Source: Parahaliea mediterranea (GTDB lineage Bacteria > Pseudomonadota > Gammaproteobacteria > Pseudomonadales > Halieaceae). From it: a stretch of DNA of 64,000 nucleotides. The stretch spans positions 1-64,000 of the forward strand of contig NZ_QEWO01000004.1 in NCBI RefSeq assembly GCF_003402235.1, written 5' to 3'. Shown here in pieces: positions 1 to 64,000 of the stretch. Each line of letters opens with the position of its first letter. Position 1 is the stretch's first letter. Below the pieces are notes generated by a model that was not told the origin of the DNA, did not search any database, and worked only from the letters and a program-made list of their open reading frames with translations. Made by a program: the position numbers and the translations under genes.

Positions 1-2
1 GC

Positions 3-113
3 ATATTCCAGGCGGCGCGTGCCAGAGCTCGGGGATATCGCAACACGGAGACGTTCATGACCATGATCTACCTGATTGCCAGCCCTGCGGGCTCGATCCT
101 GAAATCCACATGA
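3..113 (+). CDS. ISL3-like transposase, C-terminal tail (partial)
   Basis: The frame is open from the window edge and ends with a TGA at 111-113 that lies inside the terminal repeat, as is common in compact IS elements. The 36 visible residues contain [20 protein letters not shown]. This is like the C-terminal tail of ISL3/IS204/IS1165 transposases, where an ARG-(Y/F)-R motif is followed by a short hydrophobic stretch. The catalytic DDE domain would lie upstream, outside the window. With so few residues the family call is tentative. Confidence 0.55.
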
Positions 114-127
114 AATGACGAAGAACC
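106..127 (+). repeat. Terminal inverted repeat of the insertion sequence
   Basis: The 22 bases 106-127 read outward to the IS/miaB junction. On the minus strand they start GGTTCTTCGTCATTTCATGT, close to ISL3-type ends. The transposase stop codon and an ATG at 115 lie within it. That ATG is in frame with the remaining miaB sequence but has no evident ribosome binding site. Confidence 0.6.
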
Positions 128-792
128 ACTTTGTGGCGCGCATTCCCGGCATCGAGCGCATCCGCTATACCACGTCCCACCCGGTGGAGTTTTCCGACGC
201 CCTGATTGAGGCCTACGCCGACATTCCCCAGTTGGTGGACCACCTGCACCTGCCGGTGCAGAGTGGGTCAGACCGCATTCTGATGGCCATGAAGCGCGGC
301 CACACGGCCCTGGAATACAAGTCCAAGATTCGCCACCTGCGCAAAATTCGCCCGGATATTTCCATTTCCTCGGACTTCATCATCGGCTTCCCGGGCGAGA
401 GCGAGGCGGATTTCGCCGCCACCATGAAACTGGTGGAAGATATCGGCTTCGACACCTCCTTCAGCTTTGTGTACAGCGCCCGCCCCGGCACCCCGGCGGC
501 GGAATTGCCCGACGATACCAGCGAAGACACCAAGAAGCAGCGCCTGCAAATCCTGCAGACCCGCATCAACCAGCACGCCCAGGACATCAGCCGGCGCATG
601 GTGGGCAAGGCGCACCGGGTGCTGGTCACCGGCGTGTCCAAGAAGGACCCGGGCCAGTTGCAGGGGCGCACCGAGAACAACCGGGTGATCAATTTCGCCT
701 GCGACGACCTGGCGCTGATCGGCCAGTTTGCCGACATTCTGGTGCACGAGGCCCTGCCCAACTCCCTGCGCGGCGAGTTGCTGCCTGGTTGA
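128..792 (+). pseudogene. miaB: miaB 3' half, tRNA 2-methylthioadenosine synthase, interrupted by IS
   Basis: MiaB is a radical-SAM methylthiotransferase that converts i6A37 to ms2i6A37 in tRNAs. The surviving frame starts at [20 protein letters not shown] and keeps the second half of the radical-SAM domain ([35 protein letters not shown]) and the C-terminal TRAM domain ([19 protein letters not shown]). The N-terminal UPF0004 domain and the CxxxCxxC cluster ligands are missing from this copy; about 250 N-terminal residues are displaced by the insertion sequence. In-frame translation from the ATG at 115, inside the IS end, could give about 225 residues but no active enzyme. The gene is followed by phoH-like-ybeY-corC-lnt, its usual partners. 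Confidence 0.85.
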
Positions 793-856
793 CTGGGACA
801 GATTCCGGGTTATCCTTTGAATTTCAATCTCTTGCCCCCTGTGGCCGACTAACGAT

Positions 857-1888
857 TTGAACAGTGAATCCCCGACGCCTCCGAGCGAGGCGCCGACACA
901 ACAAAGCCTTTCCCTGGAACCCAATGACCCGCGCCACCTGGCCCTGCTCTGCGGCCAGCTGGACAGCCATCTGCGCCAGATCGAAAAGCGCCTGGGCATT
1001 ACCATCAACAACCGGGGCAACCAATTCCTGCTGAGCGGGCCCGCCGACCAGGTGCGCGCCGGTGCCCGGCTGCTGCAGCACCTCTATGCCGAGGTCTGCC
1101 AGGGCGTGGGCCTGTCGCCGGAATCCCTGCACCTGCAACTGCAGCAGGCCGGCCTGGAATCGCTGCAGGAGTACAGCGCCGGCGAAGGCCAGGTAGAGGC
1201 CATCCAGGTCATTCGCACCAAGCGCGCCTCGGTCAAGCCCCGCGGCAAGAACCAGCAGGGCTACGTGCGCGCCATCAAGCACTGCGATATCAACTTCGGC
1301 ATTGGCCCCGCCGGCACCGGCAAGACCTACCTGGCCGTGGCCTGCGCGGTGGAGGCCCTGCTGGAAGAAAAGGTGCGCCGCATCCTGCTGGTGCGCCCGG
1401 CGGTGGAAGCCGGCGAGAAACTGGGCTTTCTGCCTGGCGACCTGAGCCAGAAGATCGACCCCTACCTGCGCCCCCTGTACGACGCCCTCTACGAAATGCT
1501 GGGCTTTGAGACGGTCAACAAGTACATCGAGCGCAACGTGATCGAGGTAGCACCGCTGGCCTTCATGCGCGGGCGCACCCTGAACAACTCCTTCATTATT
1601 CTCGACGAGGCCCAGAACACGACCCGCGAGCAGATGAAGATGTTCCTGACCCGCATCGGCTTTGGCTCCACCGCCGTCATCACCGGCGATGCCACCCAGA
1701 TCGACCTGCCCCGGGGCGCCCAGAGCGGCCTGACCCACGTCAGCAACATCCTCACCGACGTGGAGGGCATCAGCTTTACCTGGTTTGGCAACAAGGACGT
1801 GGTGCGCCACCCCCTGGTGCAGCGTATCGTCGAGGCCTACGACGCCGCCGAAGACCGCGCCACCCCCCTGGACAAGAGCCGACCGTGA
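857..1888 (+). CDS. ybeZ: PhoH-like ATPase (YbeZ)
   Basis: Cytoplasmic PhoH-family P-loop ATPase, linked in other bacteria to YbeY and RNA/ribosome maturation. The 343 residues have an N-terminal KH-like region (about 20-110), Walker A GPAGTGKT at residues 150-157 and Walker B FIILDEAQ near 246. Length is typical for the family. The best start is a TTG at 857 ([10 protein letters not shown]...). No ATG or GTG exists in frame before the conserved region. The gene sits 64 bp after miaB, and its stop overlaps the GTG start of ybeY (GTGA), so the two are translationally coupled. Its promoter may lie in the miaB remnant, since transcription from upstream is now interrupted by the IS unless the element provides a promoter. 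Confidence 0.95.
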
Positions 1889-2445
1889 CCCTCACCGTGG
1901 ATATCCAGCGCGCCACCGCCGAGCCTGTACCCGACGAGGACGACATACGACGCTGGATTGACGCCGCCCTCGCCGGCCACCGCGACGGCCAGGACACCGA
2001 AATCGCCCTGCGCCTGGTGGACCGGGAGGAAATGACCGCCCTCAACGGCCAGTACCGGGGCAAGCCGCGCCCCACCAATGTGCTGTCGTTTCCCTCCGAC
2101 CTGCCCGCCGAGCTGGGCCTGCCCCTGCTGGGGGACATGGTCATCTGCGCGCCGGTGGTGGCCGAGGAGGCCCGGGCGCAACACAAGAGCGATGCGGCCC
2201 ACTGGGCCCACCTGTGCGTGCACGGCACCCTGCACCTGCTGGGCTACGACCATATTGAAGACAGCGAGGCCGAGGCCATGGAAGCCCTGGAAACCCGGGT
2301 GCTGGCTGGCCTGGGCTATCCCTGCCCGTACACCGTCACCGACGCCAGCACCGACACCAATAACCGCACCGATACGGCACAACCACCCCGCCCGGACCGC
2401 TCGGGCACGACCGCAGACACCGCCAAGGAGCACAGCCCCCAATGA
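1885..2445 (+). CDS. ybeY: YbeY endoribonuclease / rRNA maturation factor
   Basis: YbeY is a single-metal RNase-like protein needed for 16S rRNA 3' processing and ribosome quality control. The metal site H3xH5xH is present as [11 protein letters not shown] at residues 113-123 (H113, H117, H123), and the conserved RPTNVLSFP segment is at 62-70. The gene starts with GTG overlapping the ybeZ stop by 4 bases and overlaps the corC start (ATGA), so it sits in a coupled operon. The last 35 or so residues (from about 150) are a Thr/Asp/Pro-rich tail that goes beyond the usual YbeY fold and is probably disordered. Confidence 0.95.
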
Positions 2446-3287
2446 GCGAAGACCGCAACGGCAGCGAATCAGGCGACAAGTCCTGGCTCGAAAAGATCGC
2501 CCTGCTCTTTTCCTCGGACCCTCACAGCCGCAACGACCTGGAAGAGGTTCTCACCATTGCCGCTGAGAACGAGGTGATCGATGAGGACGCCCGCAGCATC
2601 ATGGAAGGGGCGATGAAGGTCAGCGACATGCAGGCCCGGGACATCATGATCCCGCGGGCGCAGATGGTGGTGATCAAGGCGGAGTGCACGCTGGAGGAAA
2701 TGCTGCCGCAGATCATCCGCTCCGCCCACTCGCGCTACCCGGTGGTGGGCGACAGCCCCGACGACGTGCTGGGCATTCTGCTGGCCAAGGACCTGCTGCC
2801 GCAGATTCTGGCCAAGGACAACGACAGCTTCCAGATTCGCGACCTGCTGCGCCCCACCGTGGTGGTGCCAGAGAGCAAGCGCCTCAACGTGCTGCTGCGG
2901 GAATTCCGCGAGAACCGCAACCACATGGCCATCGTCATTGACGAATACGGCGGTGTGGCCGGGCTGGTGACCATCGAGGACGTGCTGGAGGAAATCGTCG
3001 GCGACATCGAGGATGAAACCGACCACGAAGAAGACCAGTTCATCCGCAAAATCTCCGACGAAGACTACTTCATCAAGGCCCTGACGCCGATTGAAGACTT
3101 CAACGAGCACTTCAAGACGACCTTCAGCGACGAGGAATTCGACACCATCGGCGGCCTGGTCATCCAGGCCTTCGGTCACATGCCCGCGCGCAACGAGGTC
3201 ACCACCATCGACAATTTTGAATTCAAGGTGATCAACGCCGACCAGCGCAAGATCCACAGCCTGCGCATGCGGCCCGTGGAAGACTGA
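2442..3287 (+). CDS. corC: CorC/YbeX family CBS-domain protein
   Basis: CorC (YbeX) is a soluble protein with paired CBS domains (about residues 66-190) and a C-terminal CorC_HlyC domain (about 200-278). It has been linked to magnesium/cobalt efflux and, through its operon with ybeZ-ybeY, to ribosome maintenance. Visible hallmarks are DIMIPRAQM at the first CBS domain, [20 protein letters not shown] in the second and the C-terminal [15 protein letters not shown]. At 281 residues it matches the family length and lacks the DUF21 membrane part of larger relatives. The ATG at 2442 overlaps the ybeY stop by 4 bases; lnt follows 3 bases after. Confidence 0.95.
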
Positions 3288-3290
3288 GCG

Positions 3291-4841
3291 GTGCCGGCCC
3301 CCTTGCCGGTGGAGCGCCTGCCGCGCTGGGCGGCGGCGCTGGCCAGCCTGATCGCCGGCGCCCTGGTCACCCTGTCGCTGGCACCCTACAACCTGTGGCC
3401 GGCGGGCATTCTCTCCTGCCTGCTGCTGTGCGCCCTGCTGGATGGCACCAGTCTGCGCCAGGCCCTGTGGCGCGGCTGGCTGTACGGCTTGGGCTTCTTT
3501 GGCGCCGGCACGTCCTGGGTCTATGTCAGCATCCACGTCTACGGCTACGCCCCGGTGCCCCTGGCGCTGCTGCTCACCGTGCTGTTCTGCGCCGGCCTGG
3601 CCCTGTTCCAGCTGATCTTTGCCGGGTGCTACGTGCGCTGGGTGCGGGGCCTGCCGGCCGGGGTCCTGATGGGCTTTCCGGCCCTGTGGGTGCTCTCGGA
3701 ATGGCTGCGCAGCTGGTTCCTCACCGGCTTTCCCTGGCTCTATCTGGGCTATGCCCATATCGACACCCCGCTGGCGGGCTGGGCGCCGGTAACCGGCGTG
3801 TACGGGCTGTCCTTCGCCTGCGCCCTCAGCGCCAGCGGCCTGTACATTGCCTGGCGCAAACGGCGCGCCTCGGTGTGGATTTCCGCCGCCACCGCCCTGC
3901 TCGTAACCTGGGTGGGCGGCGCTCTGCTAAAGCCCGTGGAATGGGTGGCGCCGGCCAACGAAACACCGCTGCAGATCGCCTTCTACCAGCCCAATATCCC
4001 CCAGCAGCTGAAATGGGAGCGCAGCTACCTGCCGCACATCCTGGGCCAGTACGGCGAGGTGATGGACCCGCTCTACGGCAAGGACATTGTGATCTGGCCC
4101 GAGTCCGCCGTGCCGCGCTACTACCAGGACATGCAAGCCTGGTTTGAGCCCCTCGCCCGGCGCGCCGCCAGCGGCGAGACCACCCTGATCAGCGGCGTTC
4201 CCTGGCGTGGCGAGCAGGGCGGCGAGTACTACAACAGCGTGGTGGCCCTGGGCAGTGGCGCGGGCGTGTACCACAAACAGCGGCTGGTGCCCTTTGGCGA
4301 ATACGTGCCACTGGAGGACTGGCTGCGGGGGCTCATCGCCTTCTTCGACCTGCCCATGTCCGGCTTCAGCGCCGGCCACAGCGACCAGCCGCCCCTGCGC
4401 GCCGGGCCCTGGCGGGTGGCACCGCTGATCTGCTACGAAATCGCCTATCCCCAGCAGGCCGCCGTGGCGGCGCGCAACGCCGACCTGCTGCTGACAGTGA
4501 GCAACGACAGCTGGTTTGGCGATTCCATCGGCCCCCTGCAGCACCTGCAGATGGCCCAGATGCGGGCGCTGGAAAATGGCCGCTACGTGCTGCGCGGCAC
4601 CAACAACGGCGTGTCGGCCATCATCAACCCCCAGGGCCACATCACCGCCGCCAGCGAGCAGTTTGTGGAAACCGTACTCAGCGGCGAAGCCCAGGTGATG
4701 CTGGGCCGCACGCCGTTTACCAGTTTTGGCGTATGGCCGATGGTGGGGGGCAGCGCCCTGGCGCTGCTGGTGATGGCCGCCATCTGGTACAGCCAGCCCG
4801 GAGAGCGGCGCCGCCAGCGCCAGGCTGGCACGCCGGGTTAG
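3291..4841 (+). CDS. lnt: Apolipoprotein N-acyltransferase
   Basis: Lnt transfers an acyl chain from phospholipid to the N-terminal cysteine of apolipoproteins in the inner membrane. The protein has 516 residues. Six or more hydrophobic segments occupy about 15-215, then a nitrilase-like periplasmic domain (about 228-480) and a final transmembrane helix near 480-500. The catalytic triad is visible: Glu271 in IWPESAVP, Lys329 in YHKQRLVPFGEYVP and Cys381 in LICYEIAYP. It starts with GTG three bases after corC, the last gene of this operon. Its stop overlaps the end of the convergent HMG-CoA-lyase-like gene by 4 bases, with no room for a terminator between them. Confidence 0.96.
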   Translation: MPAPLPVERLPRWAAALASLIAGALVTLSLAPYNLWPAGILSCLLLCALLDGTSLRQALWRGWLYGLGFFGAGTSWVYVSIHVYGYAPVPLALLLTVLFCAGLALFQLIFAGCYVRWVRGLPAGVLMGFPALWVLSEWLRSWFLTGFPWLYLGYAHIDTPLAGWAPVTGVYGLSFACALSASGLYIAWRKRRASVWISAATALLVTWVGGALLKPVEWVAPANETPLQIAFYQPNIPQQLKWERSYLPHILGQYGEVMDPLYGKDIVIWPESAVPRYYQDMQAWFEPLARRAASGETTLISGVPWRGEQGGEYYNSVVALGSGAGVYHKQRLVPFGEYVPLEDWLRGLIAFFDLPMSGFSAGHSDQPPLRAGPWRVAPLICYEIAYPQQAAVAARNADLLLTVSNDSWFGDSIGPLQHLQMAQMRALENGRYVLRGTNNGVSAIINPQGHITAASEQFVETVLSGEAQVMLGRTPFTSFGVWPMVGGSALALLVMAAIWYSQPGERRRQRQAGTPG

Positions 4842-5773
4842 CGCACCACCTGCTCGCCCCGCAGGCGACCCTTCTCCTGCTGTAGGGTCAGCCAGCGCCA
4901 GGCGCGGCCGCCGACACAGGCGCCGGTCAACTCGCCAACCAGCTGCACACTGCGCAGCAGGGCGGATAGCTCAACGCCGGTGCTGAACCCCTCCTGCCCC
5001 AGCAGCAATACCAGATCCTCGGTGGCGATATTGCCGCTGGCGCCAGGGGCAAAGGGGCAGCCGCCCAGCCCGCCGATGGAGGCATCGAAGCGGCGAATGC
5101 CCGCCCCCAGGGCCGCGTAGGTGTTGGCCACCCCAAAAGCCCGGGTATCGTGGAAGTGGCAGGTGAGGCGCTCGCTGCCGAAGGCGTCAACCGCCTCGGC
5201 GGCCAGCGTCTCCACCGCACCGGGCGACGCCGCCCCGATGGTATCTGCCAGCACAATATTGGCTGCCCCGGCTTCCAGCAGGTCGCCGGACAGGCGCATG
5301 ACTTCTGCGGCGGATACGGCGCCCTCGAAGGGGCACTCCCAGGCGGTTGCCACGTAGGCCTGCACTGCAATGCCCGCCTCACTCGCCCGGGCAAGTACGT
5401 CCCGGCTCACCGCCATCGCGTCCGCGGTCGACATGCGGATGTTTTTTTCGTTCATGGTGTTGCTGGCGGCCACCACCAGATTGACCGTGGTACAACCCGC
5501 TTCCCGGGCCAGCTCGTAACCGCGCAGGTTAGGCACCAGCACCGAGTAGTCCGCGGCGCCCGGCGGCAGTGCGGCGACCACCTCGTCGGTGCCCGCCATG
5601 GCGGGCACCGCCTTCGGCGACACGAAAGCGCCGACCTCCACCGCGCTGATGCCGGTGGCCAGCAGGCTTTCAATCAACTGCACACGCTGTGCCGGCGCCA
5701 GCACCCGCGCCTGGTTTTGCAGGCCGTCCCGCGGCCCAACCTCGTTGATTACCACCGATTCGCTGCGCGCCAT
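4838..5773 (-). CDS. Hydroxymethylglutaryl-CoA lyase family protein
   Basis: Members cleave 3-hydroxy-3-methylglutaryl-CoA, or longer 3-hydroxy-3-alkylglutaryl-CoAs, to acetyl-CoA and a keto acid by a metal-dependent retro-Claisen reaction. Of 311 residues, GPRDGLQ at 13-19 gives the catalytic Arg-Asp, HFHD at 206-209 gives metal-binding His206/His208, and GLGGCPFAPGASGN at 235-248 carries the active-site Cys239. The TIM-barrel length is normal. The gene is last in a minus-strand operon (MFS, acyl-CoA dehydrogenase, this gene; 3 bp gap). No leucine-pathway genes (methylcrotonyl-CoA carboxylase, isovaleryl-CoA dehydrogenase set) sit beside it, so a branched or alkylated acyl-CoA other than HMG-CoA is possible. 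Confidence 0.88.
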   Translation of the reverse strand: MARSESVVINEVGPRDGLQNQARVLAPAQRVQLIESLLATGISAVEVGAFVSPKAVPAMAGTDEVVAALPPGAADYSVLVPNLRGYELAREAGCTTVNLVVAASNTMNEKNIRMSTADAMAVSRDVLARASEAGIAVQAYVATAWECPFEGAVSAAEVMRLSGDLLEAGAANIVLADTIGAASPGAVETLAAEAVDAFGSERLTCHFHDTRAFGVANTYAALGAGIRRFDASIGGLGGCPFAPGASGNIATEDLVLLLGQEGFSTGVELSALLRSVQLVGELTGACVGGRAWRWLTLQQEKGRLRGEQVVR

Positions 5774-5776
5774 CGC

Positions 5777-6931
5777 CTAACCTGCCTGCTCGGTCAAGCC
5801 GATGGAGCGGGCGATAATTTCCTTCATCACCTCCGAGGTGCCGCCAAAAATGCGGGTGATACGGGCATCGGCATAGGCCCGGCTGATGGGGTATTCATCC
5901 ATGTAGCCGTAGCCGCCGAAGAATTGCAGGCACTCATCCACTACCCGCGCCTGCAACTCGCTGGAAAACAGCTTGATCTTGGCGGCGGCATCGCCGGTCA
6001 AGCGGCCGTCGTTGAGCAGGGTCACGCAGTGGTCCACATACACCTGGGCAATGTCGATTTCGGTGCGCATTTCCGCCATTTTGAAACGGGTGTTCTGCAT
6101 GGCGCCGAGGCGCCGGCCAAAGAGTTGGCGCTCCTGGATGTAGTCCATGGTCCAGTCAAAGGCCGCCTGACACGACGCGACATTGGTGGCGGCGGCAATC
6201 AGGCGCTCTTCCGCCAGCCCGGCCATCAGGTAGTGGAAGCCCTTTGCCGGGTCACCCAAGACGTTGGCGGCGGGCACCACCACGTTGTCAAAGAACAGCT
6301 CGGATGTGTCCTGGCTGTGCATGCCCAGCTTCTTCAAATGACGGCCGCGCGCAAAGCCCGCCATCCCTCGCTCCACCAGGAACAGGCCGATTTCCCGCGG
6401 CTTTTGCGGGTTAGTCTTGGCCGCCACCACGACAATGTCCGCCAGCTGGCCATTGGAAATAAACGTTTTGGCGCCGTTGAGCACCCAGTCGTCGCCACGG
6501 CGCTCGGCCGTGGCCTTCATGCCGGCCAGGTCACTGCCGGCACCGGGTTCAGTCATGGCCACCGCCAGAATGCTCTCGCCGCGAATGCAGGGTGGCAACA
6601 GGCGCTGTTTCTGTTCCTCGCTGCCGTTATTGCCGATGTAGGGCGCCACCAGCGCGCTGTGCAGGGGCAGATAAAACCCGGTCTCACCAATGCGCATCAG
6701 TTCTTCGATCTGGATCTGGGTATAGCGAAAATCGCTGACACCCAGGCCGCCATAGGCCTCGTCCGCCCAGGGCAGAAGGTAGCCCTGCTCGCCGGCCTTC
6801 AACCACAGGTCGCGGGACACCATGCCCTGCTCCCGCCAGGCAGCCTGATGGGGCACTACCTCCCTCTCCAGGAAGAGGCGGAAGGCCTCGCGGAACATCT
6901 GGTGTTCCTCGGTGAAATTACGCTGCTCCAT
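5777..6931 (-). CDS. Acyl-CoA dehydrogenase family protein
   Basis: FAD-dependent acyl-CoA dehydrogenase of 384 residues, expected to introduce an alpha,beta double bond into an acyl-CoA and pass electrons to ETF. The N-terminal helical domain, the AMTEPGAGSDLAGM flavin/substrate motif near 130-143, GAKTFISNGQ, and the C-terminal GGYGYMDEYPISR and IFGGTSEVMKEI are visible. The position that is often the catalytic Glu in a YEGT motif is Gly here (FGGT), so the base must lie elsewhere, as in isovaleryl-CoA-type enzymes. A GGGAG ribosome site lies 7 bases before the ATG. It is the middle gene of the operon started by the MFS transporter and controlled from the 8327-8664 region. Confidence 0.9.
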   Translation of the reverse strand: MEQRNFTEEHQMFREAFRLFLEREVVPHQAAWREQGMVSRDLWLKAGEQGYLLPWADEAYGGLGVSDFRYTQIQIEELMRIGETGFYLPLHSALVAPYIGNNGSEEQKQRLLPPCIRGESILAVAMTEPGAGSDLAGMKATAERRGDDWVLNGAKTFISNGQLADIVVVAAKTNPQKPREIGLFLVERGMAGFARGRHLKKLGMHSQDTSELFFDNVVVPAANVLGDPAKGFHYLMAGLAEERLIAAATNVASCQAAFDWTMDYIQERQLFGRRLGAMQNTRFKMAEMRTEIDIAQVYVDHCVTLLNDGRLTGDAAAKIKLFSSELQARVVDECLQFFGGYGYMDEYPISRAYADARITRIFGGTSEVMKEIIARSIGLTEQAG

Positions 6932-6970
6932 GTCTGTCTCCCGAAGGTGTTCTGATCTGCGCCGCTTCTG

Positions 6971-8326
6971 TCAGCTCCACTGCTGGGCCTCCAGAATGGC
7001 CTCCCGACGCGCCCTGGCACCGTAGAGCATCACCGCCAGCGCCAGCGGCACCAGCACCGCCGCCACCAGGGCGATGGACTTGCCAAGGGCAGCATCGCTC
7101 TGGAATACGTAGTCTGTGGTGGCGGCCACCACGGTTGGACCAAGGCCGAGCCCCAGCAGATTGGCGCCGAGGAAGTAGAGCGCCACCGCCTGGCCACGCA
7201 TCTGGTTTGGGGTCATCAGCTGGATGACGCCACCGGAAATACCGCCCTGAAAGGCGGAGAAGAAAATAGCCAGAGACAGGCAGGCCACTGCCAGGGTCGG
7301 GTCGGTCACAAAACCCATGGCCACGGCAAAGGGCAGCAGGCAGGCAGCGGTTATCATGATGACCTGGCTGTAGGCGTCGCTGTTACCACGGGAGAACCAG
7401 CGATCGGCGATCAGGCCACCTGATAACAAGCCAACTGTACCGCCAATCATCATCGCCATGCCGGTGATCCAGCCGGCGGTGGAAGGCGCAAAGCCGAAGC
7501 CCCGCATCAGGTAGGTCGGCCCCCACACGTTGAGGCTGAACACCACCATGATGTAGGCGGACATGCCCAGAATATGGCAGAGAAAGGCCCGCTTTCTGGC
7601 GGCCACAAAGGCCACCACCTCGGCAACCGGAATGCCCTGCCCGGCCGATGCCAGCCCCCCTTTGCGCTCGGGTTCGCGCACCGTGGCCAGCATCAGAACG
7701 GCCACCAGCACACCTGGCAGGCCTACCGCCAGAAAGGTCGCCTGCCAGCCTTCGACCCTGCCAATCAGGGGAACAATCACTTCGCCGAGACTCTCCACAT
7801 AAGCCACCACTTCGGCGCCAATCATGTAGGCAAGGCCGGACCCAATGGTCACCCCCACCGTATACAGGCTGAGGGCCCGGGCCAGCACCCCCCGGGGGAA
7901 ATAATCGGTGATCATTGAATAAGCCGCCGGCGACAGGCTGGCCTCGCCCACACCGACCCCCACCCGGGCCAGGAACAGGCCCCAGAAACTTTGCGCCAGG
8001 CCACACAGGGCAGTCATCACGCTCCATACGGCAATGCCGATGGAAATCAGCCAGCGCCGGCTGTAACGGTCGGCGATGCGCGCCAGTGGCAGGCCCATCA
8101 CTGCGTAGAACACGGCAAAGGCCATGCCCGCCAGCAGGCTGTACTGGGTGTCGCTGATACCAAAGCTGGCGCGTACCGGTTCTACCAGCAGCCCCATAAT
8201 CATGCGATCGATGAAGGAGAAGGTCTGGGCCAGCATGAGCACCAGTACCACGTACCAGGGGTACCAGCCGGCGGTCGGCGGGGCCGCAGCCCCGGCCCTG
8301 TTATTGTGAATAGCTTCCACCGCCAT
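6971..8326 (-). CDS. MFS transporter, spinster-like
   Basis: Twelve hydrophobic segments over 451 residues and the MFS motif A-like ARIADRYSRRW near 90-100 identify a major facilitator. The SDTQYSLLAGMAFAVFYA segment is typical of the spinster-like branch, often annotated as aromatic or organic acid uptake. It is the first gene of a minus-strand operon with an acyl-CoA dehydrogenase and an HMG-CoA-lyase-like gene, so it probably imports the carboxylic acid or terpenoid-like substrate they process (inference). Its promoter region carries an exact TTTAAT-N4-ATTAAA palindrome between a TTGACA box and a weak -10. Confidence 0.9.
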   Translation of the reverse strand: MAVEAIHNNRAGAAAPPTAGWYPWYVVLVLMLAQTFSFIDRMIMGLLVEPVRASFGISDTQYSLLAGMAFAVFYAVMGLPLARIADRYSRRWLISIGIAVWSVMTALCGLAQSFWGLFLARVGVGVGEASLSPAAYSMITDYFPRGVLARALSLYTVGVTIGSGLAYMIGAEVVAYVESLGEVIVPLIGRVEGWQATFLAVGLPGVLVAVLMLATVREPERKGGLASAGQGIPVAEVVAFVAARKRAFLCHILGMSAYIMVVFSLNVWGPTYLMRGFGFAPSTAGWITGMAMMIGGTVGLLSGGLIADRWFSRGNSDAYSQVIMITAACLLPFAVAMGFVTDPTLAVACLSLAIFFSAFQGGISGGVIQLMTPNQMRGQAVALYFLGANLLGLGLGPTVVAATTDYVFQSDAALGKSIALVAAVLVPLALAVMLYGARARREAILEAQQWS

Positions 8327-8419
8327 TCTCCCCGTGTTTAGGATGCTGTCTGCCGCCGGCCTGTCCGGGCAGTTGCAGGCTCTGCCGCTGCCGGCAGAAC
8401 TTAATGCAGAGAAAACTAT

Positions 8420-8435
8420 TTTAATGATGATTAAA
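8420..8435 (-). promoter_or_regulatory. Operator TTTAAT-N4-ATTAAA in the MFS promoter
   Basis: An exact 16-bp palindrome (TTTAAT GATG ATTAAA) lies 94 bp upstream of the MFS start. On the minus strand it fills the 17-bp spacer between TTGACA (8436-8441) and TAGTTT (8413-8418). A repressor bound here would block RNA polymerase. The same motif recurs at 8574, 27097, 32204 and 45079. Confidence 0.7.
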
Positions 8436-8573
8436 TGTCAAGGCGCACTGGCTGCCGCAGCACTCATGGCGCCAGAAAGCGTCGGGCAGCGCTCCCGGCC
8501 TCCGCAACGCCACAACTGATGTGAGCCCTGCGGGCAATGCATACCGCCAAAAAATTAGCGCAAACAAAATTAG

Positions 8574-8589
8574 TTTAATATCTATTAAA
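8574..8589 (+). promoter_or_regulatory. Operator TTTAAT-N4-ATTAAA upstream of the LvaC-like operon
   Basis: Exact copy of the palindrome (TTTAAT ATCT ATTAAA) 76 bp before the acyl-CoA dehydrogenase start at 8665. A TACACT -10-like box follows at 8597-8602, so the left half-site overlaps the -35 position. With the site at 8420 it forms a divergent control region. The rest of the 8327-8664 gap shows no gene. Confidence 0.7.
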
Positions 8590-8664
8590 ATCGATCTACA
8601 CTGCACAGCGGGCGGCACAACAGGCAAGCTGGCAATAACAACGTCACCACCACAGGATCGCGCA

Positions 8665-9873
8665 ATGACCGACACGACACTGGACTGGGTAGAGGTTCGC
8701 TCCCGGGTCAAAACCTTCCTCGAAGAAAAAATCTATCCCGCCGAGCCGGTGCTGCAGGGCAGTGATCGCACCGCAGCCAACCTCGCCATGGCAGACCTGA
8801 TAGAGCAGGCCAAGGCGGCAGGCTTATGGGCCCTGGGGCACCCGAAGGAGATTGGCGGCCAGGGCATGCCGTTTATGGAGTATGTCTACATCAACGAGGT
8901 GGTGGGCCGCTCGGAGTTTGCCCAGAAGGTGTTTGGCACCCTCAGCCACCAGGACTCCATCATGCTCAACGGCTACGCCAGCGAGAAATGGAAGGCCGAG
9001 TACCTGGCGCCCCTGGTGAACGGCGACATCTATCCCAGCTTCGCCATGACCGAACCGGATATCGCCTCCTCCGACCCCACCCAATTGCAGACACGGGCGG
9101 AGCTGGAAGACGGCCACTGGGTAATCAACGGCCGCAAGTGGTTCACCACCGGCGCCGACGAGGCCGCCTACACCACCATCATGTGCCGCACCGAACCCAA
9201 TGCACCACCGCACAAGGCCTTCAGCATGATCGTGGTGCCCACCAACGTGCGCGGCTACAACATCCTGCGCGACACGCCGGTGCTGGGCCTGAACACTGGC
9301 CACTTTGAGGTGGCCTACGACAACATCCGGGTGCCCGAGGATCACCTGCTGGGCCGGCGCGGCGAAGGCTTTCTGATCGCCCAGAAGCGCCTGGGCCCAG
9401 GCCGCATCTTCCACTGTATGCGCTGGCTGGGGCAGGCCCAGCGCGCCTTCGACCTGATGTGCGAACGCCTGCACGAACGCAGCGCCTTCGGCGGTTCCCT
9501 GGCCGACAAGCAGCTGATGCAGAAGCACGTCTTCGACAGCCTGTCGGAAATTTCCGCCTGCCGGCAGCTCACCCTGCAGGCGGCGCAGCGCATCGACAGT
9601 GGCGACCCGGCCCGGGTCGAAATTGGCGTGATCAAGGTGGTGGGCGCGCAGATGCTGCACAACGTTATCGACCGCGCCATCCAGGTGTTTGGCGCCAAGG
9701 GCCTGACCGATGACACCCCTCTGTCGCGCATGTATCGCCACGCCCGCGAGGGCCGCATCTACGACGGGCCCGACGAGGTGCATGTGCAGTCCGTCGCGCG
9801 CCAGATTCTAAAGCGGTACACCGAAGGCGGCCCGGGCTGGGACTTTGGCGAACGCGACAGCGAACTGGTCTGA
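8665..9873 (+). CDS. Acyl-CoA dehydrogenase, ACAD10/11 and LvaC type
   Basis: Of 402 residues, AMTEPDIASSDPTQL near 127-141, the WFTTGADEAAY segment and the C-terminal YDGPDEVHVQSVARQIL are typical of the subfamily related to the dehydrogenase half of human ACAD10/ACAD11 and to LvaC of Pseudomonas levulinate catabolism. In those systems the enzyme acts on a 4-phosphoacyl-CoA made by a partner kinase. Here the kinase (9883) and the small DUF6285 protein (10895) follow directly. The ATG at 8665 is chosen because an AGGA site lies about 8 bases before it; the frame stays open upstream to 8521, but that stretch overlaps the operator region. Likely role: C-C unsaturation/elimination of hydroxyacyl-CoA derivatives (inference from family and neighbours). 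Confidence 0.87.
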   Translation: MTDTTLDWVEVRSRVKTFLEEKIYPAEPVLQGSDRTAANLAMADLIEQAKAAGLWALGHPKEIGGQGMPFMEYVYINEVVGRSEFAQKVFGTLSHQDSIMLNGYASEKWKAEYLAPLVNGDIYPSFAMTEPDIASSDPTQLQTRAELEDGHWVINGRKWFTTGADEAAYTTIMCRTEPNAPPHKAFSMIVVPTNVRGYNILRDTPVLGLNTGHFEVAYDNIRVPEDHLLGRRGEGFLIAQKRLGPGRIFHCMRWLGQAQRAFDLMCERLHERSAFGGSLADKQLMQKHVFDSLSEISACRQLTLQAAQRIDSGDPARVEIGVIKVVGAQMLHNVIDRAIQVFGAKGLTDDTPLSRMYRHAREGRIYDGPDEVHVQSVARQILKRYTEGGPGWDFGERDSELV

Positions 9874-9882
9874 CGCCAAACA

Positions 9883-10875
9883 ATGGACAAAGCAACCGTA
9901 CAGCAGCGACTCACCGGCGCCCTTGCCCGCAGTATCAGCGGCGACTACCACATCGACAGCCTGCGCCTGTTGACCGGTGGCTCCGCCGCCCAGACCTGGC
10001 GCTTCACCCTGCATCAGGGCGACGGCGCGGAGGATTTCATCCTGCGCCTGGCCCACGGCGGCGAGCCCTTCGAAATGGGCATCGACAAGCGCATGGAAGC
10101 CATCGTGCAATCCCACGCGGTAGCCCACGGCGTACTGGCACCGCAGATCATTCTGGTGATTGAGCCCGAGGACCAGTTGGGGGAAGGCTTTGTGATGAAA
10201 CGGGTGGAGGGCGAGACCATCCCCCAGAAGATCCTGCGCCAGGAGCGGTTCGCCGCCGCCCGCGCGGGCATGGCCCGCCAGAGCGGCCAGTTGCTGGCCG
10301 ACATCCACCGGGTGCCGGTGACGGCACTGGACTTTCTGCCGGACCTCAGCGTCGAGCCGCAACTGGCGGCGCTGGAGCGCTTTTACGCCGGCTTTGGCGA
10401 AGCCGTGCCCCTGTTCGACTACACTTTTCGCTGGCTGCAGCAAAACCGGCCCGCTGCCACACGTAAAACCCTGGTGCACGCCGACTTTCGCAACGGCAAC
10501 CTGATGGTGGACGAGAGCGGCATTGTCTCCATTCTCGACTGGGAGCTGGCCCACCTGGGCGACCCGATGGAAGACCTCGGCTGGCTGTGCGTGAATTCCT
10601 GGCGCTTTGGCAACCGCTCACTGCCGGTAGGAGGCTTTGGCACCCGCGAGGATCTCTACCGCGGCTACCGCGAAACCGGCGGTGAACTGGACGAGGATGC
10701 GGTGTTCTTCTGGGAAGTGCTGGGCGTGCTGAAGTGGGGGCTGATCTGCCTCTACCAGACCGGCGTGCACCTGAAGGGCATCGACCGCTCGGTGAACCGC
10801 GCCGCCATCGGCCGCCGCGTTTCCGAGACGGAAATCGACCTGTTGTCCCTGCTCAGCGATGCGCGGGCGCGCTGA
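9883..10875 (+). CDS. APH-family kinase, LvaA-like, for hydroxyacyl-CoA
   Basis: A protein-kinase-like fold of the aminoglycoside phosphotransferase family, 330 residues. Visible parts are a glycine-rich loop LTGGSAAQTW (30-39), the catalytic loop HADFRNGN (199-206) and the metal-binding ILDWE (217-221). In this genomic setting, after an ACAD10/11-type dehydrogenase and before DUF6285, the best match is LvaA, which phosphorylates 4-hydroxyvaleryl-CoA, and the kinase half of ACAD10/11. It starts 9 bp after the dehydrogenase stop in the same operon. An antibiotic-resistance role is unlikely because the context is acyl-CoA metabolism. The true substrate is unknown. Confidence 0.88.
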   Translation: MDKATVQQRLTGALARSISGDYHIDSLRLLTGGSAAQTWRFTLHQGDGAEDFILRLAHGGEPFEMGIDKRMEAIVQSHAVAHGVLAPQIILVIEPEDQLGEGFVMKRVEGETIPQKILRQERFAAARAGMARQSGQLLADIHRVPVTALDFLPDLSVEPQLAALERFYAGFGEAVPLFDYTFRWLQQNRPAATRKTLVHADFRNGNLMVDESGIVSILDWELAHLGDPMEDLGWLCVNSWRFGNRSLPVGGFGTREDLYRGYRETGGELDEDAVFFWEVLGVLKWGLICLYQTGVHLKGIDRSVNRAAIGRRVSETEIDLLSLLSDARAR

Positions 10876-10894
10876 GCCCCACTGGAGATTCATC

Positions 10895-11290
10895 ATGCCC
10901 ACTAATCGACCGGATAGCAGCGAACTGATTGCCAGCGTACGGGAAATGCTGGAAACGCAGTTCCTGCCGAATCTCGACGACAAGAACCTGATCTACCAGA
11001 GCCGGGTGGCCATCAATATCCTGAATATCGTCGGCCGCGAACTGGCGAATGGCTCGGCCATGACCGGCGCCGAACAACAGCGGCTGGCGGCGCTGCTGGA
11101 TCAGGCGGGCGATGCCGACTCACTCAATGCCGCGCTGATAGCACGTATCCGGGCCGGCGACTACGACCAGGGCCCGGAGGCGCTGATGGCGCACTTCCTG
11201 GCGACCACGCTGGACAAAATCGCCATCGACAACCCGGGCTACTCGACCTATCGCGAGTATCAGCAGAGCGGGCAATTCAACAATTACTGA
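10895..11290 (+). CDS. DUF6285-like small protein, LvaB-like partner of the kinase
   Basis: A 131-residue soluble, largely helical protein. The N-terminal NRPDSSELIASVREMLE and the LIYQSRVAINILNIVGREL segment are typical of the DUF6285-type proteins found next to APH kinases in acyl-CoA operons. In Pseudomonas putida the small protein LvaB is needed with LvaA for 4-hydroxyacyl-CoA phosphorylation; this gene has the matching size and position. The ATG at 10895 is preferred over an in-frame GTG at 10859, because CTGGAGA lies just upstream and the longer form would overlap the kinase gene. Confidence 0.75.
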   Translation: MPTNRPDSSELIASVREMLETQFLPNLDDKNLIYQSRVAINILNIVGRELANGSAMTGAEQQRLAALLDQAGDADSLNAALIARIRAGDYDQGPEALMAHFLATTLDKIAIDNPGYSTYREYQQSGQFNNY

Positions 11291-11318
11291 GCACGGCGGC
11301 ATACCACGGAACCTCGCT

Positions 11319-11882
11319 ATGACATCACATCAACCCGGCTACGACCGCACCGCCCGCCTGTTGCACTGGTCGTCGGCGCTGTGCTTTCTGATCGCCCTGG
11401 GCATCGGGCTGTACTTCGGCACTCTCGACTACCGCAACAACAAAGCCGACTACGCCAAGTTCGGCGAGGTCATCTACTGGCACAAAACCTTCGGCACACT
11501 GGTGTTCGCGCTGGTGTTCTATCGCCTCTATCACCGCTTTCGCCACCCGCCGCCCGCATTGCCTGCCAGTATGCCCGGCTGGATGCGCAGCGCCTCTCAC
11601 CTCAGCCACTGGAGCCTGTACGGGTTGATTGTGGTACTGGGGCTTTCCGGCCTGGTCGGCTCGGACATTGGCAACTATCCGGTGAAACTCTTCGAACTGT
11701 GGTATCTGCCACAGTTCGCCGGGGAGAATCGCCCTCTGGCAGACAGCATACTCAGGGTTCACATCTGGCTGGGCAATACTGCTGCCATACTGGTGGCCAT
11801 CCATATCGGTGCCAGCCTGTACCACCACTGGATCGTCAAAGACGACGTGCTGCGGCGCATGTGGGCAGGCCCAGGGCGCTAA
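11319..11882 (+). CDS. Cytochrome b561 family protein
   Basis: A 187-residue membrane protein with four hydrophobic segments and the paired histidines of bacterial di-heme b561 proteins (ARLLHWSSA near 16, WHKTFGTL near 54, HLSHWSLYGL near 94 and RVHIWLGNTAAILVAIHIGA near 144-163). Such proteins shuttle electrons between quinol and soluble or periplasmic partners. It lies 28 bp after the DUF6285 gene on the same strand and probably shares the transcript. Its link to acyl-CoA oxidation is not obvious; it may dispose of electrons or serve as an independent redox gene. Confidence 0.87.
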   Translation: MTSHQPGYDRTARLLHWSSALCFLIALGIGLYFGTLDYRNNKADYAKFGEVIYWHKTFGTLVFALVFYRLYHRFRHPPPALPASMPGWMRSASHLSHWSLYGLIVVLGLSGLVGSDIGNYPVKLFELWYLPQFAGENRPLADSILRVHIWLGNTAAILVAIHIGASLYHHWIVKDDVLRRMWAGPGR

Positions 11883-11982
11883 CGCATGCCGATTGGATGA
11901 TATAAACCGCTGCAGGCTCCTGGCCCTGCTATCACACAGCCAATTCGAACAGACACTCATTCCTCACACAAAGGACAATGTT

Positions 11983-12762
<780 letters not shown>

Positions 12763-12803
12763 GCGCCAATCACCAGCTCACCTCTATTTCAGGACACCAA
12801 CCT

Positions 12804-13952
12804 ATGGGCCCACTGCAGGGATTCAGAATTATCGAGCTGGCGGGTATTGGCCCCGGCCCCTTCTGCGGCATGCTGCTGTCGGACCTGGGCGCGGAAGTCA
12901 TCAGCATCGAGCGCCCCACCCGCCATACCGGCAAACGCGATGACGCCGTGTGCATGCGCAACCGTCGCTCGCTGTGCGTGGACCTGAAAAAGCCGGAGGG
13001 CGTGGAACTAGTGCTGGATTTGTGCAGCGGCGCCGATGCCCTGTACGAGGGCTTTCGACCGGGAGTGGCAGAACGACTGGGCCTTGGGCCAGAGCCCTGC
13101 ATGGCGCGCAACCCGGGCCTGGTCTACGGCCGTATCACCGGCTGGGGGCAGAGCGGCCCCCTGGCCCAGAGTGCTGGCCACGACATCAACTACATTGCCC
13201 TGTCCGGCGCCCTGCACGCCATTGGCCGGGCCGGTGAGCCGCCCCTGCCGCCCCTCAACCTGGCGGGGGACTACGGCGGTGGCGGCCTGTTCCTGGCGCT
13301 GGGCATACTGAGCGCGCTATTGGAAAAAAGCCGCTCCGGCCAGGGTCAGGTGGTGGACGCGTCCATGGTGGAAGGCTCCGCCGCGCTGATGGCCGTGTTC
13401 TACGGTCTGCACGGCATGGGCCGGCACAGTACCGAGCGCGGCAGCAACCTGCTCGATACCGGCGCGCCCTTCTACGAAGTCTACGAAACGCGTACCGAAG
13501 CCACCCAGGAGCCCCAGTACATTGCCATCGGCCCACTGGAACCGCAGTTCTACGAATTGCTCATCAAGGCCATCGGCGCCGACGAAACGCAGTTCTTCCC
13601 CCAGCACGACACCCAGGCCTGGGGCGACCGCAAAGCCCGGCTGGCGGCCATCTTTCGCCAGCGTAGTCGCGACCAATGGTGCCAGCTGCTGGAGGGCACC
13701 GATGCCTGCTTCGCCCCGGTACTGTCTCTCACCGAGGCCCCCGACCATCCACACAATATCGCCCGGGGCAGCTTTATTACCGTCGACGGCATTGTGCAGC
13801 CGGCGCCGGCACCAAAGTTCAGCCGCAGCCAGCCGGCCACGCCGCGCGCCTCAGCGGCGCCGGGCAGCGATACCGATGCCCTGCTGGCGGAGCTGGGCTA
13901 CTCGGCGGAAAAATCCGCCGCGTTAAGGGCAGCCGGGGCCATCCCGGGCTGA
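12804..13952 (+). CDS. Alpha-methylacyl-CoA racemase (CaiB/BaiF family III)
   Basis: Interconverts 2R- and 2S-methylacyl-CoA so that branched chains (pristanoyl-, sterol side-chain or bile-acid-type CoA) can enter beta-oxidation. The 382 residues show IELAGIGPGPFCGMLLSDLG at the start, His126 and Asp156 in GHDINYIAL and GDYGGGG, and Glu246 in PLEPQFY. These correspond to the catalytic His, Asp and Glu of mycobacterial MCR. CaiB-type transferases lack this combination. AGGACA lies upstream of the ATG at 12804. It ends the plus-strand operon; the next gene is convergent and 12 bp away. Confidence 0.88.
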   Translation: MGPLQGFRIIELAGIGPGPFCGMLLSDLGAEVISIERPTRHTGKRDDAVCMRNRRSLCVDLKKPEGVELVLDLCSGADALYEGFRPGVAERLGLGPEPCMARNPGLVYGRITGWGQSGPLAQSAGHDINYIALSGALHAIGRAGEPPLPPLNLAGDYGGGGLFLALGILSALLEKSRSGQGQVVDASMVEGSAALMAVFYGLHGMGRHSTERGSNLLDTGAPFYEVYETRTEATQEPQYIAIGPLEPQFYELLIKAIGADETQFFPQHDTQAWGDRKARLAAIFRQRSRDQWCQLLEGTDACFAPVLSLTEAPDHPHNIARGSFITVDGIVQPAPAPKFSRSQPATPRASAAPGSDTDALLAELGYSAEKSAALRAAGAIPG

Positions 13953-13964
13953 CGCGACAAACGA

Positions 13965-14846
13965 CTAAGCACGCCACAACGCCGCCCGCCGGGCGGAAAA
14001 TTCACTGAAACAGGTGGGCTCGCGCCCCAGCAACTGGCGCAGTGTCGCGGCGGGGCCGACACCGCCATCCGCCGCCAGGAAGCGATCCAGGCTGGCGAAC
14101 ACGTCCACTTCCCAGTCTGGCAGCCCCGCCCGCTGGTAGCCGGCACGGGCCCTGGCTTCTGAAATTGGCCGGTATTCGATGGCCCGGCCACTGGCGGCGC
14201 CGATAATTGCCACGGCCTGCCCATTGTCCAGCGCCTCGGGGCCGTGTAGGTCCAGCACGGTATTTGAGTAAGCTGCGGGTGATAGCAGGACTGTGGCAGC
14301 GGCGCGACCGATGCCCTCGGTGTCGATGAAGCAGCTGCGCCCTGCCCCCTGGGCCAGTGCCAATCGCCCGCGCAGCAGCATTGGCCGGTAGAGGCCGGCG
14401 AAGTTCTGCATGAAGCTGTTGCAGCGCAAAATGCAGTAGTCGATACCACTGCCGATGAGTTCGGCATCCACCGCGCCCTGCCAACGGCCCATGGCAGATG
14501 CGGAGTCCAGCCCCGCCGCCAGGCCCGACAAGCGCACAATGAAACCCACCCCCTGCTGGCGCGCCGCCTCTACAAAGCGGGCGCCGCGCTCCACCATCGC
14601 CGCGCCAAAGGGCACCATCAGAAAGGCGCGGTCCACCCCTTCCAGCGCACGCAGCAGTGCATCACTGTCATCCAGCGGCGCGCAGCGCAAGTCGCAGCCA
14701 GCCGGCAGCGCCCGGCTGCCGGAATGGGCGGCAATCACACGCACTTCCGCCCGGTTGACGCTGTCATCCAGCAGGCCCGCCAGCACCGCAGAGCCCACCT
14801 GCCCCCGCGCGCCCATCACCAGTAAGGTCGGTGCTGCCGCCATCAT
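13965..14846 (-). CDS. NmrA-like NAD(P)-binding protein
   Basis: A 293-residue atypical short-chain dehydrogenase with an N-terminal nucleotide-binding loop VMGARGQVGSAV and an NmrA/QOR2-type pattern (FIVRLSGLAAG, DYCILRCNSFMQNFAGLYRP). Such proteins bind NAD(P) as quinone reductases or redox sensors; the catalytic Tyr-Lys pair of classical SDRs is not evident. It is the last gene of a minus-strand set (enolase, GntR, hydroxyacid dehydrogenase, AEC transporter, this gene), 4 bp after the AEC gene. Function in that pathway is unknown. Confidence 0.78.
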   Translation of the reverse strand: MMAAAPTLLVMGARGQVGSAVLAGLLDDSVNRAEVRVIAAHSGSRALPAGCDLRCAPLDDSDALLRALEGVDRAFLMVPFGAAMVERGARFVEAARQQGVGFIVRLSGLAAGLDSASAMGRWQGAVDAELIGSGIDYCILRCNSFMQNFAGLYRPMLLRGRLALAQGAGRSCFIDTEGIGRAAATVLLSPAAYSNTVLDLHGPEALDNGQAVAIIGAASGRAIEYRPISEARARAGYQRAGLPDWEVDVFASLDRFLAADGGVGPAATLRQLLGREPTCFSEFSARRAALWRA

Positions 14847-14850
14847 CGCC

Positions 14851-15747
14851 TCACCCCGTCAGTACAAAACGCAACAGCAGTGGCAGCGTGAGGAAAGACA
14901 GCAGCGTAGAAAGCACCACCATGCCGGCGGTGTCCTGGGGAGACTGCCGGTAACGGATGGCCAGCAGGTAATTGAAGACTGCCACCGGCATTGCCGCCTG
15001 CAGCAGCACCACGCCGCGCTCGGTGCCTTCCAGGCCGTAGAGGTTGACCACAGCCAGCCCCAATGCAAAGCCACCGCCCAAGCGCAGGCCCGATACCAGC
15101 AGGGCCCGCGGCAGGTTGCCCACCCGCAGCTGGGCCAGCGAGACACCCAGGGTCATCAGCATCAGGGGAATGGTCACACCGCCCATGAGGTTGAGGGTGT
15201 TGGCTGCCCATGCAGGCAGCTTGAAACCGAGTACCAGGCTGGTGACGGCGAATGCCGCGGCGTACAGGATGGGCTGGCGCAGCAGTTCCAGCAGGCGCTT
15301 GCGTGCCCCGCCAGAGGACTCATCGACAATCAGTATGCCAAGGCTGAACTGGCTGACGGTCATCGCCATGAAGATGCCAAGCCCGAGCGCCAGGCCGGTG
15401 TCGCCAAAGGCAAACATGCACAGTGAAAGCCCCATGTTGCCGTTGTTGGGAAACAGCAGGGGCGGCAGGTAAACGCGAACATCCAGCTGCAAAAGGCGCA
15501 CCAGCACACCACCGACGACCAGCATGGCACCCATTACCGACAGTGCCGCCAGCACCACCCGAGCGAGATCGCCAGGCTGCACGGTGGCCCTGTCCAGCGC
15601 CGCAATAAACAGGCAGGGCGCCGCCACATTCATGATCAGGCGGGTGATGAACTGCGAAGGAAAGTCACTGCCGCTGCGCGCCCAGCCGTAACCCACCGCG
15701 GCCAGGCCGAATACCGGGGCGACAATGGCGAAGATATCCAGCAGCAT
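14851..15747 (-). CDS. AEC family transporter
   Basis: A 298-residue integral membrane protein with about ten hydrophobic segments and an inverted two-part layout typical of the auxin efflux carrier family. In bacteria these move malonate, malate and related carboxylates. FPNNGNMGLSLCMFAFGDTG in the first half is a recognisable AEC signature (P-x-N-x-G-N-x-G). It lies between a D-2-hydroxyacid dehydrogenase gene and an NmrA-like gene, so import or export of a small hydroxy acid is a fair inference. Confidence 0.87.
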   Translation of the reverse strand: MLLDIFAIVAPVFGLAAVGYGWARSGSDFPSQFITRLIMNVAAPCLFIAALDRATVQPGDLARVVLAALSVMGAMLVVGGVLVRLLQLDVRVYLPPLLFPNNGNMGLSLCMFAFGDTGLALGLGIFMAMTVSQFSLGILIVDESSGGARKRLLELLRQPILYAAAFAVTSLVLGFKLPAWAANTLNLMGGVTIPLMLMTLGVSLAQLRVGNLPRALLVSGLRLGGGFALGLAVVNLYGLEGTERGVVLLQAAMPVAVFNYLLAIRYRQSPQDTAGMVVLSTLLSFLTLPLLLRFVLTG

Positions 15748-15761
15748 GCCCAGCGACCTGT

Positions 15762-16703
15762 TCAGGCCACGCGAAACTCAAGCTCGCCACCGGCCACGGC
15801 GGCCAATGTGTTGCGCGCGGCGATCGACAGGCTGCGGGAGAGGGTCTCGTTGGTGAGCCAGGCCAGGTGGGGGGCAACCACCACGTTGTCCAGCGCCAGC
15901 AGGGGATGATCCGCGGCGACGGGTTCCTCGGCAAACACATCCAGCCCCGCCGCCGCCAGATGGCCACTGCCCAGGGCCGCCAGCAGTGCCGCTTCATCCA
16001 CCAGGGCACCGCGAGCGGTGTTGACCAGCACGGCCCCCGCCTTCATGCGGGCGATACGCTCGGCATTGAGTAGTTGCGCCGATGCATCCGTCAGGGGCAA
16101 ATGCAGCGACACGACATCGGCACGCGCCAGCAGCTGGTCAAGGCTGACACAGGGCCAGGGCACGTCCTTGGGCGAGCGGGCGGTGTAGATGACATCGGCC
16201 CCCAGGGCCTGCAGCACCGGCGCCAGCCGACGGGGCACTTCGCCAAAACCCACCAGGCCCACAGTGCGCCCAGCCAGCTCGCCAAAACCCTCAAGGTATT
16301 GCGGCGCCACCGACCAGGCGCCACTGCGGCAGGCCCTATCCAGGCGCACCTGCTGGCGCAGGGCAGACAGCATCAACAGCAGGGCCATCTCCGCCACCGC
16401 CTGGCTGTTGGTGCCGGGCATATTGCAAACGGCAATGCCCCGCTGCTGCGCTGCCGCCAAGTCGATGGTGTTTACTCCCACGCCGATTTTCTGTACCAGA
16501 GCAAGGCGCGGCGCGGCGGCCATCATCTGCGCCGTCACTGGCTGCAATACATGCCAGATGGCCTGCACATCGGCCAGCAGCGCATCCGGTGGCGCGCCGG
16601 CGCTCTCGGGATGCACCAGCACCTCGATGTCCTGCTGGCGAAAGCGGGCCAGTTCGGCCCGCAGGCGGGGCCCGGCATCGTACTGAAACAGTACACGCAT
16701 CAT
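15762..16703 (-). CDS. D-2-hydroxyacid dehydrogenase family protein
   Basis: NAD(P)-dependent oxidoreductase of 313 residues that interconverts 2-oxo acids and D-2-hydroxy acids. Catalytic residues are present as Arg231 (NTARGALVD), Glu260 (FAEEPV) and His279 (APHLAW). The nucleotide loop is GFGEVP at 152-157, where the third glycine of GxGxxG is replaced by Pro157. This is unusual and may alter cofactor choice or activity. The gene sits 3 bp after the GntR gene and 14 bp before the AEC transporter, within one operon. The physiological substrate is unknown; phosphonate, glyoxylate or glycerate-type acids are all possible. Confidence 0.85.
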   Translation of the reverse strand: MMRVLFQYDAGPRLRAELARFRQQDIEVLVHPESAGAPPDALLADVQAIWHVLQPVTAQMMAAAPRLALVQKIGVGVNTIDLAAAQQRGIAVCNMPGTNSQAVAEMALLLMLSALRQQVRLDRACRSGAWSVAPQYLEGFGELAGRTVGLVGFGEVPRRLAPVLQALGADVIYTARSPKDVPWPCVSLDQLLARADVVSLHLPLTDASAQLLNAERIARMKAGAVLVNTARGALVDEAALLAALGSGHLAAAGLDVFAEEPVAADHPLLALDNVVVAPHLAWLTNETLSRSLSIAARNTLAAVAGGELEFRVA

Positions 16704-16706
16704 GAT

Positions 16707-17390
16707 CTAGCGCTCCAGTACGGCGCGGGTAAAGTCGTGGATGTAGTCCATATGGGCCTCCGATGCAGCGCTGGCGGCGGCGCCATCTGCCGCCGCCACG
16801 GCCCGGGCTATCGCGGCATGCAGCGCCGCCACCCGGGGCAGGTCTTGTTCGCGCCGGTAATAGTAGTGCCAGAAGCGCCGCGACAGGCCGTGCAGTTGAC
16901 GCAGCATGGTAGCGGCAAATTCATTGTCGGCGGCGGCAATCAGGGATTCGTCGAGTTCATGATCCAGATGCAGGAAGGCCAGGTAATCGCGCTCGTCGCC
17001 GGCCAAATCGAGCGCATCGGCCAACGCTGCAAACTGGGTAAGCTGTTCGCGGCTGGCGCGCCGCGCTGCCATGCCGGCAACGTTCACTTCCAGCAAACGC
17101 CGCACTTCCAGCAGGCGCAACTGCTTGCCAATGTCGATCTCCGCCACCCGGATACCGCGCCGGGGCATGATCTCCACCAGGTGCTCGCCCGCCAGGCGCT
17201 GCAGTGCTTCTCGCACGGGCGTACGGCCAAGGCCCAGCTCCAGGGCCAGCTCGGCCTCCGACAGCAGGGCCCCTGGCGCCAGCGCCATGGTGACGATTTT
17301 TTCTTCCAGCCGGCGGTAGGCGATTTCGGTTTTCGACAACCGGGCGGCATCGGTTACGGCGTTATCGGCCAAAGGGCGCGCCTCCTGCAT
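16707..17390 (-). CDS. GntR family regulator (FadR/FCD subfamily)
   Basis: An N-terminal winged helix (AYRRLEEKIVTMALAPGALL, then LGRTPVREALQRLAGE) is followed by an FCD ligand domain with metal-type histidines (LDHELDESLIAAADN, and HAAIARAV near the C terminus). These regulators usually repress the operon they sit in and respond to a carboxylic acid. The start at 17390 gives 227 residues and overlaps the enolase 3' end by 29 bases; an earlier ATG at 17435 would add 15 residues. Neither has a strong ribosome site. A TGATATATCA palindrome at 19827 is a candidate target. Confidence 0.85.
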   Translation of the reverse strand: MQEARPLADNAVTDAARLSKTEIAYRRLEEKIVTMALAPGALLSEAELALELGLGRTPVREALQRLAGEHLVEIMPRRGIRVAEIDIGKQLRLLEVRRLLEVNVAGMAARRASREQLTQFAALADALDLAGDERDYLAFLHLDHELDESLIAAADNEFAATMLRQLHGLSRRFWHYYYRREQDLPRVAALHAAIARAVAAADGAAASAASEAHMDYIHDFTRAVLER

Positions 17391-18654
17391 AGCATGCACG
17401 GGTGCCCAGCGCTTCTTCGATACGCAGGGCTTCATTCCACTTCGCCATGCGCTCGGAGCGGGCGAAGGACCCCACCTTCAGCTGGCGTATACCCCAGCCC
17501 AGGGCAAGGTGCACGATGGTAACATCCTCGGTTTCGCCGGAGCGGGCGGACACTACGGTGTTCCAGCCCGCCTCCCGGGCCATGGCGTGGGCGGCATAGG
17601 CCTCGCTGAGGGTGCCCACCTGGTTGGGCTTGCACAGCAGGGTATTACAGGCCTGCTGGCGCTGGCAGGCGAGAATATTGGCGGTATTGGTCACCAGCAG
17701 GTCGTCGCCAACCACCTGCACCCGCGCGCCAAACTCGGCTGTGAGCGCCGCGTGACTGGCCAGGTCACTTTCGACGAACGGATCCTCGATCATGCAAATC
17801 GGGTAGTTCGCCAGCCACTGCCCGAGTTGCTGGTACCACTGCCCGGTATCCAGGGTGCGGCTGTCCCGCTGCAGATGATAGCGCCCCTGGTGATAGAACT
17901 GGGTGGCGGCAATGTCCAGCGACAGGCCGACCTGGCTCTGCGGGCAGAATCCCGCCTGCTGCACCGCCTCGACCAGGGCGGCAATGGCGGCCTCGTTGCT
18001 GTCGAAGGCCGGCCAGTAGCCGCCCTCGTCCGCCACCCCGCAGCGTTTGTTGCGCCGATCCATCAGCTTGCCCGCGACGAGGTAAATCTCCGCCGTCCAC
18101 TCCAGGGCCTCGCGAAAGCTGCCCGCGCCGAAGGGCACCACCATGAAGTCCTGCAGATCCATACAGCCCTCGGCGTGGGCACCGCCACCGAATATCTGGA
18201 TTTCCGGCACCGGCAGGGTGCAGGCCTGACTATCGCCGCGCTGCCCGGCCAGGTAGCGCCACAGGGGCTCGCCGCAACCGGCCGCTGCTGCGTGGGCCAC
18301 CGCCATCGAGGTGGCGATCATGGCGTTGCCGCCGAGCACCTGGCGGTTGCCGGTGCCATCGAGGCGCACCATGCTGGCGTCGATGGCCGCCTGATCGCTG
18401 GCATCGCAACCGACCAGTGCCGGTCCGATCACTTGATTAACAGCGTCCACCGCGCCATCCACGCCGTAGCCGCCCAGTCGCGTGCCGCCGTCACGGCGGT
18501 CCAGCGCTTCGCCACTGCCGGTGGACGCGCCGGCCGGCGCCATCGCCCGCCCCACTGCGCCGCAGGCCAGGTGGACCTCGGTTTCAACCGTGGGGCGGCC
18601 ACGGCTGTCCCAAACGGATCGCCCTGTTACTTTGCTGATGGATAGTTCACTCAT
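17362..18654 (-). CDS. Enolase paralogue with altered active site
   Basis: 430 residues, clearly enolase fold. Kept residues: His160 (GGAHAEG), Glu210 (ADEGG), metal ligands Asp247, Glu290, Asp317 and the catalytic Lys342 (LLCKPNQVGTL), plus a Lys in QLKVGSF. Changed relative to glycolytic enolase: the flap Ser of PSGASTG is Ala41 (APAGASTG), the Glu of IQEFM is Asp169 (LQDFM), and the His of SHRSGET is Ala370 (SARSGET). Overall chemistry, proton abstraction alpha to a carboxylate, should be possible, but the substrate is probably not 2-phosphoglycerate. The gene lies with an APH kinase, D-2-hydroxyacid dehydrogenase, GntR regulator and RraA-like gene rather than with pyrG. The ATG at 18654 matches the conserved enolase N terminus; the longer frame is rejected. 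Confidence 0.88.
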   Translation of the reverse strand: MSELSISKVTGRSVWDSRGRPTVETEVHLACGAVGRAMAPAGASTGSGEALDRRDGGTRLGGYGVDGAVDAVNQVIGPALVGCDASDQAAIDASMVRLDGTGNRQVLGGNAMIATSMAVAHAAAAGCGEPLWRYLAGQRGDSQACTLPVPEIQIFGGGAHAEGCMDLQDFMVVPFGAGSFREALEWTAEIYLVAGKLMDRRNKRCGVADEGGYWPAFDSNEAAIAALVEAVQQAGFCPQSQVGLSLDIAATQFYHQGRYHLQRDSRTLDTGQWYQQLGQWLANYPICMIEDPFVESDLASHAALTAEFGARVQVVGDDLLVTNTANILACQRQQACNTLLCKPNQVGTLSEAYAAHAMAREAGWNTVVSARSGETEDVTIVHLALGWGIRQLKVGSFARSERMAKWNEALRIEEALGTRACYAGGAPFGR

Positions 18655-18732
18655 GGGTATTGATCGCTCTCTCGCGGGTTCGTCGGCTTTGCGCGGCGCG
18701 GCCGCGCGCGGTTGTCTGTTCACTGGCGCCGG

Positions 18733-19749
18733 TCACAGCGACTGGCGCCAGGCGTGTGCCAGCGCGGCCAGATCATCCGGCGGGTTGATAAGGTGGAACG
18801 TTGCGAACTGGCGCACCTGTTGCTGCTGCGCGCCCTGCAGGTACTCCACTGGCGATTTGCCATCGACCCGCGCCAGCAACAGCCCCGGCAGCAGGTGGGC
18901 GGCGCGGCTGGCCAGCGCGCTTGGTGGCTCCCAGTCCACCGCGGCCAGGTAATCCCGGCAAAGTCGCTGGTAGGCGGCCAGGTAGTCTGGCGTGCCAGCC
19001 GGCTGCCACAGACACTTCAACAGCAAGTGGTTAAGGCAGAAGGCGAGGTCGAAGGCGGGGTCACCGATGCAGGCACACTCGGCATCCAGCAGCACCACGC
19101 CGCCCTCGCCCACCAGGATGTTCTTCGGGCTGACATCGCCGTGTACCATCACCCGGCGCTCGCCGGATACCGCCTCGGCCAGCCGCAGCAGGTAGGGTGC
19201 CAGTGCCGGGTGCCGCTCCGCCGCACCGTGCAGATAGGGCTCAAGACGCAACTGGAAGAACAACTCGCCATTGTCGAAGCGACGCGCCAGGGTCGCATCC
19301 CCCGCAGTGGCGCTGTGAATCCGCGCCAACAGTGTGGCCAGTGACGCTACCGCAGGCAGCGCCACGCGCCCTGCGGCCAGTTCCTGCTTCCAGTTTCGAT
19401 AGTGCTCGGGCGCAAAGTACTGCATGGCAAACACACCGGCCTCGGGGTCGTGACCCAGCACCCGGGGCACCGAGCCGGGTGCAATGGCGGCCGCCTGTTC
19501 CAACCAGGCCACTTCATAGGCATTGCGGTGGGTGGGCACCTGCCAGTCCCGCGCCACCCGCAACTGGGCCAGGGCGCGCTTCACACAGTAGTCATGCGGC
19601 CCGCTCTGCACCCGCCAGATGTCGGACGCAACGCCACCGGTCAGGGGCTGTGCCCGCACCGGCTCACCCGGCTCCAGCAACCCCATCCCCTGCAGGGCAC
19701 TGCGCAGGCTGTCGGGCAGTTGTGCCCCGCTGTCATTCCCTTGCTGCAC
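18733..19749 (-). CDS. APH-family small-molecule kinase next to the enolase paralogue
   Basis: Aminoglycoside phosphotransferase/choline-kinase fold with LTGGVASDIWRV near 36, the catalytic HGDVSPKN (203-210) and LDAE metal site (221-224), 338 residues. The LDAECACIGDPAFDLAFCLN segment recalls methylthioribose-kinase-like and hydroxy-acid kinases, so a small alcohol or hydroxy acid is a likely acceptor. A GTG start at 19749 is chosen because GAGGGAGG lies 5 bases before it; the frame runs further to a TTG at 19809 without such a site. It is 78 bp upstream of the enolase gene on the same strand and divergent from the RraA-like gene. Confidence 0.82.
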   Translation of the reverse strand: MQQGNDSGAQLPDSLRSALQGMGLLEPGEPVRAQPLTGGVASDIWRVQSGPHDYCVKRALAQLRVARDWQVPTHRNAYEVAWLEQAAAIAPGSVPRVLGHDPEAGVFAMQYFAPEHYRNWKQELAAGRVALPAVASLATLLARIHSATAGDATLARRFDNGELFFQLRLEPYLHGAAERHPALAPYLLRLAEAVSGERRVMVHGDVSPKNILVGEGGVVLLDAECACIGDPAFDLAFCLNHLLLKCLWQPAGTPDYLAAYQRLCRDYLAAVDWEPPSALASRAAHLLPGLLLARVDGKSPVEYLQGAQQQQVRQFATFHLINPPDDLAALAHAWRQSL

Positions 19750-19826
19750 TGCCGCCTCCCTCGCGCGCGCCGTCGATATAGCCAAAAGAGTGGACACGGT
19801 AGCAGCCAACCCTGTTAATATGCAAC

Positions 19827-19836
19827 TGATATATCA
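19827..19836. promoter_or_regulatory. TGATATATCA palindrome between kinase and RraA-like genes
   Basis: A perfect 10-bp palindrome lies in the 103-bp divergent region between the minus-strand kinase-enolase-GntR operon and the plus-strand RraA-like gene, 17 bp before the latter's ATG. Position and symmetry fit a GntR-type operator; no second copy was found. Confidence 0.4.
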
Positions 19837-19852
19837 CAACGGAGAGCGAGCA

Positions 19853-20530
19853 ATGAACACCACCAACGCCCTGGTTGCACGGCTGCAGAAGCTGGAGTCG
19901 GCGGTTGTAGCCGATGTTATGGACACGATGGGGCTAGAACACCAGGTGCCAGCGCCGGGGCTGCTGCCGGTGCGCCGGCACAGCACCATGGCCGGGCCGG
20001 TCATCTGCGCGGCGGGTTCTGACACCGTCAGCGAAGGCCTGCCGACCTTTGCCCTGGACGATGCCATTTACCCCGGTGGCATTCTGGTGATCGACACCGA
20101 CCAATGCAGCGGCGGTGCCATTATTGGAGACAACATGGTGACCAGCATGGTCAATCGCGGCGCGGCGGGCTTTATTGTTGATGGCGGCATTCGCGATGCG
20201 GCGGAATTCGAGCAACTAGAGCAGCCCGTCTTCTACCGCTACACCTCGCCCCTGAACGCACACAAGTACTGGCGACTGACGGCTGTGGAGCAGCCCATTA
20301 CGTTGCCCGGTGTACGCGGGCCGGTGAACATCAACCCGGGCGACCTGCTGCTGGCCGACGCCGACGGCATCGTTGTACTGCCCATCGCGCACGCTGCACA
20401 GATCATCGCCGATGCGGAAATTCACCTGGCCACAGAGAACAGTATCAAGCAGGGGCTGGTGGCAGGGGGCGATCGCAAAACCGTCACCCAGGCCGCCGGG
20501 CGCCTGAAGCACGTGCAGCGGCTGGGGTGA
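19853..20530 (+). CDS. RraA-like / HMG aldolase family protein
   Basis: A 225-residue protein of the RraA/4-hydroxy-4-methyl-2-oxoglutarate aldolase fold. The family motif is present as IGDNMVTSMVNRGAAGFIVDG followed by GIRD, which holds the Arg-Asp pair that binds metal and substrate in the aldolases. The C-terminal half (VNINPGDLLLADADGIVVLP) is typical. Members are either pyruvate aldolases/oxaloacetate decarboxylases or RNase E inhibitors; the catabolic neighbourhood favours the enzyme. GGAGAG precedes the ATG at 19853. Divergent from the kinase-enolase operon and likely co-regulated with it. Confidence 0.82.
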   Translation: MNTTNALVARLQKLESAVVADVMDTMGLEHQVPAPGLLPVRRHSTMAGPVICAAGSDTVSEGLPTFALDDAIYPGGILVIDTDQCSGGAIIGDNMVTSMVNRGAAGFIVDGGIRDAAEFEQLEQPVFYRYTSPLNAHKYWRLTAVEQPITLPGVRGPVNINPGDLLLADADGIVVLPIAHAAQIIADAEIHLATENSIKQGLVAGGDRKTVTQAAGRLKHVQRLG

Positions 20531-20546
20531 GGACGAAACAAACGGG

Positions 20547-21314
20547 CTAAACAATCGGCAGTGACAGGCCGCCATCCACGGTAACGCAGGTGCCCGTCAT
20601 ATAAGCCGAGGCGTCCGAGGCTAGCAGCAGGATGGCCCCGGTAAGATCCACATACTCACCCAGGCGGCGCTGGGGAATCCGCGCCAGCAGCGCCTGGCCT
20701 TTGGGACTCTCAAGGAATTCGCCGGCAAGGTCTGTCACGTAATAGCCCGGCGCTATCGCGTTGACGGTGACACCATAGCGGGCCCACTCCACCGCCATAT
20801 TGCGGGTCAGGTGCAACAGGGCCGCCTTGGACGCCGAATAGGGGCCGGTGCCCTTTTGTGCCGCCACCCCGAGAATGGACGCGATATTCACCACCCGCCC
20901 GGGCTTCTCCGCCGCCGCCAGTCGCCGCACCGCCTCGCGCGCCACCAGCCACGGCCCCTTCAGGTTGGCGGCCTGCACGCTGTCCCAGGTGTCCACGTCC
21001 ACGTCCAGCAGCGAGGGTTTGGCCACCACTCCGGCGTTGTTGACCACGATGTCCACCACACCCTCGCCCACTGCGCCCTCGAAGGCTTCGCGCACACTGG
21101 CCTCCGATGTCACATCCATGGCGTGGGCCTCGGCCACGCCGCCGTCGGCCTGAACCGCCGCTACCGTTTCGGCCAGTTTTTCTACCCGCCGGGCGCACAC
21201 GATGACGCGCGCGCCAGCCCCCGCCAGCACTTGCGCAAAATGGCGCCCAAGGCCGGTACCACCGCCGGTCACCAGGGCAGTTTTGCCGGTCAAATCAAAA
21301 AGAGTGTGAGTCAT
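20547..21314 (-). CDS. Short-chain dehydrogenase/reductase
   Basis: Classical SDR of 255 residues with the TGGGTGLGRH cofactor loop, NNAGV, catalytic Ser region and YSASK Tyr-Lys pair, ending in CVTVDGGLSLP. It is similar in build to gluconate 5-dehydrogenase and 3-oxoacyl reductase-like enzymes; the substrate cannot be read from sequence. The ATG at 21314 is preferred (AAGGTAG upstream) to one 7 codons earlier. It is convergent with the RraA-like gene, 16 bp apart. Confidence 0.85.
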   Translation of the reverse strand: MTHTLFDLTGKTALVTGGGTGLGRHFAQVLAGAGARVIVCARRVEKLAETVAAVQADGGVAEAHAMDVTSEASVREAFEGAVGEGVVDIVVNNAGVVAKPSLLDVDVDTWDSVQAANLKGPWLVAREAVRRLAAAEKPGRVVNIASILGVAAQKGTGPYSASKAALLHLTRNMAVEWARYGVTVNAIAPGYYVTDLAGEFLESPKGQALLARIPQRRLGEYVDLTGAILLLASDASAYMTGTCVTVDGGLSLPIV

Positions 21315-21469
21315 GGAATCTACCTTTTCTATCAAAGTGGCCTAGCCTAGCGGCTCGGTCAGGTGCAATGTCAGCTGTGGTTTTACGCAGGAAGGCGTCA
21401 CAGCAAAGCGGTGCCATCTTACCCCGGAGACTGTCGCCAGCCGTCAAAAAAGTCCCGTCAAAAAAATTT

Positions 21470-21485
21470 TCTAATCTATACTAAA
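21470..21485 (+). promoter_or_regulatory. Degenerate copy of the TTTAAT-N4-ATTAAA operator
   Basis: TCTAAT CTAT ACTAAA keeps the 6-4-6 layout of the exact operators with one change in each half. It lies 104 bp before the DUF3604 gene, in a 274-bp gap that is otherwise AT-richer and gene-free. It may be a weak site of the same regulator. Confidence 0.35.
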
Positions 21486-21588
21486 ACTTTTTTGTTGATG
21501 CTAACATCATGCCATCAACCCCGCTACCTGCCCCGCAGGTCGAGGCGCATAAACACAACACAGCGCCACAGGAGGAGACAAACGCACC

Positions 21589-23361
21589 ATGAAACCCGCA
21601 ACACTCGGCCACTATGGCCTGCTGCTTGCCTGCCTGGCCGGCAGCACCGCCAGCCAGGCAGCCAACACCGGCCACTGCCCCGGTTACCAGAGCGGCCAGC
21701 GCAACCTGTACTGGGGCGACCTGCACGTCCACACCGCCTATTCCATGGATGCCTACGCCTTTGGCACCACCGCCAACCCGGCCGATGCCTTTGCCTTCGC
21801 CCGCGGAGCGCCGATCACCCTGGCCGATGGCAAAACCCGCCAGCAACTGCGCCGGCCGCTGGACTTTGCCGCGGTCACTGATCACGCAGAGACCTTTGAC
21901 GTGATGCAACTGTGCACCGCCGGCCCCGAACAGCTGGACAACCCCTACTGCCGGGGCCTGCGCGCTGGCGCGGGTACCGATCTCAGCCAGTCCCGCAACA
22001 TTTTTGTTAACTACCTGCTGCCGGTCATCGCCGGCGGCGAGCCCGCCCTGCCCGCCCTGTGTGAGGAGGAGGGTATAGACTGCGACAGCGCCCGCAGCGC
22101 CCTGTGGCAACAGAGCCAGCGTTTTGCCAATGACGCAGACAGCCCCTGCGAGTTCACCGCCTTTGTCGCCAACGAATGGTCCGCCACCCCCGGCAGCGCG
22201 CACTGGCACCGTAACCTGATTTACAGAAGCGCCGCCACCACCCCCACGGCCATCGATTATGTACGCTACCCAACACCGCTAAAGCTATGGCAGGCGCTGG
22301 ATGAACAATGTCGCGCGCAGGACGGCTGCGACGTGGTGGCCATTCCCCACAACACCAACTTCGCCGAAGGTGGCGGCTTTGATGTTGAAGCCGAACAGCC
22401 CGACACCCTGCGCCTGCGCGCACGCTTTGAACGCCTGGTGGAAATTCACCAGAGCAAGGGCAACAGCGAGTGCATTGCAGAAAACTGGGACAACGCCGAC
22501 AGCGACTGTGGCTTTGAAAAAGCCTTTCACTCTGCCGCCAGCAAAGAGCGCGCCGCCACGGACCCTGCCTACGTAAAGACCCTGAATCGCGCCTACGTAC
22601 GGAACATTCTCAGCCGTGGCCTGCAGGCCTATATCGCCAGTGACAAGGCGGCACTCAACCCCTTGCAGCTGGGCTTTGTCGGCTCCACCGATGCCCACGC
22701 CGCCACCGCCGGTGCCACTGAGGAAGACGCCTACACCGGAGACGCCTGGGGCGGTGGTGGCTCCGACCCGCGCCGCATCCAGGGCCGGCCGGATTACAAC
22801 CCGGGTGGACTGGTTGGCATCTGGGCCGCCGAGAATACCCGCGCCAGCCTGTTTGACGCACTGAAGCGCCGCGAAACCTACGCCACCAGTGGCACCCGCA
22901 TTGCCCTGCGCTTTAGCGCCGACCGGGCGGATGCACCAGACGCCTGCAGCGCCGATTACGACTACAGCAACGCAACCGCCATGGGCGCAACACTTGGCAG
23001 CAGCGCAACAGACACGCCAGTGGCGGCGCCGCGCCTTACGGTGCTGGCCAATATGGATCGCACGCCCCTGCAGCGGGTGGAGATTATCAAGGGCACCCTG
23101 GATGGGAACGGCGACATCGTGCAGCAGGTCATCACCCTTGCCGACCTCAAGCCAGGCAGCCCAAGCACCTGCAACAGCTGGACCGACCCCGATTTCGACC
23201 CCGCCCGGCCCGCCTACTGGTATGCCCGGGTTAAAGAGCTGCCGACCGAGCGCTGGTCAAAGCGACTCTGCGAATCACTCGACAACTGCAATGACGTGCC
23301 CGGAGCCGACCGGCTGATCCAGGAAACCGCCTGGAGCTCACCGATCTGGTACCTGCCCTGA
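21589..23361 (+). CDS. Exported DUF3604 protein, PHP-like metal site
   Basis: A 590-residue protein with a cleavable signal peptide (cleavage after about residue 24, ASQA) and a DUF3604 domain. The metal-binding style motifs GDLHVHTAYSMD (His46, His48), VTDHAETFD and AIPHNTNFAEGGGF resemble PHP-type phosphoesterases/amidohydrolases. Eight or more cysteines (for example CPGY, CDSARS, CNSW) suggest disulfides and a periplasmic or outer location. The family has no firmly known substrate but recurs beside TonB receptors and catabolic genes. CAGGAGGAG lies before the ATG. It heads a plus-strand run with an alpha/beta hydrolase and an acyl-CoA synthetase. Confidence 0.85.
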   Translation: MKPATLGHYGLLLACLAGSTASQAANTGHCPGYQSGQRNLYWGDLHVHTAYSMDAYAFGTTANPADAFAFARGAPITLADGKTRQQLRRPLDFAAVTDHAETFDVMQLCTAGPEQLDNPYCRGLRAGAGTDLSQSRNIFVNYLLPVIAGGEPALPALCEEEGIDCDSARSALWQQSQRFANDADSPCEFTAFVANEWSATPGSAHWHRNLIYRSAATTPTAIDYVRYPTPLKLWQALDEQCRAQDGCDVVAIPHNTNFAEGGGFDVEAEQPDTLRLRARFERLVEIHQSKGNSECIAENWDNADSDCGFEKAFHSAASKERAATDPAYVKTLNRAYVRNILSRGLQAYIASDKAALNPLQLGFVGSTDAHAATAGATEEDAYTGDAWGGGGSDPRRIQGRPDYNPGGLVGIWAAENTRASLFDALKRRETYATSGTRIALRFSADRADAPDACSADYDYSNATAMGATLGSSATDTPVAAPRLTVLANMDRTPLQRVEIIKGTLDGNGDIVQQVITLADLKPGSPSTCNSWTDPDFDPARPAYWYARVKELPTERWSKRLCESLDNCNDVPGADRLIQETAWSSPIWYLP

Positions 23362-23391
23362 CGCGCCACACCATCCAAGAAGGAGCCCACC

Positions 23392-24567
23392 ATGTCCGAC
23401 ACCCGCAAGCGCTATACCTATACCCGCACCCCCCACCTGGTGGTTTACCAGGACAAATCCAACTTCAAGGATACCTACGCCGGCGAGATAGATGTGGTGG
23501 CCATTCAGTGCCACCTGCTGCGCCCGGATGACAAACCCTCCGACACCCTGGTGGTTTGGTCCCACCCGATTGGTGGCGGCTTTTACCTGCCGATGATGGC
23601 GGCCCTGGCCAAGGCCGGCGTGCACACCATGTACTGCGACACCCGCTACCGCGGCGTGGATACCGCCCTGATCATGGAGAAAGTGATCTGCGACCTTGGC
23701 GCCGCCATTCGCGATGCCAAGGAACGCCTGGGCTACAAGAAGATCATCCTGGGCGGCTGGAGCGGCGGCGGCTCCATGAGCCTGTTCTACCAGGCCGAGG
23801 CGGAGAACCCGACAGTGACCGCAACGCCTGCCGGCGACTCGCCGGACCTGACCAAGCGCAACCTCATTCCCGCCGATGGCATGATGCTGGTGGCCGCCCA
23901 CCTGGCACGTCACCGCACCCTCACGGAGTGGCTGGACCCGTCGGTGACCGACGAGAACGACCCCGAGAACCGCGACCCGGAACTGGACATCTACAACCCC
24001 GACAACCCCAACCAGCCGCCCTACTCCGCGGAATTTCTGGCGCGTTTTCGCGCCGCACAGATCGAGCGCAACCGGCGCATTACGCGCTGGGTGAAGGAGA
24101 AGCTGGCCGAATACAAGGCCAACGGCCAGCCCAACCGTGAATACGGCTTTGTGGTACACCGCACCATGGCAGAACCCAAGTGGCTGGACCCGACCATTGA
24201 CCCCAACGACCGCAAGCCCAACTGGTGCTTCCTGGGCGAACCGGAGGTGGTGAACGACAGTCCGGTGGGCCTGGCGCGCTTCTGCTCGCTGCGCTCTTGG
24301 CTGTCCCAGTGGAGTTGGGACGACGCCCGCGCCGACGGCCTTAGCTGCGCAGCCCGCATCTCGGTGCCGGCACTGGTCATTGGCAACACCGCCGACGACG
24401 GCATTACCCCCGAGCACACCCAGGGCCTGTACGAGGCCGTGCCTCACAGCAACAAAGAACTGAAATGGATCGAGGGCGCCAACCACTACTACTTCGGCCA
24501 GCCGGAAAAAGCCGCCGAAGCCGCCCACACCTGCGCCGACTGGCTGCAGGCCCAGGGCCTGGCGTAA
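23392..24567 (+). CDS. Alpha/beta hydrolase
   Basis: A 391-residue cytoplasmic alpha/beta hydrolase with the nucleophile elbow GWSGGG (Ser124), an acid in GNTADDGITP near 345 and the histidine in EGANHYYFG near 364. The oxyanion strand reads VVWSHPIGGGF. A large cap between about 145 and 300 is polar and Pro/Asn rich. It could open an ester, lactone or ring-cleavage product before CoA activation by the synthetase that follows 24 bp downstream. AAGGAG precedes the ATG. The specific substrate is not recognisable. Confidence 0.83.
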   Translation: MSDTRKRYTYTRTPHLVVYQDKSNFKDTYAGEIDVVAIQCHLLRPDDKPSDTLVVWSHPIGGGFYLPMMAALAKAGVHTMYCDTRYRGVDTALIMEKVICDLGAAIRDAKERLGYKKIILGGWSGGGSMSLFYQAEAENPTVTATPAGDSPDLTKRNLIPADGMMLVAAHLARHRTLTEWLDPSVTDENDPENRDPELDIYNPDNPNQPPYSAEFLARFRAAQIERNRRITRWVKEKLAEYKANGQPNREYGFVVHRTMAEPKWLDPTIDPNDRKPNWCFLGEPEVVNDSPVGLARFCSLRSWLSQWSWDDARADGLSCAARISVPALVIGNTADDGITPEHTQGLYEAVPHSNKELKWIEGANHYYFGQPEKAAEAAHTCADWLQAQGLA

Positions 24568-24591
24568 GCCCCAGGCCGTGAGGAAACGATT

Positions 24592-26145
24592 GTGAGCGAA
24601 CTCGACATCCGCACCCTGGCCGACATTCCCACCAGGCAGGCCGCGGCCCAGGCCCCGGCCACCGCACTGGAATTTGCCGGCAGCATTGTGACCTACGGCG
24701 AGCTTGAACAGCGCAGCAACCAGGTCGCCAACGCCTTTATCAATGACGGCGTAGCCCCCCAGACCAACATCGCCCTACTGGATCGCAACGCAGAGACCTT
24801 CTTCTACGTCCTGTTCGGGGCGGCCAAGGCCAACCTCTGCCTGGTGACGGTGAACTTCCGCCTCACCGCCGGCGAGGTGTCCTACATCCTGGAAGACTCC
24901 ACCGCGCAAATTCTCTTTGTAAGCCGGGAATTCCTCGACATCGCCCGGGACTGCAAGGCCCGTCTGGCGCAGGTGGAAAAAATCGTGGTGCTGGATGGCG
25001 ACGGCGAGCAGGACGGCGAAATCGGCCTGCGACGCTGGCTGCAGGGGCAGCCCGACACCGCGCCCGCCCACCGTGCACCCTCACCCACGGACCGGGCGGT
25101 ACAGATGTACACCAGCGGCACCACCGGTCATCCCAAGGGAGTCATGCTCAGTCACCACAGCATGGTGTGCGCCGCCGCCGAGGGCCTGTCCGTGTGGCCG
25201 GTGATGCACGAGCCCGACGCCGCCGTGCTGGCCACCATGCCCCTGTTTCACATTGCCGCCGCCAACCTGTGCATTGCCGGCCTGTACGCCGGCGGCCGGG
25301 CGGTGATACTCAAGGAGGCCGTGCCGAAAGAAGTCGCCCGGCAACTGGCTGCGGCGCGCATTCGCATTGTGCCCCTGCCGCCGGCCCTGATTCACGCCCT
25401 CATCCGCCTACCGGATATCGGCAGCTACGACCTGTCACACCTGGATACCCTGCTGATTGCCGGCTCCGGCATCGCGGTGGAACTGCTGAAAGACGCCCAG
25501 GAGGTACTGAACTGTGGCTTTGCCCTGTCCTACGGCATGACAGAATGCTGTGGCGGCATTACCTACCTTGGCCCCAGGGACTGCGTGCACGATGCCGGCC
25601 ATTTGCTGGCCTCTGCCGGCAAGCCTTTTGGCGGTAACCGGGTACGCATTGTAGACGCCCAGCGCCAGGATCTGCCGGTGGGCGAAATCGGCGAAATCGC
25701 CTGCCAGTCGGAACGCCTGATGAACGGCTACTGGCACCGCCCCGAGGCCACCGCCGAGGCCGTAGACGGCCAGTGGTACTACTCGGGCGATGCCGGCTAT
25801 GTCGACGCCGACGGCTACCTCTACGTGGTCGACCGGATCAAGGACATGGTGGTCAGCGGCGGCGAGAATATCTACCCGGTGGAAATCGAGAACGCGTTGC
25901 TCAAACACCCGGCGGTGAGCGACGTGGCCGTCATCGGCGTGCCCGACGAAAAATGGGGCGAAGCCCTGCTGGCCAATGTCATTCTGGAGCCGGGCGCCGC
26001 GGTCAGCGGCAAAGCGCTGGTGGACTTTCTGCGCGACTCGCTGGCCGGCTACAAAATCCCCCGACGCTACGAATTTGTCGACGCCTTTCCGCGCAATGCC
26101 ACCGGTAAAGTGCTGAAGCGGGAGCTGCGCGCGCAGTGGCGGTAA
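24592..26145 (+). CDS. Acyl-CoA synthetase (AMP-forming), class I adenylating enzyme
   Basis: A 517-residue ATP-dependent CoA ligase. The phosphate loop YTSGTTGHPKGVM is near residues 173-185, the aromatic/acyl pocket motif SYGMTECCGG near 315, the hinge YSGDAGYVDADGYLYVVDR near 400 and the C-terminal lysine in GKVLKRELR near 508. The start is GTG with GAGGAA 7 bases upstream. It follows the alpha/beta hydrolase and precedes the TetR gene. Fatty, aromatic and terpenoid acids are all possible substrates; the family (FadD/CaiC-like) does not resolve this. Confidence 0.88.
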   Translation: MSELDIRTLADIPTRQAAAQAPATALEFAGSIVTYGELEQRSNQVANAFINDGVAPQTNIALLDRNAETFFYVLFGAAKANLCLVTVNFRLTAGEVSYILEDSTAQILFVSREFLDIARDCKARLAQVEKIVVLDGDGEQDGEIGLRRWLQGQPDTAPAHRAPSPTDRAVQMYTSGTTGHPKGVMLSHHSMVCAAAEGLSVWPVMHEPDAAVLATMPLFHIAAANLCIAGLYAGGRAVILKEAVPKEVARQLAAARIRIVPLPPALIHALIRLPDIGSYDLSHLDTLLIAGSGIAVELLKDAQEVLNCGFALSYGMTECCGGITYLGPRDCVHDAGHLLASAGKPFGGNRVRIVDAQRQDLPVGEIGEIACQSERLMNGYWHRPEATAEAVDGQWYYSGDAGYVDADGYLYVVDRIKDMVVSGGENIYPVEIENALLKHPAVSDVAVIGVPDEKWGEALLANVILEPGAAVSGKALVDFLRDSLAGYKIPRRYEFVDAFPRNATGKVLKRELRAQWR

Positions 26146-26312
26146 AGCCAATGTGCGGGCCGTCTTTTTAATGCACGCCAAGTTTTTCTATGCGCATTGT
26201 GCTACCATTTTGACCACCTACCACCGGCGCTGGCAGATCGCATTGCAGGGGCTTCCCGGCCCCGGGCTACCCACACTGAACGCACCTGCCTGCGCACCGA
26301 AAACGGACTCCT

Positions 26313-26927
26313 ATGGCGACCTCTAGCGAAGCGAACTGGCACTTCAACAAAACGGAACAACGCCGACTCAAGCGCGACATTGTGCTGAAAGTCGCCGCCG
26401 AGTGCTTCAATGAAAAGGGCATCAGCGGTACCTCCCTCAAGGACGTTGCCCGCAAGCTGAACATTACCGATGCCGCCCTTTACTACTATGTAAAAAACAA
26501 GGAAGAGCTGGTCACCCTGTGCTACATGCGCGCTCTGGATCTGGGTGAGCGGGCCCTGGATCGCGCCATGGAAGAAGGCAACACCTGCCTGGAACAACTG
26601 CAACTCTACCTGCGCTACCAGCTGGAAGAAGTGTGCGGCGAGAACGGGCCAGTGGCCATCCTGAGCGAGATTCCCGCCCTCAAGCCGGAGCACCAGAAAA
26701 CCATTCGCGCCCGCTCCAGCGCCCATACCAAGCGCATCACCCAGCTGCTGCTGGCCGGCATCAAGGAGGGCACTATCGCCACCGACGACCCGGCCATCAC
26801 CTGCGATGCCATCCTCGGCGCCGTGAACTGGACCCCCAAATGGTTCAAGACCACCTCCGGCCCCAGTGGCGAGCAGATCGCCGACGCCTTCATCCAGACT
26901 TTTACCCAGGGTCTGCTGCCGCGCTGA
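26313..26927 (+). CDS. TetR family regulator, candidate for the TTTAAT-N4-ATTAAA regulon
   Basis: A 204-residue repressor with an N-terminal TetR helix-turn-helix (RDIVLKVAAECFNEKGISGT then LKDVARKLNITDAALYYYVK, about 21-68) and a ligand domain with a TetR_C-like end. It lies between two acyl-CoA synthetase genes. The region upstream has only one half-site (TTTAAT at 26167-26172 followed by GCAC), while full operators lie at 27097 and elsewhere. As the only TetR gene in the window it is the best candidate to bind those sites, presumably released by an acyl-CoA or its free acid. This assignment is inference. Confidence 0.85.
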   Translation: MATSSEANWHFNKTEQRRLKRDIVLKVAAECFNEKGISGTSLKDVARKLNITDAALYYYVKNKEELVTLCYMRALDLGERALDRAMEEGNTCLEQLQLYLRYQLEEVCGENGPVAILSEIPALKPEHQKTIRARSSAHTKRITQLLLAGIKEGTIATDDPAITCDAILGAVNWTPKWFKTTSGPSGEQIADAFIQTFTQGLLPR

Positions 26928-27096
26928 CCGCAACCTTCCCTCCCCGCCCTGACCCAGGCGGGCGCTTGGGACCGGCCCGCCACAACCCCTGCAACCAGTG
27001 AGATTGACCGCTTTCGGTGACAGAAAGTGGCTCGCCTTGCCTGCGCCCCCGCTGACTGCGCTAATGACTGGGCGCACAACCGCTTCAGGCCAAGAT

Positions 27097-27112
27097 TTTA
27101 ATGCACATTAAA
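27097..27112 (+). promoter_or_regulatory. Operator TTTAAT-N4-ATTAAA before the second synthetase
   Basis: Exact copy (TTTAAT GCAC ATTAAA) 57 bp before the ATG of the synthetase at 27169. A TAGTAT/TATATT -10-like stretch follows at 27119-27129. The GCAC core is also found after the lone half-site at 26167, upstream of the TetR gene. Confidence 0.7.
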
Positions 27113-27168
27113 TCTGGTTAGTATATATTCAAGTTTTACAATAACAGCACCCACCGGAGGCCCACCGC

Positions 27169-28764
27169 ATGACCTTCGACATCAAGCCCCCCCTGCTACC
27201 GGAACTGGTTGCCCTGCACGGGCGCTGGTACCCAAACAAGCTCGCCGTCATTGACGAGCACAGCAGCCTGACCTGGCACGAACTCGATCAGCGCTCCAAT
27301 GCCGTAGCGAATGGCTTGCTGGCACAGGGCCTCGGCCGCGGCGACGGCGTAGCTATCCTGATGAGCAATCGCGTGGAATACGTGGAAGTGCTTTACGGCG
27401 TATTCAAAGCCGGCGCTGTAGCGGTACCGCTGAACCTTGCCGTGAGTGCCAAAGGCCTGGCCGGAATGATGTCCGATGCTGGGACCCGGGCGGCCTTCTT
27501 TACCGGACAGGAGTACGAAAAGGTCGCGACACAACTGTCAGGCTTGCCCCAGTTGCAAAGCCGACTGGTGCTGTCTGAAACAGACAGTGCAACGGCGCTC
27601 GCGGGCACCACTGACTATCGCGAATGGCGACGCTCTCAATCGACACAGGCACCCCGCGTCACTATCGGCGATGACGATCCCTGCAACATCATCTACAGCT
27701 CAGGCACTACCGGGGTTCCCAAAGGAATCAAGCACCTGCACCGGCGCCGCGCCCAGTCCATGTACGAGCTTGCGCTGGCCCACCGCTACCACTACGGCGC
27801 AGTGGCCATCTGCCCGATTGGGCTGTACTCCAATATCGCCTGGGCCTCCCTGTTCTGTTCGCTGATTGTTGGTGGCACCTGTGTGATTCAAAAAGCCTTC
27901 GATGCCAGCCAGTGGATAGATGCCGTGCGCGAGCACCAGGTAACCCACACTATGATGGTGCCGTTGATGTTCCAGCGCGTGCTGGAAGCCCGGAATTTCA
28001 GGCCTGAATCCGTGGCCAGTCTTCAGGCAATTATCTCCGGTGGCTCCCCACTGTATGAGCAACTCAAGCGCCAGGTGGCGGAACAGTTCCGCTGCGCAGT
28101 GATCGAACTCTACGGCCTCACTGAGGGCTTTATGACCACCCTGCAGCCCGAGGAAGCCGAGGGGCGGCTAGGCTCTGTGGGCAAGCCGGTGCGGGGCCAC
28201 GACTATCTGATCGTCGATGACCACGACCAACCGCTACCCTGGGGTGCCACTGGCGAGATTTGCGTACGCTCGGTGCACTGGATGGTCGAGTATCACAACC
28301 GACCCGATGCGACCCAGGAAACCAATTACATCGACAACCAAGGTCGACAGTGGCTACGCACCGGCGATATCGGGCGGGTTGACGAAGAGGGCTATCTATA
28401 CATAGTCGATCGCAAGAAGGACATGATTCTATCGGGTGGTCAAAACATCTACCCCGCCGATATCGAATCGGTGATGGTGACTCACCCGGCCGTGTCCGAG
28501 GTAGCCGTGATCGGCATCGCCGACGCTACCTGGGGCGAAACCCCTATCGCCCTGGTGGTGCTGCGCGCTGGCCAGAACTGCCCGGACGCCTCGACACTCA
28601 CGACCTGGACCAACGAACGCGTGGGGCGCCGACAGAAAATTCGCACCGTCTACTTCCGCGATGATCTGCCCCGCAATCCCAACGGCAAGATTCTCAAGCG
28701 CGAGCTGCGCGCTGAGTACGAAACGCAATCCAGCACTGCCCAAAAGGAGCAAGAACATGCCTGA
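27169..28764 (+). CDS. Acyl-CoA synthetase (AMP-forming)
   Basis: 531-residue CoA ligase with IYSSGTTGVPKGIKH near 173-187, YGLTEGFMTT near 317, RTGDIGRVDEEGYLYIVDRK near 400 and the C-terminal NGKILKRELR near 505-514. The active-site layout is complete. Codon choice is visibly less GC-biased than in the neighbouring housekeeping genes (many gtc/gat/cta/ata codons), a hint of separate origin. It shares a transcript with the VOC gene, which starts 8 bases before its stop, and is controlled by the palindrome at 27097. Substrate not known. Confidence 0.88.
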   Translation: MTFDIKPPLLPELVALHGRWYPNKLAVIDEHSSLTWHELDQRSNAVANGLLAQGLGRGDGVAILMSNRVEYVEVLYGVFKAGAVAVPLNLAVSAKGLAGMMSDAGTRAAFFTGQEYEKVATQLSGLPQLQSRLVLSETDSATALAGTTDYREWRRSQSTQAPRVTIGDDDPCNIIYSSGTTGVPKGIKHLHRRRAQSMYELALAHRYHYGAVAICPIGLYSNIAWASLFCSLIVGGTCVIQKAFDASQWIDAVREHQVTHTMMVPLMFQRVLEARNFRPESVASLQAIISGGSPLYEQLKRQVAEQFRCAVIELYGLTEGFMTTLQPEEAEGRLGSVGKPVRGHDYLIVDDHDQPLPWGATGEICVRSVHWMVEYHNRPDATQETNYIDNQGRQWLRTGDIGRVDEEGYLYIVDRKKDMILSGGQNIYPADIESVMVTHPAVSEVAVIGIADATWGETPIALVVLRAGQNCPDASTLTTWTNERVGRRQKIRTVYFRDDLPRNPNGKILKRELRAEYETQSSTAQKEQEHA

Positions 28765-29326
28765 TGCAAAACGCCCACTGAAAGCCATCAATAACGTTCA
28801 CCACACCGCCTATGGCTGCCGCGACGCCGACCAGACCATCTGGTTCTACGAAGAAATCCTGGGACTGAAACTGGCCGCCGCCTTCAGCTCCGAGAATGAA
28901 CCCGGCAGCGGCAACGAAAACCCCTTCCTGCACATCTTCTTTGAGATGCCCGATGGTAACTACGTGGCCTTCTTCGACGCCCCGGAGACCATTGAGAACG
29001 ACTGGCTACAGCGCAAGCACAGTTTTGAAATGCATTTGGCCTTTGAAGTGGAAAGCGAAGAGGCCATGCTGGAATGGCAGGCCTACATCAACGCCAAGGG
29101 TAAATCCTGCCTGGGCCCGGTCGACCACGGCTTCGTGAAGTCGGTCTATATGTATGACCCTAACGGCATCCAGGTGGAAATCACCGCACGATCCGCGCGT
29201 TATGCCGAGTTAATGGCGCATGAGTTGGCCGAGTCCCGCGCCAATATTGAGGACTGGAATCGCAAAAAGCGCGCCTTTAAGGAAGAAAAGTTCGGCGCCG
29301 ACAACCTCGACAAGCGCGCGGGTTAA
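28757..29326 (+). CDS. VOC (glyoxalase/dioxygenase fold) protein
   Basis: A 189-residue vicinal-oxygen-chelate protein. Metal-ligand candidates are His16 (NNVHHTAYGC), a His in EMHLAFEV and the Glu in GIQVEITAR, the order expected for extradiol dioxygenase/glyoxalase-type sites. A C-terminal helical tail of about 35 residues follows. AAGGAGC precedes the ATG at 28757, and the start overlaps the synthetase stop. Possible roles include ring-cleavage dioxygenase, epimerase or isomerase of an acyl-CoA; sequence alone does not decide. Confidence 0.82.
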   Translation: MPDAKRPLKAINNVHHTAYGCRDADQTIWFYEEILGLKLAAAFSSENEPGSGNENPFLHIFFEMPDGNYVAFFDAPETIENDWLQRKHSFEMHLAFEVESEEAMLEWQAYINAKGKSCLGPVDHGFVKSVYMYDPNGIQVEITARSARYAELMAHELAESRANIEDWNRKKRAFKEEKFGADNLDKRAG

Positions 29327-29337
29327 ACCGCCGCGGC

Positions 29338-29742
29338 TCAGACCCGCGGCGAATCCTGGGCCGTCATTGCACTTAGCATCTCAGCCATTTTCTGGTGCAC
29401 GAGGTTGACGGCTTTCAAGGGCCGCAGCATCACCTTGAAGTCGTCTATCTCGCCACGGTTGTTCCAGTGAATGATATCCACGCCATTGATGACAATGCCG
29501 TCGATTTCCGTCTGGAATTCCAGCATCGCATCCTGCTCGCCACGAATCTCCCGCAGGTAGCGGAAGCTGTCGTTCCCAAGCACCACAAAGGCAGCCCCGA
29601 GGTAGGCTGCGGTCAGTGCCCGGCCGCGCTGGGGGCTGTGCACCACCGGTGAGTGAAACACTGCATCCTCCGCCAACAGAGTATTCAGGCCTTCAACATT
29701 CCCGGTTTCGAGCAGCCGGTGCCATTGATCGATAACGTGCAT
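29338..29742 (-). CDS. SnoaL/NTF2-like protein
   Basis: A 134-residue protein with the cone-shaped NTF2-like pattern HRLLETGNVEGLNTLLAEDA, then a beta-rich half with HWNNRGEIDDFKVMLRP. Members act as steroid isomerases, polyketide cyclases or dehydratases, or are non-catalytic; the acidic D/H pair of ketosteroid isomerase is not clearly placed. The ATG at 29742 has a strong AGGAGGA site 7 bases upstream; an extra 7-codon extension is rejected. It is convergent with the VOC gene. A truncated relative lies at 32287. Confidence 0.8.
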   Translation of the reverse strand: MHVIDQWHRLLETGNVEGLNTLLAEDAVFHSPVVHSPQRGRALTAAYLGAAFVVLGNDSFRYLREIRGEQDAMLEFQTEIDGIVINGVDIIHWNNRGEIDDFKVMLRPLKAVNLVHQKMAEMLSAMTAQDSPRV

Positions 29743-29823
29743 GGGACATTCCTCCTGTAACAAACTGCGAGGGTAGCAGAGATTGCCGGTACCTATCTGC
29801 GCAAGCCGAAACCGGCCCCAGCA

Positions 29824-29849
29824 TAAAAAAACGCCGGCGGTGCCGGCGT
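29824..29849 (-). terminator. Rho-independent terminator of the TonB receptor gene
   Basis: On the minus strand an 8-bp perfect stem, ACGCCGGC with loop ACC and GCCGGCGT, is followed by a run of seven T. It lies 32 bp past the stop of the minus-strand TonB receptor gene (29881). Confidence 0.88.
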
Positions 29850-29880
29850 CAAGCTCTCGGAGGGAGGGTGCAATCGTGCA

Positions 29881-32103
29881 TCAGAAGTTGATGATCAGCT
29901 CCACCCCCAGCTCCCGCGGGGGCTGATAGAACTGGGTGATCGGGTTGGCACCGGTCACCACAGCGCCGGAGATGACTTCCTCGTCGGTCAGGTTTTTGCC
30001 ATACACCGTCAGTTTGTAGCGCTCATCAGTGTCCGTGTAAGAAATGTTGGCGTTTACCAGCGCCACCTCGTCGCGGTAGAAGGCATCGTCCAACGCACGA
30101 CCCCAGGTATTGTAACGGTCGGTATAGCGCACATCGCCGTGCAGGCTGAAGATGCCAATGCCGGTCACCAGGTCGTAATCCAGCAACAGACTGGCACTGA
30201 GCTCCGGTGCGTTGGGCAGTGGCAGGTCAGTCTGGTCTTCGGCGATCAGCCACTGACCGGGAGAAAACTCCAACTCAAAGCCGCCGCAGTTGGAGGGCAT
30301 GTAGGCGGAAGCGCCATCCGTGTCATCGCAGAAATCATTGTACTCCGCATCCAGGTAGCCCACGTTAAAGCCCACCTGCAGGTTCTCCACCGGCAGTACC
30401 AGCAGCTCCAGCTCAACGCCGGCAATTTCCGCCTCGGCGACATTGGTGGTGATGCTTTCTGCCCGTACCGAACCGGGCCGTTGCACGCCCTGCTGCAGAT
30501 CCTCGTATTCGTTGAGGAAGATGGCCCCATTCACACGCAGGCGCCGGTCCCACCAGTCGCTTTTGATACCCAGCTCATAGGCGGTTACCGTCTCTTCGTC
30601 GTAGGGGCCCACCAGTTCCGGCAGGGTGGCGCGGGAGTTGTAGCCACCGCCCTTGTAGCCCTGCGACACCGAGCCATACAGCAGTATGTCGTCCGACAGC
30701 TGGTATTCCAGGGCCACCTTGGGCGAGAAGTTGGTCCAGCTGTCGTCTTTCTCGGCAATGAACGATGACGTCACCACACCGTTGGTCAGCGAATCGCTTT
30801 CGAGCGTGTAGTTCTTCTCATCACGCGTGTAGCGGCCGCCGACGGTCAGCGTCCAGTCGTCCAGAAAGGTGTAGTCCGCCTGGGCGAATACTGCCGAGGA
30901 TTCGGAATCCTGCGAGTTGGTGCCGAAGCTGCCGATCACAGCCGGGGCGGTGAACACGCCAACATCGTTCACCTGCTGCCACTTATCCTGGTTGTAATAC
31001 AGCCCCACCACGTAGTGGAAGTCGTTGCCGATGGTGCTGTCCCAGCGCAGTTCAGCGCTCTGGGTGTCACCCTGGAAGTCACGCTGCACGTTCAGGTTCT
31101 GGTTGGGAATAACGCCCGGATTGTCGGTGCCGTCAAAGTCACCCCGGTTGTAATAGTCGAGGTTCCTGTTGCCGAGCACTGCGGTTATTTTGCCGGCGTC
31201 CAAGTGCCAATTGGCCTCAACGGTGGTGCCGGTGGTGGTGGTCTGGGTTTCGGGGTCGAAATTCAGCGCCGCCTTGTACACATCGCCCTGGATGGCCTCC
31301 ACCGCCGTGCTGTGGCCACCCGGGCCAAGCACTTCGTCGTCGGTGTAATCGGCAATCACTGTCACATCAAAGGTGTCGCTGGGCTCGAACTTCAGCGCAC
31401 CGCGCAGCGACTTAACCTCCTGTGCCATCAGTGTGGTTCCGGTGGTGATGTTCTCCATGTAGCCGTCGTAGTCGCGGTAGGCGCCAGCCAGTTTGGCGGA
31501 GAACATATCGTTGGCAAAGCGGTTGCTGTTGACCTGGAATTTGTAGTGCTGCAGGCCGTTCTCGCCGGCGGTGGCGCTCACCTTGCCGCCAAATTCACCA
31601 GTGGGGCGGGCGGTGGTGACGTTAATGGTACCCGCCAGGTTGTTTTTACCAAACAGGGTGCCCTGGGGGCCGCGGATCACCTCAATGCGGTCAATGTCGA
31701 ACATATCCAGCATGGTGCCTGCAACAAAGGGCACATAGACCCCGTCGATAATCATGCTGGTTTTCGGGTCGCTGTTGGGGTCCGGATCGGAGTGGTTCAT
31801 GCCGCGAATGGAGAACATGGGCACGTTTGGCACCAGGCCCTGGGTCTGCAGGATGATGTTGGGCGCAATGCCGTTGATGGTGGTGATGTCGGTACCGCCA
31901 ACGCGCTCCACCATGTCGCCGGTAAAGGCCGCCATGGAGATGGGCACATCCTGGATGCTCTCCTCCCGCTTCTGGGCGGTAACAACAACTTCTTCGAGTG
32001 TGGGCGCCATCTGGGCCTGCGACTGGCTTGCTGTCAGAGTCAGCAGGGCTGTGGCCAGCAGTGTCAGCGAGTGGCGAGGGCAGAGAAGGACAGGGTAATC
32101 CAT
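29881..32103 (-). CDS. TonB-dependent receptor 1
   Basis: A 740-residue outer-membrane uptake receptor with a signal peptide (cleavage near SQSQAQ), a TonB-box-like EEVVVTAQKREES near 36-48, a plug (IRGMNHSDPDPNSD, VEVIRGPQGTLFGKNNLAG-type segment near 140) and a 22-strand barrel ending in a C-terminal Phe (GVELIINF). The FGKNNLAGTINVTTARP signature puts it with receptors of the sphingomonad/marine catabolic type rather than siderophore receptors. The promoter region at 32104-32286 carries an exact TTTAAT-N4-ATTAAA operator; a terminator follows the gene. Likely imports the bulky substrate degraded by this cluster (inference). Confidence 0.92.
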   Translation of the reverse strand: MDYPVLLCPRHSLTLLATALLTLTASQSQAQMAPTLEEVVVTAQKREESIQDVPISMAAFTGDMVERVGGTDITTINGIAPNIILQTQGLVPNVPMFSIRGMNHSDPDPNSDPKTSMIIDGVYVPFVAGTMLDMFDIDRIEVIRGPQGTLFGKNNLAGTINVTTARPTGEFGGKVSATAGENGLQHYKFQVNSNRFANDMFSAKLAGAYRDYDGYMENITTGTTLMAQEVKSLRGALKFEPSDTFDVTVIADYTDDEVLGPGGHSTAVEAIQGDVYKAALNFDPETQTTTTGTTVEANWHLDAGKITAVLGNRNLDYYNRGDFDGTDNPGVIPNQNLNVQRDFQGDTQSAELRWDSTIGNDFHYVVGLYYNQDKWQQVNDVGVFTAPAVIGSFGTNSQDSESSAVFAQADYTFLDDWTLTVGGRYTRDEKNYTLESDSLTNGVVTSSFIAEKDDSWTNFSPKVALEYQLSDDILLYGSVSQGYKGGGYNSRATLPELVGPYDEETVTAYELGIKSDWWDRRLRVNGAIFLNEYEDLQQGVQRPGSVRAESITTNVAEAEIAGVELELLVLPVENLQVGFNVGYLDAEYNDFCDDTDGASAYMPSNCGGFELEFSPGQWLIAEDQTDLPLPNAPELSASLLLDYDLVTGIGIFSLHGDVRYTDRYNTWGRALDDAFYRDEVALVNANISYTDTDERYKLTVYGKNLTDEEVISGAVVTGANPITQFYQPPRELGVELIINF

Positions 32104-32203
32104 AGGGTGTACTCCCTTGATCGTTATGGTTATGCAACTGACAGGCCCGTGGGCAGGCCGCCATGACTTAATACTAAATTTATCTTGCGGTGATTAAAAT
32201 GTA

Positions 32204-32219
32204 TTTAATCCACATTAAA
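32204..32219 (-). promoter_or_regulatory. Operator TTTAAT-N4-ATTAAA in the receptor 1 promoter
   Basis: Exact copy (TTTAAT CCAC ATTAAA), 101 bp before the receptor start. On the minus strand it fills the spacer between TTGACA (32220-32225) and ACATTT (32197-32202). An adjacent inverted pair GATTAAA/TTTAATC (32192-32210) overlaps it, so two dimers might bind. The right flank ATTAAATGTCAAG is identical to that of the site at 8420. Confidence 0.72.
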
Positions 32220-32286
32220 TGTCAAGTATTCTTTTTCTCCACATCCCGGGGTCCGACGTCACCGGGCGCCCGAACGGAGGATAAAA

Positions 32287-32406
32287 ATGACACCGGAGAG
32301 CACCCTGCGCCTGGCAGCGCGTTTTTTCGATTGCGTGGAAGCCGGGGATATTGATGGATTGATCAGTTGCTACGCCCATGTCGCCGAGTTTCGAAAGTTC
32401 GCGTGA
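32287..32406 (+). pseudogene. Truncated SnoaL-like gene remnant
   Basis: A 39-codon frame with a good GGAGG site starts at an ATG (32287) and reads RLAARFFDCVEAGDIDGLIS then CYA. This is the first helix pair of SnoaL/NTF2-like proteins. It then diverges and stops at 32404. The remaining two thirds of the domain are absent. An intact but different SnoaL-like gene lies at 29338. Probably a decayed gene; alternatively a very short peptide. A weak hairpin with five T follows (32416-32437). Confidence 0.6.
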
Positions 32407-32537
32407 CGCTTTCACCCGGCATTCGCCGGCGCTTTTTCCTGATCCGGTCGCCTGAGGCCAGCGCTGTCCACTGCGCTGTTCATTGCACTTGTCACTGCGC
32501 TTGCCAGCACCCCGAAGGTGAGCTAACCTTCAATCAA

Positions 32538-32553
32538 TTTAAGATATATTAAA
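32538..32553 (+). promoter_or_regulatory. Near-exact operator before TonB receptor 2
   Basis: TTTAAG ATAT ATTAAA differs from the exact operators at one base and lies 157 bp before the ATG of receptor 2. The stretch 32438-32537 between it and the SnoaL remnant holds short imperfect repeats of CACTGCGCTG but no gene. Confidence 0.5.
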
Positions 32554-32709
32554 ATAATTGCGGGGGCCACAAAATCGCGCCATCGAAGCAGGCGGCAATA
32601 CCCGATACCACCACGCCCACCTGCCTGTGCGCAGGCCGGCTCAACGCCCGGCCACGCCGGGCGGGGGCTCAGGCAAACCACTTTTCATAACGATAACAGG
32701 AGAGAAGTC

Positions 32710-35133
32710 ATGCCCTACCCAACCCGCCCCGCCGCCCTTGGCGGGGGCCTCTGCGCCCTTGCCGCCGCCGTGCTGACCACCTCGTTACTACCCGCCCGGG
32801 CCGCGGCCCAGGACAGCGCCGGCAACGCCGAAGACCATCGCGTGATCGAGGAAGTGATCGTCAGCGTGCGCTACCGCGAGGAGAGCCTGCAAACGGTGCC
32901 AAGTGCGGTAACGGCCTTCGACACCGGCATGCTGGAGGACATTGTGGCACTGGACTTCCAGGACTTGAGCCGCCCGTCGCCGAACGTGAATATCCAGCAG
33001 GTGAACCAGTTTCCCAACGCCGCCGCTGTGCACATCCGCGGCATCGGCGACCAGCGCATTGAGTCCACCGAAGAGCCGCGTGCGGGTATCTCCATCGACG
33101 GCCTGTTCTTTACCCGGCCGGGTTCCAGCAACATCGACTTCTTTGACCTGGCCTCGGTGCAGATACTGCGCGGCCCCACCGGGGTGAATTTTGGCAAGAA
33201 CAGCCTCGCTGGCGGCATGGCGGTGGAAACCATCCAGCCCAGCGGTGAACTCGGTGGCAAGGTCGATGTGAACATCGGCAACTACGGCCGCGAGGAATAC
33301 CGGATGGCGGTGGACTCGCCAAAAATCGCCGATTGGGCCTTCCGCCTGTCCTACCTGTACAAGCAGTACGACGGCCACTTCAAAAACCGCTTTGACGGCA
33401 CGCCACGCGGTGCCTTCGGTGTACCCGAGGACTTCACCCTGCCCATCGCCAAGGAACTGGGCGCCGAAGACGTCAGCTCCGGGCGCCTGCAGGGTTTGTG
33501 GACACCCAGCGACAATGTCGACCTGCGCCTGATCTACAACTGGGTGCGCGACAAGAGCGACCCGACCCCGGGCGATACCGCCTCCGACGACGGCTCAGAC
33601 CCGCGTTTTCCCGCCCAGTTGGCCTGCATACTGCAGGAGGGTTGCCCGGAACCCGATGACGGCCCCTACCGCCTTGGCCGCGACTACTACTCGCGCTCCG
33701 ACATTGACCAGGACGCCTTCACCGGCATCCTCAACTGGGACTTCGGCGGTGTGGCGATGACGGCCATCGCCGGCTATATCGAAACCGATGACCTGTTCCT
33801 GAACGACTTTGACCAGACCGAGTTTTTCTTCTTCCCGACCTCCCGCGACCAGACCCACGACCAGACCAGCTTCGAGCTGCGCTTTACCAACAGCGACGAC
33901 AGCGGCAGGCTGGACTGGGTCGTGGGCGCCTTCTATATGGAGCAGGAACATGAACTGACCCAGAACTTCCCGACCCTTGGCTTTACCGCCGGTGATACCT
34001 TTTTCGCCACCGCCGACTACACCACCCAGAAAGCCGAGAGCCAGGCGCTGTTCGGCCAGGTGATCTACGCCATTAACGACCGTTTGAACCTGACCGCTGG
34101 CCTGCGCTACACCGATGAGCAAAAGGACTTCTACCGCGACCCAGCCATTTCCACACCCGCCATCACCTACGACCCCAACACTCACTTCAGCTACAGCGAC
34201 GCCCGGGCACTGGCGCGGCAGGATCTGTCGGACGACATACTCAGCGACCTGGACACCGACCACACCGACTACAAACTGGCGCTGGACTACCAGCTGGGTG
34301 ACAACGCCATGGTGTACGGGCAGGTGGCTACCGGCTTCAAGGCCGGCGAATTTGGCGCCCGCGCCAACTCACCGGAAACCGCCCTGCCCACCGATGACGA
34401 AGAGGCGATTTCCTACGAAATCGGCCTGAAGTCGGAACTGTGGGACAACCGGCTGCGCCTGAACCTGGCGGCCTTCTGGGCCAGTTACGAGAACCTGCAA
34501 TTCGGGGTTTTTGTGCCCAGCGCCAACGTCACCGGCCAGGAGACCCTGAACCAGAACGTGGGCGAGGCCACCACCAAGGGCATTGAACTGGACCTCAGCG
34601 CCTCGCTGACCGATCGCCTGACCGTGAACCTCAACGCGGGCTACCTGGATGCCAGCTACGACGAGTTCTGCGCCGACCTCAACGGCGCCAGTGCCTATCC
34701 CACCCCGCCCACATCCAGCTGCGGCAGCGTAACCGCCCTGACCGACGGCACCTATCTAGTAGAAGAGGACCAGTCGGACCTGGAACTGTCCCGGGCCCCG
34801 AGCTACAACTACCACGTCAGCGGCGAGTACGACCTGCCGCTGCCCGATGGCTGGGGCGGCCTGGTGGCGCTGTTGTCCTACACCTACAGCGACGAGTACT
34901 TCTCTGACTCCACCATCAATCACCCCAAGGGCAAGACCGGTGGCTTTGGCACCTGGGACGGCAGCCTGGCCTGGAGCAACAGCAGCCGCGCCCTGCGGGT
35001 GGCCCTGTGGGGCAAAAACCTGACCGATGAGGAGGAGGTATCCGGGCTGACCCCCACCGCCAACTTCTTCAACCAGCGCTTCTGGTATCCGCCGCGCACC
35101 TACGGCGTGAACCTCAGCTACACCTTCGAGTAG
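32710..35133 (+). CDS. TonB-dependent receptor 2
   Basis: An 807-residue outer-membrane receptor. The signal peptide ends near ARAAAQ; the plug has IEEVIVSVRYREESLQTVP near 46-64, HIRGIGDQR and LRGPTGVNFGKNSLAG; the barrel ends YGVNLSYTFE with an aromatic residue near the C terminus. Loops contain cysteine pairs (ACILQEGC). It is divergent from receptor 1 across a 606-bp region with operators and a SnoaL remnant. ACAGGAGAG precedes the ATG. It belongs to the same broad family as receptors 1 and 3 but is clearly different, so it may take a related but distinct molecule. Confidence 0.92.
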   Translation: MPYPTRPAALGGGLCALAAAVLTTSLLPARAAAQDSAGNAEDHRVIEEVIVSVRYREESLQTVPSAVTAFDTGMLEDIVALDFQDLSRPSPNVNIQQVNQFPNAAAVHIRGIGDQRIESTEEPRAGISIDGLFFTRPGSSNIDFFDLASVQILRGPTGVNFGKNSLAGGMAVETIQPSGELGGKVDVNIGNYGREEYRMAVDSPKIADWAFRLSYLYKQYDGHFKNRFDGTPRGAFGVPEDFTLPIAKELGAEDVSSGRLQGLWTPSDNVDLRLIYNWVRDKSDPTPGDTASDDGSDPRFPAQLACILQEGCPEPDDGPYRLGRDYYSRSDIDQDAFTGILNWDFGGVAMTAIAGYIETDDLFLNDFDQTEFFFFPTSRDQTHDQTSFELRFTNSDDSGRLDWVVGAFYMEQEHELTQNFPTLGFTAGDTFFATADYTTQKAESQALFGQVIYAINDRLNLTAGLRYTDEQKDFYRDPAISTPAITYDPNTHFSYSDARALARQDLSDDILSDLDTDHTDYKLALDYQLGDNAMVYGQVATGFKAGEFGARANSPETALPTDDEEAISYEIGLKSELWDNRLRLNLAAFWASYENLQFGVFVPSANVTGQETLNQNVGEATTKGIELDLSASLTDRLTVNLNAGYLDASYDEFCADLNGASAYPTPPTSSCGSVTALTDGTYLVEEDQSDLELSRAPSYNYHVSGEYDLPLPDGWGGLVALLSYTYSDEYFSDSTINHPKGKTGGFGTWDGSLAWSNSSRALRVALWGKNLTDEEEVSGLTPTANFFNQRFWYPPRTYGVNLSYTFE

Positions 35134-35143
35134 GCACTACCAC

Positions 35144-35174
35144 GTCCGGCAGTCAGCACTGCAGGCTGCCGGAC
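35144..35174 (+). terminator. Probable terminator after TonB receptor 2
   Basis: A 9-bp perfect inverted repeat, GTCCGGCAG ... CTGCCGGAC, with a 13-base loop starts 10 bp after the stop codon and is followed by TTCTC. The T-run is poor, so termination may be weak. The rest of 35134-35437 holds no gene but two TGTCAAT palindromes. Confidence 0.5.
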
Positions 35175-35349
35175 TTCTCGCCCCCTACTTACTCTGCCCC
35201 ACGCTCCCCTGCTGCCCTTTCGCAGCGGCGGCCCCGCACCAACGTCCACAACACCTGATGCCAGCACGCTCCAGTGTCGCCCACTCTGAAGAGGGAGCAG
35301 GAGCATCACCACCGACACCCGCTTGCCCAGCATTTTATTAGCCTATTTT

Positions 35350-35366
35350 TGTCAATCTAATTGACA
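35350..35366 (+). promoter_or_regulatory. Operator TGTCAAT-N3-ATTGACA over the -35 box
   Basis: Perfect inverted repeat TGTCAAT CTA ATTGACA. Its right arm contains TTGACA (35361-35366), which pairs with CAGAAT at 35384-35389 at 17 bp to form a good promoter for the hydroxylase gene. A protein here would cover the -35 element. Confidence 0.7.
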
Positions 35367-35396
35367 CACATAAAAAGCAGGCACAGAATCCGTTTA

Positions 35397-35413
35397 TGTC
35401 AATCTAGTTGACG
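35397..35413 (+). promoter_or_regulatory. Second TGTCAAT-type operator at the expected start of transcription
   Basis: TGTCAATCTAGTTGACG is a near copy (two changes) of the operator at 35350, 47 bp centre to centre. It lies where transcription from the -35/-10 pair at 35361/35384 should begin and 25 bp before the hydroxylase ATG. Confidence 0.65.
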
Positions 35414-35437
35414 ACAAACCCAGCCATCGGAGCCCCC

Positions 35438-36610
35438 ATGCAGCCAGCCACCCAAGCCAGTACCAGCAACCTGCAGCAGCGGATAAAAGCCCTGGTTCCC
35501 ATGATCGAAGCGCGCGCCGAGCAGGTAGAAGCGCAGCGCAAGCCCGACGACGACGTGATTGCCGCCCTCGCCGATACAGGCCTGTTCCGCGCCTTTGTGC
35601 CCGCCGCCTTCGGCGGCGACGAAATTGACACCGACACCTTTATCAACCTGGGCCTGCTGGTGTCCCGGGCCTGCACCTCCACCGGCTGGGTCAGCACGTT
35701 TTACATGGAACACAACTGGATGCTGGCGCACTTTCCCCGCTCTACCCAACGCGACGTGTTTGGCGGGCGCGGCTACCTGTTGGCGCCAGCCACCATCAGC
35801 CCGGGCGGCCACGCCGTTGCCTGTGACGGCGGCTACCGCATCAGCGGCCAGTGGAGTTGGGGCACCGGCATCATGCACGCGGACTACGCCATTCTGAACG
35901 CCGTGGTAGAGGGCGAAGAGGACGGCCCGCGCCTGTTCCTGCTGCCACGGGCGCAGGTGCAAGTGCTGGATACCTGGTACGCCGCCGGCATGGCAGGCAC
36001 GGGCAGCAACGACATCAGGGCAGAGGACGTGTTTGTGCCCAGCGACTACACCTGCCCGCTCAAGGACATGGCCATCGGGCGCGGCGCTGGCCTGCCGGAC
36101 AAGGGCGCTGCGCGCTATCGCCACCCCATGATGCCGCTGCTGTGTATCGCTGCCGCCATTCCCGCCCTCGGTGCCGCCCAGCGCGCCCTGGCGCTGTTTC
36201 GCGCACGGCTGGAAGGCCGCAAACTGTATGGCATGTCCGGCAAGCAGGTGGATCGCCCCTCGGCGCAAATCCTGTTTGGCGATGCCCACGCCCGGGTGCG
36301 CGCGGCAGAGCTGACACTGCGTGATGTCGGGCGCCGGCTCTCCGATTGGGGCGAGCGCGCCGACATCTGCCCCATGGAAGATCGCGCCGAGATGCGCCTG
36401 AGCGCTGCGCTGGCAGTGCGCGAGTGTCGCGACACGGTGCGCCGGCTGATGGATGCCAGCGGCGCCAGCGCACACCTCAGCGCCCACCCCATGCAACGCA
36501 TTGCGCGGGACATCAACACGCTGTCCTGCCACACCGTCTTTGACGCCGACATCGGCGCCGAAAATTATGGCCGCCTGCTGCTCGGACTGAAGCCGGCGTC
36601 GCCTGTGTAA
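35438..36610 (+). CDS. Acyl-CoA-dehydrogenase-fold flavin monooxygenase (HsaA-like)
   Basis: 390 residues with the acyl-CoA dehydrogenase fold, but with the pattern of group D flavin hydroxylases such as HsaA or HpaH: SRACTSTGWVSTFYMEHNW, LLAPATISPGGHAV, GQWSWGTG, and AGMAGTGSNDI. The acyl-CoA dehydrogenase signatures (TEPGAGSD, GGxGY) are absent. Such enzymes use reduced flavin from a partner reductase to hydroxylate phenols or steroids. The FMN-dependent reductase at 41552, under the same kind of operator, is a candidate partner. The ATG at 35438 (GGAG upstream) is chosen; an in-frame TTG at 35408 falls inside the operator. It is followed 50 bp later by TonB receptor 3. Confidence 0.82.
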   Translation: MQPATQASTSNLQQRIKALVPMIEARAEQVEAQRKPDDDVIAALADTGLFRAFVPAAFGGDEIDTDTFINLGLLVSRACTSTGWVSTFYMEHNWMLAHFPRSTQRDVFGGRGYLLAPATISPGGHAVACDGGYRISGQWSWGTGIMHADYAILNAVVEGEEDGPRLFLLPRAQVQVLDTWYAAGMAGTGSNDIRAEDVFVPSDYTCPLKDMAIGRGAGLPDKGAARYRHPMMPLLCIAAAIPALGAAQRALALFRARLEGRKLYGMSGKQVDRPSAQILFGDAHARVRAAELTLRDVGRRLSDWGERADICPMEDRAEMRLSAALAVRECRDTVRRLMDASGASAHLSAHPMQRIARDINTLSCHTVFDADIGAENYGRLLLGLKPASPV

Positions 36611-36660
36611 GCACCCCAACGGGCCCTGCGCCCACCCCTGTACACAAACGGAGAACCATA

Positions 36661-38820
36661 ATGAAAGCCAACCTCCCGCTGTCCTCCCGTCGCCTGGCCC
36701 TGGCTGTCGGCGCCCTTGTCACCTGCAATACCACCTCCGCCGCTGTGCTGGAGGAAGTCGTTGTCACCGCGCAAAAGCGCGAGCAGAGCATGCAGGATGT
36801 GCCCATTTCCCTGTCGGTAGTTGGCGGTGATGAAATCGCCGACTTCGCACTGCGCGATTTCAGTGACCTGTCTTCGTCGATTCCAAACTTTTACGTCCAG
36901 GACACCCCAGGGAACTATTCCATTTTTATTCGCGGCATGGGTTCCACCGCTGGCAACCTCGCCTTTGAACAAACCGTCGGCCTGTTCGTCGATGGTGTCT
37001 ATGCTGGCAAGGCACGACAGTTCCAGAGCCCTTTCCTCGACCTGGAACGCATCGAAGTATTGCGCGGCCCCCAGGGCGCACTGGTTGGCAAAAATACCAG
37101 CGCAGGCGCGGTGAACGTGATCACCGCCAGACCCACAGAGGACCCGGAGATCACCCTGAGCACCAGCTATGAATTCGAGGGCGAGACCGTCAACACCACT
37201 GGCATTCTGTCCGGCCCGTTGAGTGATGGACTGTACGGCCGTGTTGCCGCGAGCTACACCAATACTGACAGGGGCTTTACCGAAAACACCCATCTGGGCG
37301 GCCATGAAAAGCAGGTAGAAGATACCGTGGTGCGCGGCGTTGTGGCTTGGGACGCTTTGGACCGGCTCGAAGCTGTTGCAAAACTGGAGGTCGGCCGCTC
37401 ACGTATCGACGGCAACTCCTACGAAACCCTATTGCCAGGCGAAAAACTGGACTACAAGCGCGCCACCGGAGGCTTCCCGGGCATGGGTAGCCGGGACTAT
37501 AACGACACCGATTCCAACAATGCCTCGCTGACGCTGAACTACGATATCAACGAATTTACCCTCACATCGATCACCGGCTACTCCAGCTATGATTTCGAAA
37601 AGTTCGTAGATGCCGACTTCAGTTCGGCGGATCTATTCGGTTCCATCTTCGCCGAGGATTTCACACAAATCTCACAGGAAATACGCCTGACATCACCCGC
37701 CAGTGATACCCTGGACTATATCGTTGGTCTCTATTGGCACACCAGTGACTACGAACTCTACCAGTCCAGCGGGATTGATCTGGGACCTTTCGACGGCCGT
37801 TCCTACCGTTTTTTCGACCAAGATAACGATGTTTACTCGCTCTACGCCCAAGGTACTTGGTACGTCAGCGATAGCCTCCGCGTCAGCCTCGGCCTGCGCC
37901 AGACGGAAGACGACAAAGACGCCGATCAAAAGCGCAGCCTAACCGGCGTTACTCCATCCAGTTGGCTGGACAGCCCGCTTACCGGCAAGCGTGACGAGAG
38001 CGAATTCGACCCGTCAATCAACGTGCAATGGGATGCAACACAAGACATTATGATTTATGCCAGTTGGTCGGAAGGCTCCAAGGCCGGTGGTTTTGTCGGC
38101 GGCCAGTCGGTTACCGTTCAGAGTGACTTCGAGTTCGAACCGGAAGATGCTGAAACCTATGAGTTGGGCACAAAACTGGTGATGCTGGACAACAGCCTGA
38201 CGATCAACGCCGCTTACTTCTATACCGAATACACCAATTTGCAGGTATCGAACTATTATGCCCCGACCAACTCTTTCATTACCGGCAACGCCGCATCAGC
38301 GACCACCGAAGGGGTGGAGATGGACTTCGCTTGGCTACCACTGGAAAATCTGACCGTTACTGGCTCCGCCTCGTATCTTGATGCCTACTACGACGATTAC
38401 CCCGGCGCGGCCTGCCTCTGGAACAATCCCGACTGTGACGTTAGCAGTAACAATATTGGCGGCACCTACCTGCCACGTGCCAACCGGGTGAACGGCACAC
38501 TGACCTTGAACCACGAACAGTTGCTGGGCAACATGCGCCTAGATTCACGCCTAGAACTGGTCTACAACGGGAAGAGGGCGCTGATTGAAACCCTGGCTCC
38601 GCAAGGTGTTCAGGGCGGCTTCACCAAAATTAACCTGCGTCTGGCGCTGTCGCCTGAAAGTGACCGCTGGACACTGGCACTGGTCGGTAAAAACCTCACC
38701 GACAAGACCACCTTTAGCCACGCCTTCTCAACGCCGCTCGCCTCGGTGCCAGACACCTTTTCAAAAATGGTAGATCCCCCCCGCACTGTGGCCCTACAGT
38801 TCGAGTATCGCTTCCTGTGA
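36661..38820 (+). CDS. TonB-dependent receptor 3
   Basis: A 719-residue receptor with a signal peptide (cleavage near TTSA), LEEVVVTAQKREQSMQDVP near 30-48, the plug segments FIRGMGSTAGN and EVLRGPQGALVGKNTSAG, and a barrel ending in VALQFEYRFL. It lies 50 bp after the hydroxylase gene on the same strand and probably shares its promoter and TGTCAAT operators. Third-position bases are more often A/T than in nearby genes, a visual impression of a different origin. Substrate unknown; co-transcription with a hydroxylase suggests the compound that enzyme attacks. Confidence 0.92.
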   Translation: MKANLPLSSRRLALAVGALVTCNTTSAAVLEEVVVTAQKREQSMQDVPISLSVVGGDEIADFALRDFSDLSSSIPNFYVQDTPGNYSIFIRGMGSTAGNLAFEQTVGLFVDGVYAGKARQFQSPFLDLERIEVLRGPQGALVGKNTSAGAVNVITARPTEDPEITLSTSYEFEGETVNTTGILSGPLSDGLYGRVAASYTNTDRGFTENTHLGGHEKQVEDTVVRGVVAWDALDRLEAVAKLEVGRSRIDGNSYETLLPGEKLDYKRATGGFPGMGSRDYNDTDSNNASLTLNYDINEFTLTSITGYSSYDFEKFVDADFSSADLFGSIFAEDFTQISQEIRLTSPASDTLDYIVGLYWHTSDYELYQSSGIDLGPFDGRSYRFFDQDNDVYSLYAQGTWYVSDSLRVSLGLRQTEDDKDADQKRSLTGVTPSSWLDSPLTGKRDESEFDPSINVQWDATQDIMIYASWSEGSKAGGFVGGQSVTVQSDFEFEPEDAETYELGTKLVMLDNSLTINAAYFYTEYTNLQVSNYYAPTNSFITGNAASATTEGVEMDFAWLPLENLTVTGSASYLDAYYDDYPGAACLWNNPDCDVSSNNIGGTYLPRANRVNGTLTLNHEQLLGNMRLDSRLELVYNGKRALIETLAPQGVQGGFTKINLRLALSPESDRWTLALVGKNLTDKTTFSHAFSTPLASVPDTFSKMVDPPRTVALQFEYRFL

Positions 38821-38843
38821 CATGAGCACAGCCCAATAGAGAG

Positions 38844-38872
38844 CGGCGCGGCGTCTATGCGACACCGCGCCG
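38844..38872. terminator. Hairpin between convergent genes
   Basis: CGGCGCGG (38844-38851) and CCGCGCCG (38865-38872) form an 8-bp stem with a 13-base loop, 23 bp after the receptor 3 stop and 70 bp before the end of the convergent synthetase. There is no T-run, so it may be a weak or factor-assisted terminator. Confidence 0.4.
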
Positions 38873-38942
38873 TGTGTTGAACGGCAGATATCAGGGTCCG
38901 TCTAAAACACGGCGGCGGACGGGCTTTACATACTTCTACTTG

Positions 38943-40481
38943 CTAATGGCCACACCAATCATCGCGCAGCTTCTGCTTGAGAATTTTATTCATCGCGCTT
39001 ACGGGCAGACTCTCATCGCGAAATTCCACGCTGCGCACGCACTTGTAGTTGGCCAGTTGCTTTCGGCAATGCTCAATGACGGCGGCTTCATCCAGTGAAC
39101 AGCCTGGCTCGCTGTAGATCACCGCGTGGACCGTCTCCCCCCAGCGCTCGGAGGGAATGCCGATCACCGCGCATTGCAGCACACCCTTGAGCTGGTAGAT
39201 CACGTTTTCCACTTCGCCGGCGAAGACGTTCTCACCACCGGTCACGATCATGTCCTTGAGCCGGTCGACGATGAACAGAAAGCCGTCGCTATCGAGGTAG
39301 CCCAAATCCCCGGTGTGCAGCCACCCCCCTTCGTAGAGCGCTGCGGTGTTCTCCGGCTGGCGCCAGTAGCCCGGTGTGCTGGCGGGGCTGCGCACGCAGA
39401 TCTCCCCCACTTCGCCTGCCGGCAGGCATTGCCCGTCTGGCGCCAAGATGGCCACGCGGCAGCCGGCCACGGGCCTGCCGGCAGAGCGGCGCTTGGCGGC
39501 ATTGGCACCGCGGGTGGTGTGATAGGCGTGGGGCAGGCAGGTCACGGTGCCGCAGCACTCCGTCTGGCCGTAAATCTGGATAAATTCCACGCCCGGCAGG
39601 GCCGCCTGGGCGCGCTCGAGAATGCCCTCGGGCATCGGCGCGCCACCGTAGCTGACCTTCTTCAGCGAGGTGATATCAAAGTCAGCAAAACGTTCGTGGC
39701 GAATCAGCATGTCGACCATCGCCGGTACCAGTGCGGTCTTGGTGATGCGCTGCGCTTGGATGGCGCGCAATGTCAGCTCGGCATCAAAGCGCGGCAGAAT
39801 CACCAACTTGGCCGCCAGCACGGCAGCTGCAACGCAATTCATGCCGGCCACCAGGTGAAACATGGGCGCGGCAATCAGCAGGTTGTCCTCACTGGTGGTG
39901 CCGGTGGCGGCAATCCACTGCAGGGTGTTGAAAACCATGCCCTGGTGGGTCTGCATTACCCCTTTGGAACGGCCTGTGGTGCCGCCGGTATAGAACAGGG
40001 CGGCGACTTCCTGCTCGGCCAGGGCAGGGGGCGCAGCGTGGGCCGGTGCCAACAGCGGCAACAGGCCGCCGGGGCAGTCACCACGGCCAATGTAGAGGGT
40101 ATGACGGATGTCCGGGCATTGTGCCCGGATCGTTTCGACACTGGCCAAAAAGTGCTCATCCACCAGCAGCACGGTGGCGCTGCAATCCTGTAACCAGTCG
40201 ACAATCTCTGGCTGCGCCAGGCGGATGTTGATCGGCACGATGGTGGCGCCAAGCGCCGGGATGGCAAAGTACAGTGCGAAGTACAGGTCGCTGTTGTGCG
40301 CCAGTACCGCCACGCGCTGATCGGCGCCAACCGCCAGCGCGGCCAGCGCAGCCGCCTGCTCCGCCACCAACTGCTGCAGCGCAGACCAGCTCCAGATGCG
40401 GTCTTCGAACACCACGGCCTGCCGATCGGGATACAGGCCGGCCGCGCGGCCGAGTTGCTCGTTCAAGGAGAATTGATACAT
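38943..40481 (-). CDS. Acyl-CoA synthetase (AMP-forming)
   Basis: 512-residue class I adenylating enzyme with FYTGGTTGRSKGVMQTH near 163-179, IYGQTECCGTVTCLP near 302, HTGDLGYLDSDGFLFIVDR near 394 and the C-terminal MNKILKQKLRDDW. It has all core motifs of fatty acid/cinnamate/cyclohexane-carboxylate-type ligases; the substrate cannot be fixed. GGAG precedes the ATG. It is divergent from the small membrane protein gene at 40689, and the 206-bp gap between them holds a perfect TGTCAAT operator, so it shares control with the hydroxylase module. Confidence 0.88.
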   Translation of the reverse strand: MYQFSLNEQLGRAAGLYPDRQAVVFEDRIWSWSALQQLVAEQAAALAALAVGADQRVAVLAHNSDLYFALYFAIPALGATIVPINIRLAQPEIVDWLQDCSATVLLVDEHFLASVETIRAQCPDIRHTLYIGRGDCPGGLLPLLAPAHAAPPALAEQEVAALFYTGGTTGRSKGVMQTHQGMVFNTLQWIAATGTTSEDNLLIAAPMFHLVAGMNCVAAAVLAAKLVILPRFDAELTLRAIQAQRITKTALVPAMVDMLIRHERFADFDITSLKKVSYGGAPMPEGILERAQAALPGVEFIQIYGQTECCGTVTCLPHAYHTTRGANAAKRRSAGRPVAGCRVAILAPDGQCLPAGEVGEICVRSPASTPGYWRQPENTAALYEGGWLHTGDLGYLDSDGFLFIVDRLKDMIVTGGENVFAGEVENVIYQLKGVLQCAVIGIPSERWGETVHAVIYSEPGCSLDEAAVIEHCRKQLANYKCVRSVEFRDESLPVSAMNKILKQKLRDDWCGH

Positions 40482-40599
40482 GCAGAGGCGCTCCGTCAGG
40501 TTCCCGGTTTCACCGGGTACCGGTTGATTATTATCGGCGGGAACAACGCTCCCCGCCTTTTGCAGACTCTGTCGACACGGTAGCGCTGCGCGGATTTTA

Positions 40600-40616
40600 T
40601 GTCAATTTAATTGACA
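40600..40616. promoter_or_regulatory. Operator TGTCAAT-N3-ATTGACA in a divergent promoter
   Basis: Perfect inverted repeat TGTCAAT TTA ATTGACA between the divergent synthetase (start 40481) and membrane protein (start 40689). Both arms include TTGACA on opposite strands, so a single dimer could cover the -35 boxes of both promoters. Confidence 0.7.
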
Positions 40617-40688
40617 TTTATTTGAAGGCGCTGCTAACGTAGCCAGCCATTGTCATATACCTTGGTGGCCGTGCAGGAGCTCAATCCA

Positions 40689-41216
40689 ATGATCGACATT
40701 CTCAGGGAGTGGCTTGGCCCCTGGTACCTCTACATCAAGTTTGTCCACGTCACCTTTGTCATGGTCTGGGTGTGGAGCACCGCCCACGCCTACGCCTACT
40801 TTGTGGTGCCGGTATTCAAGGCCTGGCGCCGCCATCCCGACGACGACGCCGTCATTGTGCTGCGCGACTGGGTGATGGAGCGCTTTGATCACGGCGTGAT
40901 CTACGAACATGTGGCCTACCCGATCATCCTGATTACCGGCCCCTTGCTGTACATTGCCGGCGGCTGGAGTACCGCCGCCGACTGGCTGGTGCTGAAACTG
41001 GCCCTGGTGGTATTGATCACCCTGCCCATCGAGGTGCTGGACTACCACCTGTCGCACTTCGGTGGCAACAAAGCGAAGATTCGCGCCACGGGCGATAGCG
41101 AAAAATACGAAGCCGCCATTCACCAGCACTGGTATTTCCTGCTCTACAGCTCGCCGATGATCATGCCCGCTGCGTTGCTGATCATCTTCCTCGCCATTAC
41201 CAAAACCCACTTTTGA
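40689..41216 (+). CDS. Putative four-helix membrane protein, CopD/HemJ-like layout
   Basis: A 175-residue protein with about four hydrophobic helices. The first, YLYIKFVHVTFVMVWVWSTAH, has the H-x7-W pattern seen in HemJ and CopD-like heme-binding membrane proteins. Other conserved-looking histidines are HGVIYEHVAYP and DYHLSHFGG. No exact family is recognised. The ATG at 40689 has CAGGAG upstream; an in-frame 13-codon extension is rejected. It is the first of three adjoining genes (another small membrane protein and an FMN reductase), all downstream of the TGTCAAT operator, so it may be part of an electron-transfer or redox uptake unit (inference). Confidence 0.72.
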   Translation: MIDILREWLGPWYLYIKFVHVTFVMVWVWSTAHAYAYFVVPVFKAWRRHPDDDAVIVLRDWVMERFDHGVIYEHVAYPIILITGPLLYIAGGWSTAADWLVLKLALVVLITLPIEVLDYHLSHFGGNKAKIRATGDSEKYEAAIHQHWYFLLYSSPMIMPAALLIIFLAITKTHF

Positions 41217-41243
41217 ACACCGCTGACTTCAAGGAGCCAGGCT

Positions 41244-41555
41244 ATGCGCGCACCGTTTTCCGGCAATCCCGCTCGCTACCGGCGGGCCGCCATCCTCATC
41301 TCCGCTTACTCGGTACTGTCGGTTTACACCGCCTTTGCACTGATGAAATGGCTGTTGCAGGGCGATACCTGGGTATTTGGCTGGAAACCGCTGCTACTGG
41401 TAGCGGTGTTGATACCGCTCTACGCACGCTTCTGCTACCGTTGGATCATGCGTACCGACGCCCAGTACGGGTCCGGCAGCCGCTGGCAACTCATCCCTGC
41501 GCAGGTCAAGCTTCCCGAATTCGACCCACATAAGCACAAGGCCAATAGCCCATGA
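41244..41555 (+). CDS. Small two-helix membrane protein, unknown
   Basis: A 103-residue protein with two hydrophobic segments (about 16-36 and 47-64) and a charged C-terminal tail. No family is recognised. CAAGGAGCC lies before the ATG, and the stop overlaps the start of the FMN reductase gene (ATGA), so the pair are translationally coupled. It sits 27 bp after the four-helix membrane protein and probably works with it. Confidence 0.7.
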   Translation: MRAPFSGNPARYRRAAILISAYSVLSVYTAFALMKWLLQGDTWVFGWKPLLLVAVLIPLYARFCYRWIMRTDAQYGSGSRWQLIPAQVKLPEFDPHKHKANSP

Positions 41556-42202
41556 ACGTTCTCCATATCGAAGCCAGCCCCCGGGGCGAGCAGTCCAATT
41601 CCAGCCGTGTTGCCAATGCCTTTCTGGCGGCCTGCGCCGCGGCCAACCCCGGCCTGGTGGTCGACAGGCTCAATGTCTTTGATTGCAACCTGCCCGCCTT
41701 CGGCCGCGAAGGCGCCAGCCAGAAGATGGCCCATATCGCCAAGTTGATGGCGTCGGGCGAAGGTCTGGAAGCTGCCGGTGAATGGAGTGGGGTGCTAGCC
41801 GAAATCAAACGCCTGCAGGATGCCGACAAGGTGGTGATTTCCAGTGCCATGTGGAATTTTTCCATCCCCTACCCGCTCAAGCACTATATCGACCTGGTGT
41901 GCCAGCCGGGGCTGACCTTCGGCGTGAACGCCAAGGGCCAGTATGTGGGGTTGCTCAAGGGCAAGCCCCTGCAGCTGATTCTGTCCCGGGGCAGCGAGTA
42001 CCGTACCGGCTTCCCCGGCGCCGACGATGGCATCAAGACCGACTACCAGAGCGCCTACCTGCGGCATATCGGCGCCTTTCTGGGTTTTGGTGAGGTCGGT
42101 GAAATCCAGATTCAGCCGACAGATGCCAAAGGACCCCAGCACGCCGCCGGGGTCATCGAGGCGGCCCTGGCCGAGGCCCGCGAGGCCGGCGCCCACTTCT
42201 AG
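41552..42202 (+). CDS. FMN-dependent NADH reductase (AzoR-like)
   Basis: A 216-residue flavodoxin-fold quinone/azo reductase. The FMN loop SPRGEQSNSSRVANAF (residues 9-24), SAMWNFSIPYPLKHYIDLV and SRGSEYRTG match the AzoR family. AzoR proteins reduce quinones, azo dyes and flavins with NADH. In this operon-like run it could supply reduced FMN to the hydroxylase at 35438 or reduce a quinone product; both are inference. It overlaps the upstream small membrane gene by 4 bases. Confidence 0.85.
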   Translation: MNVLHIEASPRGEQSNSSRVANAFLAACAAANPGLVVDRLNVFDCNLPAFGREGASQKMAHIAKLMASGEGLEAAGEWSGVLAEIKRLQDADKVVISSAMWNFSIPYPLKHYIDLVCQPGLTFGVNAKGQYVGLLKGKPLQLILSRGSEYRTGFPGADDGIKTDYQSAYLRHIGAFLGFGEVGEIQIQPTDAKGPQHAAGVIEAALAEAREAGAHF

Positions 42203-42246
42203 CTGACACCCGTCTTCATGCGCCGGCCACGGCATCAGCGGTGAGT

Positions 42247-42267
42247 TGACCGGGAGCCACCCGGTCA
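42247..42267. terminator. Hairpin after the FMN reductase gene
   Basis: TGACCGGG and CCCGGTCA form a perfect 8-bp stem with a 5-base loop (AGCCA), 45 bp after the stop and 99 bp before the MarR start. There is no T-run. It could be a weak terminator or a protein site for MarR; its arms do not match the TGTCAAT operators. Confidence 0.4.
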
Positions 42268-42365
42268 GCTGTCATCTACGCAGCAGTCATCTGATAGTAT
42301 CGCCTCAAGCAGTGCGTGCGCCGGCGGCGTGGGCGCGCAACGGTAACAAAAGGAGGCAAAGCACG

Positions 42366-42869
42366 GTGCAGAGCGAGAAAGAACCCAACAGCGGCGCCGG
42401 CAGTGGCAAGCAGGCGTATAAAAACAACCTGGCACAACTCATTCTGCGCGCTCTGTACTGGGTGGAAGACGGCATGCACACCAATTACCACCGCCGCGGT
42501 GGCGTTCAGCTCACCCACGCCCAGTCGCTGGTGATGATGAACATCGGCGAGGGCATCCGCCGCCCCTCGGCCATCGCGGAACGACTCGGTGTCAGTCGCC
42601 AGGCCGTGCATACCAGTATCCGCGAACTCGATCGCCTTGGCCTTATCGACCTTGTGCCGGATCCAGACGATGGCCGCGCCACCATCGCCACCCTCAATCG
42701 CAAGGGCGAGCCGGCCCGGGTGCTGGCGATTCAGGTGCTGGAAGAACTGGAAGAGGAACTGGGCCGGCGCATTGGCAAACGCGAGGTCGGCCAGTTTCGC
42801 CGGGCACTGGAGAAGGACTGGGGGGCGCCGCCGGAGTTTCCCCTGGAAGACGACAGCAGCAAACGCTGA
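42366..42869 (+). CDS. MarR family regulator, candidate for the TGTCAAT regulon
   Basis: A 167-residue MarR-type winged-helix protein with GVQLTHAQSLVMMNIGEG, RPSAIAERLGVSRQAVHTSI and the wing DPDDGRATIATLNRKG (about 55-125). MarR repressors bind short palindromes and release them on binding phenolic ligands or CoA thioesters. It lies just past the TGTCAAT-controlled genes, which makes it the natural candidate for those sites, though its own upstream region lacks one. The start is GTG at 42366, with AAAGGAGG 8 bases upstream. Confidence 0.85.
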   Translation: MQSEKEPNSGAGSGKQAYKNNLAQLILRALYWVEDGMHTNYHRRGGVQLTHAQSLVMMNIGEGIRRPSAIAERLGVSRQAVHTSIRELDRLGLIDLVPDPDDGRATIATLNRKGEPARVLAIQVLEELEEELGRRIGKREVGQFRRALEKDWGAPPEFPLEDDSSKR

Positions 42870-42872
42870 GGC

Positions 42873-43787
42873 CTATCGGTTCAGAAAGTTGAGCGGCAGC
42901 CCCGCCACCGGCCAGGGCATGGACACCACTCGCCCGCTCGCCGACAGCGTGATGTAAGCCGTTTTCAGCCCTGGCCCACCGAAGCAGATATTGGTGGTGG
43001 CAATATCCCCGGTAGGGAAGTGATCAAGCACCCGACCGTCCGCCGCAAACCAGGTGATGCCGCCGTTGAGGATGGTTGCCACGCAGATATTGCCCTCGCC
43101 ATCCACGGCCAGTGAATCGTAATGCTGCAGCCCCTGCGGGCTCGCCAGGCAATGGCCATTGTGGAAGCCCGCCGGCGGCGCCAGCTCACCCGGTGCGACG
43201 ATATCGAACGCCCACAGGCGCGCGGCCGTGGTATCCGCCACGTAGAGAGTTTGCTCATCCGGCGACAGGCCGATGCCGTTGGGCGTATCCACCGGAAACG
43301 CCGCCTCAACAATCTCACTGCCATCGGGCAGTGCGTAGTAAATGGCGCCCCGGTCCTGCTGGCGGCCATAGCGCTGGCCGAGGTCGGTAAACCAGAAGCC
43401 GCCCTGGCGGTCGAACACAATATCGTTGGGGCCACTCAAGGGGTGGCCATTGCAGTGAGTATAGAGCGTGGTGACCGCACCGCTTTGCAGATCCACCCGC
43501 TGGATACTGCCGCCGCGATAATTTGCCGCGCGCCCCACCGGGAAGGGCGTACCGTCCACGTCTATCCAGTCGAAGCCGCCATTGTTGCAGACATACACCG
43601 CGCCATCGGGGCCAATGGCCGCGCCGTTCGGGCCACCGCCGAGTTCCGCCACCACTTCGACCACACCGCCCGTGGTGATGCGCGACAAGGTGCCGCGCTG
43701 GATCTCTACCAGCAGCAGCGACCCGTCCGCCAGGGCAATCGGCCCTTCCGGAAACTGCAGCCCGCTGGCGATTTCCGTAAATGCCAT
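42873..43787 (-). CDS. SMP-30/gluconolactonase family lactonase
   Basis: 304-residue six-bladed beta-propeller hydrolase. The metal-site motifs are FPEGPI near the start (Glu), GPNGAAIGPDGAVYVCNNGG, SGPNDIVFDRQGGFWFTD (Asn-Asp) and PNGIGLSPDEQTLYVADTTA (Asn, Asp). Members hydrolyse sugar or hydroxyacid lactones. Its stop lies 3 bp from the MarR stop (convergent), and the gene follows the CoA-transferase with a one-base overlap. A lactonase producing a hydroxy acid would fit the hydroxyacyl-CoA kinase module at 8665-11290 (inference). Confidence 0.86.
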   Translation of the reverse strand: MAFTEIASGLQFPEGPIALADGSLLLVEIQRGTLSRITTGGVVEVVAELGGGPNGAAIGPDGAVYVCNNGGFDWIDVDGTPFPVGRAANYRGGSIQRVDLQSGAVTTLYTHCNGHPLSGPNDIVFDRQGGFWFTDLGQRYGRQQDRGAIYYALPDGSEIVEAAFPVDTPNGIGLSPDEQTLYVADTTAARLWAFDIVAPGELAPPAGFHNGHCLASPQGLQHYDSLAVDGEGNICVATILNGGITWFAADGRVLDHFPTGDIATTNICFGGPGLKTAYITLSASGRVVSMPWPVAGLPLNFLNR

Positions 43788-44992
43788 CAGACCACTCCCT
43801 CGGTGCGCAGGGCGTCGATCTCCGCCTCGTCCAGCCCCAGCAACTCGCCAAGCACTTCCTGGTTGTGGCTGCCAACGCCCTGCCCGGGCCAGTCGGTGCG
43901 CCCCGGCGTGTCCGCCAGCTTGGGCATGATGGCGGGGATGTGCAGCGGCTTGCCGTCGATCTCCACCTGTTCGAACATGCCGCGGGCGTTAAAGTGCGGG
44001 TCGCGCATCTGGTCTTCCACGTTGTACACCAGGCCCACTGGCACCCGCTGCGCCTCCAGAACCTCCACCACCTCGGCCGCCGTGCGCCCGGCGCACCAGT
44101 CGGCCAGGGCCTTGTCGATCACCTCCACATGGCGCACGCGGCCTTCGTTGTGGGCCATCTCCGGATTCTCCGCCATCTCGGGATGCCCGGCGGCCACCAT
44201 CAGGCGCTTGAAGATGGAGTCGCCGTTGCCGCCGATAATCACAAACTTGCCGTCACCGCAGGTGTAGGTGTTGGTGGGCACAATGCCGGTGAGCGTTGTG
44301 CCGGATGCCTCGCGAATCACGCCGGCACCCGAGTATTCGGGCACCACGCCTTCCATCAGGTTGAACATGGATTCGTACAGGGCCACATCCACCACCTGGC
44401 CCTCGCCCGACTGACGCTGGCGCTGCAGCAGGGCCAGGCAGATACCCAGGGCGGCGTGAATGGCGGCGATGGTATCGCCGGTGCTGAGGTTGGGCCGCAC
44501 CGGCGGCTCCCCCGGGAAGCCGTTGACATAACGAAAGCCACTGACCCCTTCCGTCACCGAGGCGTAGCCGGGCTTGGCGGCATAGGGGCCGGTCTGGCCA
44601 TAGCCGGAGATACGGGCATAAACCACCCCCGGGTTGACCTGCTTGATGTCCTCCGGGCCCATGCCCCACTCCTCCACCACCCCCGGGCGGAAATTCTCCA
44701 CCACCACGTCGGCACTGTGCATCAGCTTGCGCGCCAGTGCCCGGCCCTTCTCGCTTTTCAGGTCCAGCGTCACGCTCTTTTTGTTGCGCCCCAGGCTGCG
44801 ATACCAATGGGACGTACCGTTTTCCACAATGCGCCAGCCCCGAATCGGATCGCCCTTGCCCGGGGGCTCGATCTTGATCACCTCTGCCCCGAAGTAGCCG
44901 AGAATAGTGCTGGTGAAGGGCCCGGCCAGCAGCTGGCCGAGTTCGATAACGCGAATGCCATCCAGCGGGCGCTGGGACGGGGTGCTGGACAT
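43787..44992 (-). CDS. CaiB/BaiF family CoA-transferase
   Basis: 401-residue family III CoA-transferase. The N-terminal IRVIELGQLLAGPFTSTILG, GKGDPIRGWR, SVTLDLKSEKGR and the catalytic Asp in GQVVDVALYESMFNLMEG follow the formyl/succinyl-CoA transferase pattern and not the racemase pattern at 12804. It probably loads CoA onto a carboxylic acid from succinyl- or acetyl-CoA. CGGAGGAA precedes the ATG. The lactonase gene follows with a one-base overlap. The 184-bp upstream gap contains an exact TTTAAT-N4-ATTAAA operator. Confidence 0.88.
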   Translation of the reverse strand: MSSTPSQRPLDGIRVIELGQLLAGPFTSTILGYFGAEVIKIEPPGKGDPIRGWRIVENGTSHWYRSLGRNKKSVTLDLKSEKGRALARKLMHSADVVVENFRPGVVEEWGMGPEDIKQVNPGVVYARISGYGQTGPYAAKPGYASVTEGVSGFRYVNGFPGEPPVRPNLSTGDTIAAIHAALGICLALLQRQRQSGEGQVVDVALYESMFNLMEGVVPEYSGAGVIREASGTTLTGIVPTNTYTCGDGKFVIIGGNGDSIFKRLMVAAGHPEMAENPEMAHNEGRVRHVEVIDKALADWCAGRTAAEVVEVLEAQRVPVGLVYNVEDQMRDPHFNARGMFEQVEIDGKPLHIPAIMPKLADTPGRTDWPGQGVGSHNQEVLGELLGLDEAEIDALRTEGVV

Positions 44993-45078
44993 ACTGGTTC
45001 CTCCGAACGGGCGGCCTCAACCGAACAACGCCGCGCCAGCCCCGCAGGGGCCGGCAGACTTAGTTATTGCAAAATTAT

Positions 45079-45094
45079 TTTAATATTGATTAAA
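45079..45094 (-). promoter_or_regulatory. Operator TTTAAT-N4-ATTAAA before the CoA-transferase
   Basis: Exact copy (TTTAAT ATTG ATTAAA), 87 bp before the CoA-transferase start. On the minus strand it follows a TTGCGT -35-like box (45094-45099) and lies where the promoter spacer should be, as at 8420 and 32204. Confidence 0.7.
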
Positions 45095-45176
45095 CGCAAT
45101 ACACAAGCCCGGGCTACGTGTTCTTTGTGGCTCCTTCAAAAAGGCTCTCCCGCCCGCCACACTCACTTGCACCCGC

Positions 45177-46295
45177 TCACAGGCCCACATAACTCACCCG
45201 ATACACCACCCCGGCGTAATCGTCAGACAGCAACAGGCTGCCATCGGCCAGTGGCTGCAGATCCACCGGGCGGCCCCAGTAGGAGTCGTCCTCGTCGTTG
45301 TTCAGCCAGCCGTCGATAAAGGGCCGGTAAGCCACCACCTCGTTGCCCTGAAGCACCGCCATTTTCACCCGGTAGCCGATCTTCTCGCTGCGGTTCCAGG
45401 AGCCGTGCTCAACGATGAACAGGTGGCGATAGGCCGCCGGAAAAGACGCGCCTTCGTAAAAATGAACGGTCAGCGGCGCCACGTGGGGGCCGAGTTTTAA
45501 CACTGGCGCGGTGTAATCCGCCGGGTTCCTGCCTTCGCCAAACTCCGGGTCGCGCACGTCACCGGCGTGGAAGTAGGGGTAGCCGAAGTGCTCTCCGGGC
45601 TCGCTCACCCGGTTCAGCTCGCAGTAGGGCACCTCGTCGCCCATCATGTCGCGGCCGTTGTCGCCAAACCACAGCTCGCCGCTGCCTGGGTGCCAGTCAA
45701 AGCCCACCGTATTGCGCACACCGCGGGCGTACACCTCGTAACTCTGGCCATCCTCTGCGTAGCGCAAAATGGTGGCATAGGGCTCTGGCTCGTCGCAGAT
45801 GTTGCAGGGCGCCCCCACCGGCACGTAGAGGTGGCCGTCGGGGCCAAAATCAATGAACTTCCAGCCGTGACGCTTCGCCGTGGGCAGCCCGTCGACGAAC
45901 TGCGTGTAGGCCAATTCCTTCCCGGAGGCCAGCTGTGCCTCGATATCCGCGTAGCGCCGCACGCTGCTGATCTGGGCCACGTACAGGTCGCCGTCCCGGT
46001 AGGCCACCCCGGAGGGCATCGTGAGCCCTGTTGCCATCACCCGCTTGGTATCCGGCCTGCCGTCGCCATCGCTGTCGCTGATGGCGTACACCTCGCCGGC
46101 GCTGCGGGTGCCGATAAACAGGGTGCCTTTGTCGCCCAGGGCCATCTGCCGGGCATTGGGCACATCATCCACATAAACCTCGATGGCAAAGCCATCCGGC
46201 AGGTTCAGCTGCTGTAGCGGCAGCTCCGCCGCCCCGGCGCCCACCGCAACGCCCGCCGCCATCACCAAACCCGTCATTGCCCCATACCCGCGCAC
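45177..46295 (-). CDS. Sorbosone/glucose dehydrogenase-like PQQ-type beta-propeller, exported
   Basis: A 372-residue exported protein. A short signal peptide (MTGLVMAAGVAVGAGAAELP) is followed by a six-bladed propeller of the GSDH/sorbosone dehydrogenase type. LPDGFAIEVYVDDVPNARQM, DVRDP, GAPCNICDEPEP, ARGVRNTVGFDWHP and IVEHGSWNRSEKIGYRV are characteristic. Such proteins use PQQ to oxidise sugars or alcohols in the periplasm. The GTG at 46295 is chosen because AAGGAG lies 6 bases before it and the signal sequence follows; the frame stays open for a further 91 codons, but that stretch is Ala/Arg/Val low-complexity and spans tandem repeats. Divergent from leuS. Confidence 0.82.
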   Translation of the reverse strand: MRGYGAMTGLVMAAGVAVGAGAAELPLQQLNLPDGFAIEVYVDDVPNARQMALGDKGTLFIGTRSAGEVYAISDSDGDGRPDTKRVMATGLTMPSGVAYRDGDLYVAQISSVRRYADIEAQLASGKELAYTQFVDGLPTAKRHGWKFIDFGPDGHLYVPVGAPCNICDEPEPYATILRYAEDGQSYEVYARGVRNTVGFDWHPGSGELWFGDNGRDMMGDEVPYCELNRVSEPGEHFGYPYFHAGDVRDPEFGEGRNPADYTAPVLKLGPHVAPLTVHFYEGASFPAAYRHLFIVEHGSWNRSEKIGYRVKMAVLQGNEVVAYRPFIDGWLNNDEDDSYWGRPVDLQPLADGSLLLSDDYAGVVYRVSYVGL

Positions 46296-49157
<2,862 letters not shown>

Positions 49158-49172
49158 TTGCCGGAGCCTGCC

Positions 49173-49721
49173 ATGCCTTATCAACCCCTGCCCCAGCGCC
49201 TCGCCCGCTTCGCCCTGCTGTGCAGCCTGTGCACCCTGCTTGCCGCCTGCGGCTTCCAGCTGCGCGGCAACAGCAGCGCCACCGCCCTGCCCGAAAGCTG
49301 GCGCAGCCTGTACCTGGACACCGGCAACCCGAACAGCGAATTCAGCCGCGAGGTCATGGCGCGCTTTTCCGCCAACGGCATCACCTGGGTGGAAAGCCGC
49401 GACGAGGCGGCCTTTGTGCTGAGCCTGGGGCCAGAGCATTTCAGCCAGCGCAACCTGTCTCTCAACCGCGAGGCCCGGGCGGCGGAATTCGAGCTGACCA
49501 TGCAGACCCAGTTCGCCGTGCTGCAGCCGGGCAATGCCACCCCCATCATCGAGCCGAGCAGTGCCTCGGTCGTCAAGCAGATGGAAAACGACCCGCGCAA
49601 CGTTGTGGGCAAGGCCGAGGAAATTCGCATCCTCAAGGGTGAGATGCGCTCCGAGTTGGCCCAGCAGATTCTGCGCCGCATCGGCTTCTTCGCCGCCAAC
49701 GCCACCCGCCAGGCAGGCTGA
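49173..49721 (+). CDS. lptE: LPS-assembly lipoprotein LptE
   Basis: Outer-membrane lipoprotein that forms the LPS translocon with LptD. The signal sequence ends in the lipobox LLAAC (Cys near residue 27), followed by GFQLRGNSS, the usual start of LptE/RlpB. 182 residues in total. The ATG at 49173 is chosen, with GGAG upstream; the frame opens at 49158 with a TTG that has no site. The gene is between leuS and holA, its conserved position. Confidence 0.93.
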   Translation: MPYQPLPQRLARFALLCSLCTLLAACGFQLRGNSSATALPESWRSLYLDTGNPNSEFSREVMARFSANGITWVESRDEAAFVLSLGPEHFSQRNLSLNREARAAEFELTMQTQFAVLQPGNATPIIEPSSASVVKQMENDPRNVVGKAEEIRILKGEMRSELAQQILRRIGFFAANATRQAG

Positions 49722-49728
49722 GCCCACC

Positions 49729-50742
49729 GTGCGGCTCTACCCGGAGAAACTGGCCGCCCACCTCCAGCAGCAGTGCCTGCCGGTCTACCTGGTATCCGGG
49801 GACGAGACCCTGCTGGTGCAGGAATGCGCCGACCAGGTGCGCGCCGCCGCCCGCGCCGCCGGCTGCAGCGACCGGGAAGTGATTGAGGTCGACGGCAAGG
49901 GCTTTGACTGGCAGGTGCTGCTGAACAGCGCCGCCGACATGTCCCTGTTCGGCGACCGCAAGCTGATCGAACTGCGCATTCCCTCCGGCAAACCCGGGGC
50001 CGAGGGCAGCAAGGCGCTCTGTGAATACCTGCAGCGCAGCAGTGGCGACGACATTCTGCTGTTGGTGCTTGGCAAAATCGACAAGGCCTCCCAGAACAGC
50101 AAGTGGTTCAAGGCTATCGACGCCGCCGGCGCCTGGTTGCAGGTGTGGGAAGTAAAACCCCAGGACCTGCCCCGCTGGCTGGGCCAGCGCCTAGAAGGCG
50201 CCGGCCTCTCCGCCGACCGCGACGCCCTGCAATTACTGGCGGACCGGGTGGAGGGCAACCTGCTGGCGGCGGTGCAGGAAGTGGAAAAACTCAAACTGCT
50301 GGCGCCAGAGCGGCACATCAGCGCCGACACCGTCACCACCGCGGTGGCGGACAACGCCCGCTTCAACCTGTTCGCCATGGTGGACGCCGCCCTGCAGGGC
50401 GATGCGGCGAACAGCCTGCGCATGCTGCACGGGCTGCGCGGCGAAGGCACCGACGCCACCGTGGCCCTGTGGGCCCTGGCGCGGGAAATTCGCAGCCTGT
50501 ATGAACTGCAGGCGCAATGCCGGCAGGGCTCCCAGCAGCAGGTGCTGCAGCAGGCCATCAAGCAGCGCAAACTGTGGCCGAACCGCCTGGGCCTGGTGCA
50601 GGGCGCCCTGAATCGCCACAACCTTGACGCCCTGGGCGAACTGCTGCAACTGGCTGCGGCCATTGATGGCAGCATCAAGGGTTACGCCCAGGGGCGGCCC
50701 TGGAACGGACTGGAGCGCCTGGTAGCGCGCCTGGCGGCGTAG
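49729..50742 (+). CDS. holA: DNA polymerase III delta subunit
   Basis: HolA opens the beta clamp within the clamp loader. The 337 residues show the family pattern YPEKLAAHL, VYLVSGDETLLVQECAD, the DMSLFGDRKLIELRIPSG segment, LQLLADRVEGNLLAAVQEVEKL and ALWALAREIRSLYEL. The start is a GTG at 49729, 7 bp after lptE, with only a weak ribosome site; an ATG inside lptE would give an unlikely long extension. The 297-bp gap downstream (50743-51039) has no gene but a LexA box. Confidence 0.94.
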   Translation: MRLYPEKLAAHLQQQCLPVYLVSGDETLLVQECADQVRAAARAAGCSDREVIEVDGKGFDWQVLLNSAADMSLFGDRKLIELRIPSGKPGAEGSKALCEYLQRSSGDDILLLVLGKIDKASQNSKWFKAIDAAGAWLQVWEVKPQDLPRWLGQRLEGAGLSADRDALQLLADRVEGNLLAAVQEVEKLKLLAPERHISADTVTTAVADNARFNLFAMVDAALQGDAANSLRMLHGLRGEGTDATVALWALAREIRSLYELQAQCRQGSQQQVLQQAIKQRKLWPNRLGLVQGALNRHNLDALGELLQLAAAIDGSIKGYAQGRPWNGLERLVARLAA

Positions 50743-50992
50743 GCGCGGCAAGCCCTCGCCCCGCCACCTGCCTGAGCCGTCCCGGCCGCAGCGGGCCGCC
50801 ATTCTGCAAGCATTCTGTTTGCCCCTCTCGGCAATCTTGCACAGCCATCCACGCAGCCGCCTTGAAGTGCCAGCGTGCCGGCACTCCATTGCCCATTGCC
50901 GATTGCCCCACCTGTCGCCCAGGCGGGCACATGCCGTGGAGCGGGACTTTTCACGCCCACCGGGTGCTTGCTTTATGCCTCCGGCGCAACTA

Positions 50993-51008
50993 CTGTATAT
51001 CCATACAG
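50993..51008 (+). promoter_or_regulatory. LexA (SOS) box
   Basis: CTGTATATCCATACAG fits the gammaproteobacterial LexA consensus CTGT-N8-ACAG with perfect outer arms and an AT-rich core. It is 31 bp before the ATG of the ImuA/SulA-like gene, where LexA would block transcription until DNA damage. Confidence 0.88.
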
Positions 51009-51039
51009 TTAATCACAGTAGCCCCGGGGGAGCACTGCC

Positions 51040-51744
51040 ATGAACCCAGCCAACAGCCACCTTGAGCACCGCCCGCATCGCCAGAGCGCCTGGCGCGACA
51101 TCGCACCCGACCTGCCCGGGCTGGGCGGTTCGGCCAACAGCGCGCGCCACCACCCGGCGGGCCTGCCCACTGGCTTCGCGGCGCTGGATGCTGCACTGAC
51201 GCAGGAGGGCTGGCCACCCGGCACCTGCATTGAAGTGCTCAGCGACAGCTGCGGCATGGGGGCCATGGGCCTGTTCCTGCCGGCCATGGAGAGCCTCACT
51301 GGCCAGGGGCGCTGGCAGGCCTTTGTCGCCCCGCCCTTTACCCCCTACGCCCCGCTGCTGAAGGCCCGGGGAGTGGATATTGGCCAGGTGTTGCTGGTTC
51401 ACCCGCACAGCCGGGCACAGCGGCTGGCCAGCATCGAGCGGGCCCTGCTCAGCAGCACCTGCAGCGTTGTGTTCGGCTGGCTGGGCGCGGGGGATTACCA
51501 ACCCGGCGAATTGCAGCGGCTGGAGGCCGCCGCGGCCGCCGGCGACACCCTGGCGGTGCTGTTTCGCGCCACCAGCGCGGCTAACAGCGCCACACCCGCC
51601 GGCCTGCGCCTGCAGATGAGCGGCTATCGCCAGGTTCACATTGTGCAGCAGCGCGCTGGCAGGGCCGGCCTTGATATCTGCCTGTCGGATGACGACGATC
51701 TGCCCCAGCAGCCACAGTTGTGGGAGCTGCCGGCAGCACTTTGA
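51040..51744 (+). CDS. ImuA/SulA-family SOS protein
   Basis: 234 residues of the RecA-like ImuA/SulA family: FAALDAALTQEGWPPGTCIE, then a strand with GLFLPAMESL, and CSVVFGWLGAGDYQPGELQR near 145. Walker motifs are degenerate, as is usual for the family. A LexA box precedes it. ImuA normally sits with imuB and dnaE2 in a mutagenesis operon, but here the next genes are DUF2788 and LysM. It may therefore be a stand-alone SulA-type division inhibitor, or an ImuA whose partners are elsewhere. Confidence 0.8.
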   Translation: MNPANSHLEHRPHRQSAWRDIAPDLPGLGGSANSARHHPAGLPTGFAALDAALTQEGWPPGTCIEVLSDSCGMGAMGLFLPAMESLTGQGRWQAFVAPPFTPYAPLLKARGVDIGQVLLVHPHSRAQRLASIERALLSSTCSVVFGWLGAGDYQPGELQRLEAAAAAGDTLAVLFRATSAANSATPAGLRLQMSGYRQVHIVQQRAGRAGLDICLSDDDDLPQQPQLWELPAAL

Positions 51745-51802
51745 CACAGCCCGGCCCGCCCCCGACAATTTGCGGCACAGGCAAACAAACGGAACAGGGC
51801 GG

Positions 51803-52015
51803 ATGAAATTCGATGAATGGCTGAGCGACTGGGGCGTTACCCTTGGGGTGGGCGCCCTTATCCTGTTCATGATTTTTATTGTCTGGGACCTCGCCCGCCG
51901 CAGCAACGCCGGCAAGTTCGGCACCCTCATCCTCTACATTGGCCTCGCCATGGGCATATTCGGCTTCCTGATCAAAGTGGTCATCACCTACCTGATGGAG
52001 CGGGCCGGGGTCTAA
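51803..52015 (+). CDS. DUF2788 small membrane protein
   Basis: A 70-residue protein with two hydrophobic helices (about 13-30 and 42-64) and the family signature FIVWDLARRSNAGKFGT followed by GIFGFLIKVVI. Function is unknown. AACAGGGCGG lies before the ATG at 51803. Its stop codon lies within the first unit of a 13-bp tandem repeat. Confidence 0.85.
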   Translation: MKFDEWLSDWGVTLGVGALILFMIFIVWDLARRSNAGKFGTLILYIGLAMGIFGFLIKVVITYLMERAGV

Positions 52016-52061
52016 GGTGAAGGTCTAAGGTGAGGGTCTAAGGCGAAGGTCTAAGGCGAGG
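52010..52061. repeat. 13-bp tandem repeat spanning the DUF2788 stop codon
   Basis: Four units of GTCTAAGG(T/C)GA(A/G)G run head to tail, followed by a decayed fifth (ATCTAG). The first unit contains the final Val codon and TAA stop of DUF2788. Because 13 is not a multiple of 3, successive TAA triplets fall in all three frames. Confidence 0.9.
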
Positions 52062-52122
52062 ATCTAGCCAAAAAGGCACAGCCGGGGAAATTGCCGGGGG
52101 CAGCGCCCCCGGCACAACACAT

Positions 52123-52662
52123 TTACAGAGCGGGAATGCGCAGGCTCTGCCCGGGATAGATCCTGTCCGGGTCCTTGAGCATCGGTTCGTTGGCCTTGAA
52201 GATCACCATGTACTTGCCGGCATCGCCGTAGTGGGCCTTGGCAATGGCGCTCAGGGTATCGCCGGCCTGCACGGTGTAGAAGGTCGACTCCCCGGCCGCC
52301 GGCGCGGCATCACCAGCACCACCCGCGGCCGCTGACGGCGCGGCGGGGGCATCCACGCTGAGCTGGCAATCCACCTGGGCAATGCCGTGCTGGTTGCCGG
52401 CGCACAGTACGATTTTCTCCAGCGCCTCCTGGCTCGGCACCGAGCCCGTCAGGGTGGCCTTGTCGCCATTGACGCCCACCTGCACCTGCTCGCCGTCAAT
52501 GTCCAGCTCCGCCACCATGCGGCTGATACTCTGCGCGCGCAGTTCGTTCAGGCGCTCCGGAGAAATCTCCACCGGCTTGTTGATGTCCTTGTTATCCGTG
52601 CTGCCAAGCACGGCCTCGGTGAGCTTTTCGCCGGCGTCACTTACAAAATCGAATAAACCCAT
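52123..52662 (-). CDS. BON/LysM-domain protein, Kbp (YgaU)-like
   Basis: 179 residues. An N-terminal BON-type domain (about 25-100: ERLNELRAQSISRMV, VGVNGDKATLTGSVPSQEAL) is followed by an Ala/Gly linker (103-125) and a C-terminal LysM domain (YTVQAGDTLSAIAKAHYGD, ANEPMLKDPDRIYPGQSLRI). The layout matches Kbp/YgaU, a cytoplasmic potassium-binding stress protein. There is no signal peptide. The ATG at 52662 begins the MGLFDFVSDAGEKL start common to the family; an in-frame extension is rejected. It is divergent from the macrodomain gene. Confidence 0.88.
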   Translation of the reverse strand: MGLFDFVSDAGEKLTEAVLGSTDNKDINKPVEISPERLNELRAQSISRMVAELDIDGEQVQVGVNGDKATLTGSVPSQEALEKIVLCAGNQHGIAQVDCQLSVDAPAAPSAAAGGAGDAAPAAGESTFYTVQAGDTLSAIAKAHYGDAGKYMVIFKANEPMLKDPDRIYPGQSLRIPAL

Positions 52663-52779
52663 TGCGGTGCATACTCCTGTCCATGAAAAAAGCAGCCGGG
52701 CAGCGCCGCGGCCACCATCACTATAGACCAGCCATGCGAAGGAGTAACATAAAAGCCTCACAGGCAAGCAGGTGCAGCC

Positions 52780-53292
52780 ATGTCAGGCATCAAACTGGTA
52801 CTGGGCGATATCACCACCGCGGAGGTGGACGCCATCGTCAATGCCGCCAACGAACACATGCTGGGGGGCGGGGGTGTGGACGGCGCCATTCACCGGGCCG
52901 CGGGGCCGGCGCTGCTGGCCGCCTGCCGGGAGGTTGCCGAGGCCAACGGCGTGCGCTGCCCCACTGGCCAGGCACGCATTACGGCTGCCGGGAATCTCAA
53001 GGCCCGCTATGTAATCCACACGGTGGGGCCGGTCTATGCGTTTGTGGATAACCCCGCGCAGCTGCTGGCAAGCGCGTACCGCAGCAGTTACCAGCTGGCG
53101 CTGGAACACGGCTGCAAACGCCTGGCGGTGCCGGCCATTTCCTGCGGGGTGTATGGCTACCCGCTGGCCGACGCCGCCCGGATAGCCCTGGGGGTGAGCA
53201 GCGAGGCGCCCTACCGCGATCTGGATATCACCTTCTACCTGTTCAGCCAGGCGATTTACGACATCTGGATTGCGGAACTCGGGCGCCGGTAA
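52780..53292 (+). CDS. Macrodomain protein, O-acetyl-ADP-ribose deacetylase type
   Basis: 170 residues covering one macrodomain of the YmdB/MacroD type, which removes acetyl from O-acetyl-ADP-ribose or ADP-ribose from proteins. [20 protein letters not shown] (about 21-40) has the catalytic-type Asn and Asp, and [16 protein letters not shown] closes the pocket. Length is that of the single-domain enzyme. It stands alone between the LysM gene and the convergent DUF885 gene 3 bp away. Confidence 0.92.
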
Positions 53293-53295
53293 GTC

Positions 53296-55176
53296 TCAGG
53301 CCTTGCCGCCGCGCTCGATCAGCGCGTCGATCTTCTGCTCAAGGATGGACAGGGGCACCGGGCCGTCCTTCAGCACCTCGTCATGGAAGGCGCGAATGTC
53401 GAAATCATCACCCAGCGCTTCCCGCGCCTTTTCCCGCAGCTCCACAATTTTCAGCTTGCCGATCAGGTAGGCGGTGGCCTGCCCGGGCATGGCGATGTAG
53501 CGCTCGATGGCCTTGGTGGAATCACCCGGCGAGTTGGGGGTGTTCTCCAGCAGGTAGTCGATGGCCTGCTCCCGCGTCCAGCGCTTGCTGTGAATACCGG
53601 TATCCACCACCAGGCGGCAGGCCCGCCACAGCTCCATGGCCAGGCGGCCAAAATCGGAGTATGGGTCCTGGTAGAAGCCCATCTCCTTCGGCAGCTGCTC
53701 GGTGTAAAGGCCCCAGCCCTCAGTGTAGGCGGTAAAGCTCGCGTACTTCTGGAACTCGGGAATATCCTTCAGCTCCACCGAAATGGCGCGCTGCATGTGG
53801 TGGCCGGGAATGCCCTCGTGATAGGCCAGGGCCTCCATCTGGTACTTGGGCATGTCCATCATGTTGTACAGGTTCGCGTAGTAAATGCCGGGGCGGGAGC
53901 CGTCGGCGGGCGGGCCGTTGTAAAAGGCCTTGCCGGCGGACTGTTCGCGGAAGGGCTCCACCCGCTTCACCACCAGTTCCGCCTTGGGAATCAGGCCGAA
54001 CTGCTCGGGAATGTGCTCGCGCATCACGTCGATCAGGCGGGTGGCCTCGGCCAGGTAGTCGGCGCGACCCTCGTCGGTGTTGGGGTAGTAGAACTGCTTG
54101 TCAGTCCGCATGTACTCGAAAAAGTCCACTAGGGTGCCATCGAAACCCACCGCGTCCTTGATGGCGTTCATTGCCTTGTGGATGCGCGCCACTTCCCGAA
54201 GGCCAATGTCGTGCACCTCGTCGGCGGAGAGATCCGTGGTGGTAAACCAGCGCAGACGCTCGGCGTAAAAGGCATCGCCGTTGTCGAACTTCCACACGCC
54301 ATCGTCACCGCTGGCCTTGGCCGCCTGTGCCTCAATCGCCACAATCAGCTTCTCGTAGGCCGGCTTGACCACGTCCACCAGGGCTGTGCGGGCCGCGTCC
54401 AGCAGGCGCTGGCGCTCGGCGTCGTCAATTTCCAGTGCCGCCACCTTGCTCTGGAAGTCGGCCCACAGGGTGGCATCCTCACCGGATGCGTCGAAGGGCA
54501 CCCCACTGATAATGTTCCTGGATGCCTGGACCATGGGCGGGTACTGCCAGTCCGCCAGCAACAGGTTCTGCGCCTCGCGGATCTCCATCTGCTCGATCAC
54601 TTCGTCAAACCAGGTGCCGACGTTGTTGAGCCGGCCAATGTAGTCCTCGGCATCCTTCACACTCTTTACGGTGTGGATGTTGATGAGGTTGCTGGCCACC
54701 TGGGTGTGGGGGCCGCGGTACTGCTGGATAACAAACAGGTGATGGCGGAAATCGTCGCTGGCAATCTGGCGCTGCAAATCCAGCTTGTAGAGGTCGTAGG
54801 ACAGTTGCTGCGCCGGCGTGAGGGCCGCGCGGTCGAATTCCGCTATCTGCTTCAGGCGCGCTTCAAGGATGGCCCGCTCTTCGTCGTAGTAGGCCTCGGA
54901 GTCCGGGTCCCACTTGTCGTTGTTGATCTTGATGCCGCGATAGCTGGCGCTCATCGGGTGACGCGCCATGTCCACCGCGTAGTTTTCATCCAGGAAGGTG
55001 CGGAAGGCCGCGCTGACATCCGCATCTGCCTGGGCCGGAGGCGGGCTGATGGCGGGCGCGCTCTGGCCTGCCTGTGGGGCGCTGTCGGCCCCGGCTTTTT
55101 GCTCGTCCCGGGAGCAGGCATTCAGCAGCAGGGCTCCCATCCCCGCCAGGGCTACCGCTTGGGCTAATTTTTTCAA
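53296..55176 (-). CDS. DUF885 lipoprotein, putative metallopeptidase
   Basis: 626 residues. A lipobox (LLLNACS, Cys near 21) anchors it to a membrane, with a Pro/Ala-rich linker to about 55. The DUF885 domain carries HEGIPGHHMQ near residue 451, the HExxPGHH-type zinc motif, and ASFTAYTEGWGLYTEQLPKE downstream supplies further conserved acids. These proteins are thought to be periplasmic peptidases; the substrate is unknown. The upstream region to 55627 shows no clear promoter. Confidence 0.88.
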   Translation of the reverse strand: MKKLAQAVALAGMGALLLNACSRDEQKAGADSAPQAGQSAPAISPPPAQADADVSAAFRTFLDENYAVDMARHPMSASYRGIKINNDKWDPDSEAYYDEERAILEARLKQIAEFDRAALTPAQQLSYDLYKLDLQRQIASDDFRHHLFVIQQYRGPHTQVASNLINIHTVKSVKDAEDYIGRLNNVGTWFDEVIEQMEIREAQNLLLADWQYPPMVQASRNIISGVPFDASGEDATLWADFQSKVAALEIDDAERQRLLDAARTALVDVVKPAYEKLIVAIEAQAAKASGDDGVWKFDNGDAFYAERLRWFTTTDLSADEVHDIGLREVARIHKAMNAIKDAVGFDGTLVDFFEYMRTDKQFYYPNTDEGRADYLAEATRLIDVMREHIPEQFGLIPKAELVVKRVEPFREQSAGKAFYNGPPADGSRPGIYYANLYNMMDMPKYQMEALAYHEGIPGHHMQRAISVELKDIPEFQKYASFTAYTEGWGLYTEQLPKEMGFYQDPYSDFGRLAMELWRACRLVVDTGIHSKRWTREQAIDYLLENTPNSPGDSTKAIERYIAMPGQATAYLIGKLKIVELREKAREALGDDFDIRAFHDEVLKDGPVPLSILEQKIDALIERGGKA

Positions 55177-55627
55177 AACAGGTCCTCTCGTGTTACACGC
55201 TGGGCTTTGTTCGGGATTGCAGGCTGCGCCTGCAAAGTGCAGGCATCATCCCGCAGCGGGCGGGGGATTTCCAGTTTGCCGGGCCCGCTGCGCTGGCGCC
55301 CGAAACCGGGGCCGGTTGCGCGCTGCCAGCCCCCCTGAAAAGGCAGAACATGCCGGCGCTCAGCCAGCCCGCAGCCGGCAGGCAGCCAATTCACAGCCGG
55401 CCACAACATCATAACCCACTGTTTTTATTGGATTTTATTCCATCCGCAGCGCCATACACGACAATTGTGAAATTATTATGACACCTGCATGACAGTGATA
55501 GATGCGCGCCGAAACGCCGCCGTATGATGGTTCCAGACACGGCGGGAAATCGGCCTGCCACAACAACAATGCGCCGCGAGGCGCCTATTCCAGCCGTCAC
55601 CGACGGCCGCTTTAGGAGGCACGCACC
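55177..55627. other. 451-bp intergenic region between divergent genes
   Basis: No supported gene, RNA or repeat. It contains a short CCGTC/GACGG hairpin near 55595-55610 and the TAGGAGG ribosome site of the next gene. An AT-richer part around 55440-55500 (ATTGTGAAATTATTATGACA) may hold the promoter of the small exported protein. Confidence 0.4.
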
Positions 55628-55963
55628 ATGAACACACTGATCAGAATCATCGCCCTCTCCGCCCTGCCCCTGCTGGCAGCAACCGCTGCGGCCGAGGTGA
55701 CCCAGGACTGCATCGTGGAAGGCACGGTGAACAAGCAAAAGGCCCGCGAGGCCGGCAAGGATGTTTACCTGCGTTTTCACTCGGCGAGCCGCGCCAGCAA
55801 CGATGCCAGCTGCCACCTCAACCGCCAGGGCAGCCGGGTGGTGTTCAAGGAGCCGCGCAACGCCCTGATCGAAAACGCGCCGGACGGCGCCACCGTGCAA
55901 TACCGCTACACCGAGCTGAACCACCAGCAAGGCCAGTGGACGCTGCTGAACGTATCGCTGTAA
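55628..55963 (+). CDS. Small exported protein, unknown
   Basis: 111 residues with a signal peptide (cleavage near TAAAE, residue 22). The mature part is about 89 residues with two cysteines (DCIVEG, SCHLNR), likely a disulfide, and a beta-rich pattern. No family is recognised. TAGGAGG lies 8 bases before the ATG. It is between the DUF885 and DUF202 genes, both on the other strand, so it is transcribed alone. Confidence 0.78.
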   Translation: MNTLIRIIALSALPLLAATAAAEVTQDCIVEGTVNKQKAREAGKDVYLRFHSASRASNDASCHLNRQGSRVVFKEPRNALIENAPDGATVQYRYTELNHQQGQWTLLNVSL

Positions 55964-56023
55964 AACGCCCGCTCAATACAGCAGAACACCGGCCAAGGCC
56001 CTGGTGATGGCCCCCTGCCCCGG

Positions 56024-56371
56024 TCAGACCAGCGCCACCACCGCGCTGATCACGATATTCAAGCCAATGGAGAGCACGCCGGTGATGTAGAGCACCTTCG
56101 GCGCCGAGAGCGAGGGCAGCTCCTCCTCGCCCAGGCGGGCGATAGACAGGCGGGTCTGCCAGAAGGACACCATGGACATGCCCACCACCAGCAGGCACAT
56201 GCCCAGCAGGGCGCCCTCCGCCAGCGGCAGGGCGGCGTCGTCGACGGCGTCCTCTATGCCGAACTTCTTGATCAGAAAAGCCAGCGCCAGGATGGAAAGC
56301 TGGGTGCGCACCCAGGCGAGGTAGGTGCGCTCAATGGCGTAGTAAACCCGTGGATCCTGCAGGTAGGCCAC
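56024..56371 (-). CDS. DUF202 (YidH-like) membrane protein
   Basis: 115 residues with three hydrophobic helices. The N-terminal VYYAIERTYLAWVRTQLSIL is the DUF202 signature (ERT-x-LAW-x-RT). Function unknown; related to the membrane part of VTC-type and YidH proteins. It lies 9 bp after the rimK stop on the same strand and is probably co-transcribed. Confidence 0.86.
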   Translation of the reverse strand: MAYLQDPRVYYAIERTYLAWVRTQLSILALAFLIKKFGIEDAVDDAALPLAEGALLGMCLLVVGMSMVSFWQTRLSIARLGEEELPSLSAPKVLYITGVLSIGLNIVISAVVALV

Positions 56372-56380
56372 GGTGTGGTG

Positions 56381-57298
56381 CTAGCCCCGCCCCTTGGGCT
56401 TGTTGGGGCCCGCCTGGGAATCCTTTTCGATGTACTCGATGATCTTGCTGGCCACATTGATGCCGGTGGCGGTCTCAATGCCTTCCAGCCCCGGCGAAGA
56501 GTTCACCTCGATCACCAGCGGGCCGTGGGCCGAGCGCAGGATGTCCACCCCCGCAAGGTCGAGCCCCATGACTTTGGCGGCGCGAATGGCCAGGCGGCGT
56601 TCCTCGGGCTGCAACTTGATCACCTCGGCGGTGCCGCCGCGGTGCAGGTTGGAGCGGTATTCCCCCTTCACCGCCTTGCGCTGCATGGCGGCGATGACTT
56701 TCTCGCCCACCACAAAGCAGCGGATGTCGGAGCCGCCCGCTTCCTTGATGAATTCCTGCACCAGAAAATCGGAGCCAATACCACGGAAGGCATTGATCAG
56801 CGCCTCGGCGGCTTTTTTGGTTTCTGCCAGCAGCACACCGTTGCCGTGGGTGCTGTTGGTGAGCTTGAGGATCAGGGGGGCCCCGCCCACGGATTCGATC
56901 AGGTGGTCGGTGGCTCGCGCCGAGTGGGCGTAGGCAGTTACCGGCTGGCCAATGCCACGCCGGGCCAGCAACTGGTGGGCGCGCAGTTTATCGCGGGAGC
57001 GGGTGATGGCGATGGATTCGTTAATGGAATACGTGTGCCCCACCTCAAACTGGCGCAGCACCGCACAACCGTAGGCGGTCACGCTGGCGCCGATGCGCGG
57101 GATCACCGCATCGAAGGCCACCGGTTCCACTTTGTCGGCGGAGCGCTGGTAATACACGGTGGGATCATTGGCAGTGATGTTCATGTAGCACTTGAGCACG
57201 TCGATAACGCGCACTTCATGCTGGCGTGCCTGGGCCTCTTCCACCAGGCGACGGGTGGAGTAGAGGTTCCGATTGCGGGATAGAATACCTAGTTTCAT
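56381..57298 (-). CDS. rimK: Ribosomal protein S6 modification enzyme RimK, ATP-grasp ligase
   Basis: 305 residues of the ATP-grasp fold, which adds glutamates to the C terminus of ribosomal protein S6 in E. coli. Starts [18 protein letters not shown]; has the ATP-grasp loop [14 protein letters not shown] (about 146-159), [15 protein letters not shown], the acidic [10 protein letters not shown] and the metal pair [12 protein letters not shown]. No retroviral-protease-like partner (RimB) is adjacent; DUF202 follows. A general alpha-L-glutamate ligase is the alternative. Confidence 0.93.
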
Positions 57299-57542
57299 AA
57301 CTCTGCCTGTTTGGTGAATGAGCAGCGGGAACCCGGGATCACCGGGAAGCTTTCCACGCCACGTCTGAACAGACTATAGGGGGCGCTTTCAGAGAACGCA
57401 AAGCGGGCCCCGCCAGCCACCCGGGAAAGGCGGCGCATTATCCACGAATCAACGCCACAGGCAACGCGCCCTGATGATCTTGCCCACAGGCGGCAAACCC
57501 GGCCCGCTTTACCCCGAGCGCATGGCCCGGCCCACGGGCGCC

Positions 57543-57995
57543 TCAGCCTTCGATGGCGCTGCGCTCCATGGCGATAATGCGCCGCCAGGCCGGGTCCATC
57601 TGGGGCAGCCATTGTTGTAGCAGGGGGCTGGTGGCCCGGGCCTCGTCCAGGCCCTCGCGCAGGGTGAGGTACTTGTACATAAAGGCCGACACCCGCATGT
57701 TCAGCGCACAGTGCACAAACACCCGGTCATCGCCAAGGGCCGCCATAACGCCAAAAAAACGCTGCAGGTGTTGCTCGCCGGGCGCGTCGAAGGGCACCGG
57801 CAGGTGGATGTAGTCCATGCCCAGGGACGACACCAGCGAGCCCTCCTCGGGGATGGCGTTATCGGAATCCGGCATGGCGAGGTTGATCACCGCCGTATAG
57901 CCCGCCGCCGCAATCTGCGCGAACTGTTCCCGGGTCGGCTGGCCGGCAGTGCCGATGTTTTCCGTGATGGGGTAGAAATTGAGAATGTCATTCAT
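57543..57995 (-). CDS. Protein tyrosine phosphatase-like protein with CX4R loop
   Basis: 150 residues with the dual-specificity phosphatase layout (GQPTREQFAQIAAAGYTAVI, IHLPVPFDAPG, then VFVHCALNMRVSAF). The signature Cys and Arg are separated by four residues (CALNMR), not the five of catalytic CX5R loops, so classical phosphatase activity is doubtful. The 244-bp gap before rimK holds nothing recognisable. Confidence 0.78.
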   Translation of the reverse strand: MNDILNFYPITENIGTAGQPTREQFAQIAAAGYTAVINLAMPDSDNAIPEEGSLVSSLGMDYIHLPVPFDAPGEQHLQRFFGVMAALGDDRVFVHCALNMRVSAFMYKYLTLREGLDEARATSPLLQQWLPQMDPAWRRIIAMERSAIEG

Positions 57996-58049
57996 GCGGT
58001 GAAAACCTGTCGTTCAGGGTGGGCAGCAGTGAAGGCGTCACGGCCACAT

Positions 58050-58745
58050 TCAGCAAGCCAGCGCAAAGTCGACGGCTTTCGCGGCGTGTACTGCGGTGGT
58101 ATCCAGCAGGCGCACTGCGCTGTGCTCCTGCTGCACCAGCAGGCCAATCTCGGTGCAGCCCAGCACCACGGCCTCGGCGCCGCTGGCGGCCAGGGCGTCG
58201 ATGATGCGCTGGTACTCAAGGCGGGAGGCGTCCAGCACCCGGCCCTGGCACAGCTCCTCGTAGATGATGCGGTGCACGGTGGCGCGGTCGGCGGCTTCCG
58301 GCACCCGCGTTGCAATGCCAAACCCGCTGCGCAGGCGCTCGCGGTAGAAGTCCTGCTCCATGGTGAAGGCGGTGCCCAGCAAACCGATGGTGGTGATGCC
58401 CTGTGCCGCCAGCACTTCACCGGCGGCATCGGCAATGTGCAGCAGGGGCAGATCCACCGCCGCCTCGATGGCCGGCGCCACCTTGTGCATGGTGTTGGTG
58501 CAAATCAGCACGCAGTCGGCCCCCGCCGCCGCCACCCGGCCAGCTGCGTTGACCAGCAGCGCGGTAGCGCCCGCCCAGTCATCCGCGGCCTGCAGGTCGG
58601 CGAGTTCCTGGAAGTCGATGCTGTCGAGCACAATGCGCGCGGAGTGCAGGCCGCCCAGCGCTTTCTGCACGCCCTGGTTGATCAGGCGGTAGTAGGTCTG
58701 GGTGCTCTCCCAGCTCATTCCGCCCAGCAGGCCGATGGTTTTCAT
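58050..58745 (-). CDS. Aspartate/glutamate racemase family protein
   Basis: 231 residues of the two-cysteine racemase fold. MKTIGLLGGMSWEST opens the protein, the first catalytic Cys is in LICTNTMHK (about 82) and the second in VLGCTEIGLL (about 193). The family covers aspartate racemases and broad-substrate amino-acid racemases (YgeA-like). The ATG at 58745 is preferred over one 12 codons earlier because it matches the conserved start. It follows the phosphatase-like gene on the same strand, 54 bp apart. Confidence 0.9.
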   Translation of the reverse strand: MKTIGLLGGMSWESTQTYYRLINQGVQKALGGLHSARIVLDSIDFQELADLQAADDWAGATALLVNAAGRVAAAGADCVLICTNTMHKVAPAIEAAVDLPLLHIADAAGEVLAAQGITTIGLLGTAFTMEQDFYRERLRSGFGIATRVPEAADRATVHRIIYEELCQGRVLDASRLEYQRIIDALAASGAEAVVLGCTEIGLLVQQEHSAVRLLDTTAVHAAKAVDFALAC

Positions 58746-58823
58746 GTGGTTGCTTCCAGCCAATGGCAGACAAGGCAGCACAGCATAGCGGCAAGCCCGG
58801 CGGCGTGCACGCGGGTGGCTAGA

Positions 58824-60116
58824 TCAGTAGATGGAAATATCCCACTGGACCCGGAACCGGGTGCCGGTGGCACCGTCCGCGGACACCTGGTCGAAATCCA
58901 GGTAGGCTACGTCGAAGGTAAGTTTGTTGCGGTGCCCGTTCAGGAACCAGTTCATGCCCAGGGTATATTCGCGGTTGTTGTCGCCGGCGGTGTCGGTGTC
59001 CGGGTCGTACCAGGACTGGCGGCCGAAAATTTCCACCTTGCCGGGCAGGTCTCGCCAGGCTTTGGGGATATAACCCAACTGGACGTAATAACCCACCAGG
59101 GTGGTATCGCGCCGGTTCACCCTGTCGTCGATGTGCTTGTAGTGGGCCTCCTGCTCCCAGGACCAGCCGCGGTATTTGAAGGCGGTCTCGAACAGGTACT
59201 GGTTGATGTCGTACTGGCCGTCCACGCCGTCTTCAAAGCCGCTGAGCTGCCCCCCGCCGGATGACGAAAACCGCGTGTAGGGGCTGCGATTGGTAACCGC
59301 CGCCACCGCCACGGAAGAGACCAGTTCCTCGCTGTAGCCAAGGTCCGAGCCGGAAAAGCCCAGGTCACTGCCGTTGGGATTCCACTGCAGACGCAGCAGG
59401 TACATGGGGTGGCTGTCATCGTTTCTCCAGGCGCCGATGCCGTTGCCGGTGAGCACCGATGCCCAGTAGCTGAAATTATTGGCGCCCTCGCCTTCCAGAT
59501 TGCCGTACAGGGAGACGCCCTGCTGCCGATCCACAGTGAACACGCTGTTCAGCAGGGAGCGATCGACGCCTGTCTGTTTACCGGAAGAAATCACCCGCTC
59601 ACGCGAAAAGCGCGACTTCCACTGCCCGATTTTGAGTTTCAGGGCGGGGTTCTCTTCGATCATAAAGCGCCCATCCAGCAATTGCGGCGTCTTTAGGTCC
59701 TCTTCAAAGTAAAAACGTAACCAGGGTTGCAGGAGGTGGCCACCAAACTTGATACGAGCGCGGTTGACGGTGAACTTGGTGCCCTCCTCCCCATCGAGCC
59801 CCTCTTCGCTGGTGGGGTAGTTGTCGAAGGGGTTTACCGCCCGGAACTGGCCGCGAAAGTCCAGTTGTAGCAGGTTGTTGCCATCCGCGCTCTGGAACGA
59901 CAAGCCCTGGTCTTCCACCACTTCAGCGTCTTCCTCGGCATCTTTCGCTGCCTCCACGTGGGCCGCAAGTGCCTCTGCCTCTTTGCGCAGATGTTCGGCC
60001 AGGGGGTGGCTGCCAGCGGATGATGCCGCCGCCAGCGGCGCCCAGGGCAGCGCCGCCACCAACGACAAGCACATTGTTTCGCGCCGCAAGCGCACGGGAA
60101 CTACAGGTACAAACAC
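58824..60116 (-). CDS. Porin, OprP/phosphate-selective type
   Basis: 430 residues. A signal peptide (about 1-31, ending AAASS) is followed by an acidic helical/coiled-coil stretch (about 38-66) and a beta-barrel rich in aromatic residues ending in RVQWDISIY. FTVNRARIKFGGHL and LKIGQWKSRFSRERVISSG are typical of the OprO/OprP family of anion porins; the transported ion is not evident. The start is GTG at 60116, 7 bp after the CBS gene, with only a weak ribosome site; a downstream start is possible. Regulation probably comes from the CBS gene promoter. Confidence 0.85.
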   Translation of the reverse strand: MFVPVVPVRLRRETMCLSLVAALPWAPLAAASSAGSHPLAEHLRKEAEALAAHVEAAKDAEEDAEVVEDQGLSFQSADGNNLLQLDFRGQFRAVNPFDNYPTSEEGLDGEEGTKFTVNRARIKFGGHLLQPWLRFYFEEDLKTPQLLDGRFMIEENPALKLKIGQWKSRFSRERVISSGKQTGVDRSLLNSVFTVDRQQGVSLYGNLEGEGANNFSYWASVLTGNGIGAWRNDDSHPMYLLRLQWNPNGSDLGFSGSDLGYSEELVSSVAVAAVTNRSPYTRFSSSGGGQLSGFEDGVDGQYDINQYLFETAFKYRGWSWEQEAHYKHIDDRVNRRDTTLVGYYVQLGYIPKAWRDLPGKVEIFGRQSWYDPDTDTAGDNNREYTLGMNWFLNGHRNKLTFDVAYLDFDQVSADGATGTRFRVQWDISIY

Positions 60117-60123
60117 TGCCGGC

Positions 60124-60555
60124 TCAACCCCCGCGCTGGTCGAGCACTTTGCGCCGGCTGTGCTCCATCAGCGCCCACAGCACGTTGTTGGAGCTGACCT
60201 GCCCCACCAGCTTGCCCGCCTCAACCACCGGCCGGCGGCGCTGGCGGGTGTCCACCATGGCCTGGGCCACTTCCACAATGCTGGTTTCGGTGGTGCAGGT
60301 CTGGACGTCGGCGTCCATCGCATCTTCCACCTGTTTGTGCTCCGGGTCGCCGTCGTTGTAGATAGCCGTCAGCACCGCGCGGATGCAATCCAGTTCCGAC
60401 AGGATGCCCACCACGGCGCCCTCGCTGTCGGTCACCGTCAGCCCGGTGAGCTTGTACTCCACAATCATCGAAATGGCCGTCACCAGGCTTTCGTCCCGGC
60501 GAATGGTCAGGGGCTTGCGGTGCATGCAATCGCGGATCTTGGTGGGGTTAGGCAT
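60124..60555 (-). CDS. CBS-domain-pair protein
   Basis: 143 residues made of two CBS repeats (about 7-60 and 75-135) with ILSELDCIRAVL and VVEAGKLVGQVSSNNVL as the signature turns; no other domain. Such proteins sense adenosyl ligands. TGGGAGA lies before the ATG at 60555; a longer frame start is rejected. It precedes the porin gene by 7 bp, so the two form an operon, and it may tune porin expression or activity. Confidence 0.88.
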   Translation of the reverse strand: MPNPTKIRDCMHRKPLTIRRDESLVTAISMIVEYKLTGLTVTDSEGAVVGILSELDCIRAVLTAIYNDGDPEHKQVEDAMDADVQTCTTETSIVEVAQAMVDTRQRRRPVVEAGKLVGQVSSNNVLWALMEHSRRKVLDQRGG

Positions 60556-60593
60556 GGTGGTTCTCCCAGTGAGACAACGGTTGGCTAACGATA

Positions 60594-62735
60594 TCAGTCG
60601 GTCGCATCCAGGGTCAGCCCCAGGTGCGCGGCCAGAAAGGTCCACATATCCGCATACTCGCGGATCAGCATGGAGGTGGGCTTGCCCGCCCCGTGCCCGG
60701 CGCGGGTCTGGATTCGGATCAGCACCGGGTCGCCGCCGCCCTGGGCGGCCTGCAGGCGGGCGATGTATTTGAAGCTGTGCCCCGGCACCACCCGGTCGTC
60801 GGTATCGGCGGTGGTCACCAGCACCGCCGGGTAGTCAGCGCCGGCCTGGATGTTGTGGTAGGGCGAATAGGCGTAGAGCGCCTTGAACTGCTCCGGGTCA
60901 TCCGATGAGCCGTAATCGTCCACCCAGAAGCGACCGGCGGTAAAGCGCTGGAAACGCAGCATGTCCATCACCCCCACCGCGGGGATGGCCGCGGCAAACA
61001 GGTCGGGCCGCTGGTTTACCACCGCGCCCACCAGCAGGCCGCCGTTGCTGCCGCCGTAAATGCCCAGGTGTTCCGGGCTGGTGTACTTTTCCCGCTGCAG
61101 GTACTGGGCCGCGGCGATGAAGTCATCGAACACGTTCTGCTTTTGCAGCTTGGTGCCGGCCTTGTGCCAGGCCTCGCCGTATTCGCCGCCACCGCGCAGG
61201 TTGGCCTGGGCATACACGCCGCCCAGGTCCATCCAGGCCAGTCGCGTCACCGAGAAGCCCGGCGTGAGGGAAATATTGAAGCCGCCGTAGCCGTACAACA
61301 GGGTCGGGTTGCTGCCATTGAGCTTGATGCCCTTGCGGTGGGCAATGAACATGGGCACCTGGGTGCCATCGGCCGAGGGGTAGAACACCTGCCGCACCAC
61401 AAAATCGTCGGGGTCAAAAGCCAGCTCCGGCGCCAGGGCGACCTCGCTGTCGCCGCTGTCCACGTTGTAGCGATACACGGTGGCGGGCCGGTTGAGGGAG
61501 GAGAAACTGTAGTAGGTCACCGGGTCATCCGGCGCATTGGCAAAGCCGGAAACAGTGCCAAGGCCGGGCAGTGAAACCTCCCTCAGGGCCTTGCCCGCAA
61601 GGCTGTGAATAGCGACCTTGGCGTGGGCGTCCTGCAGGTAGTCCAGCACCAGTTTGCCGCCCACCAGGCTGGCGCCCTGCAGCACCGGCGCCTGCTGCGG
61701 CACAACTTCCCGCCAGCTGCCACCGGCACCCTGTTTCAGATCGTAGCTGACGATACGCCCCCGGGGTGCGTCCAGGGTGGTGCGGAAGTAGGCGGTATCG
61801 CCAACCACCTCCACCAGGGAAAAGTCCGCCCGGAAGTCATCCTCCAGCACGATAACCTTGCCGGGCTCGTCGCTGAGGTCGATCACCTCCACGCGATAGC
61901 GGTCGTCAGTACCTATCCAGGTGTTGATGAACAGATAGCGACCGCCATGGCCAACCTCGGCGCTAAAACCCCACTCCGGGTGATCCGGCCGCGCGTACAC
62001 CTGCTGGTCCTTTTCCTGCGCGCTGCCCAGCCGGTGGAAATACACCGCCATGTGGGTGTTCAGGCTCTGGAACTGCTCGCCCTCGGCAGGTTCGGGATAG
62101 CGGCTGTAATAAAAGCCGCTGCCGTCCGCCGCCCAGCTGGCATCGGAAAACTTGATCCAGTGCAGTTCGTCATCCAGCACCTTGGCCTTGTCGATGTCCT
62201 TTACCCGCCAGGTGCGCCAGTCGCTGCCGCCATCCTGGATACCGTAGGCCACATAGCGGCCATCGGGACTGACCGACACCTCCGCCAGGGCCACGGTGCC
62301 GTCCTTCGACCAGCCGTTCGGATCCAGCACCACTTCAGGGTCTACCCCCGGTGCCTTGCTGCGGTACAGCACGGCCTGGTTCTGCAGGCCGTCGTTGCGG
62401 CTGTAGAAGTAATAGTCGCCGTAGCGGCGCGGGGTGGAGTAGCGCTCGAAGTCCCACAGGTCGGTCAGGCGCTGTTCGATGACCTCGCGGCCCGCCAGGC
62501 CGTCAAGATAGGAGAAGGTCACCGCGTTCTGGGCCTCTACCCAGGCGGCTACCTCGTCCGCCTCCCGCACGTCCTGCTCCAGCCACCGGTAGGGATCCTT
62601 CACCACGGTGCCATGGTAATCGTCCTGCTGATCCACCGTTGGCGTAGCGGGGTAGTCCACCGCGGCGGCGGGCAGGGCGCAGGCGGCGGCCAGCGTCACC
62701 GCGCTCAGCAGGGTGTGGTTCAGGGGCTTTGACAT
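60594..62735 (-). CDS. Prolyl oligopeptidase, S9A family, exported
   Basis: 713 residues with a signal peptide (cleavage near AAAVD, residue 26), an N-terminal seven-bladed propeller (about 80-430) and a C-terminal alpha/beta hydrolase. The catalytic triad is Ser near 562 in YGGSNGGLLV, Asp in TADTDDRVVP and His in RAGHGAGKP. The propeller gate limits substrates to short proline peptides. Likely periplasmic. It is separated from the CBS gene by 38 bp and from the acetyltransferase gene by 53 bp. Confidence 0.94.
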   Translation of the reverse strand: MSKPLNHTLLSAVTLAAACALPAAAVDYPATPTVDQQDDYHGTVVKDPYRWLEQDVREADEVAAWVEAQNAVTFSYLDGLAGREVIEQRLTDLWDFERYSTPRRYGDYYFYSRNDGLQNQAVLYRSKAPGVDPEVVLDPNGWSKDGTVALAEVSVSPDGRYVAYGIQDGGSDWRTWRVKDIDKAKVLDDELHWIKFSDASWAADGSGFYYSRYPEPAEGEQFQSLNTHMAVYFHRLGSAQEKDQQVYARPDHPEWGFSAEVGHGGRYLFINTWIGTDDRYRVEVIDLSDEPGKVIVLEDDFRADFSLVEVVGDTAYFRTTLDAPRGRIVSYDLKQGAGGSWREVVPQQAPVLQGASLVGGKLVLDYLQDAHAKVAIHSLAGKALREVSLPGLGTVSGFANAPDDPVTYYSFSSLNRPATVYRYNVDSGDSEVALAPELAFDPDDFVVRQVFYPSADGTQVPMFIAHRKGIKLNGSNPTLLYGYGGFNISLTPGFSVTRLAWMDLGGVYAQANLRGGGEYGEAWHKAGTKLQKQNVFDDFIAAAQYLQREKYTSPEHLGIYGGSNGGLLVGAVVNQRPDLFAAAIPAVGVMDMLRFQRFTAGRFWVDDYGSSDDPEQFKALYAYSPYHNIQAGADYPAVLVTTADTDDRVVPGHSFKYIARLQAAQGGGDPVLIRIQTRAGHGAGKPTSMLIREYADMWTFLAAHLGLTLDATD

Positions 62736-62788
62736 GCGACTCTCCAGTGCACCAATACGGCCTGAGATGATACCACCGGGGCGCGGGC

Positions 62789-64000
62789 TCAGCCCTGCAA
62801 ACGGCGGCTGACCTGCATGATTTCGGCATCGTCCGGGTCGCGGCGCAGGCTAAAACCCAGCCCGCGACACAGCTTCAGCATTTTGCTGTTCTGGGCCAGT
62901 ACATCGCCCTCCATTTCCTGGAAGCCGCGCTGGCTGGCCAGGGTCATCAGGCGCCGCATCAGTTCGCTGCCAATACCCTGGCGCTGCATGTCGTCGGCCA
63001 CCGCCAGGGCAAATTCGCAGGACTCACCGCCGGGGTTGGCCACGTAGCGGGCCACCGCCTTGATGCTGGCGTTCTCGGTGTCATCGTGCTCCACCACCAC
63101 CAGGGCCATCTCCCGGTCGTAGTCGATCTGGGTAAAGCGCGCCAGCATGGCGGGAGTGATGTCGCCCATGCCGTACATAAAGCGAAAATAGCGGCTTTCG
63201 GGCGACAGGCCGTCCACAAAGCGCCGCTCGATGGCGGTGTCTTCAGGCCGTATGGGGCGCACCACAAACTGGCGGCCATCGCGGCCGGTGAGGGCGCTGG
63301 TCATGCCCGGCGGATAGGGGTGAATGGCCAGGTGGTCGAAGGGCCCGGCCCCCTCGCTGACCGGGCACACCGCCATCCAGGCATCCACCGCCACCAGCCC
63401 GTCTTCGTCCACCAGCACCGGGTTGAGAATCAGGCGCTGGATTTCCGGCAGCTCACAGGCCAGCTCCGAAGCCCGCATCAGCACATCTACCAAGGCCTCA
63501 CGGCGTATGGAGGGCAGGTAGCGGTGGGCCACCAGCAGGCGCTGGGCGGCGCTGCGCTGGATCAGCTCTTCGCACAAAAACACGTTGAGGGGCGGGATGG
63601 CCACCGCGGTCTCCGCCAGAATGTCCTCGGCCATGCCGCCGGCGCCAAAGCGGATCACCGGGCCAAATACCGGGTCACGCTCGATGGCGACCACCACCTC
63701 CCGGGCGTGGGGGCGCAGTTCCATGGGCTCCACCGTCACACCGTGTACCCGGGCGTCGGGAACACGAGCGCTGACCGCGGCGTGAATCTCCCGGTAGGCG
63801 GCGGGCACCGACGCCGCCTCCCGCACGTTCAGGCGCACCCCGCCCACATCGCTCTTGTGGGCAATGTCCGGGGAGTTGATTTTGAGCACTACTGGCAGGC
63901 CCAGCGATTCGGCCGCGCGCCGGGCCTCGTCGGCACTGGTGACATTGATGCAGTCGGACACCGGAATATCAAAGGCCGACACCACCGCCCGCGCCTCCAG
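62789..64000 (-). CDS. Pat-like protein acetyltransferase, ACD-beta plus GNAT domains (partial)
   Basis: The gene runs off the right edge, so its N terminus is missing. The visible part has an ADP-forming acyl-CoA synthetase beta/ATP-grasp-like domain (INSPDIAHKSDVGGVRLNV, FGAGGMAEDILAE) and a C-terminal GNAT domain (about 240-390 of the visible frame: VRPIRPEDTAIERRFV, DDMQRQGIGSELMRRLM). This layout belongs to the PatZ/Pka acetyltransferases that acetylate and inactivate acyl-CoA synthetases. It is of interest here because the window encodes three AMP-forming synthetases. Confidence 0.9.
   Translation of the reverse strand: MEARAVVSAFDIPVSDCINVTSADEARRAAESLGLPVVLKINSPDIAHKSDVGGVRLNVREAASVPAAYREIHAAVSARVPDARVHGVTVEPMELRPHAREVVVAIERDPVFGPVIRFGAGGMAEDILAETAVAIPPLNVFLCEELIQRSAAQRLLVAHRYLPSIRREALVDVLMRASELACELPEIQRLILNPVLVDEDGLVAVDAWMAVCPVSEGAGPFDHLAIHPYPPGMTSALTGRDGRQFVVRPIRPEDTAIERRFVDGLSPESRYFRFMYGMGDITPAMLARFTQIDYDREMALVVVEHDDTENASIKAVARYVANPGGESCEFALAVADDMQRQGIGSELMRRLMTLASQRGFQEMEGDVLAQNSKMLKLCRGLGFSLRRDPDDAEIMQVSRRLQG

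What the first reader, a model, noticed from the sequence alone, without database searches (positions are those of the whole stretch)
8420..45094. Undescribed catabolic regulon marked by TTTAAT-N4-ATTAAA
The exact palindrome TTTAAT-N4-ATTAAA is found at 8420, 8574, 27097, 32204 and 45079, and near copies at 32538 (one change) and 21470 (two changes). Each is within about 160 bp upstream of a catabolic operon: MFS-dehydrogenase-lyase, dehydrogenase-kinase-DUF6285, synthetase-VOC, two TonB receptors, DUF3604-hydrolase-synthetase, and CoA-transferase-lactonase. The spacers differ (GATG, ATCT, GCAC, CCAC, ATTG), so only the arms are conserved, as for a true dimer site. The single TetR gene in the window (26313) is the candidate regulator.
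Basis: partly seen in the sequence, partly recalled or inferred. Interest (0 to 1): 0.85.

Follow-up and report, generated by a model that had tools for sequence, protein, structure and literature searches.

The report
TetR-controlled catabolic island and its operator
A short DNA palindrome in front of seven promoters of a 40-kb degradation island is very probably the landing site of one TetR-type switch protein encoded in that island, whose relatives in other bacteria appear to use the same site for genes of propionate and isobutyrate metabolism.

Summary
Five exact TTTAAT-N4-ATTAAA sites lie at the stated places. They are the only exact copies in the 5.09-Mb genome, against none for the reversed control. 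The seven proposed sites are intergenic and recur in Parahaliea maris. The regulator guess survives a test that could have failed it: the site lies in 22 of 22 loci encoding a TetR at least 48% identical and in 0 of 47 at 37% or less. In 20 of 20 Woeseiaceae-type loci it sits between tetR and divergent icmF. A second copy precedes prpB in 12 of 13 genomes with prpB. A third genome of the genus keeps a 96%-identical target gene but lacks this TetR and the site. Corrections: GntR and MarR genes also lie in the island; the 2-mismatch site at 21470 counts only through conservation. Best reading: an autoregulated, acyl-CoA-responsive repressor; binding, repression and ligand are untested. It is a new member of a known kind: mycobacterial BkaR has an operator of the same geometry. 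A second palindrome, TGTCAAT-N3-ATTGACA, marks two island promoter regions without this site.

The parts
8420..8435 (.). Operator copy (exact) for the leftward MFS-ACAD-HMGL operon; fills the spacer of TTGACA-N17-TAGTTT
   Evidence: counterpart in P. maris
8574..8589 (.). Operator copy (exact) for the rightward ACAD-kinase-DUF6285 operon
21470..21485 (.). Operator copy (2 mismatches, TCTAAT-N4-ACTAAA) for DUF3604-hydrolase-synthetase-TetR, perhaps also for the divergent SDR gene at 20547; the same two changes occur in P. maris
   Evidence: not above background by count
27097..27112 (.). Operator copy (exact) for synthetase-VOC
32204..32219 (.). Operator copy (exact) for leftward TonB receptor; fills the spacer of TTGACA-N16-TACATT
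32538..32553 (.). Operator copy (1 mismatch) for rightward TonB receptor; exact in P. maris
45079..45094 (.). Operator copy (exact) for leftward CoA-transferase-lactonase operon
26313..26927 (+). TetR regulator (TetR_N + TetR_C_24), last gene of the DUF3604-hydrolase-synthetase-TetR run
   Evidence: Pfam; co-occurrence with the motif; model; fold
4838..5773 (-). HMG-CoA lyase-like lyase
5777..6931 (-). Acyl-CoA dehydrogenase; long-chain ACAD is among its best solved matches; 56-62% identical to an ACAD downstream of icmF in 8 of the 20 Woeseiaceae-type loci
6971..8326 (-). MFS transporter
8665..9873 (+). Acyl-CoA dehydrogenase closest to ACAD11 (LvaC-like)
9883..10875 (+). APH-type kinase (LvaA / ACAD11 kinase-domain like)
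10946..11290 (+). DUF6285 protein
11319..13952 (+). Rest of the operon: cytochrome b561, SDR, CoA-transferase III
21589..26145 (+). DUF3604 protein, alpha/beta hydrolase, acyl-CoA synthetase
27169..29326 (+). Acyl-CoA synthetase and VOC protein
29881..32103 (-). TonB-dependent receptor
32710..35133 (+). TonB-dependent receptor
42873..44992 (-). SMP-30-type lactonase and CoA-transferase III

Best explanation
TTTAAT-N4-ATTAAA is the operator of the TetR protein encoded at 26313-26927. A dimer binds each palindrome, which overlaps the core promoter at several sites, and blocks transcription. When an acyl-CoA intermediate of the pathway accumulates, it binds the TetR C-terminal domain, the protein leaves the DNA, and the uptake (TonB, MFS) and degradation operons are switched on together. 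The repressor also controls its own operon through the site at 21470. Supported by sequence: the sites, their conservation, their intergenic place and their co-occurrence with this TetR. Inferred from family and fold: dimer binding, repression, acyl-CoA ligand. The island probably degrades a 4-hydroxy- or lactone-type carboxylic acid, because its second operon resembles the ACAD11/LvaA-LvaC kinase-dehydrogenase pair; the substrate is unknown.
For: Genome-wide exclusivity of the exact site. Seven of seven sites have a counterpart in P. maris: arms 82 of 84 bases identical by hand pairing (read) or 75 of 84 in global alignments, spacers 14 of 28, flanks 931 of 1713. TetR subfamily and motif: 22 of 22 loci at >=48% identity (two partial genes) against 0 of 47 at <=37%. 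Woeseiaceae-type loci: site between tetR and divergent icmF in 20 of 20; prpB 12 of 13. Over 107 genomes of the family of a Woeseia MAG, 68 of 79 with this TetR have an exact site; density in TetR-positive genomes 0.418 per Mb against 0.015 for the control. A third Parahaliea keeps the 96%-identical ACAD but has no TetR ortholog and no site at <=3 mismatches. P. maris has a further exact site in front of the CoA-transferase gene that an insertion cut off from its operon. TTGACA abuts the operator in 4 of 15 Parahaliea sites, expected 0.003 from shuffled flanks. Top Foldseek matches: AibR-isovaleryl-CoA, KstR2, PfmR; FadR lower.
Against: No binding or expression data. 11 of 79 TetR-positive genomes of the Woeseia family have no exact site, and 11 of 28 TetR-negative ones have one (7 of the 11 under 2.2 Mb; TetR-negative genomes as a whole sit at control density, 0.432 against 0.482 per Mb). 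The genomes are related, so Fisher's p overstates independence. In the window's own family, 15 of the other 138 genomes hold one or two exact copies without an ortholog of at least 40% among the matches listed for them, G033 and G129 (no site) reaching 40%; 19 of 140 hold the reversed control. One of 13 prpB loci has no site, and P. maris's own 38% and 35% PrpB-like loci have none. In Hyphomonas the site is 7.3 kb from tetR. The site in front of the TetR operon (21470) has two mismatches, a class at background by count. The best-scoring promoter does not overlap the operator in 3 of 15 Parahaliea and 6 of 7 prpB cases. Fold similarity does not prove the ligand.
Confidence: 0.85

Rival explanations
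1. The palindrome is the operator of another regulator of the island, the MarR (42366-42869) or GntR (16707-17390) protein.
For: Both genes lie in the island, are conserved in P. maris, and MarR proteins also bind AT-rich palindromes (recalled).
Against: Neither has a relative in L041-L059 at E 1e-10, where the motif sits beside tetR in most loci. A different palindrome, TGTCAAT-N3-ATTGACA, lies in front of the genes of the MarR block. No TTTAAT-type site at up to 2 mismatches lies between 8590 and 21469, which holds the GntR block.
Confidence: 0.04
2. The same TetR binds these sites but as an activator or as a global fatty-acid regulator of the FadR/PsrA type rather than as a local repressor.
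For: The fold is close to fatty-acid regulators; the sites are AT-rich and close to promoters.
Against: No exact site outside the island in this genome; operators fill the -35/-10 spacer at two promoters in each of the two genomes, which suits repression.
Confidence: 0.07
3. The motif is a promoter element or AT-rich spacer without a dedicated protein, enriched by base composition or repeat spread.
For: It lies at promoters and is AT-rich; in small genomes of the Woeseia family it occurs at about the control rate.
Against: In this genome shuffles and the reversed control give none or few; flanks and spacers differ while arms stay; presence tracks a TetR subfamily.
Confidence: 0.02

Closest known systems
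BkaR of Mycobacterium (PMC3920632, abstract start and passages seen)
   Same: Autoregulated TetR repressor; 16-bp operator core GTTA(N)T(N4)A(N)TAAC with the same 6-4-6 geometry, whose half-site can read GTTAAT; [quoted passage not shown]
   Different: First base of each half-site is G, not T; the regulon (accD1-bkdC) is unlike this island; direct protein comparison not made
AibR (PDB 5k7h, 5k7z; Myxococcus is recalled)
   Same: Top Foldseek match; TetR fold, crystal with isovaleryl-CoA
   Different: 27% identity; the paper is not held, so its operator was not compared
KstR2, PfmR and Bacillus FadR
   Same: TetR fold; the entry titles tie KstR2 to cholesterol and FadR to fatty-acid metabolism
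   Different: 19-30% identity; operators not compared
LiuQ and FadP (TetR regulators of betaproteobacteria; PMC5343134, passages seen)
   Same: TetR family; regulate branched-chain amino acid and fatty acid degradation
   Different: Reported there as unique to betaproteobacteria among the classes studied; motifs not shown in the passages seen
lva operon (LvaA, LvaC) and ACAD10/ACAD11 (PMC12440821, passages seen)
   Same: APH-type kinase plus ACAD11-like dehydrogenase side by side
   Different: Different companions (cytochrome b561, CoA-transferase III); substrate unknown; DUF6285 = LvaB is recalled, not tested

Membership tests
TetR-family one-component regulators | N-terminal TetR HTH domain with an all-helical C-terminal ligand domain | tested here: met
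   Pfam TetR_N and TetR_C_24 above cut-off; all-helical model, mean pLDDT 86.8
TetR-family one-component regulators | Operator in or next to the regulator's own promoter | tested here: met
   20 of 20 Woeseiaceae-type loci; in the window the site at 21470 heads the gene run ending in tetR, with two mismatches but conserved; not met in Hyphomonas at <=1 mismatch
TetR-family one-component regulators | Binds a palindrome as a dimer and represses | not testable with these tools
   Palindrome present; no binding data
Acyl-CoA-responsive TetR group (AibR, KstR2, FadR) | Fold similarity in the whole chain | tested here: met
   Foldseek ranks 1-3 AibR, KstR2, PfmR, TM-score 0.69-0.76 by query length
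Acyl-CoA-responsive TetR group (AibR, KstR2, FadR) | Acyl-CoA ligand | not testable with these tools
   Inferred from fold and regulon only
BkaR | 16-bp core GTTA(N)T(N4)A(N)TAAC | tested here: not met
   Geometry and the other bases of each half-site agree; outer base is T in the exact sites against G in the paper
BkaR | Controls the accD1-bkdC branched-chain keto-acid operon | tested here: inconclusive
   No carboxyltransferase or keto-acid dehydrogenase domain in the Pfam results for the island; no direct search for these genes was made
LvaA-LvaC / ACAD11-type 4-hydroxyacyl-CoA module | APH-type kinase next to an ACAD most like ACAD10/11 | tested here: met
   ACAD11 is the best solved match of the dehydrogenase, 3e-71, and one of three solved matches of the kinase at E <= 1e-8
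LvaA-LvaC / ACAD11-type 4-hydroxyacyl-CoA module | Turns 4-hydroxyacyl-CoA into 4-phosphoacyl-CoA and enoyl-CoA | not testable with these tools
   Needs enzyme assay

The most novel reading that the evidence does not exclude
One TetR-operator pair has been re-used across classes for different regulons that share a signal. In Woeseiaceae it controls icmF and prpBCD (isobutyryl- and propionyl-CoA use). In Parahaliea and Hyphomonas it travelled with a transferable catabolic island whose TonB-fed pathway handles a branched 4-hydroxy or lactone acid, in Parahaliea through a kinase-ACAD step. The common ligand would be a short or branched acyl-CoA. A second regulon with palindrome TGTCAAT-N3-ATTGACA, probably under the island's MarR, controls further island operons and a wax ester synthase gene outside the island.
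Probability: 0.35. Interest if true: 0.6.

Novelty: new member of a known kind. Interest (0 to 1): 0.48.

Why it matters
It gives a regulator, its operator and its targets for a marine catabolic island that I found no description of and, at the same time, a predicted regulator for propionate and isobutyryl-CoA metabolism in Woeseiaceae, for which the one literature search made on that point (Woeseia with methylcitrate) found nothing in the held library. The operator makes regulon membership readable from sequence, and the three Parahaliea genomes form a natural experiment in gain and loss of a regulator together with its sites.

Tried and rejected
Rejected: MarR or GntR as owner of the 16-mer (no relatives in L041-L059 at E 1e-10). 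Rejected: the 40595/40606 near-matches as TetR sites; they are part of TGTCAAT-TTA-ATTGACA. Rejected as evidence: two-mismatch hits elsewhere in the genome, 39 against 49 in the control. A scan for BkaR-type cores (xTTAxT-N4-AxTAAx) near the 47 distant TetR genes found them within 1.5 kb in 3 (L061, L063, L098), so a shared wider code is only hinted at. MarR relatives in viral contigs: none. Literature: nine searches. I saw listings only, and often a part: 20 of 145 papers, 5 of 5 (28), 20 of 21,693 (29), 8 of 9 (41), 15 of 18 (55), 10 of 1,189 (59); none for DUF6285 (40), Woeseia with methylcitrate (56) or the 16-mer (60). No listed title or abstract start names this regulon. Passages were read in PMC10481361, PMC12440821, PMC5343134 and PMC3920632. 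The substrate was not identified; PDB matches gave only enzyme classes.

Weak points in my counts: the 107-genome table was copied by hand into; the promoter scan used hexamer weights set from general knowledge and had no random control apart from the TTGACA count. The global alignment misplaced site 32538 because of extra DNA in P. maris, so the 82 of 84 figure comes from hand pairing. The tetR-icmF count was first read from best pieces only and rechecked with all pieces.
Full report
Observation. A scan of the window finds TTTAAT-N4-ATTAAA exactly at 8420, 8574, 27097, 32204 and 45079, with one mismatch at 32538, and with two at 21470, 40595 and 40606; shuffles give 0.15 on average. In the whole genome (5,089,065 bases, 29 contigs) the five are the only exact copies, and the reversed control has none. 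At up to one mismatch there are 9 against 4, and at up to two 39 against 49. The exact class is therefore far above chance and confined to this island, while the two-mismatch class is background by count. Of 140 genomes of the same family, only this one and G135 hold more than two exact copies (5 and 6); 15 others hold one or two, which is no more than the reversed control, present in 19.

Setting. The island (about 4838-46568) lies between lnt and leuS-lptE-holA. In four of six other genomes of the same family that I looked at, lnt sits directly before leuS. The fifth, G134, carries a remnant of the island there. In the sixth, G048, lnt was not found in about 19 kb beside leuS. Pfam gives: MFS, acyl-CoA dehydrogenase and HMG-CoA lyase-like lyase left of 8420; acyl-CoA dehydrogenase, APH kinase, DUF6285, cytochrome b561, SDR and CoA-transferase III right of 8574; DUF3604, hydrolase, synthetase and TetR right of 21470 (and an SDR to its left); synthetase and VOC right of 27097; TonB receptors on either side of 32204/32538; CoA-transferase III and SMP-30 lactonase left of 45079. 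Of my 57 gene calls, 56 were scanned (all but the 70-aa ORF at 51803) and hold one TetR. GntR (16707) and MarR (42366) genes are present.

The genus is Parahaliea by inference: genome G135 of the same genus has contig C1 of 107,276 bases, the length of the P. maris HSLHS9 record that one search returned with the 89%-identical TetR.

Conservation in P. maris. Its island is collinear, turned round, and has six exact sites, one with one mismatch and two with two. All seven window sites have a counterpart. By hand pairing the arms agree in 82 of 84 bases; in automatic global alignments 75 of 84, spacers 14 of 28, flanks 931 of 1713. The imperfect site at 21470 keeps the same two changes in both species. 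An extra exact site stands before the CoA-transferase gene, where an insertion has separated it from the rest of its operon.

Which protein binds? TetR relatives were sought in the collection of species genomes with six peptide patterns; 69 loci came back. All 22 with at least 48% identity (two of them partial genes) hold the palindrome at up to one mismatch, 20 exactly; none of the 47 at 37% or less does. In 20 of 20 Woeseiaceae-type loci the site lies between tetR and a divergent gene. That gene, scanned in L050, encodes a B12-binding/MeaB/mutase fusion matching fused isobutyryl-CoA mutase in the PDB. Whole-genome scans of the 21 non-Parahaliea genomes show one to three exact sites in 19. 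The second sites that I read, in seven genomes, precede a prpB gene; the genes after it, scanned in L140, are citrate synthase-like and PrpD-like. PrpB at 65% identity or more was found in 13 of these 21 genomes; a site at up to two mismatches precedes it in 12 (7 exact, 4 with one, 1 with two) and not in G157. P. maris's own PrpB-like genes, 38% and 35% identical, have no such site. Over 107 genomes of the family of a Woeseia MAG, 68 of 79 with the TetR have an exact site, and 11 of 28 without it have one; restricted to genomes of at least 2.2 Mb this is 68 of 79 against 4 of 14, Fisher p 2.6e-5, without correction for kinship. In TetR-positive genomes the site is 28 times denser than the reversed control; in TetR-negative ones it is at the control's density.

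Natural loss. Genome G134, same genus, keeps between lnt and leuS the ACAD (96% identical), kinase (89%), DUF6285, SDR, CoA-transferase and GSDH genes. It has no TetR ortholog (best E 1e-28 against 4e-122 in P. maris), no relative of the hydrolase at E 1e-40, no exact site in the genome and none at up to three mismatches around the remnant.

Mechanism. At 8420 and 32204, and their P. maris counterparts, the operator fills the space between TTGACA and a -10-like hexamer; TTGACA abuts the operator in 4 of 15 Parahaliea sites against 0.003 expected. That suits a repressor which shuts RNA polymerase out. In 3 of 15 Parahaliea sites and 6 of 7 prpB sites the best-scoring promoter does not overlap the operator. 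The model of the TetR (pLDDT 86.8) is closest to AibR with isovaleryl-CoA, KstR2 and PfmR, with FadR further down. An acyl-CoA inducer is therefore likely but not shown. The tie to icmF and prpBCD in Woeseiaceae points to a short or branched acyl-CoA. In 8 of the 20 Woeseiaceae-type loci an ACAD 56-62% identical to that of the MFS operon lies downstream of icmF, a possible shared target.

Pathway. The ACAD right of 8574 has ACAD11 as best solved match (3e-71; a putative ACAD follows at 8e-67 and the next at 1e-47), and its kinase neighbour matches the ACAD11 chain too. Mammalian ACAD10/11 and bacterial LvaA/LvaC act on 4-hydroxyacyl-CoA through a phosphorylated intermediate (PMC12440821, passages). 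With a lactonase, CoA ligases and an HMG-CoA lyase-like enzyme, a 4-hydroxy or lactone acid is a fair guess for the substrate, no more.

Known relatives. BkaR of mycobacteria binds a 16-bp core GTTA(N)T(N4)A(N)TAAC in its own promoter (PMC3920632, passages): same geometry, one base different per half-site. Four spellings of the 16-mer of this report were found in no paper of the held library. LiuQ and FadP are TetR regulators of related pathways in betaproteobacteria (PMC5343134, passages).

A second regulon. TGTCAAT-N3-ATTGACA occurs exactly three times in this genome (35350 and 40600 in the window, one on contig 22), three times in P. maris, and not in G134; the reversed control at up to one mismatch gives 1, 0 and 0. 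The window copies lie before the ACAD at 35438 and between the synthetase at 38943-40481 and the gene at 40689, places without a TetR site. The third copy in each genome lies before a wax ester synthase/DGAT gene. A two-mismatch copy lies 70 bp before the homologous 40689-type gene in Hyphomonas. The MarR at 42366 is 86% identical in P. maris and at most 52% in other genomes of the family. It is the likely owner by inference; of the loci of four weaker MarR relatives (L175 at 52%, L176-L178), only one (L177, 39%) shows a two-mismatch copy.

Verdict. It is a new regulator-operator pair of a known kind, with an interesting change of regulon between lineages.

Noticed in passing
window 35350-35366 and 40600-40616 (partial copy 35397): A second palindrome, TGTCAAT-N3-ATTGACA, exact three times genome-wide and three times in P. 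maris, absent from G134; it heads island genes without a TetR site and a wax ester synthase gene on another contig. Likely MarR operator, by inference.
   Followed up: partly
G000:C24:227206-227739 and many genomes of the family: Open frames of about 440 aa hold two tandem matches to the TetR in many genomes, as if two TetR units were fused in one protein.
   Followed up: no
window 13965-20530: A block with a GntR gene, an enolase-like protein, D-2-hydroxyacid dehydrogenase, RraA-like protein, APH kinase and a transporter; the enolase, kinase and RraA genes have relatives in the same order in the Hyphomonas locus L041.
   Followed up: partly
window 23392-24567; L041:2810-3970: The hydrolase is 80% identical between Parahaliea (gammaproteobacterium) and Hyphomonas (alphaproteobacterium), suggesting transfer of the cluster between classes.
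   Followed up: partly
window about 32300-32410: Between the two TonB promoters lies what looks like the start of an ORF that appears longer in P. maris (seen only in the DNA alignment); probably a gene remnant.
   Followed up: no
G134:C20 about 76470-82275 (locus L165, about 12470-18275): Remnant of the island between lnt and leuS in a third Parahaliea genome, without TetR and without operator.
   Followed up: yes
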